NCBI GenBank assembly: GCA_028554795.2
Contig: CM068825.1
Location: 155,169,553 to 155,233,552 of the forward strand
Origin: Sinohyriopsis cumingii
Taxonomy: Eukaryota; Mollusca; Bivalvia; Unionida; Unionidae
Direction: 5' to 3'
Length of the DNA: 64,000 bases
Shown one piece after another: positions 1 through 64,000 of this stretch. The notes below the pieces were generated by a model. That model had not been told where the DNA came from, did not search any database, and saw nothing but the letters and a program-made list of their open reading frames with translations. A program made the position numbers and the translations under genes. How positions within the stretch are numbered: the stretch's first letter is position 1; each line of letters starts with the position of its first letter.

Positions 1-55
<55 letters not shown>
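1..55. repeat. (AT)n microsatellite
   Basis: Uninterrupted AT dinucleotides that continue beyond the window edge. Confidence 0.98.
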
Positions 56-56
<1 letters not shown>

Positions 57-600
57 CTTGCCAAGCTGATTTGAAATGCTAATCTATATACAACTTGCCC
101 AGCTGATTTGAAATGCTAATCTATATACAACTTGCCCAGCTGATTTGAAATGCCAGCTAATCTATATACAACTTGCCAGGCTGATTTGCAATGTCAGCTA
201 TATATATACAACTTGCCAGGCTTATTTGAAATGCTAATCTCTATACAACTTGCCCAGCTTATTTGATATGCCAGCTAATCTATATATGCAACTTGCCCAG
301 CTGGTTTAAAATGTCAGCTAATCTACATTCAACTTGCCCAGCTGACTTAAAATAATGCCGCTAATCTCTATACAACTTGCCCATCTGATTGTAAATGCCA
401 GCTAATCTACATACAACTTGCCAGGCTGATTTAAAATGCTAGCTAATCTACATACAACTTGCCAGGCTGATTTGCAATGCCAGCTAATCTTTATACAACT
501 TACCAGGCTTATTTGAAATGCTGATCTATATACAACTTGCCCAGCTGATTTAAAATGCCACCTAATCTTTATACAACTTGCCCAGCTGATTCAAAATGCC
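56..600. repeat. Minisatellite, ~37-42 bp unit
   Basis: About 14 degenerate head-to-tail copies built round ACTTGCCCAGCTGATTTGAA followed by a variable ATGCTAATCTATATACA part. Units vary in length because an extra CAGC is present or absent in the middle. No coding sense is visible. Confidence 0.93.
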
Positions 601-1957
601 AGTTTTATTACACAGCCAAAGGCACCAGGCAGGTGTCGATGCATATTAAGCTACTTCAAAGAAATAATTGGCAATATATTCTATTCATTGTTTACCTTTG
701 TCGCCGAATTATTTCCACTACCGTTGTCACCACCACATATTGTTCTTCTGCATACTTCTGTCAACCCTCGTACAAAATCGCATAAGGCTGTACCAAGAGT
801 TGCTGCAGTTCACCCAGTGGTAACTCTATCAAACCTTGAGGTTTATTTTGCTGATATTTTCTCTATAGCTATTGCATAAATCTGTTACGTATCCAACTAT
901 TTGTGCTTTTAGTATCATACCCAATTATTGCAATTTATTTCTTTCAGTTACATCAGTTCCTGCACTGATCTTTATTTACATCTTTTGATTTCATTGGTAT
1001 TCGTTAAGCTTTACTTACTTTCACTGCATCTGCATGGCCTGTCAGTGTTTTTTCTTCTTGTAAATAGCTTTTGGAAGGTTTTTTCGGTAACATGTCTGTC
1101 ATGGTTTTCGTCTGCAATAGTCAATAGATCTCTTCAAATGGTTTATTTGTGTTAACTAATTACGTTTCTATTGCTCATTTTATTTGGAAGAATAGCTTAA
1201 CACAGAGAGAACGAATCTTAAATTCTTTTTCGGTTAGGAGTCATTGACGAATATTTTGAGGCCGTTGAAGCATGTTAAGAGCTAACTTAATTAGTATAAA
1301 CAATCACACCTGAACACTTTTAGAAACGCAGATATGGTTTACTCCTTTTAAACAGTCTGAAAATAGTGTGTATTACAAAAATTACTTCACAGTGTCCAAA
1401 TATCTAGATAGTTGCAGCTGAAAGTCTTATATAAAAGTTTACCTACTAAAGCCTTCTGAATAAATTCAGAATTATCCCGAACGTGCTCTGCACTTTATGT
1501 ATTTTACATACGGAGACACATTTTCGGGGTTTTCTTGGCGGGGGGGTGTGCTGTCACACACTAAACTTGCTATAAATTATATGCTGAAGTGGATTAAAGT
1601 AAATGTAATCATACAAAAATTTTGAATTCATAAACATAAATAAAATTAAAGACAAAATTCATCCTGATAACATAATCATTCTTGTAATACTATATACAAA
1701 ACAATATATTTTTAAATGCAGATTTAATAGACATGCCAAGTCTTAGTCCAAAAGACTGATGTTTTTAACTTTAACGTAGGAAAACACAGCGCTTATATAA
1801 ACAGTAGATGGGACAGGTTTGACAATTACTGGTTATTGCCCAAACAATTAATAGAGTCATGAACAAAGTTATTGGAAACGTGTGTGTATGGGCAAACATA
1901 TAAACATATGCATATATCTTTGTGTATATGCGAATGAAGTGAATATGTAAACGTGCA

Positions 1958-1960
<3 letters not shown>
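601..1960. other. Intergenic, no supported gene
   Basis: AT-rich unique-looking sequence with only short open frames lacking recognisable motifs. A run of nine G lies near 1542. I see no RNA gene or transposon boundary here. Confidence 0.6.

Positions 1961-2033
<73 letters not shown>
1961..2033. repeat. (AT)n microsatellite abutting the 3' end of a LINE
   Basis: About 36 AT units. It directly touches the 3' end (left side) of the minus-strand LINE at 2034, so it may be a grown 3' tail of the LINE or the insertion target. Confidence 0.95.
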
Positions 2034-2036
<3 letters not shown>

Positions 2037-2451
2037 AGGACTTTGTATAGCGCCTAATCTTTAGAAGCTCTAAGAGCTTTACAACATTAGACAGCACATA
2101 TAACATAAAAAACATAGATAATGATATGATTACAAACACAAACACCACGAAATTAGAAAGCATAAAAAAAATATGCTGAGAATATTTAAGGTAGGAAACA
2201 TTATTAGATCTTTAAGTTTGTTCTTGCAGTCGAAAACAGTGAGTTTTGAGAGCCCTCTTGAATGTGATCACTGTGTCTTTGTGTCTAAGTTCAGTGGGCA
2301 ATTCATTCCACGTTGTTGGGCCCTGGTATGCAAAAGAACGCTGTCCATATGACTTTGTTTTCATAGTGGGAATAATGAGTATACGATTGTCGGAAGAGGA
2401 GCGTAAGTATCTTGCTGGTGTGTACACATGGGTAAGGTCGGATAGGTATGT

Positions 2452-3503
2452 TTAACTAGAGTCCGTCAGTGAAACGTAGCACAGAGAACACATTTTGTGT
2501 TTGATTCTGGATCGAATGGATAGCCAGTGTAGGGTACAGAGCAGCGGGGAGGTGTGCTCTGATCGTGGTACTCTAAGTATGATCCGAGCAGCTGTGTTTT
2601 GAACGTTTTGAAGTTTTTGAAGTAGATATTGAGATGAACCAGACAGAATTGAGTTACAATAGTCCAGTCTTGAAAGTACTAATACACACACAAGTGTTTT
2701 AGTGGCATCAACTGAAAGATATTTGCGAATGGAGCTGATGCGTCTCAGCTCAAGATATGCAGGCTTGCATATGTTCATGACATGTTGGTGCAATGTGAGA
2801 GTATTGTCCAGAGTAACACCTAGGTTTCGTATTGATTGTGTGAATTTAATGTTGGTGTTGCTGATATTTATTGTTTGAGGTAAAGGATGTGACTGAGAAA
2901 GTCTTTGTGTTGTAATCAGAATGGCCTCAGTTTTATCATCATTCATCTGCAGCTTGATACATGTCATCCATGATTTCACATCAGAAATGCAACTCTCTAC
3001 ACCTTGGATGGTAGCATCAACTTCAGATGGGTGGCTAGATTTGTATATTTGGGTGTCATCAGCGTACAATTGGTGAGACACTGGATGATGATGTATGACA
3101 CTTGAGAGCAGATGAGTGTACAGAATGAGAGAACAGGTCCAAGAACAGACCCCTGTGGAACACCACAACATAGATCAAATGGGCTGGGGTGTATTCCATT
3201 AGCAGACACAATTTGTGTCCTGTTGACCAAGTAGGACTTGAACCACAGTAAGGCTGTATCATGAATGCCAAATACATGCTGGAGACAGTGAAGTAATACA
3301 TCATGGTCTATTGTGTCAAATGCTGCAGACAAATCAAGGAGGGTGAGGACTGTAATCTTCCCGCTATCCAAAGCAGAAAGAATGTCATTAACTACTTTTA
3401 GAAGAGTAGTTTCAGTACTGTGGCAAGGGCGATATGCAGGTTGTACATTGCTAAAAAGACTGTTTGAATTCAGATGAGATACAAGCTGGAATAGAACAAC
3501 CAT
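2452..3503 (-). pseudogene. LINE reverse transcriptase domain (broken)
   Basis: Two overlapping minus-strand frames (2997-3503 and 2452-3171) carry RT motifs. AYRPCHSTETTLL opens the fingers, LLDLSAAFDTIDHDVLL holds the first catalytic Asp, CGVPQGSVLGPVL is the conserved loop, and YADDTQIYKSS holds the catalytic DD. The sequence after it (YCNSILSGSS, ILRVPRSEHTSPLL, LHWLSIRSRI) is the usual L2/CR1/Jockey thumb region; a further 71-residue piece at 2212-2427 is the C-terminal end. A frameshift lies between the loop motif and the YADD motif, so it cannot make an active enzyme. Confidence 0.9.
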
Positions 3504-4041
3504 TTCTAAGATTTTTTATATGAATGTGAGATTAGAAACTGGGCGGTAGTTCTTTAAATCGTTATGGTCTAGTGTTGGTTTCTCCAGCAGAGGCTTTACA
3601 ATGGCAGTTTTGAAAAATGATGGGAATTCCCAGATACGAGAGAGAGGTATTAATAACATCAGTTAGTGAAGGCAATACTGGATCTAAGCACTCAAGCAGC
3701 AGTGATGTTGGAATTGGATCAAGTTCTCACGTGACTTTGATGCACTCTTCATCAGGATTGTACCTACGAAATCCATAGAGAGAGGTTCAAACGCTGCTAA
3801 TGGTTGCCCCTCAAATTCAACTGTATGGTGACGACGAGTCAATTGAAATTGTGGTGACAAGCTTATCTCTAATGGTTTGTACTTTGCCACGGAAGAAATT
3901 TGCAAACATGTCCGGAAGGTCGACTGGAGAGAAGTTAGTTGGAAGTGGTGTATATTTGTTCATTGACATTAGCTTGTTAGTAATCTCGAAGAGCTCTTTG
4001 CAGCTGCAACTTTCCATGATCTAATTAGTGTAGTGGGCTGA

Positions 4042-4550
4042 TTACGCTGCATGGACTATATTTTTGACATTCTTCTTAGTGGCTTCATTGATTTGCTTAT
4101 GAATAGTGAGTCTGGTGGAAAGCCAAAGCCTTTCAGCTTTACGGCGGTCTCTTTTAGCATTGCGAAGCTGGTCCCTAACACTGCTATACCATGGAGAACA
4201 CTTTTGAATTGATACTCTGCCCTTGGTAGCTGGGGCATGTTTGTCGAGCAATGAAAGCAGGCAGTTATCGTGTTGTTCTGCTGTAGGAGGTAAGCAAGTT
4301 GTTAGGTTTTCTTGGATGTCATGCATTAGTTTGGTTCAATTTATCATACAGAGGTTTTTTTAGTAGCAGATAAAGCTGGAGGGTTAGGGACTGATACGTC
4401 AAGATGACATATAATGCAGAGGTGATCTGATGCAAGTTCATGGGATACCAGGGAGGACCGTAGAATGTTATCATCAGGTCTATGAAAAATCAAGTCTAAA
4501 ATGTGACCATGTTTATGGGTGGGTTGGTTAAGTGACTGAGGATGATGCAT
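4042..4550 (-). pseudogene. LINE endonuclease C-terminus and linker (broken)
   Basis: Frame 4344-4550 contains THKHGHILDLIFHR and HELASDHLCI, the end of an exonuclease-endonuclease-phosphatase fold with its terminal SDH motif. Frame 4042-4326 is the charged linker that normally precedes the reverse transcriptase (SPWYSSVRDQLRNAKRDRR). The catalytic N-terminal two thirds of the endonuclease is absent because the element is 5'-truncated at about 4560. Confidence 0.8.
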
Positions 4551-4648
4551 GCTTTGAGAACGAGTATGCCGATATATGCATTTTCACATAATTGTCTTAT
4601 AGAAGTGCAAATATTTTCCATATTTATTGTATTGGCATCTCTAATATA

Positions 4649-4651
<3 letters not shown>

Positions 4652-4738
<87 letters not shown>
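4652..4738. repeat. (AT)n microsatellite
   Basis: About 43 AT units close to the truncated 5' end of the LINE, so the LINE is bracketed by AT arrays on both sides. Confidence 0.97.
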
Positions 4739-4741
<3 letters not shown>

Positions 4742-4994
4742 AATTTTTTTTATTCTCCATTTTTTTCTATTTCCTTTTATGCTAAAGTGATAAAAAAAAT
4801 ACTTGTCTTGAACAATATATTTTTTTATCTTATGTTTCAAGTGTATAAATATATGTGTATTACATGCATATATCCTAGCTTTGTGTCATATAAACCTTTG
4901 ACATTGTATATCAAATGGAAAAGAAATAACCAGAAAATTTTTAAGGCACATGTAGTTGTAAACAATGAATATAAATTAAATAAAATAATAACAG
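4739..4994. other. AT-rich spacer, no supported gene
   Basis: T-rich then A-rich sequence between the AT array and the 41-bp minisatellite. No gene seen. Confidence 0.6.
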
Positions 4995-5413
4995 TTTTAT
5001 CGTCATAGCTCTAAATCGACATGATTCAATAACCATGACATCGCTTTAGTTCTAAATTGATATGATTCAATAACCTTGACATTGATATATCTCTAAATTG
5101 ATGATTAAATAACTGACATCGCTGTAGCTCTAAATTGATATGATTCAATAACCTTGACATTGCTATAACTCTAAATTGATATGATTCAATAACAGTGACA
5201 TTGCTATAACTCTAAATTGATATGATTCAATAACAGTGACATTGCTATAACTCTAAACTGATATGATTCAATAACAGTGACATTGCTAAAACTCTCAATT
5301 GATATGATTCAATAACAGTGACATTGCTATAACTCTAAATTGATATGATTCAATAACAGTGACATTGCTATAACTCTAAATTGATATGATTCAATAACAG
5401 TGACAATGCTATA
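4995..5413. repeat. 41-bp minisatellite, left part
   Basis: About ten copies of a 41-bp unit of the form GCTATAACTCTAAATTGATA followed by TGATTCAATAACAGTGACATT. Left-most copies are divergent (extra or missing bases); those next to the Polinton are nearly identical. The same array resumes at 21992, which shows that the element landed inside it. Confidence 0.96.
5408..5413. repeat. Left 6-bp target site duplication GCTATA
   Basis: GCTATA lies immediately before the terminal AGTAGTAAATGG of the left inverted repeat. The same six bases follow the right terminus at 21992-21997. Six base pairs is the known Polinton duplication length. Confidence 0.92.
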
Positions 5414-5698
5414 AGTAGTAAATGGGGGCACTTTACCGTCAATGGGAATTAGCATTACAGAGACCCCTGGGTCAGATTAGCGTCAAGGGAAATTTAACAT
5501 GGAGAAAAATAGTGGGTCAGATTAGCGTCAAGGGAAATTAACATGGAGAAAAATCGTGGGACGGTTTAGCGTCAAAGGAATTTAAACAGGGTGGGACTTT
5601 ATAGCGTCAAGGGAAATTGAACATGGGATTTTTTTTTTAAATTTTTTTAAAAAAGGGGTAGGCAATGGAAAGGCTATCTCTTTTCGAGAAATATGGCT

Positions 5699-5714
5699 GG
5701 CCCTGAAAAGGGCC
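5699..5714 (-). terminator. Histone-type 3' stem-loop (left TIR)
   Basis: On the minus strand it reads GGCCCTTTTCAGGGCC, a 6-bp stem with a TTTC loop, preceded by CCCAAA and followed by AGCCA. A purine element AAAAGAGA lies at 5684-5677, exactly 14 nt after the stem. It is positioned just downstream of the TIR gene. This is the layout of animal replication-dependent histone mRNA ends (SLBP site plus U7 snRNA site). Confidence 0.85.
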
Positions 5715-5744
5715 TTTGGGTTTATGTCAATATTAATATTAACA

Positions 5745-5934
5745 TAGATGGCATCTGTCACATCTTCTTCTTCTTCTTCTTAAACTCCTTCTAACTGCCG
5801 GTCCATACAAGTACCCTCTTGAGACATCCTTGTCTTTCTATGTAAACTCTCCTCATCCATTGACTAGCATCTGTCCTATCAACAACAGTCCACTTGGACC
5901 TGACATACATGAGCATGTCCGTCCTAAACATCAT
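5745..5934 (-). pseudogene. TIR gene, left copy (small basic protein)
   Basis: The left-TIR copy of the gene at 21469-21660, reading outwards to the element's end. The recognisable part includes LMYVRSKWTVVDRTD and QWMRRVYIERQGCLKRVLV. I recognise no family. Compared with the right copy it looks degraded at its C-terminal end (about one break). The two copies flank the element symmetrically and each is followed by a histone-type stem-loop. Confidence 0.55.
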
Positions 5935-6123
5935 GGAAGACACAAGGGTGGATGACTCAACTGTGGTCCACATCTTGAAGCGACGAGAATAGGTGAATCA
6001 ATGCAGTGAACTGCGCTTATTTATAGGTACAGGAAGGATTGAAACGGATTGAATTCATTCACCAATCCGAACACGCGTTACAAAATTCAGTCAGCTCGCA
6101 TCCAATCCGAAGAGAGCAGTCTG

Positions 6124-6144
6124 TGACGTCACGTGGTCTATATA
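6124..6144 (+). promoter_or_regulatory. Promoter with CRE/E-box and TATA
   Basis: TGACGTCACGTG (overlapping CRE palindrome TGACGTCA and E-box CACGTG) at 6124-6135, followed by TATATA at 6139-6144, about 50 bp before the ATG at 6193. The ACGTCA/CACGT core recalls the CACGTCC motif upstream of the two related genes near the right end. Function is inferred from motif and position. Confidence 0.6.
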
Positions 6145-6192
6145 GATTCGTTAGCGCTTGTGTGCAGTCAGTCTATGCGACAGTGATTCAAC

Positions 6193-6753
6193 ATGACGGA
6201 AACTCAGAAAACGATCCATTGGGGTGCACGAGCATGGGAGACTGCCCAAGGGAACCCGGACTTACTTTCAGAAGAGGTACATTGAGATTTTGTGGATTTT
6301 CTTACCTCGCAAGAATTTGTTCCGGAGCCTTCGTTACCTTCTTCATTACCGCAAGTGGAGAATTTTAGACAGAGACAGAAAGAAGAATTGGAGAAATTTA
6401 TGCAACGACAAAAGGAAGCGGAACAAGCTTTTCTCCTACAGCAACAGCAACAGTAACAAGAAGAGGTAAGAAAAAAACAACAGCAACAACAGCAAGAAGA
6501 AGTAGCAGCAAAGAAACAAGAGGGTGAAAATCAAACGGCTACGGTACTGTTGGACATTTTAGCGGAGTTAAGAAGTCTGAAACAAATGTATCAGACTTCT
6601 TTATCACGACCGAAGAGAATACGACCTTCCCGAGCTAAACACGCCAACCCTGTGACTAAGCCTGTCCTACCACCCTTAGTGATTTCAACCCAATCATCAG
6701 AAGTAGGCCTTGGCCGTGGCAAAGGCTTAAGGCAGTTAAAGTTGATTGGTTAA
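6193..6753 (+). pseudogene. Q-rich coiled-coil accessory gene (fossil)
   Basis: Reading begins at the ATG 49 bases after a TATATA box. The product is rich in Q, E and K with a polyglutamine/coiled-coil stretch in its middle and a proline-containing basic C-terminal part (RPKRIRPSRAKHANPVTKPV). It has the same style as the genes at 19643 and 20497 near the other end, and like them it ends with a histone-type stem-loop, here 28 nt past the stop. No domain is recognised. It looks broken, with about two breaks. Position next to the TIR and the distinct 3' end suggest an early or regulatory gene, which is inference. Confidence 0.6.
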
Positions 6754-6780
6754 ACTCACTCCTACACCATAAAGAAAAAA

Positions 6781-6796
6781 GGCCCTTTTCAGGGCC
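6781..6796 (+). terminator. Histone-type 3' stem-loop with ACCCA and U7-type element
   Basis: GGCCCTTTTCAGGGCC preceded by an A-run and followed by ACCCA, then AAAAGAAA at 6811-6818 (14 nt after the stem). It lies 28 nt after the stop of the Q-rich gene. Stem, loop, ACCCA cleavage context and downstream purine box all match the known histone 3' processing signal. Confidence 0.9.
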
Positions 6797-6819
6797 ACCC
6801 ACATTTCTCGAAAAGAAAT

Positions 6820-7045
6820 ACAATTTCAATTTGCCAATAACTCAAAAAAAAAAAACCCACCCAAAATACCCTTATAGTACGTGTCTGTGTATGCGTGCTT
6901 GAGTGTAGCTTCTTATTTTAAAATCAAAACTCAAAGACACTTACCTTATATCATTCATGTATTCTTCTATCCATTTTTTACGATCCAATTCACAATTCAC
7001 CACAGAACACTTTAAAAAGTTCGTACACTTCTTCTTTCTCATTAT
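6820..7045. other. Spacer between convergent genes
   Basis: Contains ATTTGCCAATA just after the purine box, a block shared with the downstream sides of the other stem-loops, then T/G-rich sequence like the right subterminal region. No gene. Confidence 0.6.
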
Positions 7046-7537
7046 TTAGTCTCTCTGTTTTTTGAATTTCTTCACCGTTTTTTCCTCATTTTCTTCCCTT
7101 CTTCTTTTCTTCTCCTGTTTCTTTGCCTCTTTTAAATAGAATTGTCTTCTTTCTTCCTCTTCTTCCTCTGAAGAATCCCTCTCTTCTTTCGAAGAATCCC
7201 TCTTTTCTTCCGAAGAATCCCTCTCTTCTTCTGAAGAATCCTTCTTTTCTTCTGACTCCTCTTGTTTCTTTTTTGGGCAATCTGGAGACCAATGTCCTTT
7301 TTCTTTACAATAATAACAGGTATCTTGACTTTTGTCTTTTTTAGCCCCTGTATTTTTTCTTTTTTGACGGTCTGGACACTCTGAAGACCAATGTCCTTTC
7401 TTCTGACAGATATAGCAAGTATCTTGACTTTTATCTCGAAAGGAAGGAGAGTAGTCCGTCGGCTGGTCTGAAGAGAATTTTCTAATGACCCCTCGCAAAG
7501 CTCTGACGAAACGTTCCATCTGGCTAGTCTCTTCCAT
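7046..7537 (-). CDS. CCHC zinc-knuckle protein of the Polinton
   Basis: About 163 residues from the ATG at 7537; an in-frame ATG at 7585 lies only a few bases from the TATA box and would fall upstream of the likely transcript start. Two retroviral-type zinc knuckles, CYICQKKGHWSSEC and CYYCKEKGHWSPDC, are separated by a short basic linker. They are followed by acidic repeats of the DSSEEERD type and a Lys/Arg-rich tail. Zinc knuckles bind single-stranded nucleic acid in other families; a role in genome or RNA binding here is inference. It runs against its neighbours, convergent with the Q-rich gene and divergent from PolB. The frame is open. Confidence 0.8.
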   Translation of the reverse strand: MEETSQMERFVRALRGVIRKFSSDQPTDYSPSFRDKSQDTCYICQKKGHWSSECPDRQKRKNTGAKKDKSQDTCYYCKEKGHWSPDCPKKKQEESEEKKDSSEEERDSSEEKRDSSKEERDSSEEEEEERRQFYLKEAKKQEKKRRREENEEKTVKKFKKQRD

Positions 7538-7589
7538 CGTTGTGCTCGGCTTGAGAGTGAAATGAATAGTGAAAGGACAAGACACACAC

Positions 7590-7602
7590 CCTTTTTATAT
7601 AC
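7590..7602 (-). promoter_or_regulatory. TATA-type promoter of the zinc-knuckle gene
   Basis: Minus strand GTATATAAAAAGG, about 55 bp before the ATG at 7537. The same TATAAAAAGG word stands before several plus-strand genes of this element. Confidence 0.7.
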
Positions 7603-7618
7603 GCTGGTTTGCCAAGAC

Positions 7619-7624
7619 TATAAA
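7619..7624 (+). promoter_or_regulatory. TATA box of the PolB gene
   Basis: TATAAA (then TTAG) 49 bp before the ATG at 7673. It lies about 20 bp from the divergent zinc-knuckle TATA, making a compact bidirectional promoter. Confidence 0.55.
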
Positions 7625-7672
7625 TTAGTCTATGGTGTTTAAACTTGAGTCATTTGACGTTTTGCACTCAAG

Positions 7673-10600
7673 ATGAAACGATCCTATTCATTCAAGAAGA
7701 AAGAAGAAGAAGAAGAAAGTAAGTAGCAGAAACGTGATCTATCGCCTCGTATCAGGGCTGAAATCTTGGCACAAATTCATGCCAGTGATTTTGAAGAGGA
7801 CATGAGTGAACCAGAATCTGAACCCTCTAAACCAAGTTCACCACCCTTAGTCAACCCTGAAAAGTACTATTCCATTCGAGAGACGGAAAAGCGCTCCTCT
7901 AGAAAATTTAGAACCACGGCTTACACCTACACGGTGAAGTTTAAAGATTTCAAGGCCGACTAACCCTTGGAGAAAGCAGAAGGGTTTATCACCGACATGT
8001 GGGATTCTTTGCTCACCGCACTCAAGCGACAATGTCAACCCAAAGAAGACGATCGCTTGACACTATCCATAGATCACGACGGTTTGAAATCCCCTGTTTG
8101 GATCGAGTTTAGCAGACCCGCAGAACTGACCCTTTCCAAAGTCATGGACAAGATACAACACGTACAACAATCTAATGACCAGTTTGACATCACCAATGGT
8201 AAAGCCACACTGAAAACGGCCCACGTCTCTCCTCCTCAAGGGACAGGACGCAAAAAGATGTTATTGGTGGACGACCTTCGCAACACCAAAATGAGTCTCG
8301 TCCGAATTAACAACCCTCAAGACCAGATGTGTTTAGCCCGTGCCATCGTGGTGGGACGAACCTATGCCAACAAGAACGACACGGTAGAATGGAAAAGAAC
8401 CTGGAACACTATTCAACAATCCGACCGAGCCAAACAACGAAATGAAGCAGAACTCCTGTTACAACAAGCCGGACTGTCCAAAGACACACCCTGTGGCATT
8501 CCTGAGATGCAAAAATTGCAAGATGCCCTAGCTCCACGCTACACCTTGAAAGTGCACCCTCAAGAAATGCGTGGAACTCTGTTGTTTCGAGGCCAAGATT
8601 TTAAGGACGGAAAATACATTCATGTCTATCATCACGATGACCATTTCGATACCATTACCAGTATCACTGGATTCCTGGGATACAGTTATTATTGTGAGAA
8701 ATGTGACTATGGTTATAACAATCGAGAGCAACACAAGCATTGTGGAATGAAATGCCCAAGATGTTTGGCATCTCCACCCGGTCTGAGCGATGGACCAGTG
8801 CCTTGTTCGACTTGTTTGCGCACGTTTGTCAGTCCTACCTGTTACCAACAACATCTGAAGACGCAAGGTTCACAGCAGAAATGTGCTTGTCAACTCTTGA
8901 GATTGTGCCCTACGTGTAGACAAGGCATACGTACCAATAGTACCAAGGCACACGTATGTTCAGGAAAAAAAAATGTCACATTTATCACCGCATCGTGGAC
9001 TTGGAACACCAATGCTACGTGCAAAAATACCAACCCCCACTAGAGAAAGAGGACGGTCACAAGAAGAAAGGCAATTTCATCTTTTTCGATTTCGAATGCA
9101 TGCAAGAGACCGGCATTCACATTCCTAATTTCTGCGTGGTTCATCGAGCGTGCGAGAAGTGCATTCAAGAACCTATCTTCAGTCATTGCCCTCACTGCAG
9201 CAAGATTCCCGGAGGGCGTGAAAAAATCTTTCGGGGACCAAACACGTTAGCCGATTTTGCCCAATGGGTCTTAGACCCCATCGACAAGACGTGGAGCCAA
9301 GAGGACATCGAACGTTACGGAGATTGTCATCGTCATGCCACGGTGATGGCTCACAATTTCTCCGGATACGATGGACAGTTTCTTCTCAGATACTATACGG
9401 AACAAGGCACCGAACGTCCTAAAGTCACTTTGAACGGAGCCAAAATCATTTTCATGCAAGTGGGACAAGTACAGTTTAAAGATTCGATGAGTAACTTGGC
9501 CATGCCTTTGAGTCGAATGCCTAAAACGTTTGGAATGACAGAAATGGCTAAAGGGTACTTTCCACACTTTTTCAATACGGAAGCCAATCAACACGCCGTT
9601 CTACCCCATTTATCTGAGGCTCACTATTACGACCCCGACAACATGCATACCGAACAACGAGAAGCTTTCTACGCTTGGTACAAGGCTCATGCCTCTGACC
9701 CCTTCGACTTTCAAGAAGAAATGTTAAAGTATTGTCGTTCCGACGTGGACATTTTACGACGTTGCTGTGGAAAATTTCGAGAACTGTTCATGGAACACGG
9801 AGGGGTCGATCCTTTGAAAGAAGCTTGCACCATTGCCAAAGCGTGTTCCTTAGTGTACCGCCAACGATTCATGCCTGAAAACACCGTGGCTGTCATCAGT
9901 CCTCGAACGACCCACTATGTCAAGCGTCAATACTCGGTCAAAGCCCTACGTTGGTTACAGTACTTGTGCGACAAGGAAGACAAATGGATTCAGCATGCCC
10001 GCAACGGAGGAGGCGAAAAGACCATCGGAACGTATTCGGTAGATGGCTGGGACCTGGAAAACCCCAAGATCGTGTACGAGTTTAACGGTTGCTTATTTCA
10101 CGGATGTCCCGTCTGTTACCCTGACCGTGACACTAAAAATCAGTTTTTGCAACGAACCATGGAAGACTTGTACCAGGACACTTGTCAGCGACGCCTAGAA
10201 CAGCAAGGATACCAAGTGGTGGAAATGTGGGAACACGAGTACGATCACCGTTTGAAAACCGATCCCGAGTTTAAACGCCTCGTGGAAAGTTACCAGTTCA
10301 TGGACCCGCTGAACCCGAGGGATAGTTTGTACGGAGGAAGGACCAATGCCACCTGTTTGCTGTACCAAGCCGACGAAGAGAAAGGAGAAGAAATCAAATA
10401 CTTGGACGTGTGTTCGCTGTATCCCTACGTGTGCAAATATTGTCGCTTTCCTGTAGGGCACCCGCAATTGTTGACGGAACACATCGACCTGAAAAACATT
10501 CGACAATACGAAGGCTTGATCAAGTGTAAAGTTTTGCCTCCCACGAACCTATACCATCCCGTCTTACCTCACCATTGTCAAGGCAAACTGATGTTTCCCT

Positions 10601-11733
10601 TGTTCCGTACTTGTGCCGAAACGTGCAACCAGGACCAACCTTGCCATCACAGCCAGGAAGAACGTGCCTTGACGGGAACCTGGGTCAGCGTGGAATTGTT
10701 CAAAGCTCTGGACATGGGATACCAACTGTTAGAAGTGTACGAAATTTGCCACTTTCCCAAGACACAACAGTACCACAAGGGTGACCCTACTCAGAAAGGC
10801 ATTTTCGCCGACTACGTGGATGACTTTTTGAAACTGAAGCAAGAAGCCAGCGGCTATCCTTCCTGGTGTCACACTCCCGAAGACCAAATACAATTCAAAG
10901 AGAAATACTATGCACAAGAAGGCATCTCTTTAGACCACATCGAAAAAAACGAAGGCAGGCGATCGTTTGCCAAAGTGATGTTAAATTGCTTGTGGGGTAA
11001 AATGGCACAACGACCGTGTTTACCCAAGACGGAATATTTGACAGAACCTTCCCGCTACTTCCAGATGATACACGACAAAACCAAATACATGAAACACGTG
11101 GATGTCGTTCGAGAGAATTTGATCTTGGTCAATTACGAAGAAGATCTGGACTTTGTACAAGACGACCCTTTTGGAAATGTCATCATTGCGGCTTACGTGA
11201 CAGCTCATGCTCGCTTAAAATTGTACGAAGCTTTAGAACTGTTAGAAGAACGCGTCCTGTACTTTGACACGGACAGTTGCATTTACATCCATCACCCGAT
11301 TTAACAGCACCCTGACATCGAAGGAGACCGTTTAGGAGCCTGGACAGACGAGCATCCCGACGACAAGATTCTAAGTTTCGTCAGTGGTGGTCCCAAAAAT
11401 TACGGCTACGAATACCGGGACAAACAAGGAGAAGTGCACACGACGTGCAAAGTGAAAGGACTGACTCTGAATCATCGTACCAGTCGAGTGGTCAACTTTG
11501 GGGTATTGAAAGAAGCCTTGCAATCGGGAGAGGATGGAAACTTTAAAGTGACCACCTATCAACCGAACAAGATTGTACGTTTACCCACTCACCACATCGT
11601 CAGTCGACCCTTGGAAAAAGTCTATCAAATTGTATACCAGAAGCGAGTGCGACTTCCCAATCACTTCTTCTTACCGTACGGTCACGTCGGTATTGGTCTG
11701 TATATAAAAAGGAACCCTAGGCAAGATCGATAG
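7673..11733 (+). pseudogene. Family B DNA polymerase, protein-primed type (fossil)
   Basis: Fossil polymerase gene of about 4 kb, the family's usual size. After an acidic N-terminus and a Cys-rich zinc-binding stretch (CEKCDYGYNNREQHKHC, CSTCLRTF) come the 3'-5' exonuclease motifs: FFDFECMQETG (DxE), NFSGYDGQFLL and YCRSDVDIL. Then come the polymerase motifs LDVCSLYPYV (motif A), KVMLNCLWGKMAQ (motif B) and YFDTDSC (motif C), and the conserved end GGPKNYGYEY. It is likely to have replicated the element from its terminal repeats. It looks broken, with about four breaks, so this copy is not functional as it stands. Confidence 0.95.
11701..11712 (+). promoter_or_regulatory. TATATAAAAAGG promoter
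   Basis: TATATAAAAAGG at the end of PolB and 26-48 bp before the next gene's candidate starts. Same word as the other core promoters of the element. Confidence 0.65.
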
Positions 11734-11737
11734 GTCA

Positions 11738-12145
11738 TTGTTCATTGAAGTAACTTACCATGTCGTTGACGAAGAAGAAACCAGATTGGTTAGGAGTCAA
11801 ATGTTGGACATCACCGAGACCAGGGTTTTGAGGCTTGGACACAAGAGGTGGCCCAGTATGCACGAGAGTTATTCAAGGAAAAAAGTTACTTTTCAACCTG
11901 TGTTAGTGACGGTGCCAGAAGAACCCGTCACCCAGGACAGGACTGTCGTGGACAGGCCTGAAAGACCCTTTCGGGAGGACACTTGTGTGACCTTACCCCC
12001 TACTATAGAACTGGTTAGAACTTTACCCAAAACATGTTGTACAGACACTTGTGTTTATTCCACGTTCATGGTTATCATGTGCCTTTTATTCTTGTACTTA
12101 AGCCTTTGGCTTTTATGTATTTTTGTCTTTCGTATTCATGTTTGA
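11738..12145 (+). CDS. Small single-pass membrane protein of the Polinton
   Basis: 135-residue frame with a polar N-terminal two thirds and one strongly hydrophobic C-terminal segment (FMVIMCLLFLYLSLWLLCIFVF) ending four residues later, the layout of a tail-anchored membrane protein. No family is recognised. The start is uncertain: another ATG with good context at 11760 lies in a different frame. It is followed by AATAAA at 12153. It has its own promoter and poly(A) signal, so it may be a separate transcription unit. Confidence 0.5.
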   Translation: MFIEVTYHVVDEEETRLVRSQMLDITETRVLRLGHKRWPSMHESYSRKKVTFQPVLVTVPEEPVTQDRTVVDRPERPFREDTCVTLPPTIELVRTLPKTCCTDTCVYSTFMVIMCLLFLYLSLWLLCIFVFRIHV

Positions 12146-12152
12146 AACATTC

Positions 12153-12158
12153 AATAAA
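12153..12158 (+). terminator. AATAAA polyadenylation signal
   Basis: CAATAAACGTGTTCTGG 8 bp after the membrane-protein stop, with a GT-containing stretch after it. The upstream unit therefore ends by ordinary polyadenylation, unlike the stem-loop genes. Confidence 0.7.
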
Positions 12159-12173
12159 CGTGTTCTGGAAAAG

Positions 12174-12180
12174 TATATAA
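12174..12180 (+). promoter_or_regulatory. TATA box of the ATPase gene
   Basis: TATATAA, 49 bp before the ATG at 12229. Confidence 0.6.
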
Positions 12181-12228
12181 ACTCTTGTCTTGTTTGTTTT
12201 TCGTGTCACAAGTGACATTTCTCACACC

Positions 12229-13131
12229 ATGGCTACCTCTGCTGTCTCTGCTCCCTCTTCCTCTACTGTCAAAGTCATCGACGAACACTTAGATCGTGCC
12301 AGTTGGGAGGCTTTGTATCTTCGCCATCCCTTTAACATGCTCATTGCTGGACCTAGCGGTTCAGGCAAAACCGAATTCGTCAAACGTTTGATCGAACATA
12401 AACATCATTTGATCGATCGACCCCCTCAACGAATCGTATGGTGTTACAAAGAGTGGCAATCGGCGTACAGCCTCTTGCGAGAATGTCAAGGCGATTCCAT
12501 CGTGTTTGTGGAAGGCATTCCTAAAGAAGACGATGGCATCGTCTCTGACTCCCGTCTAACCCATTTGGTCATTTTCGACGACATGTTAGGAGAAGACGAA
12601 GAAGAAATTAAACTGTGGTTCACGCGCAAAGGGCATGACCGTAATGCCAGTGTCGTTTACATCACCCAAAATTTGTTTCAACAAAGTAAAGCCCATCGCA
12701 CCATCAGTCTCAATGCGCATTACGTGGTCTTGTTTAAAAGCCCTCGAGATAAATCGCAAGTGCAAGTCTTAGCCAAACAGTTAGGAACGCCTTGGCTGAC
12801 TCAGGCGTACGACGATGCCACTCAAACTCCACACGCCTATTTACTCGTCGATTTGAAACCTACGACCCCCGAGGATTTGCGATTTCGTACCCACTTGTTT
12901 CACCACTGGTGCCAAGACGGAGGGCCTGTCCTGTACACGTCTCCGTCCTCGACTTCATTTCACTCCCCATTTAAAAAATCTATAAAAACCTCAGACCCTT
13001 TTTCGTCTGTCTCACTCCAGTGCGAACATGACGTCCCTTCAGCCACATCTTCCCGTCAAATTGATTCGTGCCTTGTATGGCATCAGTCGAGAAAAAGATC
13101 CACAAACACGAGCTCGTGTCTTACTAGCTAG
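12229..13131 (+). CDS. A32-type genome packaging ATPase
   Basis: The start MATSAVSA is chosen because it sits in a strong ACCATGG context ~50 bp after the TATA box. Walker A is GPSGSGKT at about residues 42-49. Walker B is HLVIFDDML, about residue 115. ARKGHDRN-type sensor (FTRKGHDRN) and VVYITQNLF follow, as in FtsK/HerA-like ATPases of Polintons, adintoviruses and poxviruses. In the family it powers DNA entry into the capsid. The frame is open; it runs about 100 bases into the following gene's start, so its natural C-terminus may be nearer residue 250. Confidence 0.93.
   Translation: MATSAVSAPSSSTVKVIDEHLDRASWEALYLRHPFNMLIAGPSGSGKTEFVKRLIEHKHHLIDRPPQRIVWCYKEWQSAYSLLRECQGDSIVFVEGIPKEDDGIVSDSRLTHLVIFDDMLGEDEEEIKLWFTRKGHDRNASVVYITQNLFQQSKAHRTISLNAHYVVLFKSPRDKSQVQVLAKQLGTPWLTQAYDDATQTPHAYLLVDLKPTTPEDLRFRTHLFHHWCQDGGPVLYTSPSSTSFHSPFKKSIKTSDPFSSVSLQCEHDVPSATSSRQIDSCLVWHQSRKRSTNTSSCLTS
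12981..12990 (+). promoter_or_regulatory. TATAAAAACC promoter
   Basis: TATAAAAACC, 47 bp before the ATG at 13028 and inside the end of the ATPase frame. Confidence 0.65.
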
Positions 13132-13951
13132 TCTCAAAGAAGTCTTACGATGGTTCACGGTGACGGCACGTCAATTACTCCAAGGAATCATTCAGATTCC
13201 TCATCAAATCAAACGCTTTTTCGATCGAAACAAAGTCGCTTTGGTCCAACTGGCTGATCCCCGCATCGACACTCAAACCAAAAAACAAATCATTTTGAAA
13301 CCTGGAGGGAGCGGTACTCTAGGAGGGGTCATCATTCGCTCACTCTTAAGATGGGATCCTAATGCCCCCAAAGTTATACCCAAGACAAAAGTCCAACGAA
13401 GCCCCAAGAAGAAAAAGACCAGGTCCCCAAGGAGAACTTCTCCAGTGGCAGGACCCTCCTCTGACCAGACACTACCACCACCACCTCGGAAAAAGAAAAG
13501 AAGCCCCCAGAAAAAGAAAAGTCCACAGAAAACTAGTCGCAAGAGAAGCACTTCGGCCAGGACGCAACCTTACACTCGCAAACCACAACCTGCCACGGCG
13601 GTGACTGTGTCTTCGGCAGCCTCACGTTTGTCCACTTCTCCGTTAATGACACCCAGAACTGAAGAGTACTTGGAGACGTTGATCACACCAAGAACTTCTC
13701 CGTTGATGACCCCCAAAAGAACTTCCCCAGTGGCAGGACCTTCCAATTTAGTGGCAGTGGTTGCTGCTCACAAAGTACCTTCTCCCAAAATCAAAGTTCA
13801 AGAAAGATCGGGCATGTTACAAAGTTTACTGGATTTGTCCAAGCAAGAACTGGCTCGATTTAGTCCGTTACGTACCCCTGCACGACGTGTCATGCCTGTC
13901 CTCAAACTAATACGACGTAAAGACAATCAGTGGCGACGCGTTCCAGTATAA
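13028..13951 (+). CDS. Basic, proline-rich protein (possible core protein)
   Basis: 307 residues. Residues 1-115 look folded (amphipathic helices around LKEVLRWFTVTARQLLQGIIQIP and a GGSGTLGG turn). The rest is Lys/Arg/Pro/Ser-rich with repeated SPLMTP, RTSPVAGPS and KKKRSPQKKK blocks, like an adenovirus-style DNA-binding core protein or phosphoprotein. No family is recognised. It lies between the packaging ATPase and the small virion genes, with its own TATA before it and the next TATA at its very end. A virion or DNA-condensing role is inference. The frame is open. Confidence 0.7.
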   Translation: MTSLQPHLPVKLIRALYGISREKDPQTRARVLLASLKEVLRWFTVTARQLLQGIIQIPHQIKRFFDRNKVALVQLADPRIDTQTKKQIILKPGGSGTLGGVIIRSLLRWDPNAPKVIPKTKVQRSPKKKKTRSPRRTSPVAGPSSDQTLPPPPRKKKRSPQKKKSPQKTSRKRSTSARTQPYTRKPQPATAVTVSSAASRLSTSPLMTPRTEEYLETLITPRTSPLMTPKRTSPVAGPSNLVAVVAAHKVPSPKIKVQERSGMLQSLLDLSKQELARFSPLRTPARRVMPVLKLIRRKDNQWRRVPV

Positions 13952-13957
13952 AAAAGG
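13947..13957 (+). promoter_or_regulatory. TATAAAAAAGG promoter
   Basis: TATAAAAAAGG overlapping the stop of the basic-protein gene and 63 bp before the ATG at 14010. Confidence 0.65.
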
Positions 13958-14009
13958 CCTGTGACCAAGTCGGGTATCAGTGTTTTTTGGTGCTCCTGAA
14001 GACTCAAAG

Positions 14010-14291
14010 ATGTCACCCTCCAGAAAACCCCAAGGAAAGAAAAGGAAAGGACTGCCGCCACGTTTAGCCAAACATGGGGACATGTTATCTGTCCTGTCCA
14101 AAGCTTCTCCACCCCTACGAAAAAAACTCATTCAAACGGCCTCCAAAGAGGTCATCGATACCGTGTGCGAATGTTGTTTGAACGTTTTGAAAGGCACGAT
14201 CCCTTTGTCCAAACACCAGAAACAATGCTTAGGCAAACATCGTCACGTTCTTCGCCAAATGGTTCAAAAGAAAATTCCCATTCGTCACTAA
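14010..14291 (+). CDS. Small conserved Polinton helical protein
   Basis: 93 residues: a basic tail (SPSRKPQGKKRKG), then helices with the pattern LRKKLIQTASKEVIDTVCEC, CLNVLKGTIPLSKHQKQCL and KHRHVLRQMVQKK. Polintons of cnidarians and other animals carry a gene of the same look (two helices, a CxxCxxNVLKG-like core, basic end) just before a short glycine/leucine-rich peptide, as here. Its role is unknown; a virion protein is likely from its place in the capsid block. The frame is open. Confidence 0.75.
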   Translation: MSPSRKPQGKKRKGLPPRLAKHGDMLSVLSKASPPLRKKLIQTASKEVIDTVCECCLNVLKGTIPLSKHQKQCLGKHRHVLRQMVQKKIPIRH

Positions 14292-14297
14292 AAGAAG

Positions 14298-14396
14298 ATG
14301 TTAGTGCAACGTGGAGGTATTTTACCTCTCTTGTTAGGCCACATACTGAAAGGAGTCTTGGGAACCATGTTGGGAGGACTGGTGGGAGCAAGATAA
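14298..14396 (+). CDS. Short Gly/Leu-rich hydrophobic peptide
   Basis: A 32-residue frame starting 6 bp after the preceding stop: MLVQRGG, then hydrophobic LPLLLGHILKGVLGTMLGG and ending GAR. In related Polintons a similar GGFLPLLL...G.LG segment is fused to, or follows, the preceding helical protein. It resembles a membrane-active peptide. The stop codon overlaps the promoter of the next gene. Its short length limits confidence. Confidence 0.55.
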   Translation: MLVQRGGILPLLLGHILKGVLGTMLGGLVGAR

Positions 14397-14401
14397 AAAG
14401 G
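14392..14401 (+). promoter_or_regulatory. GATAAAAAGG promoter variant
   Basis: GATAAAAAGG, 44 bp before the ATG at 14445, in the same spacing as the other core-gene TATA words. Confidence 0.5.
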
Positions 14402-14444
14402 CCTCGGAAGTTCCAAGATCTCAGAATCGACCCCTGACAACCCC

Positions 14445-15089
14445 ATGGAAGGACGAAAACTAGCTTTAGTGCCTTACAAACGATGGATGGAATACCATCG
14501 GTGACAAGAACAACACACCCCGCATTTACCTCCCAATCCCCATTTGAGCGAGATGTCCCAGTTACAACACGAATTGCAGTCCTTGATGGATCGCCAAGAT
14601 TTGTCCGAAACAGAAAAATCGCAAAAGTACGGTCAACTCTTGCAACGACTGCAACTCTTTCACCAGAAAGCTTTAGACAAAACAGCTCTACCCACTCTGA
14701 AAGGTTTTAAGACCTTGATGAAAAGTCTAGCACCATCACCAGTACCAGTACCAGTACCAGTACCACCAGTACCCGTGACCAAGACAGAAAAAGGAGAAGA
14801 AGAGGAAGGGTTTCAAACTCCACCAGAAAAAGTACGCAAGTTAACAACACCACCTACCTCCAGAATTGGATGGATTAAAAAGATGATGGCCACCCCTTCT
14901 TCCTCACAGGAGAAAAAGAAAGTGAAGACAGAAGTGAAGACAGAAGTGAAACAAGAACCGATATCCCCCGCTCAGACATCCTTCTCCTCTTCAACACCTA
15001 TTGCTGGCCGCACACGCAAAGCATTGCAATCCAAGAAAATACACCAAGAGAAAAAGAGTAGCATCCTCCAAGAGTGGGTGTCTTATTAA
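14445..15089 (+). pseudogene. Polinton protein with VPYKRW N-terminus (fossil)
   Basis: Begins EGRKLALVPYKRWMEY, a short motif that opens a gene commonly found beside the integrase in animal Polintons. It is followed by a coiled-coil stretch (LQHELQSLMDRQDLSETEKS), a proline-valine repeat (PVPVPVPPVPV) and a Lys/Ser-rich tail. The function is not known; a structural role is suggested by position. It looks broken, with about one break. Its stop is 20 bp before the integrase ATG. Confidence 0.65.
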
Positions 15090-15109
15090 CACACCAACCA
15101 AAACAAAAA

Positions 15110-16219
15110 ATGGAAAAAGTCTTAGCCGGCATTTACTACGATCCCTCCCATCCTGCAGGTTACGCAGGAGTTCAAAAATTGTATCGTGCTGCCAAAACGC
15201 GACTGAAAAGTCTCCGTTTACCTCAAGTGCAACGATGGTTACAAGAACAAGCTACCTACACTTTACACAAACCCATTCGACGCAAGTTTGCCAGAAGTCG
15301 CACCCGAGTGGAAGGCATCGATCATCAATGGCAAGCCGATTTAGCCGATGTCTCTCATTTGGCCAGCTACAATCGTGGCTACAAATATTTGTTTTGTGTC
15401 ATCGACGTCTTTTCCAAATTTGCTTGGGTCGTACCCTTGACTTCCAAATCGAGCAGCGAGTTAGTGCGAGCCCTGCAACGGGTGTTGAAACAAAGCGGTC
15501 GTCAACCTCTTCGATGGCAAACGGACAAAGGCACCGAATTTCTGAACCAAGCTTTCCAAAAAGAATTAAAGAAACGTGACATTCATTTTTTTACCACCGA
15601 GAATCCCGAAACCAAAGCCAGCATCGTGGAACGTTTTCAACGCACTTTGAAAGAACGCATGTGGAAATATTTTACGCATCACCACACTCTGAAGTACATC
15701 GACATCTTACCGTAACTGGTGCAAGCGTACAACCAATCTTACCATCGAAGCATCGGACGTGCCCCGCAAGACGTGACACACGACAACGAAGTGCTGGTGT
15801 TTGAGCGCCTGTTCGGTACGTCCAGGACGAGGGCTGTCCCCAAGAAAAGTGGAGTGTTGGCCGTAGGAGATTGGGTGCGCATTGGCAAAACCAAACGCAC
15901 TTTCGACAAAGGTTACTTACCTAACTGGACGACCGAATTGTTTCGCGTCACTGGACGAGTGCATGGCCGTCATCCTGCCGTCTATAAATTGGAAGACATG
16001 AACGGAGAAGTGCTCAAAGCAACGTTTTATTTGCCCGAGTTACAACGTGTCACCAAAAAAGAAGACGACGTGTACGACATCGAAAGCATTCTCGAACGCA
16101 GAACCCGTAAAATGGGCAAACGACGTGTCAAAGAAGTCAAAGTACGTTGGAAAGGATATCCACCCAGTTTTGATTCTTGGATCGACGCTTCGCAAGTCAT
16201 CGACTATAAAAAGAAGTGA
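15110..16219 (+). pseudogene. Retrovirus-like integrase with chromodomain (fossil)
   Basis: About 370 codons, normal for Polinton integrases. The rve catalytic core shows the three acidic residues in QADLADVSHL, WQTDKGTEF and ETKASIVERF. The core is followed by the SH3-like region (VGDWVRIGKTKRTFDKGY) and a C-terminal chromodomain (VYDIESILERR, VKVRWKGYPPSFDSWI). In the family it joins the TIR ends to target DNA with a 6-bp stagger, in agreement with the duplication seen here. The chromodomain may steer insertion to chromatin marks, possibly relevant to landing in a satellite. It looks broken, with about one break. Confidence 0.95.
16205..16213 (+). promoter_or_regulatory. TATAAAAAG promoter
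   Basis: TATAAAAAG overlapping the integrase stop, only 20 bp before the ATG at 16225 and so unusually close; it may serve the minor-capsid gene at 16638 as well. Confidence 0.5.
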
Positions 16220-16224
16220 CCATC

Positions 16225-16641
16225 ATGCCCTTTCACACAGCAGACGCAGCTACGTCGACCACTCCTCCTTCACCTAGTTCTTCTGTGCAAGATTTACAAA
16301 AACAACCCTTGTGGGTGTGGTGTGGAGAACGTGTGCCTAAAACGCAAATCGTCTTTTTCTGCCAAATCTTCGTGGTGTATTGTGTCATCGGGGCAGCCAT
16401 CGCCAATTTGAGTTTGCAACAAGGAGACAAACAATTGTGGACCATTTTATTGAGCAGTTGCAGCGGTTACCTGCTTCCTAATCCCTCCCTGAAATTCACC
16501 TCGAACGGGAACCCCGGGAACCTTGTGTCCAGTGCCAGTGCCAGTCACCACTTCAATCACAACCAGAACCCCATTTTGGGCGGAGACACGCCTCTGACGT
16601 CCAGTAACCCCTCAGACAGCCACAGAACTCTGGAATTATGA
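16225..16641 (+). CDS. Conserved Polinton membrane protein
   Basis: 138 residues from ATCATGCCC at 16225. After a Ser/Pro-rich start comes WVWCGERVPKTQIVFFCQIF, then a membrane helix (VVYCVIGAAIANLSL), a short loop and a second hydrophobic segment (LWTILLSSCSGYLLPNPSLK). This two-helix unit ending in GYLLPNP is a familiar companion of the Polinton capsid genes; its role is not established. The tail is Ser/Asn-rich. The stop overlaps the ATG of the next gene (ATGA), suggesting coupled expression. The frame is open. Confidence 0.8.
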   Translation: MPFHTADAATSTTPPSPSSSVQDLQKQPLWVWCGERVPKTQIVFFCQIFVVYCVIGAAIANLSLQQGDKQLWTILLSSCSGYLLPNPSLKFTSNGNPGNLVSSASASHHFNHNQNPILGGDTPLTSSNPSDSHRTLEL

Positions 16642-17561
16642 GTCACCAAAACCAATTTTACTTAACCTTACCCAGTGACAGTTCCATGGAGGTGTTCCCC
16701 AAGAACACGTTGTGCTGTTACACGGCCAAATTACCTCAAGCCATCCCCTTAGATCACGAAGCCCATTGGGAAGTGGCATTAGTAGAAATGATTCACCCGA
16801 CCCAAGTCCTCAATGTCCTTCCCAATCAAACTTTTTTTGATGTGGAAGTTCATGACGAACAATTGCAACAGTGGATGGATAGCAATGTCAAATATGACAA
16901 GAAAACCCGTACACAAAAGTACACCACCTATCACTTGTTCATTTCCCCAAGCTATTATTTTAGTGGTCAACATTTGGTCAGCACCATAGCCTCCAGGTTT
17001 AATGCCGTGTTTCTGAAAGCTTTGGAGCTTGTTAACAAAAGTGTCACCATGGAGTACCACAAAACAGCTCGTCGCTTCTTGATGAAATTTGAACGGAGTA
17101 AAATCCTGTCCATTTTATTTTGTCCTGAATTGTATGACATGTTGGGCGGAGACATGAACCTGAGAATGAGCATGATGAAGAAAAGCGAATTACCCATCGT
17201 TTACGACAACGAGTCTTTTAGCAAGTTATTTCGTGCCCCGGTAGAACTGAACCAAGGACTGAATTTGATGTTTGTGTACTCCGATGTGGTGGAGTATAAC
17301 GTGGTGGGACACACCTCCGTACCGTTACTGCGTGTCATTCCTTTCAAAGTGGATTCTGCCACGAACACTGACGAGGAAGGTGGAAACACTTACCACGTCC
17401 ACCGCGAATTTGTCCATCCTCACTATTTGCCTGTCAGTAAGTCGTATTTGGACACGGTCAACATTACTATAAAAGGAGATTTGGGACAAAATATTCCATT
17501 CACCAAAGGAAAAGTCACGGTGAAACTCCATTTTCGAAAACGGTTCTCTCACGATTCGTAA
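16638..17561 (+). CDS. Penton-like minor capsid protein (single jelly roll)
   Basis: 307 residues opening FYLTLPSDSSMEVFPKNTL and continuing to LPQAI and HWEVALVEMIHPT, the standard N-terminal signature of Polinton and adintovirus minor capsid proteins. Such proteins form a single jelly roll and occupy capsid vertices. Length matches the family. It overlaps the membrane-protein stop by 4 bp and precedes the pVI-like gene. The frame is open. Confidence 0.9.
   Translation: MSHQNQFYLTLPSDSSMEVFPKNTLCCYTAKLPQAIPLDHEAHWEVALVEMIHPTQVLNVLPNQTFFDVEVHDEQLQQWMDSNVKYDKKTRTQKYTTYHLFISPSYYFSGQHLVSTIASRFNAVFLKALELVNKSVTMEYHKTARRFLMKFERSKILSILFCPELYDMLGGDMNLRMSMMKKSELPIVYDNESFSKLFRAPVELNQGLNLMFVYSDVVEYNVVGHTSVPLLRVIPFKVDSATNTDEEGGNTYHVHREFVHPHYLPVSKSYLDTVNITIKGDLGQNIPFTKGKVTVKLHFRKRFSHDS
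17468..17476 (+). promoter_or_regulatory. TATAAAAGG word inside the minor capsid gene
   Basis: TATAAAAGG, 89-97 bp before the pVI-like ATG. Same word as the other promoters but inside a coding region, so it may be chance. Confidence 0.35.
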
Positions 17562-17564
17562 GTC

Positions 17565-17981
17565 ATGTATCCAGTGTACCGAGGGGTTGCTCGACAGCGA
17601 GGACACGGTTTAGGAGATATGTTAAAATCGGCCTTTCGTTCGGTGGCCCCGGTGTTGAAACCGATGGTGACACGCGGATTGCACGCCTTGAAAGATGCGG
17701 CACTGACGCAAGGCAAAGAATTTCTCCAAAATGTCATCATCGACAAACAAAACCCTAAAGAAGCCTTCATGAGGGCAGGCAAAAATGTCTTGCTGCAAAC
17801 GGGCAAAGACATTTTGGGTCACCGAGAAACACCTATAAATGCCCTGCACGCTACCGAGTCAGGCATTCAGCAAGGACAAGGCAGAAAGAGACGACGAAGA
17901 AAACACCCTTTCACCAGACTTCAAGCGAGAAAGGCCAAGAAAAGAAGAACCGTTCGAGACTTAGACGTTTTCGATTATTGA
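17565..17981 (+). CDS. pVI-like virion protein
   Basis: 138 residues: MYPVYRGVARQRGHGLGDML, then an amphipathic segment (KSAFRSVAPVLKPMVTRGL), a central helical part and a strongly basic tail with RKRRRRK and KKRRTVRDLD. The start and basic end match the Polinton gene compared with adenovirus protein VI, a membrane-lytic protein inside the capsid. A Gly-Leu-Gly followed by an amphipathic helix near the N-terminus fits that idea; membrane activity is inference. It lies between minor and major capsid genes. The frame is open. Confidence 0.75.
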   Translation: MYPVYRGVARQRGHGLGDMLKSAFRSVAPVLKPMVTRGLHALKDAALTQGKEFLQNVIIDKQNPKEAFMRAGKNVLLQTGKDILGHRETPINALHATESGIQQGQGRKRRRRKHPFTRLQARKAKKRRTVRDLDVFDY

Positions 17982-17998
17982 GAAAAGAGACAAAAAAA

Positions 17999-19312
17999 AT
18001 GATGCACCGAGAATCTTGCGCTTGTTCCAAGACGGAACTGGATCTGTTTGCCATGCCCCCCACGATGATGACGATGCAAGAATCCCAGTGGGTGGAATTT
18101 CACCCCGTCTCCTCACTGACCGATTCCGCTCCCATCGAGTTTGAAATCAAAGGACAGCCCGAAGATTACATCGATCTGAATAGCAGTTACTTGTACCTGA
18201 AAGTCAAAATTCTAGATAAGACTGGAGGTGCTATAGACGATGAAGCAGTAGCTCCCGTCAACAATTTCATGCATTCCTTGTTCAGTGGAGTGGACTTGTA
18301 CTTGAATAACAAACTGGTCAGTAGCAGCATGGATACTTACCCTTATCGTGCCTACCTGGAAAATCTCTTGACGTACGGAATAGATGCCAAGAACACTCAT
18401 CTCAATGCCTGTGTGGTATTGGAAGCTGACGAACCTACCAAGTTTGAAATATTGGAAACTGATGAAAAGAAAGACAACAATGATGGATTTGTAGAACGAA
18501 GAAAGAGAATCACGGGAGCCGACAAAAGTTTAGAACTGATGGATCGTTTGCATTTGGACATGTGGTTGCAAGAAAAGTATTTGCTGAACGGGGTGGATGT
18601 CCGCCTGAGACTGAATCGTAGCAGTGCCGCTTTCCATTTGATGGCTGATAGTGACGGTTACAAAACCAAAATCCTAGAAGCCAGACTCTACGTACGCCGT
18701 GTGGAAGTGTTACCTAAAGTGGGAAACGACATCAGTCAGACGTTGAGCAGAACGACTGCCAAGTATCCCATACGACGCGTGGAAGTGAAAACCTTCACCA
18801 TTCCCAAGGGACAGCGATCCATGATCGAAGAACATCTGTTCCAAGGACAGTTACCCAAACGTTTGATCGTTGGTATCGTCGAGAATACAGCCTTCAACGG
18901 AGCTGCCGAAAAAAATCCTTTCTACTTTCAACACTTTGGCGTGTCCAAAATCGAAGTCAATCGCGATGGCAAGACCTTGTGTACCCGACCTTTCGAACCT
19001 GACTTTACCAAGAAGAATTACTTGAGATCGTACTTGTCCTTGTACGAAGCCACCGGACACTTAGGAACCAATACCAGTCACGGTATTGCGTACGAGGATT
19101 ATGCAGGAGGCTACGCTTTGTGGGCTTTCGATTTCACTCCAGACCAAGGCAGCGACGAGGGACATTTCCACCCTATAAAATCCGGCCAGATTCGTGTGGA
19201 AATTCAGTTTAAAGACCGAGACCCTGATGAAACGGTGAACGTCATCCTGTATGCAGAATTCGATAATACCATAGAAATCAACAGTTTGAGAGAAGTCATC
19301 CTAGATTACTAG
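17999..19312 (+). CDS. Major capsid protein (double jelly roll)
   Basis: 437 residues from the first ATG of ATGATG at 17999; the frame is open a little upstream without an ATG. The N-terminal part has WVEFHPVSSLTDSAPIEFEI, YIDLNSSYLYLKVKI and NNFMHSLFSGVDLYLNNKLV, the hallmark of the animal Polinton major capsid (the F54H12.2-like family). Mid-region YPIRRVEVKTFTIPKGQRS and the C-terminal IRVEIQFKDRDPDETVNVIL fit the second jelly roll. Such proteins assemble as trimers into an icosahedral shell. A poly(A) signal lies about 110 bp after the stop. Confidence 0.95.
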   Translation: MMHRESCACSKTELDLFAMPPTMMTMQESQWVEFHPVSSLTDSAPIEFEIKGQPEDYIDLNSSYLYLKVKILDKTGGAIDDEAVAPVNNFMHSLFSGVDLYLNNKLVSSSMDTYPYRAYLENLLTYGIDAKNTHLNACVVLEADEPTKFEILETDEKKDNNDGFVERRKRITGADKSLELMDRLHLDMWLQEKYLLNGVDVRLRLNRSSAAFHLMADSDGYKTKILEARLYVRRVEVLPKVGNDISQTLSRTTAKYPIRRVEVKTFTIPKGQRSMIEEHLFQGQLPKRLIVGIVENTAFNGAAEKNPFYFQHFGVSKIEVNRDGKTLCTRPFEPDFTKKNYLRSYLSLYEATGHLGTNTSHGIAYEDYAGGYALWAFDFTPDQGSDEGHFHPIKSGQIRVEIQFKDRDPDETVNVILYAEFDNTIEINSLREVILDY

Positions 19313-19317
19313 AAACC

Positions 19318-19407
19318 ATGGAAGACTGTTATCCCTCTTTACCTAGTGGAGAAACTTTTAGTGTTGCATTGTTGTTAAAAAATGTTAGAGTTGTTGTTTC
19401 GTGTTAA
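19318..19407 (+). CDS. Possible 29-residue ORF after the capsid gene
   Basis: Begins 6 bp after the capsid stop in an ACCATGG context: MEDCYPSLPSGETFSVALLL and ends VVVSC. Acidic start and hydrophobic end. No homology is recognised; the good start context and position just before AATAAA are the only support. Confidence 0.3.
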   Translation: MEDCYPSLPSGETFSVALLLKNVRVVVSC

Positions 19408-19417
19408 GTGATTATTG

Positions 19418-19423
19418 AATAAA
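19418..19423 (+). terminator. AATAAA polyadenylation signal of the capsid unit
   Basis: GAATAAAAAATGTTGTGTTTTG follows the capsid gene, with a GT-rich element just after. It is the only end signal seen after the ATPase-to-capsid block. Confidence 0.75.
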
Positions 19424-19554
19424 AAATGTTGTGTTTTGAAAAAAATGCCTTTGTCTTTTGTTTAGCTATAAGAATGTTGGATTGATGCTCTTTCATTTCT
19501 TACTATCCCTCTCATGACACTCACTAAACGTTGCGACTCAAAAACCGTGTGGGA

Positions 19555-19580
19555 GATGTTTTCCTTCACGTCCGCGCTTT
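19555..19580 (+). promoter_or_regulatory. Shared upstream element, copy 1
   Basis: Contains TTCACGTCCGCGCTTT preceded by GATGTTTTCC; differs from the copy at 20410-20435 at one base in 26. It stands ~65 bp before the coiled-coil gene start at 19643; the TATA position holds a weak AATTTAAG. Confidence 0.65.
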
Positions 19581-19642
19581 GAATTTAAGAACCGGGTTGT
19601 TTCCAGTCTAACCATCCATTGTCGACTCATCCTCCTACGAAG

Positions 19643-19999
19643 ATGTGCTCCAAACTAGCTAAACTCAACGAAGCCTACGTGAATTTGCATAGGGTCAGAC
19701 ACAGTCTGATACCGAAGCCAGAAGAAATAGAGAATGTGAGAATGTTAAAAATCACTGAAGACCTGATAGAAGAGCTCTTCAGAGAAGAAATGAACAGGGA
19801 AAAAGAAGAATGGACAGAGAAGTACAGACTTCAGAGACAGCAGCAACAACAACAACAAGAGCAGCAGCAGCAACCTGACGCTGACAGAGGCCTTGTCGAT
19901 TGTCGTATCAACACCAAAGAGTTCTTCTTCTCTTTCCGAAGAAGCAGACCTATCGCCAGAAAGTCTATCCTCAGAGGACATCGCATTCTTAGAAACTAA
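19643..19999 (+). CDS. Coiled-coil Q-rich accessory protein
   Basis: 118 residues from the ATG at 19643. The N-terminal part (KLAKLNEAYVNLHRVRHSLI) resembles the start of the gene at 20497. A charged coiled coil (EELFREEMNREKEEWTEKYRLQRQ) runs into a polyglutamine/Glu stretch and then an Arg-rich tail (FRRSRPIARKSILRGHRIL). No domain is recognised. It has its own upstream element and ends with a histone-type stem-loop 29 nt after the stop, so it forms a self-contained cassette repeated in the following gene. A nuclear, early role is inference. Confidence 0.65.
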   Translation: MCSKLAKLNEAYVNLHRVRHSLIPKPEEIENVRMLKITEDLIEELFREEMNREKEEWTEKYRLQRQQQQQQQEQQQQPDADRGLVDCRINTKEFFFSFRRSRPIARKSILRGHRILRN

Positions 20000-20027
20000 A
20001 AAGAATGCCATAGCAAACAAAAAAAAC

Positions 20028-20043
20028 AGCCCTTTTCAGGGCT
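20028..20043 (+). terminator. Histone-type 3' stem-loop with ACCCA and U7-type element
   Basis: AGCCCTTTTCAGGGCT, in which the outer pair is A-T instead of G-C, so the pairing is kept. It is followed by ACCCAA and by AAAAGAAA at 20058-20065, exactly 14 nt after the stem. It is 29 nt after the stop of the coiled-coil gene. Confidence 0.9.
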
Positions 20044-20095
20044 ACCCAATACTCTAGAAAAGAAATAACAATCGATTTGCCAATGTGTGTAGGTA

Positions 20096-20409
20096 GAGTA
20101 GTGTGAAAATAAACACTAACTCTTTTTTAAAAAAAAATGTGAGGGTATGTGTTTGTGTATTTGTGTTTGTAAGTGGTTAAGTAAGTTGGTATGGATAGTA
20201 GATTAAAATGATGTCTTTTTTGGTGTTTGAGGTGTATATTTGGAGTTAGATTGGATTGCTTTGCGTATGTGTATAGTCTATTGAAGTGATTTATAAAAAA
20301 TTTTAAAATAGTGATGGGTAGCATAAAAAAGTGAGTGAGTGTTTCTTTTTAGGTCGGCGCGTTGTTTTATGTTCATGATCTAGGTAAGATCAATTTTATG
20401 TTTTTAGGG
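20096..20409. other. G/T-rich spacer between the two accessory cassettes
   Basis: Begins with AGTAGTGTGAAAATAAACAC, also found after the next stem-loop, followed by GTGTTTGTGTATTTGTGTTTG-type sequence with strong strand asymmetry (few C). No gene. Confidence 0.6.
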
Positions 20410-20444
20410 GATGTTTTCGTTCACGTCCGCGCTTTCACTATAAA
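20410..20444 (+). promoter_or_regulatory. Shared upstream element, copy 2, plus TATA
   Basis: GATGTTTTCG then TTCACGTCCGCGCTTT at 20410-20435, followed by TATAAA at 20439-20444, 53 bp before the ATG at 20497. Confidence 0.7.
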
Positions 20445-20496
20445 TTGAAACTCGTTCGGCAGTCCAGCTACCCTTGTTGATTGATCAAGACCAAAA

Positions 20497-20860
20497 ATGA
20501 ACACGAGACTGGAGAAACTGTTGGAACTTCATGTGCATCTGGAATATGCCAGGCGCATATTAAATGAACTGGCCGCGGAAGCCATTGTGGAATAGGGAAG
20601 GATAAGAGAGGAGGAGGAAAGAAGAAACAAAGAAGAGGAGGAGAGAAGATATAAAGAAGAGGAAAGAAGATACAAAGAGGAGGAAAGAAGATGCAAAGAA
20701 GAGGAGGAGGAGGAAAAGGAGAGAAGAAGAAGAAATTTCAGAATCCCAGAGAGCGAAAATTGGGATTCTGAAGCGACATATCCTGCCTCTGCTCTCTCCC
20801 CCCAAAAGGTAAAATGTAATTGGGGGATAAGATGTGTATGCTGCGCCAGGCCTGGAAGGT
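20497..20860 (+). pseudogene. Second coiled-coil accessory gene (fossil)
   Basis: Starts MNTRLEKLLELHVHLEYARR, similar in style to the gene at 19643, and continues into a long purine-only stretch that would code a Glu/Arg/Lys coiled coil of the RRYKEEERRYKEEE kind. It ends at a histone-type stem-loop and shares its upstream element and downstream sequence with the previous gene, so the two are duplicated cassettes. It looks broken, with at least one break. Function unknown. Confidence 0.5.
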
Positions 20861-20903
20861 GCCACCATTAACCAGGTGTCCATGAAGTTCCAAACAAAAA
20901 AGC

Positions 20904-20919
20904 AGCCCTTTTCAGGGCT
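20904..20919 (+). terminator. Histone-type 3' stem-loop with ACCCA and U7-type element
   Basis: AGCCCTTTTCAGGGCT followed by ACCCAA and AAAAGAAA at 20934-20941 (14 nt after the stem). Nearly identical to the signal at 20028 over more than 100 bp downstream. Confidence 0.9.
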
Positions 20920-21049
20920 ACCCAATACTCTAGAAAAGAAATAACCATCAATTTGCCAATGTGTAGGTAGAGTAGTGTGAATATAAACACTAACTCTTTT
21001 TTAAGATAGTGTGAGGGTATGTGTTTGTGTGTTGGTGCTTGTAAGAGCT

Positions 21050-21440
21050 AAGGTATGTTTGTGTGAATAGTAGATTATGGATTTTGTTTATTGTTTCTTA
21101 GCGTAGGTGAAGAGTATAGTTAGGGTTCTGTAAGCGCTCACGTACGATTGTGTGGATATTAGATTATGGATTTTGTTTATTGTTTCTTAGCGTATGTGTT
21201 TGTGTGTTTGTGTTTGTGTATTTGTGTTTGTACCCGCTCACGTACGATTGTGTGGATAGTAGATTATGGGTTTGTTTATTGTTTCTTAGCGTATGTGGAG
21301 AGCATAGTTTGGGTTTTGTAACCGCTCACGTACGATTGTGTGGATAGTAGATTATGGATTTTGTTTATTGTTTCTTAGCGTATGTGTTTGTGTGCTTGTA
21401 TTTGTGTGTTTGTGTTTGTGTGTTTGTGTTTGTACCCGCT
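21050..21440. repeat. ~95-bp tandem repeats, right subterminal region
   Basis: Four imperfect copies built round GATTGTGTGGATAGTAGATT, ATGGATTTTGTTTATTG and TTTCTTAGCGTATGTG, separated by TTTGTGTTTGTG blocks. They lie just inside the right TIR and have no equivalent inside the left TIR. Possible replication or transcription control region; this is inference. Confidence 0.8.
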
Positions 21441-21468
21441 CATTGAGTCATCCACCCTTGTGTCTTCT

Positions 21469-21660
21469 ATGATGTTTAGGACGGACATGCTCATGTATGT
21501 CAGGTCCAAGTGGACTGTTGTTGATAGGACAGATACTAGTCAATGGATGAGGAGAGTTTACATAGAAAGACAAGGATGTCTCAAGAGGGTACTTGTGTAT
21601 GGACCGGCAGTTAGAAGGAGTTTAAGAAGAAGAAGACGTGACAGATGCCATCTATGTTAA
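21469..21660 (+). CDS. TIR gene, right copy (small Arg-rich protein)
   Basis: About 63 residues from the first ATG inside the TIR (an open frame extends upstream of the TIR to 21382). The body is LMYVRSKWTVVDRTD and QWMRRVYIERQGCLKRVLVY, and the end is VRRSLRRRRRDRCHLC, strongly basic. No family is recognised. The gene reads outwards, ends 24 nt before the histone-type stem-loop and about 330 bp before the element terminus. Basic charge suggests nucleic-acid binding; that is inference. Confidence 0.5.
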   Translation: MMFRTDMLMYVRSKWTVVDRTDTSQWMRRVYIERQGCLKRVLVYGPAVRRSLRRRRRDRCHLC

Positions 21661-21684
21661 TATTAATATTAACATAAACCCAAA

Positions 21685-21700
21685 GGCCCTTTTCAGGGCC
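21685..21700 (+). terminator. Histone-type 3' stem-loop (right TIR)
   Basis: GGCCCTTTTCAGGGCC preceded by CCCAAA, followed by AGCCA, with AAAAGAGA at 21715-21722 (14 nt after the stem). It ends the TIR gene. Confidence 0.87.
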
Positions 21701-21991
21701 AGCCATATTTCTCGAAAAGAGATAGCCTTTCCATTGCCTACCCCTTTTTTAAAAAAAAATTTAAAAAAAAAAAAAATCCCATGTTCAATTTCCCTTGACG
21801 CTATAAAGTCCCACCCTGTTTAAATTCCTTTGACGCTAAACCGTCCCACGATTTTTCTCCATGTTAATTTCCCTTGACGCTAATCTGACCCACGATTTTT
21901 CTCCATGTTAAATTTCCCTTGACGCTAATCTGACCCAGGGGTCTCTGTAATGCTAATTCCCATTGACGGTAAAGTGCCCCCATTTACTACT

Positions 21992-21997
21992 GCTATA
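21992..21997. repeat. Right 6-bp target site duplication GCTATA
   Basis: Directly follows the right terminus and equals 5408-5413. Because the target is a tandem repeat containing GCTATAACTC, the match also fits the unit's phase. Confidence 0.92.
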
Positions 21998-22265
21998 ACT
22001 CTAAATTGATATGATTCAATAACAGTGACATTGCTATAACTCTAAATTGATATGATTCAATAACAGTGACATTGCTATAACTCTAAATTGATATGATTCA
22101 ATAACAGTGACATTGCTATAACTCTAAATTGATATGATTCAATAACAGTGACATTGCTATAACTCTAAATTGATATGATTCAATAACAGTGACATTGCTA
22201 TAACTCTAAATTGATATGATTCAATAACAGTGACATTGCTATAACTCTAAATTGATATGATTCAG
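21992..22265. repeat. 41-bp minisatellite, right part
   Basis: Six to seven near-identical copies continuing the array interrupted at 5413. Confidence 0.96.
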
Positions 22266-25828
<3,563 letters not shown>

Positions 25829-26156
25829 GTGTGTGTTCATGTGTGTGTGTGATTTGGATTTTTATCGTAGTTTGAACAAATTTTCCGTCATATAGCTACG
25901 ATGTCTGCAGTGTGGCAGTTTATAATGATGTCTAGCACCGAAGCATCATGCCGCAGACATAAAGCATGGTGTCCCACCCAGTCACATTAAGCTGACACTT
26001 GGCCAACCAGTCCTACCACTAACCTCTTAATGCTGAGCACCAGGCAGGTGTTAGTACCACTTTTTTAAAGTCTTTCGTGTGACTTTACCGGGGTTCCAAC
26101 CCGCGAACTCACGCATACGAGGCGGACACTCTAACCGCCAGGCCACCGGAGCTGTC
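25829..26156 (-). mobile_element. tRNA-derived SINE, family 1, copy A
   Basis: Reverse orientation. The right side holds the tRNA-like head (on the minus strand TGGCCTGGCGGTTAGAGTGT, then a B-box-like GGTTGGAACCCC). The body contains CTTAATGCTGAG and CCCACCCAGTCACATTA, and the 3' end reads CAAATC followed by a (CA)n tail. The same 330-bp unit recurs at 39429-39762 and 50925-51272. It is a repeat, not a working tRNA gene. Confidence 0.88.
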
Positions 26157-26400
26157 TGAACCTGCTTATACGTATTTATGACCTGATGAGTGTTTGTACA
26201 ACATCGCAGGATTTCCATGATGTTTATCACGATAACCCAGTAGATAGTATATGGCAGTAGTAGAGGCAAATGGCTCACCTAGCCACCTGCGTGGTCTAGG
26301 TAAGTGAGTACCCCATTCAAATCTATTGCTGTGTTATGGGTTTCTGATTCACTTTTTTCATGTGAGGCTCACTGTATTAAAGATGTGTTTTTGTAATAGA

Positions 26401-26887
26401 ATGTCTCTTCCGTGTTATCCCTGGAGTGCAGATACATTGGGACTGCGTGAGTAGATCAAAGATCCATGGTTTGAATTCAATGAGGTGGAGTGCTTAACAC
26501 GTGAGAAGGAGTTGATAGCGAACGCGAATAAGGATCTGAGTCATGTCCCTGAGATGAGCTACTGTGAAGAGATTGAAAAGGAGGAGAATGAGGAGTGGGT
26601 GAAGCGTAGTCATAGTCATCAGTCTCCACAATCAGCAGTATTACATCAAAAATAAGTTGAAGAGTTTTAATTTGTCAGAGCCAAAGCGAAATGAGGTTTA
26701 TTACTGGTTGAATAAGGTGACCCGTGTCCATTTGGTAGGTCGTGCGAAATTGATAAAATTTGAGTATGTGTTTAAGCGTATCTTTGAGAAGATGGGTCTT
26801 CCCGAGCATGCGGAGAAATGCAAGACATTCTCTGGGAAGAGCTTGATGGAGGAATACGATAAAATCATTCAGAAGGCGCTATCGTAG
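26401..26887 (+). pseudogene. Unknown accessory gene remnant (element 2)
   Basis: Coding-like sequence with an acidic first half (PEMSYCEEIEKEENEEWVKR) and a second half with KVTRVHLVGRAKLIKFEYVF and FEKMGLPEHAEKCKTF. No family is recognised. Its place at the outer edge of the fossil suggests a Polinton accessory gene. Broken. Confidence 0.35.
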
Positions 26888-27151
26888 TCAAAGTGACTGG
26901 GAATCAACGAGATTAAATTATTCATGATATACAAACCACTTCACGAGCGATTTTTTTTCCTTTGTAGAGATCATTTTTTCAACTCTGAAGATATTTTTTT
27001 CGGTTTTTTTTTGTTGTTGTAATTCCTGCTCATAGAAAGACCCTTACATTTGCTCTCCTGAAGAACATTTCTGTGTGTAGGTGATGTAAATGGTTTTCTG
27101 AATGGTATCGACGACAAAGACTTATTTGATACTGTTAGGAGTGGATCCATT

Positions 27152-27725
27152 TTAGAAGGTAGTGTTTCTGTCTGCTGACTCTGACGTGATCCCTACTTTG
27201 AATTTGAATCTAACAAAAAAGAACAACTCTGCGAGCTTTTGTTTTTGGTTTATGGAAGAAGCTTCTGCTGAACTCATTCGAATCAGTCGATGCCATGTAT
27301 GACTGTATTGGTCGGCGACGTCTGGCAAGATCTCTAAGTATCGGTTGGTCTCATCGCTAGTGAATCTCTTCCACATACTATTTTTTAGAGTTCTGTTGAA
27401 CCGTTCAACGACAAAGGTTTTAAGCGGATTATGGGTGCTGTACATGGTGATGTTATTTTTTTAAGCCAATTTTGAGACGATTTTGTTATAAAATTCACTT
27501 CCGTAATCTGCCCAGAGTTTACTGTGTTTTCGTTCTCCTACCATTGTATCCACTGCCTCCACGATGGATTGTCCTATTTTGTTTTTAAGAGGAAAGACCC
27601 AGGCGTATTTGCTAAAGACATCGATGACTGTCATGAGATAATGGAAATGATCGTTGTACGCGCTATAATCTCTTAGATCAACGAGATCTGCTGATGTGCT
27701 GAGTACGTCAATGCTTAGGTTATGT
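27152..27725 (-). pseudogene. Retrovirus-like integrase remnant (element 2)
   Basis: Minus-strand pieces with ADLVDLRDYSAYNDHFHYL and VIDVFSKYAWVFPLK (first catalytic Asp region), LWADYGSEFYNK (second) and VVERFNRTLKNSMWKRFT (catalytic Glu region), then YLEILPDVADQYSHTWH. This is the rve core of Polinton integrases and is clearly distinct in sequence from the integrase at 15110. Fossil with several breaks. Confidence 0.88.
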
Positions 27726-28100
27726 TTAGTGCCAATGATGTAACGTACGGGAGCTTGGTCTAAACGTTCTATGAAATTGTTAGGCTTGAGTCTTTTAAGT
27801 CCCTCAGCATGATTCAATCGCATCCCGCTTTATCATCGGGATGAACTCTGTAGCAGATATCGTGATGCATCTCGAAGGCATCGACACCGTTGTAGGGCTC
27901 CTAACTTGTTCGTGGTTGATCGTTGTCATCCAGTTCTCGTTCTAAGGTATTCCATGGCCATGTATATTTATGTTCAGGCAACGTCCATCCACCACGAGGT
28001 TTAGAAAGCTTTCCGATAAGGGCATGGACATCTATTCCCCTCCAAGAATTTGTCGATGCCAACATCCTTTTCAGTCTCCCACGCACATATTTTTTTCCTC
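27725..28100 (-). pseudogene. PLA2-like (parvovirus VP1u-type) protein remnant (element 2)
   Basis: Minus-strand pieces show GGWTLPEHKYTWPWNTLERE (position of the GPxNxL calcium-loop motif) and, downstream, the HDICYR catalytic His-Asp signature. A tail of the form RYIIGTKHNL follows, known from such proteins in other Polinton-like elements. These domains resemble the capsid phospholipase A2 of parvoviruses. A zinc-ribbon-like piece (SKCDVSGSKKAHIVT) at 28001-28261 may belong to it. Fossil, several breaks. Confidence 0.6.
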
Positions 28101-28349
28101 TCGAAGGTTCTCGCAGCTCTTATCGAGCTCGCAGAAACTGAAATGGTGCATTTTGTATACAAGGTTATGACACTACCTTTATCGGTGACAATGTGTGCTT
28201 TTTTAGAACCACTCACATCACATTTCGACTTGATCATGTGTCGATGAATTTTGGTCATCAAATCGACGAGGTCGATACTCTCCGTTTTGGCTTGACACTT
28301 AAGATACCATGCGATTATGATGGCTATATGAGAAGTGGATATTATTTTA

Positions 28350-28640
28350 GATCAAACATCGTCTTGAAAGTTGTAAATCAACTTCAACGGGGGGTTGTCA
28401 CTCCTGTCTATTTTGGATGTAGTCGATACAGTACCTTCCACAGCTGTTACATTCCGAATTTGTAATGAGTTATACATAGCTCCTTTATGCGCTGTTTTGA
28501 GATATCGCACTATTTCACCAGGAGGAGGTAAACGCAAAGAATCGAAATACTCCACATCATCTCGATGAAGACTGTTGACGATGGCGACCCAGTGAGCGCT
28601 CTGTCCATCGTATTAATTTTGCAGCTCTCGTCGTAGATGA
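28350..28640 (-). pseudogene. Adenovirus-type cysteine protease remnant (element 2)
   Basis: Minus strand: a HWVAI-like stretch, then VEYFDSLRLPPPGEI (catalytic acidic residue region) and YNSLQIRNVTAVEG leading to the position of the catalytic Cys. This order is that of the Ulp1/adenain-like maturation protease of Polintons. Fossil, several breaks. The first element has no such gene. Confidence 0.65.
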
Positions 28641-29659
28641 TATGTTCAGAAAGTTGATCATTAAAAAAGACACATCGGAAATGGGAAACGATTCATGATT
28701 AGAGGTTTTCTGGAGCGAAGTTGCTTAAAAACCTTTTTACTTATACCTTTTCCTCGCGTGGTTCCCGGATGCTGGAGTCCATTCCGAGTCCAAGTAAACC
28801 TGGCCGTAACGATTCAGTGATTTCTGCGAAACAAAAGTCCGATAAATCATCCTTGTTTGGACATTTGTGACGCGGATTAGTTCAGAACGACATCGTTTCG
28901 CTCAGCTTTATATTTGGCGACAGAAGTGGCTTGACGATGCGTCAGTATGATTGATCAGGTGCAATGAGTGCTGAGGCCTTCAACGTGATAGAGATAGGTC
29001 TTTTCGTGCGTGGTTGCCACAGCATTCCTTTTTTCTGCTGAGATGAAAGCATGAACTAAGCTAGAACATACGACATGGTATTATATGAAATGTTATTAAT
29101 TTTATTCTTCTTTTTTATTAGTTAACCCGTGACTCTTTTCCGCCGAGCTCCTCTGTCCATCACCGCTTTTTAAGTAGCTTCGGTAATGGTCCCTGTGGAG
29201 GCAGCTCGATTTAAGGTTGCAAGAACATAAACAAATAACTTTGGAGCCATGGTTTTGACGCAGGGAATGATGACATCAACTATTCCCTTGCCGTCACGTC
29301 GTCGCTTAGTTCTGGGCGTGGTTTTCTATGCAAAGGTCTTCTTTTTTCTATTGAGTACGCTCAGCGTCATCAGTCAGTCTGAGGTGACCAGCCCGTAGCA
29401 GAGGAAATCAACCCCTGGAGAGCCTGATTAGCCTCCCTAGACAATTGCCATGTAGTTCGTGGCCTGTAGTGGTCTATTGCGATTGCGCCAATGTCTCGGT
29501 TATTGAATCATGAAAACAGCACAAAGGATCCCGTGTTCCAAGACTCTTCTCGCCGAATTGGGTTCCTGCCTTATCAAATGCAACTCCAACAATTTCCAAA
29601 AGATACATGTCGTTTTCGATTGGTTCCTTTTGTTTCATCGACTTGTTTCAATTAATGTA

Positions 29660-31448
29660 GTCCTTGCTAGAAGAACTCGCTAAAACATATCGTATGTTCA
29701 TGTGTCTAGAAGAAATATTAGGAACTCACACCCCTCTCCTACAGCGAAAAGGAGTTTATCCATACGAATGCGTGGATGCGTGGTCCATATTCAGTGAAGC
29801 TTCATGATGCCTTCTATTCTCACTTATATCTCTCCCCCATCACTGCAGAAGAGTATCAGTACGCGAACGAGATATGGAACGACCTAAGTTGTCACACTCT
29901 CAGCGATTATTAGGACCTGTACAAGAAGATGGATGTACTTCAATTAATATGTCTTCGAAAATTTCAGACACATGTGTCTATATCATTATCAACTCGATCC
30001 ACTCTGGTATTTCTCCTCATCCTGTCTCTCTTGAAGTGCTGTTCTCAAGACAAGCTAAGTACAACTTGAGCTCTTTAAAGATCCAGACATGTTCATGTTC
30101 ACGGAGAGCATGATTCTAGGAGGCATCTACACCATCCGCCAAAAGGTACTCGTTGGCCATCAATACAAATACATGAATCATTACGATTCTACTAAACCCT
30201 CCACATACAGTCTCTATCTTTATACCAATAATCTCTGGCTGGGCCAAGTCACAGTCCCTTCCCGTAGGATATTTTCACAGGATTACCAGAGAACAGTTTC
30301 TTCAAGAACGACAAGAAGAATATCAGGAAGACTGGGGCTATTTCTATGAAGTCAGTCTGGAGTATCCGCGACGCACATAACGATTAAACCTTCTGCGCTG
30401 AAACACTCCTCATCACACCCTCCATGCTTTCTCTACAACAAGTCGAACAAAAAAAACCCAATTCGGAATCAGAAATGCCAAGATCAAAAAGCTCGTACCC
30501 AGTCTCCATCACGAAACATACTTCAATATACATTATCGACTGCTCGAACAAGCTATTCAACATGGACTCATTCTTAAACAAGTTCATCTACCTCTCAAGC
30601 TTAAACAATCTCCATGGATGAAATCCTACGTCGACATCAATACCCACCAACAAGTCAAAGCCACTACGGACTTCGGTAAATATTTCTTAAAGCTCATGAA
30701 CAGCGGAGTCTTCTGAAAAACATTGGAAAACACCAGACGCAGAAAGAAAATCGAAATCGTCAATAATCAACGACGACGAGAAAATGTAGTGTCCAACGCT
30801 GCTTTCGGTAGCATGAAAATCTTTGACGATGAACTTGTCTCTATCGAATCTAAAAGAAACTTATCTCATGCTCAATAAACCCATTTACGTCGGTCCAGCC
30901 GTTCTCGACGTTTCCAAAATGTTTATGCTCGAGTTTCATTACGACTTCATCAAACGATAATATGGAGATAAAGCCAGACTACTCGTGACGGATTCAGATT
31001 CACTCCTCTATGAAATTCACACTGACGACGTATACGGATATCTCTATCAGCATCAATATCTCTTTGATCTAAGCGATTCACCAGAAACAAACCCATTTTA
31101 CGGCAAAGATAATAAAGAGAAACTTGGAAAGTTTAAGCATGAAACTTGCAGAATACTCATCACATAACTCGTAGGACTTCGGTCCAAAATGTATTGTATC
31201 ACGCTTGAAGATAATACTATCAATAAAAAAGCCAAAGGAGTAAACGAAAAACCGGTCATCGGTCGCATTGCCACTATCAATCATTACAGACAGTCATTAC
31301 AAGGACTCGATGATAACGTTCCAATTACAACGACATCATCTCACTACCCTACTAATCAATAAAATTGGATTATTCTCCTTCGACGGAAAACGCTACTCCA
31401 ACGATGGTATTCACAAACTCGCCCGCAGACATTATTGTATGAAGTGAC
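29660..31448 (+). pseudogene. Family B DNA polymerase remnant (element 2)
   Basis: Plus-strand pieces in family order: KGVYPYECVDAW, YLSPITAEEYQYANEIW, YKYMNHYDSTKPS (motif A neighbourhood), SPWMKSYVDINT, TDFGKYFLKLMN (motif B neighbourhood), LLVTDSDSLLYEI (motif C, DSDS), KLGKFKHET and finally LFSFDGKRYSNDGI at the C-terminus. This type of PolB is common in animal Polinton-like elements but is of another branch than the one at 7673. The exonuclease half is not visible. Many breaks. Confidence 0.87.
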
Positions 31449-33040
31449 ACAGGATTGACAATCACAAGTAAAACAGCAAGCCATAACCCACCATTTCCAT
31501 CCAAAACATAGTGAGCCAGAAACCCCATAACAGTTGTAGATTTGAATGGGATACTCACTCACCAAGACCAGGCAGTGGGCTATGTGAGCCAGAACCCACA
31601 TTTCGTCTACTATTTATGGCAGTACCGCCCCGAATGCAAATTTCACTATAAATTCGATGGTAGGGTGTACAAAGAAAGGGGCAAAGATGCTAAATATTAT
31701 TTTTTATTAGAAACTAATCTGCTTTGGCTCCTAAATCACTCACATTTTAAAAAAGGATAATTGTCTTTGAGTTCCCGTATCACTCAACCAACCAGATTAA
31801 AGTAGATGAAATTTGATTAGCCCAACAGTCGTCTGTGTGTGTTTTCATATATATTCCCCATAATGATGCATTCAACTCAAATACAAACATCATTTTTATT
31901 AAACGATTTAGTGTATATAGGACACGAACCTTCCACCACACCATAACTGGAGATACCGCAAAGGAAAATACAAATAATGATTGATAGTGTGGATTGATAG
32001 TGTGTCAAAAGATCGTAAAACTGTACAACAAGGCTAACAGAGCCTACATCTCATGTTGTGTTAGATGCTTACAAATGTAAATATAACTATCGGGTATTTA
32101 CTACTGATTGCTGAAGAACGTTGTCCACTTATGAACTTTATTCTGTATTAGACAAAGAGGGGCCAACAGGTTGGACATACTTCTAAATACAAGAACACAA
32201 TGAACTTACACGTGATGGAATAATTAGATTGAATCAAGACATACTGTCCAGGGTAATCTGTATTTTACATTCCCCATCTTTAAAACAGAAGATTTAGTAC
32301 ATAGATAGAGTTTTTTCGATAGCATCAGAGGCTGTTAAGAAGTTGCATAAGCTAATTTACGACACAGGTAAAATTCCAACGCTACATAGCATATTCAAAA
32401 CTGATATTGGACTATGATTTAGGTGATGATGGCATCTCTTTTAAACCAAGTAACATGGTTATGAAATTAGAGAACATCGTTGGACACAAAAGGTATTTGG
32501 GGAATACAGTGACCCGTTTAAATCATGCCATCAATACTAGAAAACAATTGGGAGGGGGGCTTATAAAGGCGAAAAACAATTCGTGAATGAAGACACAAAA
32601 TTAAAGAGGACGGAAAATCAAACAAAGTGGGTCCAAATTAGATACATAAGAAGGATTACGAAGACGATGTTCCTACTCATAGGTCTGGTAATGCTATCTG
32701 ATAATCTGACGTTCAAACGACACAGAGCAATCACAAAGTGTGGGATAGGGTCAAATTTTAAAAACGTCAAAATGAAATATAAACTCTGAAATTAACGAAC
32801 TGTTTGTTTTCATTTTGTTGTTGAGCCTTTTAGGTTTAGGTATCTGCTTTGTTTTGAGATAGGTTAGTAACCTTTGATAAGTTTACTGAACAAAGCGATT
32901 AACAAACCCAATAAATAAAATCGTCTATTTGTCCATAGCTCCTAAAGAAGCAAGCCATCACGCCATCATTCGACCCTCTTTCATTTATGGGGGGAGGGGG
33001 TATCTAGAAAATAATATTAAAGTTTTTCAAGCCGTTTTTG
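31449..33040. other. Decayed stretch inside fossil element 2
   Basis: Only short frames (for example 31542-31760 and 32583-32789) without recognisable motifs. Capsid genes would be expected here, but I cannot support any. Confidence 0.5.
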
Positions 33041-33043
33041 ATT

Positions 33044-33480
33044 ATGTCAAAACATTATCCAAGAGGTGATGAAGCTGTGGAATTGCTGAATATGTGTACG
33101 AGGAGTCGAGTAAGTGTATATGGAGCAGGTAGTGTAGGAAAAACAGTACTTATTGTTCTACGTATTTAGCAATTGTTGATCTAGTAATTCTTATCGCTGC
33201 TCCTATTGATGCAATTGTTTTACCCTTTTCTTTGAAACGTCGCGTGATCGTTGAATGTAATCAAACATCTCGACGAATTAAAATAAAATTACTTTAGAAT
33301 TTTCATCCGGTACACAATGATGATCGATAGATATTCCTATGGTTTGATTTCTCTAAACGTTGCATCGAATCGGTTTGTGTAACGTGTACTTGGATTGTCC
33401 TTGACACCATCGCCACAGAGCACGAAGAAGCATGGTTTCGAGTTTCAGTTTTCCATTATAATAGCAAATGATTTTCGAAT
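33044..33480 (+). pseudogene. Possible packaging ATPase remnant (element 2)
   Basis: Starts MSKHYPRGDEAVELLNM and leads into VYGAGSVGKTVLI, a Walker A P-loop; a later piece reads DTIATEHEEAWF. The order and spacing could fit a packaging ATPase, but the remainder is too decayed. Low confidence; fossil. Confidence 0.4.
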
Positions 33481-33499
33481 ACCCAAATAGTAATTCTGC

Positions 33500-34980
33500 T
33501 TTGCTTTTATAAGAAACAGTATTCTTGTCTCGGAATGTGAACGATTCCCTACAATTGACCTGCCCACAAAAGCGACCATCTCAACGCGTCTTTGAGACCA
33601 GCTTTCACCAAATGCATATACAGATGAGCATCGTTTTCGCAACTGATGTAATGCAGTGTGCATATAAGCCCAGTCATGAGACAGTTCGTTCCAAATTACA
33701 AATTATTTGGTCACTGGGTTTCATATCGATCAATAAATATGAGTGTGCAAAATGTGTCTCTTGTCATAGGCATAATCCAGTTATTGATAAACGCTAATAT
33801 CCTCCAATGTTGACTTAGTATTTGCACCTTCTCTATTTCTGGTAGAGAAATGTTAATTTTGGTCAGAGAACATAGACTGGGTGGATTAAAAGCTCTACAT
33901 AAATACCCTTACAAATGTATGTCATTATGTGCATGTTTGCTAGGTATGTCTGGTATTATGCTCTCTTTATTTACAACCTTTTTCCTCTATTACACAGATT
34001 TTCCAGTCAATTGATGTAAAGCGCGTGTGTTATATTGTCTAGTTTCATGCCGGACATTAATTATTTGACCAGTGATGATGGGTGAACCAAGAATCAATAT
34101 AACATTTACAGTCATTTCAGTGTCTCTAAAGATTTAAAACGTCCGTTGATATTTACCACAACGTATTTTCAGGAAACAGTTATTGTTACATGGTACGAGT
34201 AGAGGGGCATATAAAAATGTCTTCTTCATGATTATTCATTTTTTATTTTGAAATCCGAATTAGATTCAGTCTTATTTGTGTGTTCAGTTTCATCTGAGAG
34301 GATTTTTTTAAAAATCATTCACTGCAATTTTAAGGTGATCATTGATCCAGGAGTAAACCGCTATATTGGAGTTATGGTGAATCCATTCAAAAACATTTTG
34401 GATTATATCATTGTGAATCATCAAGTATGTTGGCGTATTATCATATTGGAGACTTCAGCACATTCAATATTGGAATTTAATCGGATCACCACAGGAATTC
34501 AATTGAAATTCTTATGCTTGGACTTGCGATATTATTTTAGGATTATTTGGTATTTAATTCACAATACTGTCAGTTTTAAATTGGAACTTTGTAATCTAGA
34601 GCAATAAATTATTTGTTGAATTTTACAAAACGTGTTGGAATTTTGCTTTTTCTAATTATTTAGTTTAAGACCATAGAATCGTGACAACTGTAATAGCATA
34701 ACACACCTTGTGTTATAAATTATGTATGTTAATTGACCATTGTTTCTATATATTTCTAATTACTGCTCATTCTGTTAATCAGAATATTATATGTTATTTA
34801 TTATCTCTTAAAATGATTGTATAAAATTGTGTATTACACAAACAACAAAAGCAATCATTGTTTCTACTGAGTAATTTTGCTTTAACAAATCCAAATCAAT
34901 GTCATCTTCAGGTTTGTAATCAGTCCACTTGAGTTTTGTCTTGCGATTTATATGAATCATTTTTTTATTTTATGTTTAGC
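33500..34980. other. AT-rich stretch between fossils
   Basis: No supported gene. A 119-residue frame at 34248-34607 has no recognisable motif; it may belong to the polymerase-helicase fossil that follows. Confidence 0.45.
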
Positions 34981-34989
34981 GATCTTTTT

Positions 34990-36840
34990 TACTTTTGTAT
35001 TTCGTCATCACTGTGTTTATAAATATATTATTTGTTACATCAGCACATCTTGTAACAGCAAACGAGGCGGTTGCATTGAAATACACAAACGATACAGATC
35101 AAGTAATTTATTACTGGATAATGTTTTTACTATCTCATCTGTCGTTGCTCACTGTAGCCGGCAGAACAATTCATGGCAACCAATACCTCCATAATTTCTT
35201 GAAGATGATCAACGCTTGTTTGTTGAATATGGACATGGAGGTCTGTGGAATGCTAAATATAATTCCAAGGACTTTATCTCGATTGACATGTTTGGACGCT
35301 TTGCCGGAAGTTTTCTTTGAATGGGTAAATGTAAGCCTTATTTTTAAACATTACTCGAGTTGCGATAAATGACGAGCTGCCGGATTTTGATCTTACAGGA
35401 TTTTCTAAGAATGAATCGTTAGAATTTGCTGAGAATGTTCGTCCGGTCATTCCTGCTTGGTTTGGTCGTCATTTCAACGAACTAAATTCGGAGATAAATC
35501 TCATGGACAACTGCTATTGCGATTTATGCTTGATATGAGGATATTGTTATCACTGACAGTGAGTGAAGTAATAGCTTCGTACAGACCACAGAAAGAGGTC
35601 TGGTTACAAAACCAGGAAGCAACGATAAGAAGGAAATATCCTTTGCAAAAAACATAGGTCGAGAAATTATTGGTAAATTTACACATATAAACTCATCTGG
35701 CAATAAGTTCCGTTGTACAAGATTAATCATAGACGAGGCATAACTCGACCTTATAATTGCTGCTACAGCAAAATAAGATGTATTAGCCACCAGGGAGAGT
35801 GTAAAACTACCAAATGGAACTAAGGTACTATTATCAGCTACTATGATGGTGATTCGTCACAATTTACTCATTTGAGATTTTTATTGTTCACTTACGCATC
35901 AAATAACCTGTAATCGATGATTAATAGATTCCCTAAGGACGCTGTTAGAGTTGCCACAGATTCATTTTATATCCACGAGTGCAGCATAGGCTTGCTAGAT
36001 GAACTTCTAATAAGTGTAGATGAAGCTCTATGGGGGCTCTGGCGAGTAAAAACCAAGCTAACATGTAATTATTCAGAGGCTGAAGATTATAAAATTCTTC
36101 CTTGGTATTACAAAAATGGCAAATTGTCGCAGACATCATCAGCAAAATCGCTTCATAATCCTGTATCGAGGAATAAAACGGTTTATCTTAATGGTCCTGG
36201 TGGTTCTAGTAAAAATTCTCGTTCTTTAAGATTGTTTATGGGGATCCTCCACCGACATGATAGTGATAATTCACTGACAGTGAGATGAAAGAGAGGTGTG
36301 TTAAGTTTCATACTTATCACAGTTTATTTCGATGGCGCGATGATGAGAGGGCTCCAGAAAGAATGGGTAAAAACATATTCCTAAGATAATCATCTGGGAT
36401 GAAATATGTACTGTATCTAAAGATACCTTAAAAATGTTTCTTGATTAGCTATCGACAAAATCAATGGCGATTTTCGTACGTGGCGATCATAGTCAACCTC
36501 CTCCATTTACAGGAGAATCGCCACACTACTGGTTAAAAGAATATGTCGACGCTTTCGAGGAAATGTTAGGGGACCACAGGGCCACCAATGAATCATTGAA
36601 GAAGCTAAAACCTAGGATGAGACTTCAATTCAACAAGATTAAATGTAAGATGATGTGCAATGATGTCCTAGAGATTGGATGGTTCATACTGTAGAAGATT
36701 ATCAACCTCAGACTACTGTAAGGAAAAAATTAGCTGGTTAGCAGAGAAATGACGCAACATTCACTGTGAGATTTCCAACACTATAATGTCATGGCAATAT
36801 TTTTCTAATGACCCATGACAATTTACCGTGGACAGAATCA
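34990..36840 (+). pseudogene. DNA polymerase plus SF1-type helicase remnant (element 3)
   Basis: First part: ENVRPVIPAWFGRHF, SLTVSEVIASYRPQKEVWL and KDAVRVATDSFYI (a polymerase palm motif C-like TDS). Second part: KTVYLNGPGGSSKNSRSL (Walker A position), a piece with the IIIWDE-type Walker B, RGDHSQPPPFTGESPH (helicase motif III), EMLGDHRATNESLKKLKPRMR and PQTTVRKKLAG. The fused polymerase-helicase arrangement is known from virus-like elements in animals and in arbuscular fungi. Fossil with many breaks. Confidence 0.7.
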
Positions 36841-37830
36841 ATAGTAGTCGGGGCCATCCACGTGTGAATGCGATGCTGACCTGTCTTGAATGTAACAATG
36901 ATTTATGTGTAAGTGTGGTAAGTGTATATCGTCAGAAATTACTTGTAATGGTTCACGGACAAATCCACGCTGAGGAACCGTCGAATCTAGACTGTAGACT
37001 TCAAGCCTACCCGTAGATGTAACCACACTGGAAATTGTATGCGTGGTTACACTCCAGATAGGATCAGTTGCTCTTTCTTTTGCCACATTCAAGTTCACCA
37101 GGTTCATATAAATACCTGACCATCACGTTACCGAGTAATGGTTTCTGTGACGGAGAGTGCCGCTTAACCTGTGAGTACTTCGTCGCGATTGCATTGATGG
37201 GTTTCATAACAATTCCAAGCGTGACTTCTTTGTTTAACGCGGCTATTACTCTTGGTAGTCCTGCAACCCATTCACGAGATGTCGTCGTTGTGGAAAGTTC
37301 CTGAGCATACTGGTATCCAAACAATCTCTCTGCTAGTGTTCAATTAAATCGCTCAAGGATTTCCTGATCGCGATGTATTGCGGTGTGTCCACGTCTGATT
37401 TTGAGATTATGTTGTTCCATAAGAGATGATACTGCACCAAGAAATTCTTAGCCAGGATCAACCAGTAGTGAACGTGGCCATCGTCAAGGTCCACGTTGAT
37501 AAATTATTTAAACGCGGTTGCAATTTCAGTTGCTGTTTTAGTTGATAATTGTTCCGCTTCTATATATCTACTCGTAACTTCGACGACAATCAACGCATAT
37601 TTGTATGTGCGCCTCTGTCGTTGCGTGGTGTGCCAGTTACAACAGTATCATGAGGTAAAAACAAAATATCTGCCTGTTGAACTTCATTGGGCCTACTAAC
37701 ATCAAACCGTCCATACTGAATCGTCTTAGGCGGTGGTAAATAAATTTGCCATATTGCCTCTCTGTACAGCCAATCTGCGAAAACATCACACTTAACAGTA
37801 TCCTCTAGGACTCTAATAAATCGATTCCAC
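36838..37830 (-). pseudogene. Retrovirus-like integrase remnant (element 3)
   Basis: Minus-strand pieces: a WPRSLLVDPG and RGHTAIHRDQEILERFN stretch (catalytic core end), LAERLFGYQYAQELS, REWVAGLPRVIAALNKEVT, VRYLYEPGELECGKRK, and RGFVREPLQVISDD at the C-terminus. This is the integrase type that goes with the polymerase-helicase elements, unlike the chromodomain integrase of the first element. Fossil, several breaks. Confidence 0.8.
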
Positions 37831-37935
37831 TATTATAATTATAGGACAATTAATTACCCGTCCCGAAGGGATAGACCCCCACCGCTAGATTACCGCTCAT
37901 TGCTGTTCTTATCACCCAGCTGGAATGTGACTCCC

Positions 37936-38355
37936 TTATATTTTTGTTTTAATAGACTTAAGTGCGTAAATCAACTCGACGTCGGCGATATGTCGCTGTT
38001 GCAGATCTAGAATTGTATATGTGATATCATGAGCTTGGAATTTTTGATCAATCTCATTTGCCTGAAATTCACCACCTTTTGGTTGATTTCTTTCGTCGAG
38101 TCTAATATCAAGTCGGGCTCCAGGGCCACAGTATTTAATGTGGAAGATTGTTCTCACCAGGATACTTAGCCCAAGGAGTTTCAGGTAATTTTCCGAGTGT
38201 CGTGGCGATATCACCACCGCTTGACGTATCGCGAAGCGCACAACTTTGTATTTTTTGTTCCGCATTGTAAGTGCCCGTGAACGATTCTTTGCCGTTATTG
38301 TTTTTAATCCACTGGTATCAGTGAATGATTTGCATCGAACACAATATAAACTCAT
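37936..38355 (-). pseudogene. Zinc-ribbon plus PLA2-like protein remnant (element 3)
   Basis: Open minus-strand frame. From the Met at 38355: MSLYCVRCKSFTDTSGLKTI (first half of a small zinc ribbon, DUF5679-like), then KYCGPGARLDIRLDERNQP (Gly-rich calcium-loop-like CGPG motif), then FQAHDITYTI (His-Asp catalytic-type motif) and RHIADVELIYAL. This order is the one found in parvovirus VP1-unique phospholipase A2 domains and in Polinton-like genes. The second zinc-ribbon Cys pair is not obvious. It is treated as a fossil although this frame is open. Confidence 0.7.
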
Positions 38356-38377
38356 ATACTTCTCATATTTGTACAAT

Positions 38378-39110
38378 ATGAATGAGAGTGAATTCTCAGC
38401 AACACGAGAACAGAAGCCAGTCAAGCATAATCAGGCATTGCTCAATTCTATTCGTGCCATTATCACTGGTACATCTCGGTCTGGTAAAACTTAGTTGTTA
38501 CTTAACCTGATAATGACATGGCTCAACTGGGAGAAACTTTATTTAGTGGCACCATCCGTGGATGACCAACGATGCTATAATGTTCTTAAGGAACGTGACG
38601 TCATTGGCGTCATTGGAGTTATCACTGACATCGATGATGCACCATTAGTCGATGATCTTGACCTTAGTATTAATTGTCTAGTGGATTACGATGATTTTAT
38701 GCTCGACAAACAAACAGATGCAGCCAGAATATTTTCACGAGGCAGACATAAAACCGCGAACGTCATTTACGTCGCGTAACGATACGTTCAGATCCCTAAA
38801 GTTATCATAGATAATTGAATCTGGTAGTTGTTTTTAATGGCGTCGATACACGTACGCTGTGAAATATTCATCAGACTTGGTGCCCCGGTGACATGGACGT
38901 GGTTAGGTTTAAAACGTTTTTGCTAATGCTATGGATTTGTTACAATAAATTTACACGATCCAAGAAGATGATATCGCATTGGCCTTGATAAAATCTTTGG
39001 TTGAGAAACATGACAGCGCTACTTTTCCCTATCCCAGTGAGAAGGTTCAGTTAAAACATCAAGTCACACGCAATTTTTTGGGTAACATTTTTAGCAGTGT
39101 CCCAAAGCGT
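38378..39110 (+). pseudogene. Packaging ATPase remnant (element 3)
   Basis: MNESEFSATREQKPVKHNQA leads to IRAIITGTSRSGKT (Walker A), KLYLVAPSVDDQRCYNVL, LVDYDDFMLDKQTDAARIFS (Walker B region) and RGRHKTANVIYVA (sensor motif), followed by decayed C-terminal sequence (DIALALIKSLVEKHDSATFPYPSEK). A32-type ATPase, divergent from the PLA2-like gene 23 bp away. Fossil, several breaks. Confidence 0.82.
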
Positions 39111-39428
39111 TATTATTGCGAAGTGGTCTGAGTCCGCCCCCATGATAACTTTGTTAAGCCTTATTTTGACAGAATATCTTTGTCTATTCAGACGCACACA
39201 CACTTCACGCTCACATTAAACTCAGACGCGTCCGTGAAAGCTATTGCACTGGATTGTTTTTCCAGCGACTTTATTTTCACCGAATATTTTGGTCTATTCA
39301 GACCCCCTACTGCTAGAGGCAATCTGTCTACATATTCGGTTATGTATTTTCGTAGAACTGCTCAATGCATGTTTAGTGGTAAACAGATACAGATATTTTT
39401 TTTACTTCTGTACTTATTTCTCTTTAGC

Positions 39429-39762
39429 TGTGTGTGTGTGTGTGTGTGTGTGAGATTTGGATTTTTAACGCAGCTTTAACAGATGTTCAGTCATATCGTT
39501 AAGACGTCTGCAGTGTGACAGTTTATAGTGATGGCTAGCACTGGGGCATCATGCCGCAGACATGTAGCATCATGTCCCACCCAGTCACATTATCCTGACA
39601 ACAGGCCGACCAGTCCTAACACTAACCTCTTAATGCTGAGCACCTAGCGAGGCAGCTGTTAGTACCATCTTTATTAGTGTTTGGTATATCTCGACCGGGT
39701 TCGAACCCACGACCTCTCGCATCTGAGGCGGACGCTCACACCACTAGGCCACTGGAGCGGTC
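39429..39762 (-). mobile_element. tRNA-derived SINE, family 1, copy B
   Basis: Same unit as copy A. On the minus strand the head reads CCAGTGGCCTAGTGGTGTGA with the B box GGGTTCGAACCCGG. The 3' end reads CAAATCTCACACACACA, ending in a (CA)n tail. Confidence 0.9.
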
Positions 39763-40550
39763 ACTCTCTGGCTGATCATTGCAGTAAGTAACAATACATA
39801 AATACCAATACTAATACCATTATGAAACTAATTGCTAGCTTATGTAATATAAATGCAGAAGATGATGAACTTGTGAAAAGACCACCTAGATTTAGTTATG
39901 TGTTCAAGCATGCACAGATATAAAAGGGGTAGTGTGGTGAAACTATAGAGTTTGAAGATCGATAAATAGAACATGTTGTACTTTACTTTAACATTAGACA
40001 ATCTGATATTTGATAGATGTTAACGAATATATAAGAATGACTTTGTAGAGATAAAACGTGCACAATGGTTGAAGCTAAAATTATTTTATATTAATTTATA
40101 TAAAAAGCGTTAAGTTGATCCTTTCGATCTTGAAATGGTACTTAATTACCCAAACATCCCTATACTGCATGACCAAATATGGTGTCTCTACTCTATCCGG
40201 TGTAGATTAAGGTCAGATCATAAGGAAACTGACATGTGCACGGATTGATGCATGGACACTAGACGGACATGATCTCTGACATTATGTTTTCAAAGGTGCA
40301 GAAAAAAATCATTAACATCAGACTTGGACTGGCGTATCTCAACGAGACGAATTTTACTTAAAGGAGTGTGTAATTAAGAGTAGGAAGCGTAACTATCGTG
40401 GAAATGAAAGCATCAAAGATCAAATCGTAAATTCCTGAATTGGAGCGCGATAATCTACAGACTCACACGCACTAAAAAGGAAAAATTAAAATCAACTGCA
40501 GAAGCAAGTTGTCCCTTAATCAAATGTATAAACAAATCTGAGGGTTTACA
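39763..40550. other. Intergenic, 3' of the serine protease gene
   Basis: AT-rich; no supported gene. Confidence 0.6.
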
Positions 40551-40555
40551 CGTAT

Positions 40556-40561
40556 TTTATT
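40556..40561 (-). terminator. AATAAA polyadenylation signal of the protease homologue
   Basis: Minus-strand AATAAA about 45 nt after the TAG stop at 40608. Confidence 0.75.
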
Positions 40562-40607
40562 CAATTCAAAAAAAAAAAAAATAGATGATAATCATGTTTG
40601 TATCGGT

Positions 40608-40950
40608 CTAGTATTGGTAGGGATATCCAGCCTGTTCCATGGTAGTTTTGATCCAATTTGTGTACCTTGGAACGTCCTCGAAAACACCGGGCTCGTTTGC
40701 AAAAGTGCAGTTTCCGCCGGATGATGCAATTCCTGAAGAAAAAAACCAAATAAACTGCATAAGATTGAATACAAGCCAAAAAAAACGACACGTGATCCTT
40801 AGCAATGCATATCAGTCGACTGAGTTCAGTTGCCTACGCCACAGTTTAAACGAAGGTAGCATATATATTCCACACGGATATTGGAAACAATGTATGTGGC
40901 GTACACATAGATGAGCTTGAAACCTTCAGTAATATAGTTATCATCTAACC

Positions 40951-41028
<78 letters not shown>

Positions 41029-44000
41029 TTTCTTTTCATGGATTTTTATATTTGATTTCCTTTTCTCTTTGCTACTAATTCATTTGTATTTTATTTGACA
41101 GAGATCTGTCAAATTGTTTCGCTTGACGGATGTTCTTCCCTAGATTATTTTTGCACAATACAGTAAAAGTATCAAGACTTAAAACACAGATGTAATTCTT
41201 TTTTACTGGAGTCCCCACCCATCGCCTACCCCACCCCCCACCCCCACCCCGACACGCCCACACACACAACCACCACCACAACTTACCAAACACTCACTCA
41301 CACTCGCACACATACACGCGTATTTCATGGAGAAAAGCTTGAGATACGTTTACCTTGTATGTACCACATTCCATTTAGATCTTTGCAAAGAAGGGGACTT
41401 CCAATGTCATCCTGCAGAAGGGAATACATAGATGCAATGTTTATACAACTAATGACGATTAATGACACAATATTTCTGTGACTCATGCTACTACTGTTGA
41501 TACTTCTGCTACTACTAATAATAGAATTATCATTGTTAGTGCTACTAGTACTACTACAACTATTGCTTCAAAAGGCGATCAATACAATGGCTATGATAAA
41601 CGTTATATTCAGTTATTTCCTGAAGAAATGGTCATTTTAAAACACAAGGTAGCTGGATAAGATTCTTCGATTTTCCATCAAAAATAACTGCAAAAGTTTT
41701 CTATTTGCCCTACACACTGTAAATAATGCTTAACACCAAGACACTCACACCACAGAAATCCTTGTTCCCATTTTCGTATCCGGCACATACTTCACCATCA
41801 GGTATAAAATCCGGGAAATGTGTCTGACAAACAGAGTCCGCCAGAATGGGCAGGTCAACCTGGTTTAAAACCTCTTCATTTCCTGTCGCTGAAAAAAATA
41901 TGAAGAAATAAAAAACTTGCGAGTTGTTCATGTATTTCTTGATACGTAACAAGGAGAACGCCTTTATCGTTAATTTCATGCCTTCTCAGGTAGGCTTTCT
42001 TATATTTTTTTAATAATAAATTCCTGTATGACCCGAATAGTGATGGAATTTTGAAGAGCTAAGTGCATCTAACGAATTTTATCCATCCGACATATTATCA
42101 AAGAAATGTACAAGCTCCTTTTATCTAAGTAAGAACCTCGCTTCCAATATTGTCTGAGTTGATCAGTCTGGTTCACGGCCAATTTGATTGTACTATGTTT
42201 TTAAACAATACATTCCTACAATGGATTTTAACAGAAACTGGTTTTGTCGAGGATGTAACCTGTCGCCCAAACTTCTTTTTAATTAACTATTAACTATGTG
42301 AAGGAAAAAGAAACAGCTAAAATAAAAATAGAGAACCAAGAAGACCTTAATATTTGTTTAGAACGTGATTTTGAGGACGATAAAGACGATTGCATAAATA
42401 TGCACGAACGAGTTCGGTTAATATCAGTTATAAGATTAAATGTATTGTGAAATGAAAGGTACACCGCTTCATCGCAATAAGACTCCCTTTAAAGAGAGGG
42501 CAGGTGTAGAGCCCGTTTTTCCTATGAAAATACCCCACAAATAGGTCCCTGAATAAAATCGTAATAAAATTGCTAATTGAAACCTTGATATATCACTCGT
42601 TTTTTGTTCGAAAACGGTGGTTCGTACCCTCAGATTTGATTCAACATTATTAAATGCCGATATTTGAATAAGAAATCATATATTTTGTTAATTTTTTTTT
42701 ATTTTAATAAGTTCTCAGTACACTGCAAATGACAATACACAGCCATTATGATCAATCAAAATGTTAATAATGCCTTCTGGTTGCAACATTTATAAATATA
42801 TGTATGGTCAAGTGAAATTTGTGTTTAGTTTTATGTTTAATTCAGTTTCAGTATAATCATCATAAATGAGTAATTCCCTCGTGTATTCAAACGTGAAATG
42901 TGTCCCTAAACTGTTTTGGCTAAGTCCACGAGCGTTTTCCGTAAACTGTCATGGCTACGCCCACGAGCGTTTTCGTAAGAACCTCATTAAGAGCTGACTG
43001 TTTTCAATTCTCAGAAATGTTTATTGGATTGTTGCAATCAACTAAAATTAGCCTGCTTTGTATTATCACATTAAGTATATTTTGCATCAAATCAAGTAAA
43101 TGGAGTAGAATACAAAATGTTAAATATCATAAAAATCCCATAGGCGTAAGAGTTAGAAGTTAATGTCGTATGTCGAGTCGTCTCATTTCAGTTTTGACCA
43201 ATCTAACCCTGTTATGAATGTCAGTATGTAAGGAACATAATTAAAGTAGCAAACATTAATCAGTGCTTTATCCTGCAAACGTGATCAAGGATAATAAAGG
43301 AATCAAGCAAATTGCGCACACGGTACATGAAAAGGCAAGTTTTTCATATAGGTTTCATTAATGGAAAATGTAGTTCCAAACTTTGAAGTGAACTCCAAAT
43401 TCCCGAATTGGTACTCAGAGGTTTAAAAGAAGAGGATGTGCATAAATTTCACTATTTCTTACAATGAAATCACAGCACCAATATGGACCCCGCTGTGTTA
43501 TCGAAGTCGAGGTCAAAAAGCAGATTACCAAGTCTACCATGCACAATACAAGTTTTTGCATTTATGTGATCCTGGAACAGCTAAACTTTGGTCGAAATCA
43601 GACCCATTTTCTTATCGATAGACAACACGTAAAAGGCTTGCACAAATGTTTGTTAATTTTGGCTGCCTGGCATACAAGAATGAAGGGACTGAGGTTTTGA
43701 GCCGCAGAATAGGACGGGGCAGTCAAAAACGGACCCACTCTATTGCTAGTACAGGAGTTGAGTTTACCTTTTTACGTATAACCAATCCCTTTGAACTATA
43801 ATCGAAGATACAGTTGCTTACCAAAATTACGGGAGGATAACAAAGGATGCAGGTTTACGGGAGGATAACAAAGGATACAGGTTTACGGAAGGATAACAAA
43901 GGATGCAGGTTTACGGGAGGATAACAAAGGATGCAGGTTTACGGGAGGATAACAAAGGATGCAGGTTTACGGAAGGATAACAAAGGATGCAGGTTTACGG

Positions 44001-46706
44001 GAGGATAACAAAGGATGCAGGTTTACGGGAGGATAACAAAGGATGCAGGTTTTAAACTGGTATTAGTAATCTGCTACATAATATAATACAAGATCTTATC
44101 CTACCCGTGGGGCCTAGGTGAACTAGTCACCTTTCCAACCCATAGGGCCTAGGTGAACTAGTCACCTTTGCAACCCATAGGGCCTAGGTGAACTAGTCAC
44201 CTTTCCAACCCATAGGGCCTAGGCGAACTAGTCACCTTTCCAATCCATAGGACCTAGGCGAACTAGTCGCCTTTCCGACCCGTGGGGCCTAGGTAAACTA
44301 GTCACCTTTCCAACCCATAGGGCCTAGGTGAACTAGTCACCTTTCCGACCCGTGGGGCCTAGGTGAACTAGTCACCTTTCCAACCCATAGGACCTAGGTG
44401 AAACTAGTCACCTTTCCATCCCATAGGGCCTAGGTGAACTAGTCACCTTTCCAACCCATAGGGCCTAGGTGAACTAGTCACCTTTCCAACCCATAGGACC
44501 TAGGTGAACTAGTCGCCTTTCCGACCCGTGGGGCCTAGGTGAACTAGTCACCTTTCCAACCCGTAGGACCTAGGTGAACTAGTCACCTTTCCAACCCATA
44601 GGACCTAGGTGAACTAGTCGCCTTTCCGACCCATGGGACATAGGTGAACTAGTCACCTTTTCGACCCATAAGGCCTAGGTGAAGGTGAACTGATCACCTT
44701 CGGTCCTTAAGGGCACTTGAATACCTGGTTACCTGAGTGCAGCCTCAGTTCGTCTATAGAGATATCCGGTGTTAAACAATCTGGGTTTCCTCTAGGAGTG
44801 TTTAGATTATCGGCCAATATGTTTTCGTGTTGCTATTTTGGCATCAATATTAGTACAAAACTTGTATTATGTCAACTTTAATTATATCGAGTGAGAGAAA
44901 GAAAAAAACAAGAACAGTGGGCCTCGAGTGACAGAGTGGTCTAAAACTCTCACCGTTACGGATCACTGCCGTCTCACCTGTCTACGTGGGTTCGAGTATT
45001 GGGCTCTGCCCCATTGTGGGTACGTGAGAAAGCTTGCCATTAGCTTCTCGTGGGTCGGTGGTTTTGTCAGGGATTTTCCCGGTTTCTTCCTCCACCATTT
45101 ATACTTGCCGCCATGAATAACTTGTGCTGAAAATGGCGTTAATCCCTACAACAACAACAACAACAACAACAAAAGCAGTGGCATCACTAGGGTTGGTGTC
45201 ACCCAGTGCGGTAACTCATGGTGTCACCCCCTTGGACTTCCTTCCAGCACACAAATTCAAAAATTGTGCAGACAGTCATTTTGGTGTCACCCCCTCTGAT
45301 GGTGTCACCCGGTGCGGTCCGCACCCCACGCACCCCCCTAGTGACGCAACTGAAAAAAAGAACAAACAACTGATGTCCATTTCTGCTGCTGCATAAGTCA
45401 TCATCACTACCAAACATTGGCATGGAAGTTCAGATACGAGACCTTACAAACTGTTATATATTTTATTTGCAATGTAAACAAAATCGACGTGACTACAAAA
45501 TATACGAGCTATACTCAGCAAAACCAGGCGGACATTTCAAAATCATGGGCTGTGCGGAATCACATAGGTACTATATTACAAGAAACTAATGATCATTTCG
45601 TTATGTGCGTGCGAATACTGTCTTTTACGGAAAGGGGATATGCATAAACTGACGCACTGAACGAGAGATGCCGCCAACGCCTAATTTGTCTCATATTTTG
45701 GACCAAATGTATTCAAATAAGAATCTTTGTGAGATTAACATCTCCATTAACAAATCAAGTGATACGTAAGAAAACGAACAACGAGACAGCTTGGGCCTAG
45801 AGTTTAAAAAAGTGATGACCATTCCAAAAGATTTGCTTAATTTAAATGCGTCCCGCGGGAAAGGAGAATAACGTAAAGGTCAAAACCCATATGGAACCGT
45901 GTTGTTCAAAATGAACTGACAAAAAATGGATATACTTAAACAGATACAGAAAGGAAACGAAATAATGGAAAGAAGCGAAAAGACTTTTTCTCCGGCGTAA
46001 GGTATCCGGATGAGATGAAGAGACTAATGTCTTCTTACTGAAACACCTTGAAACCCTTCCTTTAAATGTATTGGCTAATACTAACATTTTTACAAATTAG
46101 TCCTAGATTAATGTAATCTTGTAACAGTTTTCCTGACCACACATAGCTAATGCTACACGTACTCTTTTATGGCCAAGTCAATATTTAAATACCGCATGAT
46201 ATCGATAAGCAGCCGAAAATGAATGGTTCTTATTAATACAAGACAGAATAAATTTGATTCTTAATGGGTCGATAGGTTTATATTTTAATTATGTGGACAA
46301 ATTCAAATCTAACAGGTGTATGTATGTATGTATGTATGTATGTATGTATGTATGAATGTGTATGTGCTTGCGTGTGGTTTTAGTTATGATATAAATAACT
46401 TTGAAGAAAAAAAAATATTTACAAGAAGTTGATCCCCATCCGGGCAAATAGCAGACTTGACCAACTGTGTACTGGTGGGTGGGGTCGGGTAGGCAGACTG
46501 GTCTAACGTTATCGTTCAGTTGGATTGTCTCCCTAGTAATTATGAGTGCAACGTCATTTGCAAGACTGGAAACGTTGAATCCTGGATGTACAACAACACG
46601 TGAGAAGTGGTAATATTTTTCATTCGGATCAGCTGTGTGGATATTGTGCTCGCCAAGGTATACTCTCCAGTGCTTAAGGTCAAGGTCAAAGACATTATAT
46701 CCAGGG

Positions 46707-46741
<35 letters not shown>

Positions 46742-49700
46742 TGGTGATGATGATCATGATAATAATAATAATAAGAAGAAGAAGAAGATCCATAATAATA
46801 TACGGTTGAGGAGCTTGTATAGCCCCACAAACATAAAATTTATCAGAGTATAAATTTATATGGCATACGATATCTTGCTTCATAATTACATTAACGTGGC
46901 GGATGTATCAGAAATTTTCTTTCGGCTTCATATATGTGTAGACAAACTACATTTGAATAACGTCTAAAAACTACAGATACATACGCTGATTTGTTTTATT
47001 TTTTAACATGGTACTGTAGCTTATTTGTGGCCATCGTTCTTCAAGTTAGCCATGTTCACAAAACTATACACCAGTCATAAACTCTAATGTGGTGAAAGGT
47101 GGGTGAGTCTAGTACATGTGTCAGAGTATTTACAGAGTACGTTACATCATCGAGTTAACCTGCTAAGTTCCTGCTAAAACTACTGTATTAAACTTATTAG
47201 AAGTATCATTGTTATTCTGGATATTATTCGTATAACCTTTGCTAGTAATTGTATATATCATACAAATATAAACTGAATTTAAAATTAGAAATGTAGCAAA
47301 ACTCTACAAATGGCCCAATCATTAAAATACTATCTTGGTCGTGGCGTTCAAACTTATCATTATACGTAGTAAGCGCTGTAAAACCCTAATGATCGAAGTA
47401 ATAATTGTATACATGTTTACAAACTATGATGGCTTCATAACCATTTACATCGTATCTGACATTTAAAATGTCTTGATATTATGTAAAACACATTTTTGCT
47501 AATGCAGTAACACAGGCCCGGCCCTAGGGCAAGGCGAACGAGGCAACCGCCTTAGGCCCTGCGCTTTCAGGAAATCAACCCCGCAATGCAATATTTTGCT
47601 TGGGCCTCGCTCATCTCGCATGCTGCATTGGACCCCTCGCATCTTAGGGCCGGGCCTGCAGTAACAACCTAGCGTGCAAAAGGAATAGTTTTATTCCCCC
47701 TTGTTTCAGTTGGACTGATATAGTTTCAGTTGCCATGTGTGATAAACAAGCGATGTCCCTCTACTGAAGGCATCGATCAGTCAATAAATTGATAATCGAA
47801 TCTTGCTCACCCTTCGAAATGTTGGGCGGATGTGACGAGGACATGATCCCCAAGTACAGTGGCACTACCGGCAAGAAACCCTAAATCATCTACCAGCAAA
47901 CCCTAGAAAAACAAAATATCGTAAAGGATCATCATTCCTTTATCAAATATGATTTCAATATGACGAAGTACGTATATCAACTGTTTCAAAATGGTATTGT
48001 TTTACAAGAAAAAAATGCTTTTAGGCAAGAAGAGCCTTTCCATACTGTGCTTAATTCGGTTGTGGCATGTCACATATAAGGCTTATGACCGAATAATTAT
48101 TGCGTGTATTCCCTGTTGATTTTTCAAATTACGTGGATCAACATAAAATGTACATAGAAAAGACAAAGCATAAACATCTAGGAGAAAAATATATTTTCTA
48201 TAAATGAATGTACGAAAAAGAGGCATTAATTATATTTTTCTCTGAAGTTTAAATTTGATTTTGGCAACGAAAAATGTTTGCGCAATATCGCTTCACAGAA
48301 AATTCCAGTGGTGAAGGAAAAGATACAACGTTTATTTATTCCAATCTCCTATATTGTCACACTTGTCACTCACCTACCTGGATACATGCAAAAGATATAG
48401 CAGTTATCGTTGAAGCAGCAATTTGAGTCAGGAATACAAACATATGTATAGTTTTAACACAGAGATCGCGAGCTGTATTCAGCTTAACGACATAAGTGTG
48501 CTGCAGAAAAAGTTCTGAATATTTACAACAACTGTATTTATTAGTAACCGTTACGTGAATGATTCCCCTTACGTTACGTGAATGATTAACCAATTACTAA
48601 ATGCCGTTTTGTATTCACATCTAAGTACTGCAATAAATTTGGAGTATGCGCATTTGGTTACAGCGCCGCGTTTTAAGGAATTCTTAGATTTGTGTGATTA
48701 TTTGTGTGATTATTGGAATTAGGCGCAGTGGGAATATCCTTAGCCCGAAATAATTAGTCAATTACTAGGAGCAAACGTCAAGGAGTGAAGTGTTAGTGAG
48801 TTTCCATGATACCATGGTTAACTAGTAGTGCATTCAGACGAAAACAGAATGAATGTCCCTGTTGTAAGATAGTCCATATTAAAATCTAGTGGTGTACATT
48901 GGTGATGTGCCTGCAGAGGCAGTATTTACCGTAGGAAACCGGTAAATTACACAAAGGAATGAATAAGAAGGGACTTTGCAGATACCGTTTATGTCGCCAT
49001 GGGGGCAAATGTGCTGCAGTTATATTGGTGAAATGTGCCTGGAAAGCATACATTGACTGGCCTGAGGTGGCGGAGTTAAAATAGTTTCCAGTTATTCGGG
49101 GATACTCGCATATTTTCTAAGGCGTGAACAGTTGGCGGTACGGAAACCTGATGAAGATAAACCATGCAGATGTGCGGTTGATATATATTTGGCAGGTTGT
49201 TTTATCTGTGGTCTTGAATTAATTAGAGTAAAATATAGGTATAGAATGGACACGTCGGGCTTTATAATTTACAACTGAAATTGAATGGAAATCTTTGGAA
49301 AGTTGGGGTAAACTTATGACTTCTAGCGAGAATCGCGCCAGGGTTTGACAACCGCTCGGTCAAGTAAGGACCATTGCCTTGTAACAGTACGTTGATAGCA
49401 CATTTGAAAACTGCACTTCTCACCGCATGACGGCTTTCAAATCATATGCCCCTAGTCTACTCTTTGATAAGGTGATTCAGCCGAAAATCACTTGGAGCTA
49501 AATTAGGACTGAAAGTTGAATGTCCCGGTCGTCCATGTCGCTTTTTGGTCTTTAATTGGTTTGAAAAAAGGTAAATCCTTCTTTCATCATAAAGTTGAAT
49601 GTCGCAAAATTTGGATTCTTTACTCCTTCAACAAATAAATGAAGACGGCGGCTTTATGTACAGTCATAGAGATGCTGTTTACCTCGAAGAGAGGCGGTTC

Positions 49701-51237
49701 GGCTGTATTTTGCAACTTTTGGCAACACTTTGTAGACCTAAAAAGGTCCAGAGATCTAGTAAAGTCAAGCACAGGTACATGGACGACCGGTCTTTAATTG
49801 GTTTCAAAAATTAAAAACTCCTTCTTTCATCACCAATGACAATCACCTTCAAACCTCTCTGGTCACTTTTTATATTTGGCATGTAAATCTTTGGAGATCC
49901 CAACCCATGTCTGTTTTTGATAAGAGATCAACAAATGCGGAACCCATCTTGGGCATACCTTTCTTAGCTTCAAATGATTTTTCAATATATTAAAAGCAGC
50001 GGACGAATTAATGCCAATGATCATTGAAATATATTCCACTGTGTTCATCAATTGATCCCTTTGACATCAGCCACTTCACCCACACCAATCGCAGACAACG
50101 GTCTTCCAAAACATCGTCACCTTCTACAGATTCGAGACTATCTTCAAAACAATGAAACCACCTCACAGCTATAGGATATGACAGAGAATTACATCTGTAT
50201 ATTTTGTCTAAGTCGCCCTTAATATTACTGGGAGAGTACAATAAGAGCGACTGGATTTTACAGTATGCTCTTCGTTCAGTAGCAGACAGGTTCTATGCCG
50301 ATATATTTATATCGCCCACATTTACCTGTGGTGCGTCACATGCATATATCCGCAGGAGGTTAGCATGCTGTACGTGGAGCTACATAATATTTAATAGATC
50401 GTTGTTTTGCCTATAGATCGGTATTGGTGTAATGGACGGGTTCAAAGAAACAAAATGTTCTAACAAAATATAAACTTTTCAAATAAACGTCATACAAGTT
50501 GCACGAAAAAAATGTTATGTAGGACATTTGTTCAGTCATACTTTACAAAAGTCTTCCGGAATGACTTGGTACACACTTTTCCCAATTTAAGAAAGTATTT
50601 CAAACATATTGAACGACTAAAAATTTCAGAGTCAAAGAAAAGTGAGGTATTCTTGCCAGAAAGAGTGTGGCAACTAATAAATATGAATAGCAGATTTCTC
50701 AGAAATTAACCTTATACTAGTACTTGTTTTCTACTTAGACTCAGTCTGATGCAGTTAATTGTACGTAACTTATGAATAACATACTATTAATTTCTTACAA
50801 GGTATGGCCATGATCCGGCAGCTGCCTCTTTCCCGCCAACGATTCTGTTTGTGACAGGTTGTACTGTAGGAGTGCCGCACGGAATACCTGCATCAAGACG
50901 GTTATATATGAACTGTGTTTATTAGTTTTAGGTTAGAGCGTCCGCCTCGGATGTAGGAGGTCGAGGGTTCGAAACCCTGGCCGAGTCATACCAAAGACTT
51001 ATAAAAATGGTACTAGCAGCTGCCTCGCTTGACACTTAGCATTAAGAGGTTAGAGTTCGGACTGGTCGAACTGGTGTCAGGATAATGTGACTGGGGTGGA
51101 CATGATGCTACATGTCTGCGGCATGATGTCCTAGTGCTAGACATCACAATAAACTGCCACACTGCGGACATCGTAGCGATATGACTGAAAATTTGTTAAA
51201 GCTACGTTCAAAATCCAAAACTACATTCTCAGACACA

Positions 51238-51275
<38 letters not shown>

Positions 51276-51730
51276 TTAGGTTACGTTATTATTTGAATTT
51301 GTATATGCTTTATTTGTTTCACTAGTCTATTCGCGCACTATGATATCAAATATGGAATAATATTTTGAAAAGTACTCATGCATTAATTTATGTGTGCATG
51401 TACATACAGACAGACATACACCAAACACACAAACAGACAAGCAATGAACCAGCCAGCCACCTAAACAGACGAAAACAAGTTTTATGAAACACACTTTAAA
51501 GAACCAAATATAATCCCATTGGAACACAACAATTGACATTTTACGGTTAATTAACAACTTGACACTTGTAAATAATCAATAATTTCCCCAACATCAATAT
51601 TTACCAGTAAAGTTATTACTATATGAAACATTGGTGAAAATGGATGGTCCGATTGAATTAGAGACCAAAGAATAACTTACCATCCATTAAAAAGACAAAC
51701 GCGCACTTGATATTAAAATATGATAGATGT

Positions 51731-51767
<37 letters not shown>

Positions 51768-51847
51768 ACATAGAGAGAGGGAGAGAGAGACTTACTCTGT
51801 GCAGAGACCAATGCCAACAGTCCAGATGTGAGTAGAATGGATAACAT
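40608..51847 (-). CDS. Secreted trypsin-family serine protease homologue, seven exons
   Basis: Coding exons on the minus strand, in order: 51847-51796, 50887-50799, 47902-47811, 46706-46423, 41888-41749, 41411-41354, 40732-40608. All introns are GT-AG and phases agree, giving 840 nt or 279 residues. Residues 1-17 are a signal peptide (MLSILLTSGLLALVSAQ). The activation site is NR|IVGGKE at 32/33. The His57 equivalent is H75 (TSAQHF), the Asp102 equivalent D129 (NDVALI), and GWGST is at 167-171. The Ser195 equivalent is Ile222 in CGDDIGSPLLC, so it should not cleave peptide bonds. The Cys42-Cys58 disulphide pair is also replaced (LAG, QHF). It is therefore a secreted pseudoprotease, a class known in invertebrate clotting, immunity and adhesion; the role here is inferred. 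An uninvited reading as a pseudogene is unlikely, since all exons are open. Confidence 0.93.
40953..41027. repeat. (AT)n microsatellite in intron 6
   Basis: About 35 AT units between the last two coding exons of the protease homologue. Confidence 0.97.
43828..44051. repeat. 28-bp minisatellite, 8 copies
   Basis: Unit TTACGGGAGGATAACAAAGG plus ATGCAGGT, nearly perfect. It lies in intron 4 and is purine-rich on the plus strand. Confidence 0.97.
44108..44690. repeat. 35-bp minisatellite with hairpin-forming unit, ~17 copies
   Basis: Unit contains GGCCTAGGTGAACTAGTCAC then CTTTCCAACCCATA. Within each unit GGTGA-ACTAG-TCACC can form a 5-bp stem, and CCTAGG and ACTAGT are palindromes. Variants swap CCCATA for CCCGTG and TCACC for TCGCC. 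It lies in intron 4 just after the 28-bp array. Confidence 0.97.
44917..45173 (+). mobile_element. tRNA-derived SINE, family 2
   Basis: The head GGGCCTCGAGTGACAGAGTG has an A-box-like start, and GTGGGTTCGAGTATTG is a B-box. The body has TTTCTTCCTCCACCATTTAT and GCTGAAAATGGCGTTAATCC, and the tail is (CAA)n. It lies in intron 4, antisense to the host gene. Confidence 0.85.
45176..45352. mobile_element. 177-bp MITE-like element
   Basis: Imperfect inverted ends CAGTGGCATCACTAGGG and (reverse complement of the right end) CAGTTGCGTCACTAGGG. The inside repeats GGTGTCACCC several times. It follows directly on the SINE tail. No clear target duplication, so the superfamily is not assigned. Confidence 0.7.
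46318..46352. repeat. (TATG)n microsatellite
   Basis: About nine TATG units in intron 4. Confidence 0.95.
46712..46785. repeat. (AAT)n/(GAT)n/(AAG)n trinucleotide repeat
   Basis: Trinucleotide repeat beginning only about five bases upstream of exon 4's 3' splice site (46706), in intron 3. On the transcribed strand it gives TTATTATT, part of the polypyrimidine tract; length changes could affect splicing. Confidence 0.9.
47513..47658. mobile_element. hAT-type MITE with 8-bp target duplication
   Basis: 146 bp with inverted ends CAGGCCCGGCCCTA and TAGGGCCGGGCCTG, flanked by perfect 8-bp direct repeats CAGTAACA (47505-47512 and 47659-47666). An 8-bp duplication with CAGG ends is typical of the hAT superfamily. 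GC-rich against an AT-rich intron 3. Confidence 0.93.
47903..50798 (-). other. Intron 2 of the protease homologue
   Basis: 2.9 kb. Holds the mariner fragment at 49863-50241; nothing else supported. Confidence 0.85.
49863..50241 (-). pseudogene. Mariner-family transposase fragment
   Basis: Minus strand, read right to left: AVRWFHCFEDSLESVEGDDV (second helix-turn-helix end), a decayed linker, then NILKNHLKLRKVCPRWVPHL followed by LISYQKQTWVGISKDLHAKY, which corresponds to the conserved WVPHxL region of mariner transposases. Two frames are used and the DDD catalytic part is missing. Plain DNA transposon relic in intron 2. Confidence 0.75.
50925..51272 (+). mobile_element. tRNA-derived SINE, family 1, copy C
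   Basis: Plus orientation: GGTTAGAGCGTCCGCCTCGG head, B box GGGTTCGAAACCCTGG, body with CATTAAGAGGTTAG and ATAATGTGACTGGGGTGG, 3' end CAAAATCCAAAAC and a (CA)n tail. The very start of the head looks worn. In intron 1 of the protease homologue, antisense to it. Confidence 0.9.
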
Positions 51848-51990
51848 TTCTGCTGCAAATTAAATAAAAGTCGGTGACCTGTACCTATACTTCGACCTAT
51901 ATATTTTTTATATTAAACAGGATGAGAAGAAAGCTTCCATGTGCAATCCCTACTGTACTTTTATTAACGTTTCTTCTTACCATCTAATGG

Positions 51991-51998
51991 CTTATATA
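51991..51998 (-). promoter_or_regulatory. Possible TATA box of the protease homologue
   Basis: Minus-strand TATATAAG about 145 bp upstream of the ATG at 51847. A TTTGCAG just before the ATG could be a 3' splice site, so a 5' UTR intron is also possible. Confidence 0.4.
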
Positions 51999-51999
51999 A

Positions 52000-53150
52000 A
52001 AGGAGACTGAGCCCAACTGCATGACACATACACACAACTTTCCCTCCCCTCCCCACATATTTTTAAAGGTTTATTCAGGATTGTACCTCGCCTATAAGAA
52101 ACTCTTCCATGTATCCTTCCAGTGTAATAGTCTTTATAACTATGGTTAGTTAAGTTCTGTCAGTTATCCCGGAGGAGAATCGTAAATAAGGAAATATTTG
52201 GATGACTCAAGGATGGGGAACTATGCATATATCAAAGACATTCAGCCACATCCACGTATTGTTTCTTCAAGATCAACAGCAATCCATGTGTGTTACTGCA
52301 ACGACGATGGGAATAAAATCGAATCGATACACTTGCCGTAAATATGATATTCAGTCCTCCCTGACCTTGCATAATGAAAATGTTTATCATCAAGCTATTG
52401 GACACATGAATGCATACTTCAAAAATGTAAATTCTTTATTCATTCATATATATATATATTTACACCTCCATCCCAGCCCCCAGCTGACGTTGTCATAGGC
52501 CCGACGGTGGTAACTCCTGAAGTTCCCAGTCAACATAGCCCTCAGTGACGCTCCTAATTCTAGTGGTAATACTGTTCTACAGTGAAAGTTAAACATTGCA
52601 CATTACTTCGGCCTGTGTCCGTGCCAACAACTTTTGCGGTTTCGCCGCCTAGCTTAATTAGCGTGAGACACTCGCACACAGGCCAATTGTGTGACTCAGT
52701 GTGATCAGTTTCAAACTCATGTACATGGCGAGATCATACCATATAATGGGCTACATTTTAGGCGTTATCTGGTTGTAAACGGTTTTCCTTTTCATCTACA
52801 AGGATAACCTAAAAATACTCTAAGTAACAGTAGACCGTACTATCTGTGACTGTTGATCCAGAGTGAACCACTGAACCTGGCTCACTCTGGAAAGTTTTTC
52901 TGGTGGATCAGGCGGACGAGCATATATGCTCATCTCCTGGCTGTGAAGGCAGGTGCAACATGAACTGATGGCGATCCACTGCATCCAAACATGTCTACAG
53001 ACGTCTCGACACTGTCGCGCCACTGGATTCAAACAGAAATGGACGAGTGAGTAAGGGCGACTCTGCGCAAGTTTACCTCACTTGAATCCAACTAACGCGC
53101 ATGTCATGACGCGATTCTCCCCCCCCCCACACACACACACACACACATAC
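52000..53150. other. Upstream intergenic region
   Basis: No supported gene; short (TA)n at 52448 and (CA)n at 53130-53157. Confidence 0.55.
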
Positions 53151-53159
53151 ACACACATG

Positions 53160-53590
53160 ATACTTTCAAGTTATGTGGCGACTGACGAGCGGCAAAGCAG
53201 CAGGTTTGGATATATTGGAAGCTGTAACTGCAGACCTGCACACAAGAGGCTCATGGGATAGTGTTGCTTTCACTGTACACGACATTCATCGACATGACAA
53301 AAGCCTTGACCCAGTCAGCTGTGGAGACCTTTGGATGATTGGCAAAATTTGGTTGCCCAGAGAAATTCATTGCGATGGTTTGGCCATTCTATGACGGCAT
53401 GCTCGCTTGTGTTGTGGATGGCGGTGAGTAATCTGAACCATTCCCAGTGAGCAATGAAGTCAAGCAGTCTGCCCCAGCCCTCTTCAGTACTATATTCTCG
53501 ACCATGATTACTGATGCCTTCCGTGACTATGACATCAGATACCGGACTGACGGAAACCTGTTCAATATGAGTAGTCTAGAGGCGTAGACA
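53160..53590 (+). pseudogene. RTE-type LINE reverse transcriptase fragment
   Basis: Pieces LTSGKAAGLDILEAV (the SGKAxGxDxI fingers motif), SFVACVVDGGE-like DGMLACVVDGGE, SEPFPVSNEVKQ (position of the VxQG motif), LFSTIFSTMITDAF and IRYRTDGNLFN, in the order of RTE-clade elements. Frameshifted and lacking the catalytic YADD part; only about 430 bp remain. Confidence 0.75.
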
Positions 53591-55132
53591 AAGTCACAGA
53601 AAGTGGAGCCCGAGCAGCGTACATCTCAGAAAAACAGTACAACCTCCATTGATCAGGCAAACCCAAGCGACAACGAAATGCTGATCACAAAGACAAGTAT
53701 TCAGTCAGCAAATGCTTTTCTGGGAAGAAGTATTACTAAGAAAAAGTGTCCTCTGGATTCGCGCCGTAACTGCTGCCATCAGAGAATAGTAGTCCTACCA
53801 TAAAGGAATCGTTTCGCAAAGCTCTCACGCAATATAAAAAGGTCGTAAAAGTAAAGATTGAATATTTCATATTTCATTGTATAAAGAAATCCTGCAGGTT
53901 GTCCTTCTTACACGGGAGAGACAACTTATAGTCCTATGATCCATTCCCTCTTTTATTCACGCCGTCATTTTCTTATTCTTCTTCTTAGCTTGAGCAAACA
54001 TCTTACTCTTTTTCTCTTTTGGTATTGTGGATTTGGACCGTAAGGCTGCTTCTCTTGAATTCGAAAACATGGAATGAAGCGGATGAATAAAAAAATGATC
54101 TATGGATTTATTTTCCAGTCTCTCCCTCCTGTGATTTGTTGAGCCAAAAAGCAGATTCACACTTTTTAAATACGGCTTCAGTTAAAAAGTTAAATATTGT
54201 CAGAAAGGCGTTATTTGCAGAGATATAATTGGTCTCCTATTGTTGATTGCAATACATACTTCAAATGAAGGTGCCATTCAACACACTGCTCTCATTAATC
54301 TATGAGTTAGTTCCAGAAAGCTTTTTCAGGCATTTATATTTCTCATTATGAGCGATTCTGACATTCATTGATGAAAAAAGCATCCACCTATTTGGCATAG
54401 CGATATTTGTTATCGCATTAGATATTGACATAAATTTTCCAAATACACAAAATAATAAAATAGACGGAGCGTTCGTTCGACACCGAAGCAATTTCTACTC
54501 ATGTACATCCCAGATTGATTTTAAGTTTCAATAAATCTTTCATGCCATCGGCAACAAATCACAGATAATACTAATGTTGAATTAAATCTTAAGAATGTGA
54601 CTGCACGGTCTAAAAATATTAATAGGTGTTTAATGTAATTAAATGATGTTTACACAAAGAATGGAGTCCAACCAGGGCCTGTGATATGGGTCAGTTCAAG
54701 GTCAGGCAGTGGACACGCACACTAAGTTGGATTAGCTATCAGCCAATCAGAGACAAGGGTCTGCTGCGCTGAGGTAGCTGACAGTGGTCAGTCACTTTAC
54801 AAGGGATCAGCATCGAGAATAGTCTGTTTGTTTTGTATGCATTCCGAGTTGTTTACTTTAGAACCTGACTGTCTGCCGGGACTCATTTATATAGCCTATA
54901 CTGGATATATGTGGATATAGTTTGGAACTTCGATGCGTGACGTTATCATTTGGATTCATCTGATTTACAACATTTTACGTCGTGTAGCACGGTCAGCTTC
55001 ACAACCCGTCATTGGCTGGACAATTGCCGACTTCAAAAAAAAACAAAACAACAAACAACCAAAAACCAAACTTTCGTTGCGTGGATAGCACCCCACCCCC
55101 ATTGTTCTGCGGGAAAGTGCTGATTGTGTATT
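53591..55132. other. Region upstream of the DIRS-type element
   Basis: No supported gene. Part of 54650-55132 may be the 5' non-coding region of the DIRS-type element, but I could not identify its terminal repeat. Confidence 0.5.
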
Positions 55133-56656
55133 ATGGATAAACCGTCTTCTCGTGGCTTCCGCGGACGTCGAGCGGCAAAAAACAGACAACACTGGGATGC
55201 TCAGGAACCAAGAAATTGGTCTGTGGGGAAACTATTAAAAAAGATACGTGAAATTAACATTATTGTGCCAGCTTCATTAAAGAAGGCTCAACTTGTACAG
55301 ATATACGAAGAAAATGTCAAGTTGATTCAAGATGGCGGACAAATGCGAGCCGTTAGGCCCCTGGATTCGGACTCGCCCAGCAGGGAGGGTTTGCAGCAGC
55401 TCGTGATGACGTCACTACCTACAGACGTGCTCAATTATCTGGACGAGCCTGGGCTCAGTATTTCTGCCAGCCAGCCAGCGGCTAGCCTGCGGCAATCTAC
55501 CGAGGCAGCTATTCCCTTACTTGCATCCAATCGATCAACATCGAGAACCAGTCAACGTAGTGCGCAGCCGCGTGCAATAGGAATACCTTGTTCTACGTCC
55601 CTGATAGGTAGTGCCCCTAGCACCGGAAGGAATACTCAACAACCACAACAAGATGATTCTCTTAGCACCGGAGGAGTTAATCATCCACAACAACAAATAC
55701 ACCAGTGTCATGTGAAGGATACCGTTCTATTGGAGGCAGTATCATCTCTCCAAGCAGCAGTGATAAAAATGCAAGCACAGTTAAGTATGTCAAACCATAC
55801 GGGATATCCTTGTACTGAGACACAGTCTCATACCCTCGCAACAGCGATGTCGGCCACGGAAACCAGGTCTAGTCACGCTGGAGCGGTCGTCGATTTGTCT
55901 GACCATGGCGTGCCTATCTCTACACTTCCGGATATTGACCCCGTCAGCGTACAACTGCGAAAGGAGATCATCGCAGGTAAATACGTAAACTTATCGTTAC
56001 TTCTCATGCCGCATGAATTTGAACAGCAGACAACCATTCAGTCGGGCCAGTGGGGCATGAAATTGGTGGGAAAGATTCCGGGTCAAAATGCAAATTTAAC
56101 ACAGGTCGGCGATCATAGGCTGTCCAAGAACTTGTCTATTAGCGAGTTTATACTGGCGTTTAGTCGGTACAAGGCTATTATGTGTGATGCCTTCCCATCC
56201 AGAACTCAAGAATTAGATCTCTATCAAAAAGAAATTATAAAAATGCATGCACTCACAAAAGGAACCCCAGCTTTCTACGAATATCACAAAGAATTTGCAC
56301 GCAAAGCAGCCATTTACTGCACCTCCATGAATATAAAAGTAGATTGGAGCCGAATTGACCCCAAGCTCCAAACATATGTCTTGTCTGCTTACAAGGTTGT
56401 TCCATGTCAGCATTGCCGGAGTTTTGCTCATGATTCAGATTTCTGTCACCTTGCTCCGCAGACAGCAATTAGTCAACCAAGACAAGGACCTTCAATGAAT
56501 AGACAGACTCCAATAGATAGACAAGGTCGGAGAAGAATATTACACTTAGGGAAAGAAATACGTAATAATTTCAATGGCACAAATGGATGTTTCCGAGCAA
56601 ACTGTAGTAATGCACATGTGTGCTTGACTTGCAAAAAAAACTCATTCTCAGCTTAA
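55133..56656 (+). CDS. DIRS-type gag-like protein
   Basis: 507 residues from the ATG at 55133. The N-terminal basic stretch (SSRGFRGRRAAKNR) is followed by a SAP/LEM-like helical unit (WSVGKLLKKIREINIIVPAS), a long Ser/Gln-rich linker, the folded region (LSISEFILAFSRYKAIMCDAF, AFYEYHKEFARKAAIYC) and Cys/His clusters at the end (CQHCRSFAHDSDFC; CFRANCSNAHVCLTC). Such proteins package the element's RNA. Fossil class; the frame is open. Confidence 0.8.
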   Translation: MDKPSSRGFRGRRAAKNRQHWDAQEPRNWSVGKLLKKIREINIIVPASLKKAQLVQIYEENVKLIQDGGQMRAVRPLDSDSPSREGLQQLVMTSLPTDVLNYLDEPGLSISASQPAASLRQSTEAAIPLLASNRSTSRTSQRSAQPRAIGIPCSTSLIGSAPSTGRNTQQPQQDDSLSTGGVNHPQQQIHQCHVKDTVLLEAVSSLQAAVIKMQAQLSMSNHTGYPCTETQSHTLATAMSATETRSSHAGAVVDLSDHGVPISTLPDIDPVSVQLRKEIIAGKYVNLSLLLMPHEFEQQTTIQSGQWGMKLVGKIPGQNANLTQVGDHRLSKNLSISEFILAFSRYKAIMCDAFPSRTQELDLYQKEIIKMHALTKGTPAFYEYHKEFARKAAIYCTSMNIKVDWSRIDPKLQTYVLSAYKVVPCQHCRSFAHDSDFCHLAPQTAISQPRQGPSMNRQTPIDRQGRRRILHLGKEIRNNFNGTNGCFRANCSNAHVCLTCKKNSFSA

Positions 56657-56773
56657 GTGCCACCTGATGCCTAAGCAGGTCCTACCACCTACAAACCTCA
56701 ATGACTAAATCAGGAGATAGCGGTCACATTTCAGGCAACCACACCAATCAACATCACTAGATTACCAGAAGAA

Positions 56774-58341
56774 TTGCAACACCATCCGGATCAAGAATTT
56801 GTGGATTATCTTATAAATGGTCTCTGCTGTGGTTTTCATACAGGAATTTCGCATCAGCCAACTTCTTCATTCGTGTGTAAAAATTTGGTATCAGCGACAT
56901 CACAACCCAATGTAGTTGACGTATTACTTGAGTACAAGCTCTCCAAGAATTACCTCATAGGCCCTTTCGAAAGTCCACCATTTCCTGTATTCCGGATTAG
57001 CCCCCTGGGCGTAGTACAAAGCAAATATTCTGGCAAGTACAGATTTATAGTAGATCTGTCGGCTCCACACAGTTCTCTTGAGCATGAAAGTATCAATGCC
57101 TTAATCAGCAAAGAGGATTTTTCACTCTCCTACGTAAAAATAGATGATGCTATTCACATTCTGGTGCAGTTAGGAATGGGTGCTAATATGTGTAACACTG
57201 ATATTACTGATGCATTCAAGCTAATTCCCATACTCCCAACATTATGGCCTCTATATGGTGTCCAGTGGAGAAAACAGTATTATTTCTACACTAAGTTAGT
57301 GTTTGGTAGTAGAAGTAGTCCTAAGATTTTCCATACACTATCCAGAGCAATTGCATGGATAGCCCAACATAACTATGGTATCACACGTTTTTTGCATTTA
57401 CTGGATGATTTCTTGTCCATTGATGAGCCTGGTTTTCCAGCTGAAAGAACAATGGCTTTAATCACACTGATTTTCAATAGGTTATCTATTCCAATTGCTT
57501 CCCATAAGACTTTAGGCCCGTCTCCGGTCATGAAATACTTAGGTATAACTCTGGACTCTGAAAAAATGGAATATAGATTGCCACAAGATAAGTTGAGCAG
57601 ATTAGCTGCACTGCTTAAAACTTTCCAGCAAAGGAACTCTTGTACGAAGAGGGAATTGCTGAGTTTGTTAGGCCATTTACATTATTCATGTCGAGTGATC
57701 GCCCCAGGTCGGTCTTTCACATCCTATCTAATATCCTTGTCAACAACCACCACCGAATTGAATCATCATGTAAAATAAATAGCGAATGTAGAATGGATCT
57801 AAAGATGTGGGGGGGGGGGGTTATGGCTCAATGGAATGGAGTTTCTTTTTTCTTGGATTCTAATATTACGGTTGCTACAGATTTTGATCTCTTTACTGAT
57901 GCAGCATCAACTCTCGGATTTGGCGGGTTTTTCCAAGGCAGATGGTTCCAAGGATCGTGGCCAGATAATTTAGATGTATTAGGCACAGACAAGTTGTCAG
58001 TGGCCCAGCTGGAACTTTACCCCATTGTAGTTGCAGCCTATATATGGGGCCATATGTGGCAGAGGAAACGAATTTTGTTTCATTGTGACAACATCAGTAC
58101 AGTCGAGATAATTATGAAGCGTCGATCTAAGTCTCCTATGATAATGAAATTGCTCAGGCGTTTAACTTGGATATCAGCACAATATTGTTGTGAAATTCTA
58201 GCTGAATATGTCCCAGGGAAAGATAACCTCATTGCAGATGCTCTCTCTCATTTTCAGATGGAAAAATTCTGGCATCTGGCTCCAACTGCAGAGAGAACTT
58301 CACACCCATGCCCAGTCTTGGAGGAACTGATATTTTACTAA
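56774..58341 (+). CDS. DIRS-type reverse transcriptase and RNase H
   Basis: RT motifs: KYRFIVDLSAPHSS, NTDITDAFKLIPI (first Asp), LVFGSRSSPKIFHTLS, FLHLLDDFLSI (catalytic DD) and MKYLGITLDSEKM. RNase H motifs: DLFTDAASTLGFGGFF (Asp), QLELYPIVVAAYIW (Glu), FHCDNISTVEIIM (Asp) and NLIADALSH (last Asp). This RT/RH set with LDD is that of the DIRS order. The recombinase frame begins within its last residues. Fossil class, looks nearly whole. Confidence 0.88.
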
Positions 58342-59339
58342 CCAAAACTGTGGACAGGTTACTACAAGCAGCACATAGCCCACGGACGCAAGCGGTCTAT
58401 TTGACGGGTTGGAAAACCTTCAGTCATTTTTTGGTCATGTTGGGTCGCTGGGATCATAGGAGTCATCAACCTTCAGGACCAATTGATGAGGATGCCCTTG
58501 TTGGTTTTGTGGCATATTGCTTCAAGAGTATTGCTATTCGTTATGCATCTATCAAGCTGTATTTGTGTGGTGTGAAGTATTTCTGTGTAAAACGTGGCAT
58601 ACAGCACCCCCTTGATGGCCAGTCATATTCGTGCTGTCCAAGATTGCAAATGGTATTGCGGGGTGTGAAGAAATTGCAGAATAATGCACCTAACTCAAGA
58701 TTACCCATTACCTTCGATATCTTAGCGCGCATGTGCACCTTGCTTCAAAAAGGTTTCTTTAGTCGCTGGGTGGATGGTATGTTGCTTGCTGCATCTTCAC
58801 TAGCTTTCTTTGCCTTTTTACGTTGTGGCGAATTTGCGGTGACGTCAGCTATGGATATGGAGTACTTACATATTAGTGACTTTACTATTTCTGCAGATAA
58901 TTCTAATGGGATTTTAATGCTGAGAGCGTCAAAGGCTGATCCATTCCGGTATGGTGTGCAGATCAGACTTTTTGCAGTCCATAACTGTACCTGCCCCTTA
59001 CGGGCTATGCGCGAGTACCTAGCACTCCGCAGCAGGATGGGTTGTCTTAGACCTTCGGACCCGCTATTTACTACAGATGGTATTAATCCACTATCTAGAT
59101 CAGTGTTTTTGGAGAAGCTACGTTTGCTCCTGCACGTACTAGGGTATCCACAAGACAAATTCAACGGGCACTCCTTTAGGATAGGGGCTGCCACTACAGC
59201 CGCAAATGCTGAGATCGAGGACCACCGTGTTAAAACGCTAGGCCGTTGGACTTCAGATTCTTATTTACGTTATATCCGGACCTCGAATGATGCCATTCTG
59301 CAAGCACAGCAGGCCATGTGTGGAGCTACCCACTCATAG
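58308..59339 (+). CDS. Tyrosine recombinase of the DIRS-type element
   Basis: 343 residues. N-terminal SAM-like core-binding part (SPRTQAVYLTGWKTFSHFL), then the catalytic domain with AFLRCGEFAVT (first Arg), the HSFRIGAATTAA box (His and second Arg) and LGRWTSDSYLRYIR (nucleophile Tyr). It inserts the circular DNA copy without the DDE integrase and protease of other LTR-like elements. The frame is open. Confidence 0.9.
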   Translation: MPSLGGTDILLTKTVDRLLQAAHSPRTQAVYLTGWKTFSHFLVMLGRWDHRSHQPSGPIDEDALVGFVAYCFKSIAIRYASIKLYLCGVKYFCVKRGIQHPLDGQSYSCCPRLQMVLRGVKKLQNNAPNSRLPITFDILARMCTLLQKGFFSRWVDGMLLAASSLAFFAFLRCGEFAVTSAMDMEYLHISDFTISADNSNGILMLRASKADPFRYGVQIRLFAVHNCTCPLRAMREYLALRSRMGCLRPSDPLFTTDGINPLSRSVFLEKLRLLLHVLGYPQDKFNGHSFRIGAATTAANAEIEDHRVKTLGRWTSDSYLRYIRTSNDAILQAQQAMCGATHS

Positions 59340-61700
59340 ATGATGTAACGCCATAGGAGGATGTTCAACTAAGCCTTTCTCTCGGAGAAGTGCATCTGAT
59401 GGATGTATGTGTGTTCTCAAATAGGCTAGTTCGTGTGTCCTGGTATTCTTTCAGAGGTGATCATTCAGATTCCTTACATGGAGTTATTCTGGGAAGGGAG
59501 GGAATAAGCAGATTCTGTGTATTATTCTAAGTGTTTAATTGTGCGTGTTCTTTCTACAGTTTTCAACGTAGTGTGATCATCAGATTCAGTCGGCGGTGAG
59601 GTGTGTTTTGCACCAGTAGTGTGTTTACTGTGTTCTGTGGAGCAGGATCATCAGATTCATGACCATTGGGTGGCATTAAGCATTGTGTTTACTAATGTTC
59701 GTTGGTGTGTCGAGTTGGTTTCTAATTTAATCAGTTTACTGCATGTGCACTGCAAGCGGTTATATGCATCTGACTTCAGTATTGAACTACATGAACTGTA
59801 TACGTGTCTGCAGAGTAATTTTTGGCAGTATGTGGAAACTTTACTTTATTTATACATCAGCGTCCAACAGAGAACAAGCCGGGAACATTGCAGGGCCAGT
59901 CTCGTTATATATGACTTGCCTACAGATTCTTGCATCACAGACTCAATTACAACTCCACTCTAGATATAATGTGACTTCAGTCTTGGTATCACCATAACAT
60001 GGTGTGCAGGCATAGACCCCGGAATAGTCATACCTTGGCACGGGTTCTTGCAGTAGTATCCATTTATGATGATTCACTGTTGTGTAATTTTTAGTATGGC
60101 AATCGTTCATTTCATATACATAATTGCTTATATTGATAGTGACTTTCAGGTTTAGTTTAACAGAACTGAGGGTACTTCTCATCCTTATCTATCCGTTCCT
60201 TGGGGCTCGCCGCTGCATACTACTGCATTTCCATTACTTGGCATGCAGCGTCGTTTGGGCATTCTGTCCCCAATCCACTCGACTTACAGACATAACAAGT
60301 TGTGGCGACTCTGCCTCAATACAGCGGCAATTCTGCCTTAACAGTTATGTCAGTCAGTCATACTGGCGAGTCCGCCTCAAAACATCGGCAATTCTGCCTG
60401 GACATCAGTCATACTGGCAATTCTGCCTCATAGATAGGGCATGTTGGCCATTTGGCCCTGACATCAGTCAGACTGGCGATTCCGCCTCTTAGTTACTGCA
60501 TGCTTCTCTACCATCTTACCACTACTAATCTCATGCAGCAGAGGGTGAGACCCAAGGAATGCCAAAGATGTATAATATGTACTGTTTTATAATCAAAGAT
60601 GTATAATATATCCTGTTTTATAATGCTTAATAGTTGCTTAAAGAGTTGACACTACCTCTATTAGTTCTTCGTATGCTTAATATCATATATGCAGTTCACC
60701 TGTCAGTTCAGCTAGAGGTGCATATGGTCCACCTGTCCAACATTCCATTTATTTTATATTGTGTAAATGTATAGTTTCTTCTCTTCGCGGAAGCTATGAT
60801 AGATGGTGATGTTGATATCAAGTATGACTCTATGTTAGTACTATAACCAATACACAAGTTTGTCTGCAATCCGGACAGTTTTCCTCTTTTCGTTACAGAT
60901 ATTAAATTATCATACTCTTTGTCAGTTCTAGATTTTGCAATTTTATTCTTTGTAGATTTTAAATTATTTCCTCATGTGCTATATCAGAACAATAATACGT
61001 TCTGAAGTCATTTTAGCAATTGTTTTAATACCAAAAATTTAAAACTGTCACTAACTGCCATTCTCTTTTATTCCTATTTTGTGAAAGTATAAAGTGTCAG
61101 GAATTCTTCCGTCTTTGTCAAAAATATATAGTCATTAATTTGGGAAATGTAACGATAATAAGAATTAATTCTTATCAAGCTTTGTAATTAATGTTTGTGA
61201 TGTTAACTTTAGTTATTGTGTTTTCACAGCCAGCTTAATGTTGTACGATAACTAATTTTCCACATGAATTCTTCGTCTCTCAAATTTATAAACCTTGATT
61301 TTTCGTTATTTATTTTCGAACATTCGCATTTTTTTATTTATAATAATTCCTGTATACAGATTTGAATATTAGTCATAAATATCAGGGTTTTATACTAAAT
61401 CTCAATCATAACTTGCTTAAGTTTTGAATTTTTGTGTACTTGATTATTACATAATTGTATACGATATTTTATCTACAGAAATTCTAGAAACAATTCAAAG
61501 TGGGTTGTCCTTGATGCATCTTTATCGTAAGTATAATAATTTCATGTTTGTTTTCATATGTAATTTTATACATATTAATGTCGTTTTGACTGAATAAAGG
61601 ATTACTGTGTCACAAAATCCTGAGAGTTATCTTCTCTTTGTTACAGATTATATCAAACCTGGACACTCTCGCAAGCCCCGCAAAAATGCAACAACATATT
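59340..61700 (+). other. 3' non-coding region after the DIRS-type element
   Basis: No supported gene. Probably contains the 3' repeats of the DIRS-type element, but I could not match them with the 5' side. Confidence 0.45.
60285..60495. repeat. Short tandem repeats, ~30-45 bp
   Basis: About six imperfect copies with the core CTGGCGATTCTGCCTC or GGCAATTCTGCCT followed by ACATCAGTCAT-like spacers. Either part of the 3' region of the DIRS-type element or an independent minisatellite. Confidence 0.75.
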
Positions 61701-62016
61701 CCGAATTAAGTGACTGAGCGATACACTCACCTATCATACATTGGAGGGATCCAGCTAAATCTTTCATTGAGAACACGGCTTTCATAATAAATCGGCGGAA
61801 AACACAATTTATATAACTCCAACAGTGGAAAACGTTAAGTAAGAATTATTGAAACTGAAGAATAAGTCAAATTTGGAAATTGCTTTATGAAGCAAACACT
61901 ACAAACGATTTTGGAAATATGTAAAAGGTTTGATAACTGTAAGTACAATATTGAATGTCGCATGATACTATGAGTTCTTTAGAAACTATTCGATATGTCC
62001 AAATAAATTACTCATT

Positions 62017-62082
<66 letters not shown>

Positions 62083-64000
62083 TGAATTACTCAGTTATCA
62101 TAAATTTATATATAAAACATAAATTGCTCAAGTCGGTAATGTATGAGAGGTCTGAAACATTATTTAATTTAAAACAGTTTTATCGTTTCATACAATGTAT
62201 AAAATATCATTAAGCTACTATTTAATTCAAATTATTGCTCAGTCGTGCTTTCATATAGTATTGCTGAAACAAACACCCAAAATGTACATGTCAGCGTGAG
62301 ACTAAATAACTTTTTAATTCTATGTACTGCCCTATATTTCTTTCATATACTACCTACTGTTGATACCCCAATCCCATTATGCGCATGGCATCGCTTGAAT
62401 ATTGCTGGACCCCCTTCCCACTGCAAGTATTTCAATATTGTTCCTGAGTAAAAGGTAAGTACAGCTTTCAGTAAAAACTGTTGCAGTAATAGCAATGTGT
62501 CTAAAACATGTCATATGAAGCCAATGTGTCTTCTTTTGGTCCTAAGTATATATACGTAGTACCAAAAGGGTATCTACTTAATTGACTGAACTTCACATTT
62601 CTTTGTTGTCTTGGCATTATTATTTTTTTTAGTTATGCTAGCATCCTTTCATGGCCTCAGATTAAGCCTATATTTTGATATCCACTTACGACACTGACCC
62701 CAACCATATTTACAATCAGTCGTTTAAATAATGCATAATTCACCCTTGACAACAAAAAAGTAAAAATCTACAATTTTCAGTCTAATGCATATTTCTGTGC
62801 AGTAATATTCCACAAACCCAAACCCTTACCTGCTTGTGGTCAATATCCAGGCTTAGTAACGAAAATAAACTTACGCGTGATTATAAAGACCAGAGATAAA
62901 GCGAAAACCTATAGTCACGACAGATGATGAATTTCAAACCCACGTGACTTGGGGATGGATCACTTTCTTGAAAATTAAAACAAAATGTTATCCTTATGGA
63001 AAGAGCTTTGATGAGAATTGTAAGTCTGTGTTAGCAAGGAAGATGTTAATTTTTCTTCTTTGGGTACTGGAATCCACTTAATGAAAACCTGATATTCAAA
63101 GTATCCACTGAGCTTAGTTGTTTGAAAATGAATTGGCCAGCAAATTAAGGATGGTCGTAATTTATGATAAGAAAAATCCAGATGAAACAGCTATTTTGTT
63201 TTGCCATTTTTGGTCATTATTAATAATCTTTAAATTTTTTGTTGTCTTGTTTTCTTTTTTCTTTGACATCTGATAAATGGGTGTACTCGAAAAGAAAACA
63301 AACGCTGCTAATCAACGCACCTATTTTCGGGCAGGGCAGTTTATCTGTTATGATTGACTAGAATTCTATCAACATCGCACGTGATGTTAAGAAATTATAA
63401 GTTATGTTGATCTAACATTATTGCCATTTGGCAATTTAAAATTGACTTATTTAAAGGAATATGTGCCCTGTAAAACAATGGTGTACAGGATGTATGTTAC
63501 ACTAGTCTCTAGCCACACTCAGACACTACATTCGGAATCGGTCTCGCACGACGAGAGCGTGACAACCATCGAAAGTTCAGATATATTTATTACACGTAGA
63601 TAGCTGAATGCTAACAGATCAAGTCGGTGCGTGGAAGCCATATTGCGAGTCTACTGCAACTGGACTCAATTCACACTTTTTGATTTAGGTTCATTATCCA
63701 CTAAAGCAGTCCCTGTTAGTTTTGAAGCATTTGCCCTTACGTTCTTGGGGTGGTAACCCTTAGCGTGCATGCAGGATTTATTGGCACTCATTTAAAGGAA
63801 ATTGTTTATTGTTGAGAATATTATGACGATTGTGATTTGACTATCGGTATGTGAGTTTTTTTGGGCAGTGTACATGAGTAATTGGGCAGTAATACTGCTC
63901 GGCAAGTGAAATATGTGACCCATGGCACGTAGCTTTCTTAACTCTTCGGCGTCTTCAAACAATGCCAGATAACAAATGACCAAAACTTTTTAAAGTTTTA
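61701..64000. other. Intergenic, no supported gene
   Basis: AT-rich; contains the (AT)n array at 62019-62080. No gene, SINE or transposon end recognised. Confidence 0.55.
62019..62080. repeat. (AT)n microsatellite
   Basis: About 30 AT units. Confidence 0.97.

Follow-up and report, generated by a model that had tools for sequence, protein, structure and literature searches.

Introduction

The replication-dependent histone genes of metazoans are characterized by uninterrupted open reading frames (ORFs) and by a 3' end made up of a stem-loop, cleavage-site letters and a U7-type purine box at a given spacing. The CA cleavage site of histone mRNAs sits 4-5 nt after the stem, and such ends are, to our knowledge, an almost private signature of histone genes. 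In the human histone gene H2AC18, the poly(A) and histone 3' signals overlap and dual processing is reported (PMC9756948).

Polinton/Maverick elements and adintoviruses have in common a family B DNA polymerase (PolB), an A32-like ATPase, an rve integrase, a probable capsid gene and long terminal inverted repeats (TIRs), and a literature search at the level of titles and listings returned no report of promoters or 3' ends of the histone type in them. The mobile element analyzed here carries all of these features and, in addition, 3' ends and, on some of its genes, promoter elements of the histone type. It shares with metazoan histone genes the uninterrupted ORFs and every component of the 3' end, and at genes C to F also the promoter element of host H2B and H1, whereas the histone genes of its host lie in tandem arrays and the genes of the element are dispersed, within a mobile element, and lack any histone domain match. 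The terms capsid, penton, HDE and histone locus body follow common usage.

Results

The window, i.e. the whole 64-kb stretch of DNA that was analyzed, contains an element bounded by a left TIR (5414..5960) that pairs with a right TIR (21443..21991) identified by repeat search, with complementary blocks of 225 nt (100%), 154 nt (99%) and 147 nt (96%). Pfam searches detected a family B DNA polymerase, taken here as a contrast gene (8956..11304, plus strand; DNA_pol_B_2, PF03175, E 5.6e-43), an A32/FtsK-like packaging ATPase (12229..13131, plus; PF04665, E 8e-6) and an integrase core (15110..15715, plus; rve, PF00665, E 6.9e-15). Judged by the detection of the polymerase, rve, the A32-type ATPase and the TIRs, the element is a Polinton/Maverick, and the mollusc-like host genome probably harbours thousands of copies of this virus-like element. 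The product of 17999..19312 (plus) is probably the major capsid protein; a homolog search retrieved 1024 homologs, and among the 120 matches listed the named ones came from bivalves and one bacterial assembly. When tested for a double jelly-roll, this candidate gave 0 matches in Pfam and 0 in the PDB sequence search. It is followed by AATAAA (19418..19423, plus) and a GU-rich stretch, which would act as an ordinary poly(A) signal.

Four accessory genes, A to D, were annotated in the window. Gene A has a left copy (5791..5973, minus; 60-aa ORF, with several sister copies running to 76-77 aa) and a right TIR copy (21382..21660, plus; 92 aa) preceded by GT-rich repeats. Gene B (6193..6753, plus), as read from the sequence, has two in-frame stops in this copy and is open over 183 aa in the sister copy L042, and gene D (20497..20871, plus), read in the same way, has an in-frame TAG at 20593 here and is open in several sister copies (98-125 aa). 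Gene C (19643..19999, plus) is an ORF of 118 aa. Genes E and F are sister-copy genes with the same signals. The product of gene A has an Arg-rich tail, those of D and E are highly charged, and none of A to F gave a Pfam match above the cut-offs, a histone domain included. The dN/dS medians among open gene copies ranged from 0.08 to 0.38 with a median dS of up to 1.2, which points to purifying selection acting on these copies.

A preliminary description of this DNA had reported five hairpins with histone-type 3' signals behind genes of the element, and the Rfam histone 3' stem-loop model RF00032 matched all five of them, with 41.2 to 28.0 bits and E-values of 9.6e-9 to 8.6e-4. The stem-loops lie behind gene A in the left TIR (5699..5714, minus; 35.6 bits), gene B (6781..6796, plus; 41.2 bits), gene C (20028..20043, plus; 31.0 bits), gene D (20904..20919, plus; 28.0 bits) and the right TIR copy of gene A (21685..21700, plus; 35.6 bits). 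The Rfam gathering cut-off of 34 bits was reached by three of the five, with C and D, which have an A-T outer pair, below it. These scores are far above noise, the best other match within the 64-kb window being 20.3 bits, and the complete series of stem, A[CG]CC[AC], 8-10 nt and AAAAGA occurred five times in the window and in none of 300 dinucleotide shuffles. As had been claimed, cleavage-type letters (ACCCA or AGCCA) follow the stem at all five sites, and AAAAGA lies exactly 14 nt after it at each of them, the HDE being AAAAGAGA at both copies of gene A and AAAAGAAA at genes B, C and D.

Not every part of that description stood. All five hairpins are present, but 5699 (minus) and 21685 (plus) represent a single site duplicated in the two terminal repeats, and 20028 and 20904 are paralogues (96% identity over 69 nt, with high identity well over 100 nt beyond the signal); therefore, the window holds three independent sites rather than five. 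The distance of 24-45 nt given between gene end and stem applies to the right TIR copy (24 nt), B (27 nt), C (28 nt) and D (32 nt) but not to the left TIR copy, where it is 76 nt in the present frame. The change of the outer pair from G-C to A-T, put forward as a sign of selection on structure, tracks gene classes C and D; it is therefore weak evidence for repeated compensation and was not counted as such.

Near the ends of the element, two of them inside the terminal repeats, the hairpins might instead serve the element as its own DNA-level or RNA-level signals, for instance as an origin or in packaging or recombination, and resemble histone ends by chance. This explanation is hardly credible given their position shortly beyond genes and in coding-strand orientation, the CA site, the HDE and the host spacing, and the pairing of many hairpins with a histone promoter element.

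The host histone genes form a tandem unit of about 8.3 kb in the order H3-H4-H2B-H2A-H1, and in the two units compared all five genes carry at their 3' end a 6-bp stem like that of the element. The stem-loop of host H2B is identical to the G-C form of the element at 16 of 16 letters (two units), and the host box, AAAAGA (AAAAGG in H2A), starts 14-15 nt past the stem, and at 14 nt in H3, H4 and H2B. The element thus bears the animal replication-dependent histone signal, as proposed, with the same stem type, box and spacing as the host's own genes.

The exact hairpin core was found 56,759 times in the host genome, compared with 3 times for a reversed-pattern control, and the hairpins were present in sister copies of the element. 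Two outcomes that the preliminary description had named as refuting it, a covariance score at the level of noise and sister copies devoid of hairpins, were thus not observed. The first 60 listed of the 56,759 cores were sampled, and in this sample the core stands behind element genes. At 58 of these 60 sites a U7-type box follows at 14-15 nt, at 59 the outer pair is still able to form, and at 54 an ORF of 50 codons or more stops 19-63 nt before the hairpin; the cleavage-site letters are ACCCA (36 sites), AGCCA (16), ACCCC (5) and ACTCA (3).

Comparison with host promoters revealed a further signal. A 24-bp element, GATGTTTTCNNTCACGTCCGCGCT, with 22 specified positions, lies upstream of genes C and D in the window and of the sister genes E and F. 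It matches the promoters of host H2B and H1 with 0 mismatches and that of H2A with 4 (in reverse), whereas the best of 2000 shuffled promoters had 6 mismatches; it is absent from host H3, and H4 shows 7 mismatches, a level that shuffles also reach. In the window it occurs at 19555..19578 (plus) for gene C, as GATGTTTTCCTTCACGTCCGCGCT, and at 20410..20433 (plus) for gene D, with 0 mismatches in both cases. The host genome contains 24,957 copies (0 for the control). In sister loci L013-L042, classed by eye, the element was found within 2 mismatches and 1.5 kb upstream in 11 of 11 E/F-type loci, and also in L020, and under the same limits in 0 of 17 A/B-type loci. This promoter element of genes C to F, overlooked in the preliminary description, is new here.

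Genes A and B, at which no H2B/H1-type element was found, are divergently transcribed from a region (5974..6192) that contains TATA boxes, two CCAATCCGAA boxes (6062 and 6102) and TGACGTCA. The sharing of ACGGATTGAA and GCATCCAAT between this region and the host H3 promoter is weak; a rough estimate places the sharing of 9-10-mers barely over the chance level, and it was given no weight. The motif ACGTCCGC is presumably linked to the factor HINFP, for which a literature search at the level of titles gave no confirmation.

The likeness of these signals to the host's own raises the question of whether pieces of a once-captured histone gene were copied passively and remain unused. The similar 3' region common to C and D reaches beyond the signal, as a captured piece might. 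Among the first 73 listed promoter elements, an exact hairpin core follows on the same strand in 61 and a hairpin with 1-2 mismatches in 10, and 6 of these 10 lose at least one pair, as in decaying copies; these decay figures come from the 73 promoter-linked sites, and retention measured without conditioning on the hairpin covers the promoter-bearing classes. Such passive copying is nevertheless highly unlikely. The signals are kept in six gene classes, although the median dS in A and E is about 1 or higher; the promoter element and the hairpin remain together on the same strand; and conservation is stronger in the HDE than on either stretch further downstream (HDE columns, 93-100% identity inside each of the six classes; +23..+60, 82-95%; +61..+98, 59-86%).

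Alternatively, the mRNAs might be mostly polyadenylated downstream, with the hairpin giving a minor isoform at most, a situation found in certain histone genes of mammals. The hairpin of gene C is followed by an AATAAA at 20108, 65 nt beyond the stem, and an ATTAAA at 20202, with a GU-rich stretch, and the AATAAA makes poly(A) use possible for this gene. Gene C, which belongs to a mobile element and not to the host histone set, would then resemble human H2AC18 in combining hairpin and HDE with a possible downstream poly(A) signal; dual processing is described for H2AC18 (PMC9756948). For the accessory genes as a whole, this alternative is unlikely, because neither AATAAA nor ATTAAA was among the signals listed a short way beyond the A, B and D hairpins and the U7-type box is kept as in the host.

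The assembly was also searched for the processing factors. U7 snRNA gave no match to RF00066 at 1e-3, and two sequence patterns matched less often than their controls (23 against 42, and 159 against 293). From the first pattern, 20 of the 23 candidates were folded, and the best of the 20 scanned scored 21.0 bits, the cut-off being 34; from the second, 7 of the 100 listed among the 159 were folded and none was convincing. The 27 candidates were rejected, as no convincing U7 3' hairpin was seen in any, and L197, whose 5' end looks most like that of U7, appears on visual inspection to be similar to the antisense strand of the element. SLBP (PF15247) gave no match at 1e-3 in an exon-by-exon search of the assembly, in which the control was silent too.

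Discussion

The shared 3' signals and promoter element suggest that the element runs a gene set on the host histone programme. Genes A to D here and E and F in sister copies all finish with the histone hairpin, cleavage-site letters of the CA type and, spaced as in the host, a purine box of the U7 type. The 24-bp H2B/H1-type element lies upstream of C to F, and A and B form a divergent pair with TATA and CCAAT boxes. The hairpin would be bound by SLBP, U7 snRNP would direct cleavage after ACCCA, and the resulting mRNAs would carry no poly(A) tail. On the sequence evidence, we regard it as very probable that the accessory genes run on host replication-dependent histone-gene signals in this way. 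Histone-type processing into tail-less mRNAs would in turn tie their expression to S phase, or place it in oocytes and embryos rich in SLBP. An ordinary AATAAA signal appears to be retained behind the capsid gene, which together with the histone-type ends of the accessory genes suggests that one gene set is coupled to replication and another uses poly(A) signals.

A broader reading is that the element has adopted the histone programme, with the 3' end on all accessory genes seen and the promoter element on most, and has multiplied until it, rather than the histone genes, supplies most SLBP/U7 target sites of the genome, with hairpins numbering at most some 57,000 and promoter elements some 25,000; we consider the chances for and against this reading to be even. 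If true, the element may recruit or compete for factors of the histone locus body, its life cycle may be tied to S phase or to oocytes and embryos with abundant SLBP, and the question arises of how the host produces its histones when most genomic hairpin sites belong to a parasite. A virus-like element with histone ends and a matching promoter would represent a new route by which mobile-element genes are expressed in step with DNA replication. If tail-less, the mRNAs of such an element would escape poly(A)-selected RNA-seq. The copies also provide a very large set of natural variants for dissecting the rules of histone promoters and 3' ends.

Relatives of the element in the genome_contigs collection were six loci inside bacterial assemblies, which are probably contaminating animal DNA. 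The hairpin signal was absent from these six loci (59 kb); because they are fragments, its absence from those lineages is only suggested. The viral_contigs collection gave no relatives by capsid profile, ATPase profile or gene A. The promoter core was met there in two GC-rich contigs, L155 and L156, of which the former had no hairpin core within 2 mismatches and the latter one 2-mismatch match, and both were set aside. A search of the same collection for hairpin plus box yielded six stretches, counted as chance, none of which matches any Rfam family (E 0.01); two of them, L001 and L004, bear phage-like genes as judged by reading.

Histone-type 3' Ends behind the Accessory Genes of a Polinton/Maverick Element

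A Polinton/Maverick element occupies the window from about 5.0 to 22.4 kb and carries a family B polymerase, an A32-like ATPase, an rve integrase, a probable capsid gene and terminal inverted repeats (TIRs). At E 1e-3 the probable capsid gene has 1024 homologs; of the 120 matches listed, those with names come from bivalves and one bacterial assembly. An AATAAA lies downstream of this gene at 19418. All five histone-type hairpins of the preliminary description were found at the positions and strands claimed (5699, minus; 6781, 20028, 20904 and 21685, plus), each of them following one of four accessory genes (A, on the minus strand, B, C and D). An Infernal run with all Rfam families returned the five as Histone3 (RF00032) with 41.2, 35.6, 35.6, 31.0 and 28.0 bits, three of them at or above the gathering score (34). 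The next-ranking Histone3 match in the window had 20.3 bits (E 0.62). The window has five instances of the full grammar (stem, A[CG]CC[AC], 8-10 nt and the U7-type purine box AAAAGA), and 300 dinucleotide shuffles have none. Two of the five sites are TIR copies of a single site and two others are paralogues whose likeness runs well beyond the signal, so that only three are independent.

Part of gene A is duplicated in the right TIR. As read from the sequence, the window copy of gene A ends early and those of B and D contain in-frame stops; open sister copies of these genes exist. An AATAAA follows the stem of gene C at 65 nt. Inside the element there is also a CCHC zinc-knuckle gene (7046-7537, minus) that includes a charged repeat region and lacks a histone-type end, and arrays of a 41-bp unit lie one at each of its ends (4998-5516 and 21869-22387).

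Histone H1 of the host has a match at 98% identity and, next to it among named records, relatives from molluscs, chiefly bivalves, which makes a mollusc the probable host. The host histone genes are arranged in tandem units of about 8.3 kb, and in the two units examined hairpins of the same form stand at the ends of H3, H4, H2B, H2A and H1 (GGCCCT-TTTT/TTTC/TTTA-AGGGCC; in H1, GGTCCT-TTTC-AGGACC), followed 14-15 nt on by AAAAGA, or in H2A by AAAAGG. The host H2B hairpin is the G-C form of the element hairpin, and the element box and its spacing are those of the host histone genes. Weak searches found neither a host U7 snRNA in the assembly nor an SLBP match at E 1e-3, the SLBP control being likewise silent; the existence of the pathway in the host is argued from the same signals on its own histone genes.

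Conservation of the 3' Signal in Sister Copies

When the genome (2.9 Gb, 1138 contigs) was searched, 75 scored RF00032 matches, all over the cut-off, were drawn from 589,472 first-look candidates. Among the best 30 of these, a recognizable element gene was read from the sequence directly upstream in 28; locus L020 matches the element by blastn, and L039 was left unassigned. The exact core, GCCCTTTTCAGGGC, occurs 56,759 times versus 3 for the reversed pattern, a count that includes a small number of host H2B genes because H2B shares the core; histone candidates of all kinds number 662.

The first 60 of 100 core places listed (of the 56,759) were taken as a sample of sister copies, in which the box, but not the stem, is informative on conservation because the exact core was required. 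The outer pair was G-C in 38 sites, A-T in 21 and unpaired in 1; 54 sites had AAAAGA at 14 nt, 4 had it at 15 nt and 2 lacked it. In 54 of the 60, a reading frame of 50 codons or more, in some cases open to the edge of the fetched stretch, ended 19-63 nt upstream of the hairpin (median 26.5). A script sorted 58 sites into six gene classes, A-D and two further ones, E and F; by eye, the remaining L108 resembles B and L115 resembles A. Within classes, box identity was 93-100% in the 58 classified sites, compared with 82-95% at +23..+60, 59-86% at +61..+98 and, in the flank before the stem, 83-93%. For A and B, hairpin retention is known from hairpin-selected samples only.

The A/B signature, two divergent hairpins separated by 1066-1104 bp, was seen 18 times among the 100 listed hairpins. 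Scaled to 56,759 from this one chromosome end, the 18 pairs suggest about 10,000 element left ends, and the same extrapolation suggests an element share of about 6% of the genome if every copy is 17 kb.

A Promoter Element Shared with Host Histone Genes

Comparison of host histone promoters with element promoters revealed a 24-bp element, GATGTTTTCNNTCACGTCCGCGCT, with 22 positions specified. It has 0 mismatches in H2B and H1, 4 (reverse) in H2A and 7 in H4, with no match in H3; since the best match in 2000 shuffled promoters has 6 mismatches, that in H4 is not significant. Within the window it precedes only C and D. Of the best 30 loci, all 11 of E/F type and L020 have it (1.5 kb upstream, up to 2 mismatches), and none of the 17 of A/B type does. 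In the 60-site sample, with at most 3 mismatches allowed over 600 nt upstream, it accompanied C (10/11), D (9/10) and E (6/8), with 0/10 for A, 0/13 for B and 0/6 for F, whose full-length frames occupy the 600-nt stretch scanned.

Exact promoter elements number 24,957 genome-wide (control, 0), and the first 73 listed give a sample chosen independently of the hairpin. Along the first 3.08 Mb of host contig C1, 33 of 42 are followed on the same strand by an exact core at 404-765 nt, one pair of promoter copies having a hairpin in common; opposite-strand cores were 0, and random positions gave 1.2%. The remaining nine have a core with 1-2 mismatches and AAAAGA. The next 31 comprise 28 with exact core and AAAAGA, one with a TTTA-loop variant like that of host H2A and AAAAGA, and two without a core. 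Altogether the 73 divide into 61 exact cores, 10 near cores and 2 with none, the near cores keeping all six pairs in four cases, five in five and three in one.

Selection and Proposed Mode of Expression

Among open copies, with extreme pairs excluded, median dN/dS was 0.118 for A (20 ORFs, 174 pairs; median dS 0.99), 0.378 for B (6 ORFs, 15 pairs), 0.095 for C (7 ORFs, 19 pairs), 0.171 for D (8 ORFs, 28 pairs) and 0.082 for E (7 ORFs, 18 pairs; dS 1.22), and one pair of the 3 F ORFs gave 0.227, values lowered somewhat because only hairpin-bearing open frames were used. The accessory proteins are constrained across the divergence at which the 3' signal persists.

Promoter element and 3' signal are paired on the same genes and conserved, and the coding frames are under purifying selection. 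At the sequence level, the 3' signal, and in C-F the promoter element, are identical to those of host histone genes. Histone-type processing is described as S-phase linked and as requiring the stem-loop, the box and the U7 snRNP (PMC9756948). The accessory genes would be transcribed along with histone genes, SLBP would bind the hairpin and U7 would direct cleavage after the CA site, giving mRNAs made without poly(A) whose expression may be linked to S phase, or to oocytes and embryos. The likely gain would be one of timing, with the A-F products present during host DNA replication and the capsid gene using poly(A).

Related Elements and Neighbouring Sequences

Mavericks are described in all mollusc genomes analysed (PMC10294476). 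Fragments of related elements lacked the signals, and acquisition of the histone signals may therefore be lineage-specific. The literature matches listed contained no account of histone-type ends in Polintons, and a keyword check of one preprint (PMC11071308) returned neither histone nor promoter.

A second, divergent Polinton-type integrase fragment lies outside the element (27461-27823, minus) and matches the integrases of L007, L008, L011 and L012. Loci L007-L012 are Polinton contigs in bacterial genome assemblies, some titled as tubeworm and Bathymodiolus symbionts, and are probably contaminating DNA of the animal hosts. In the mussel-associated Polinton L008, a weak twister-P1 ribozyme match (L008:11734-11798; 28.9 bits, gathering score 67.2) follows the capsid gene at a distance of about 480 nt. 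Elsewhere in the window, pieces at 2452-3503 (minus) are presumably, from their motifs, of a putative LINE-like reverse transcriptase, and ORFs at 55133-59339 (plus) resemble a putative DIRS-type retroelement in which a tyrosine-recombinase-like protein comes after reverse transcriptase and RNase H.
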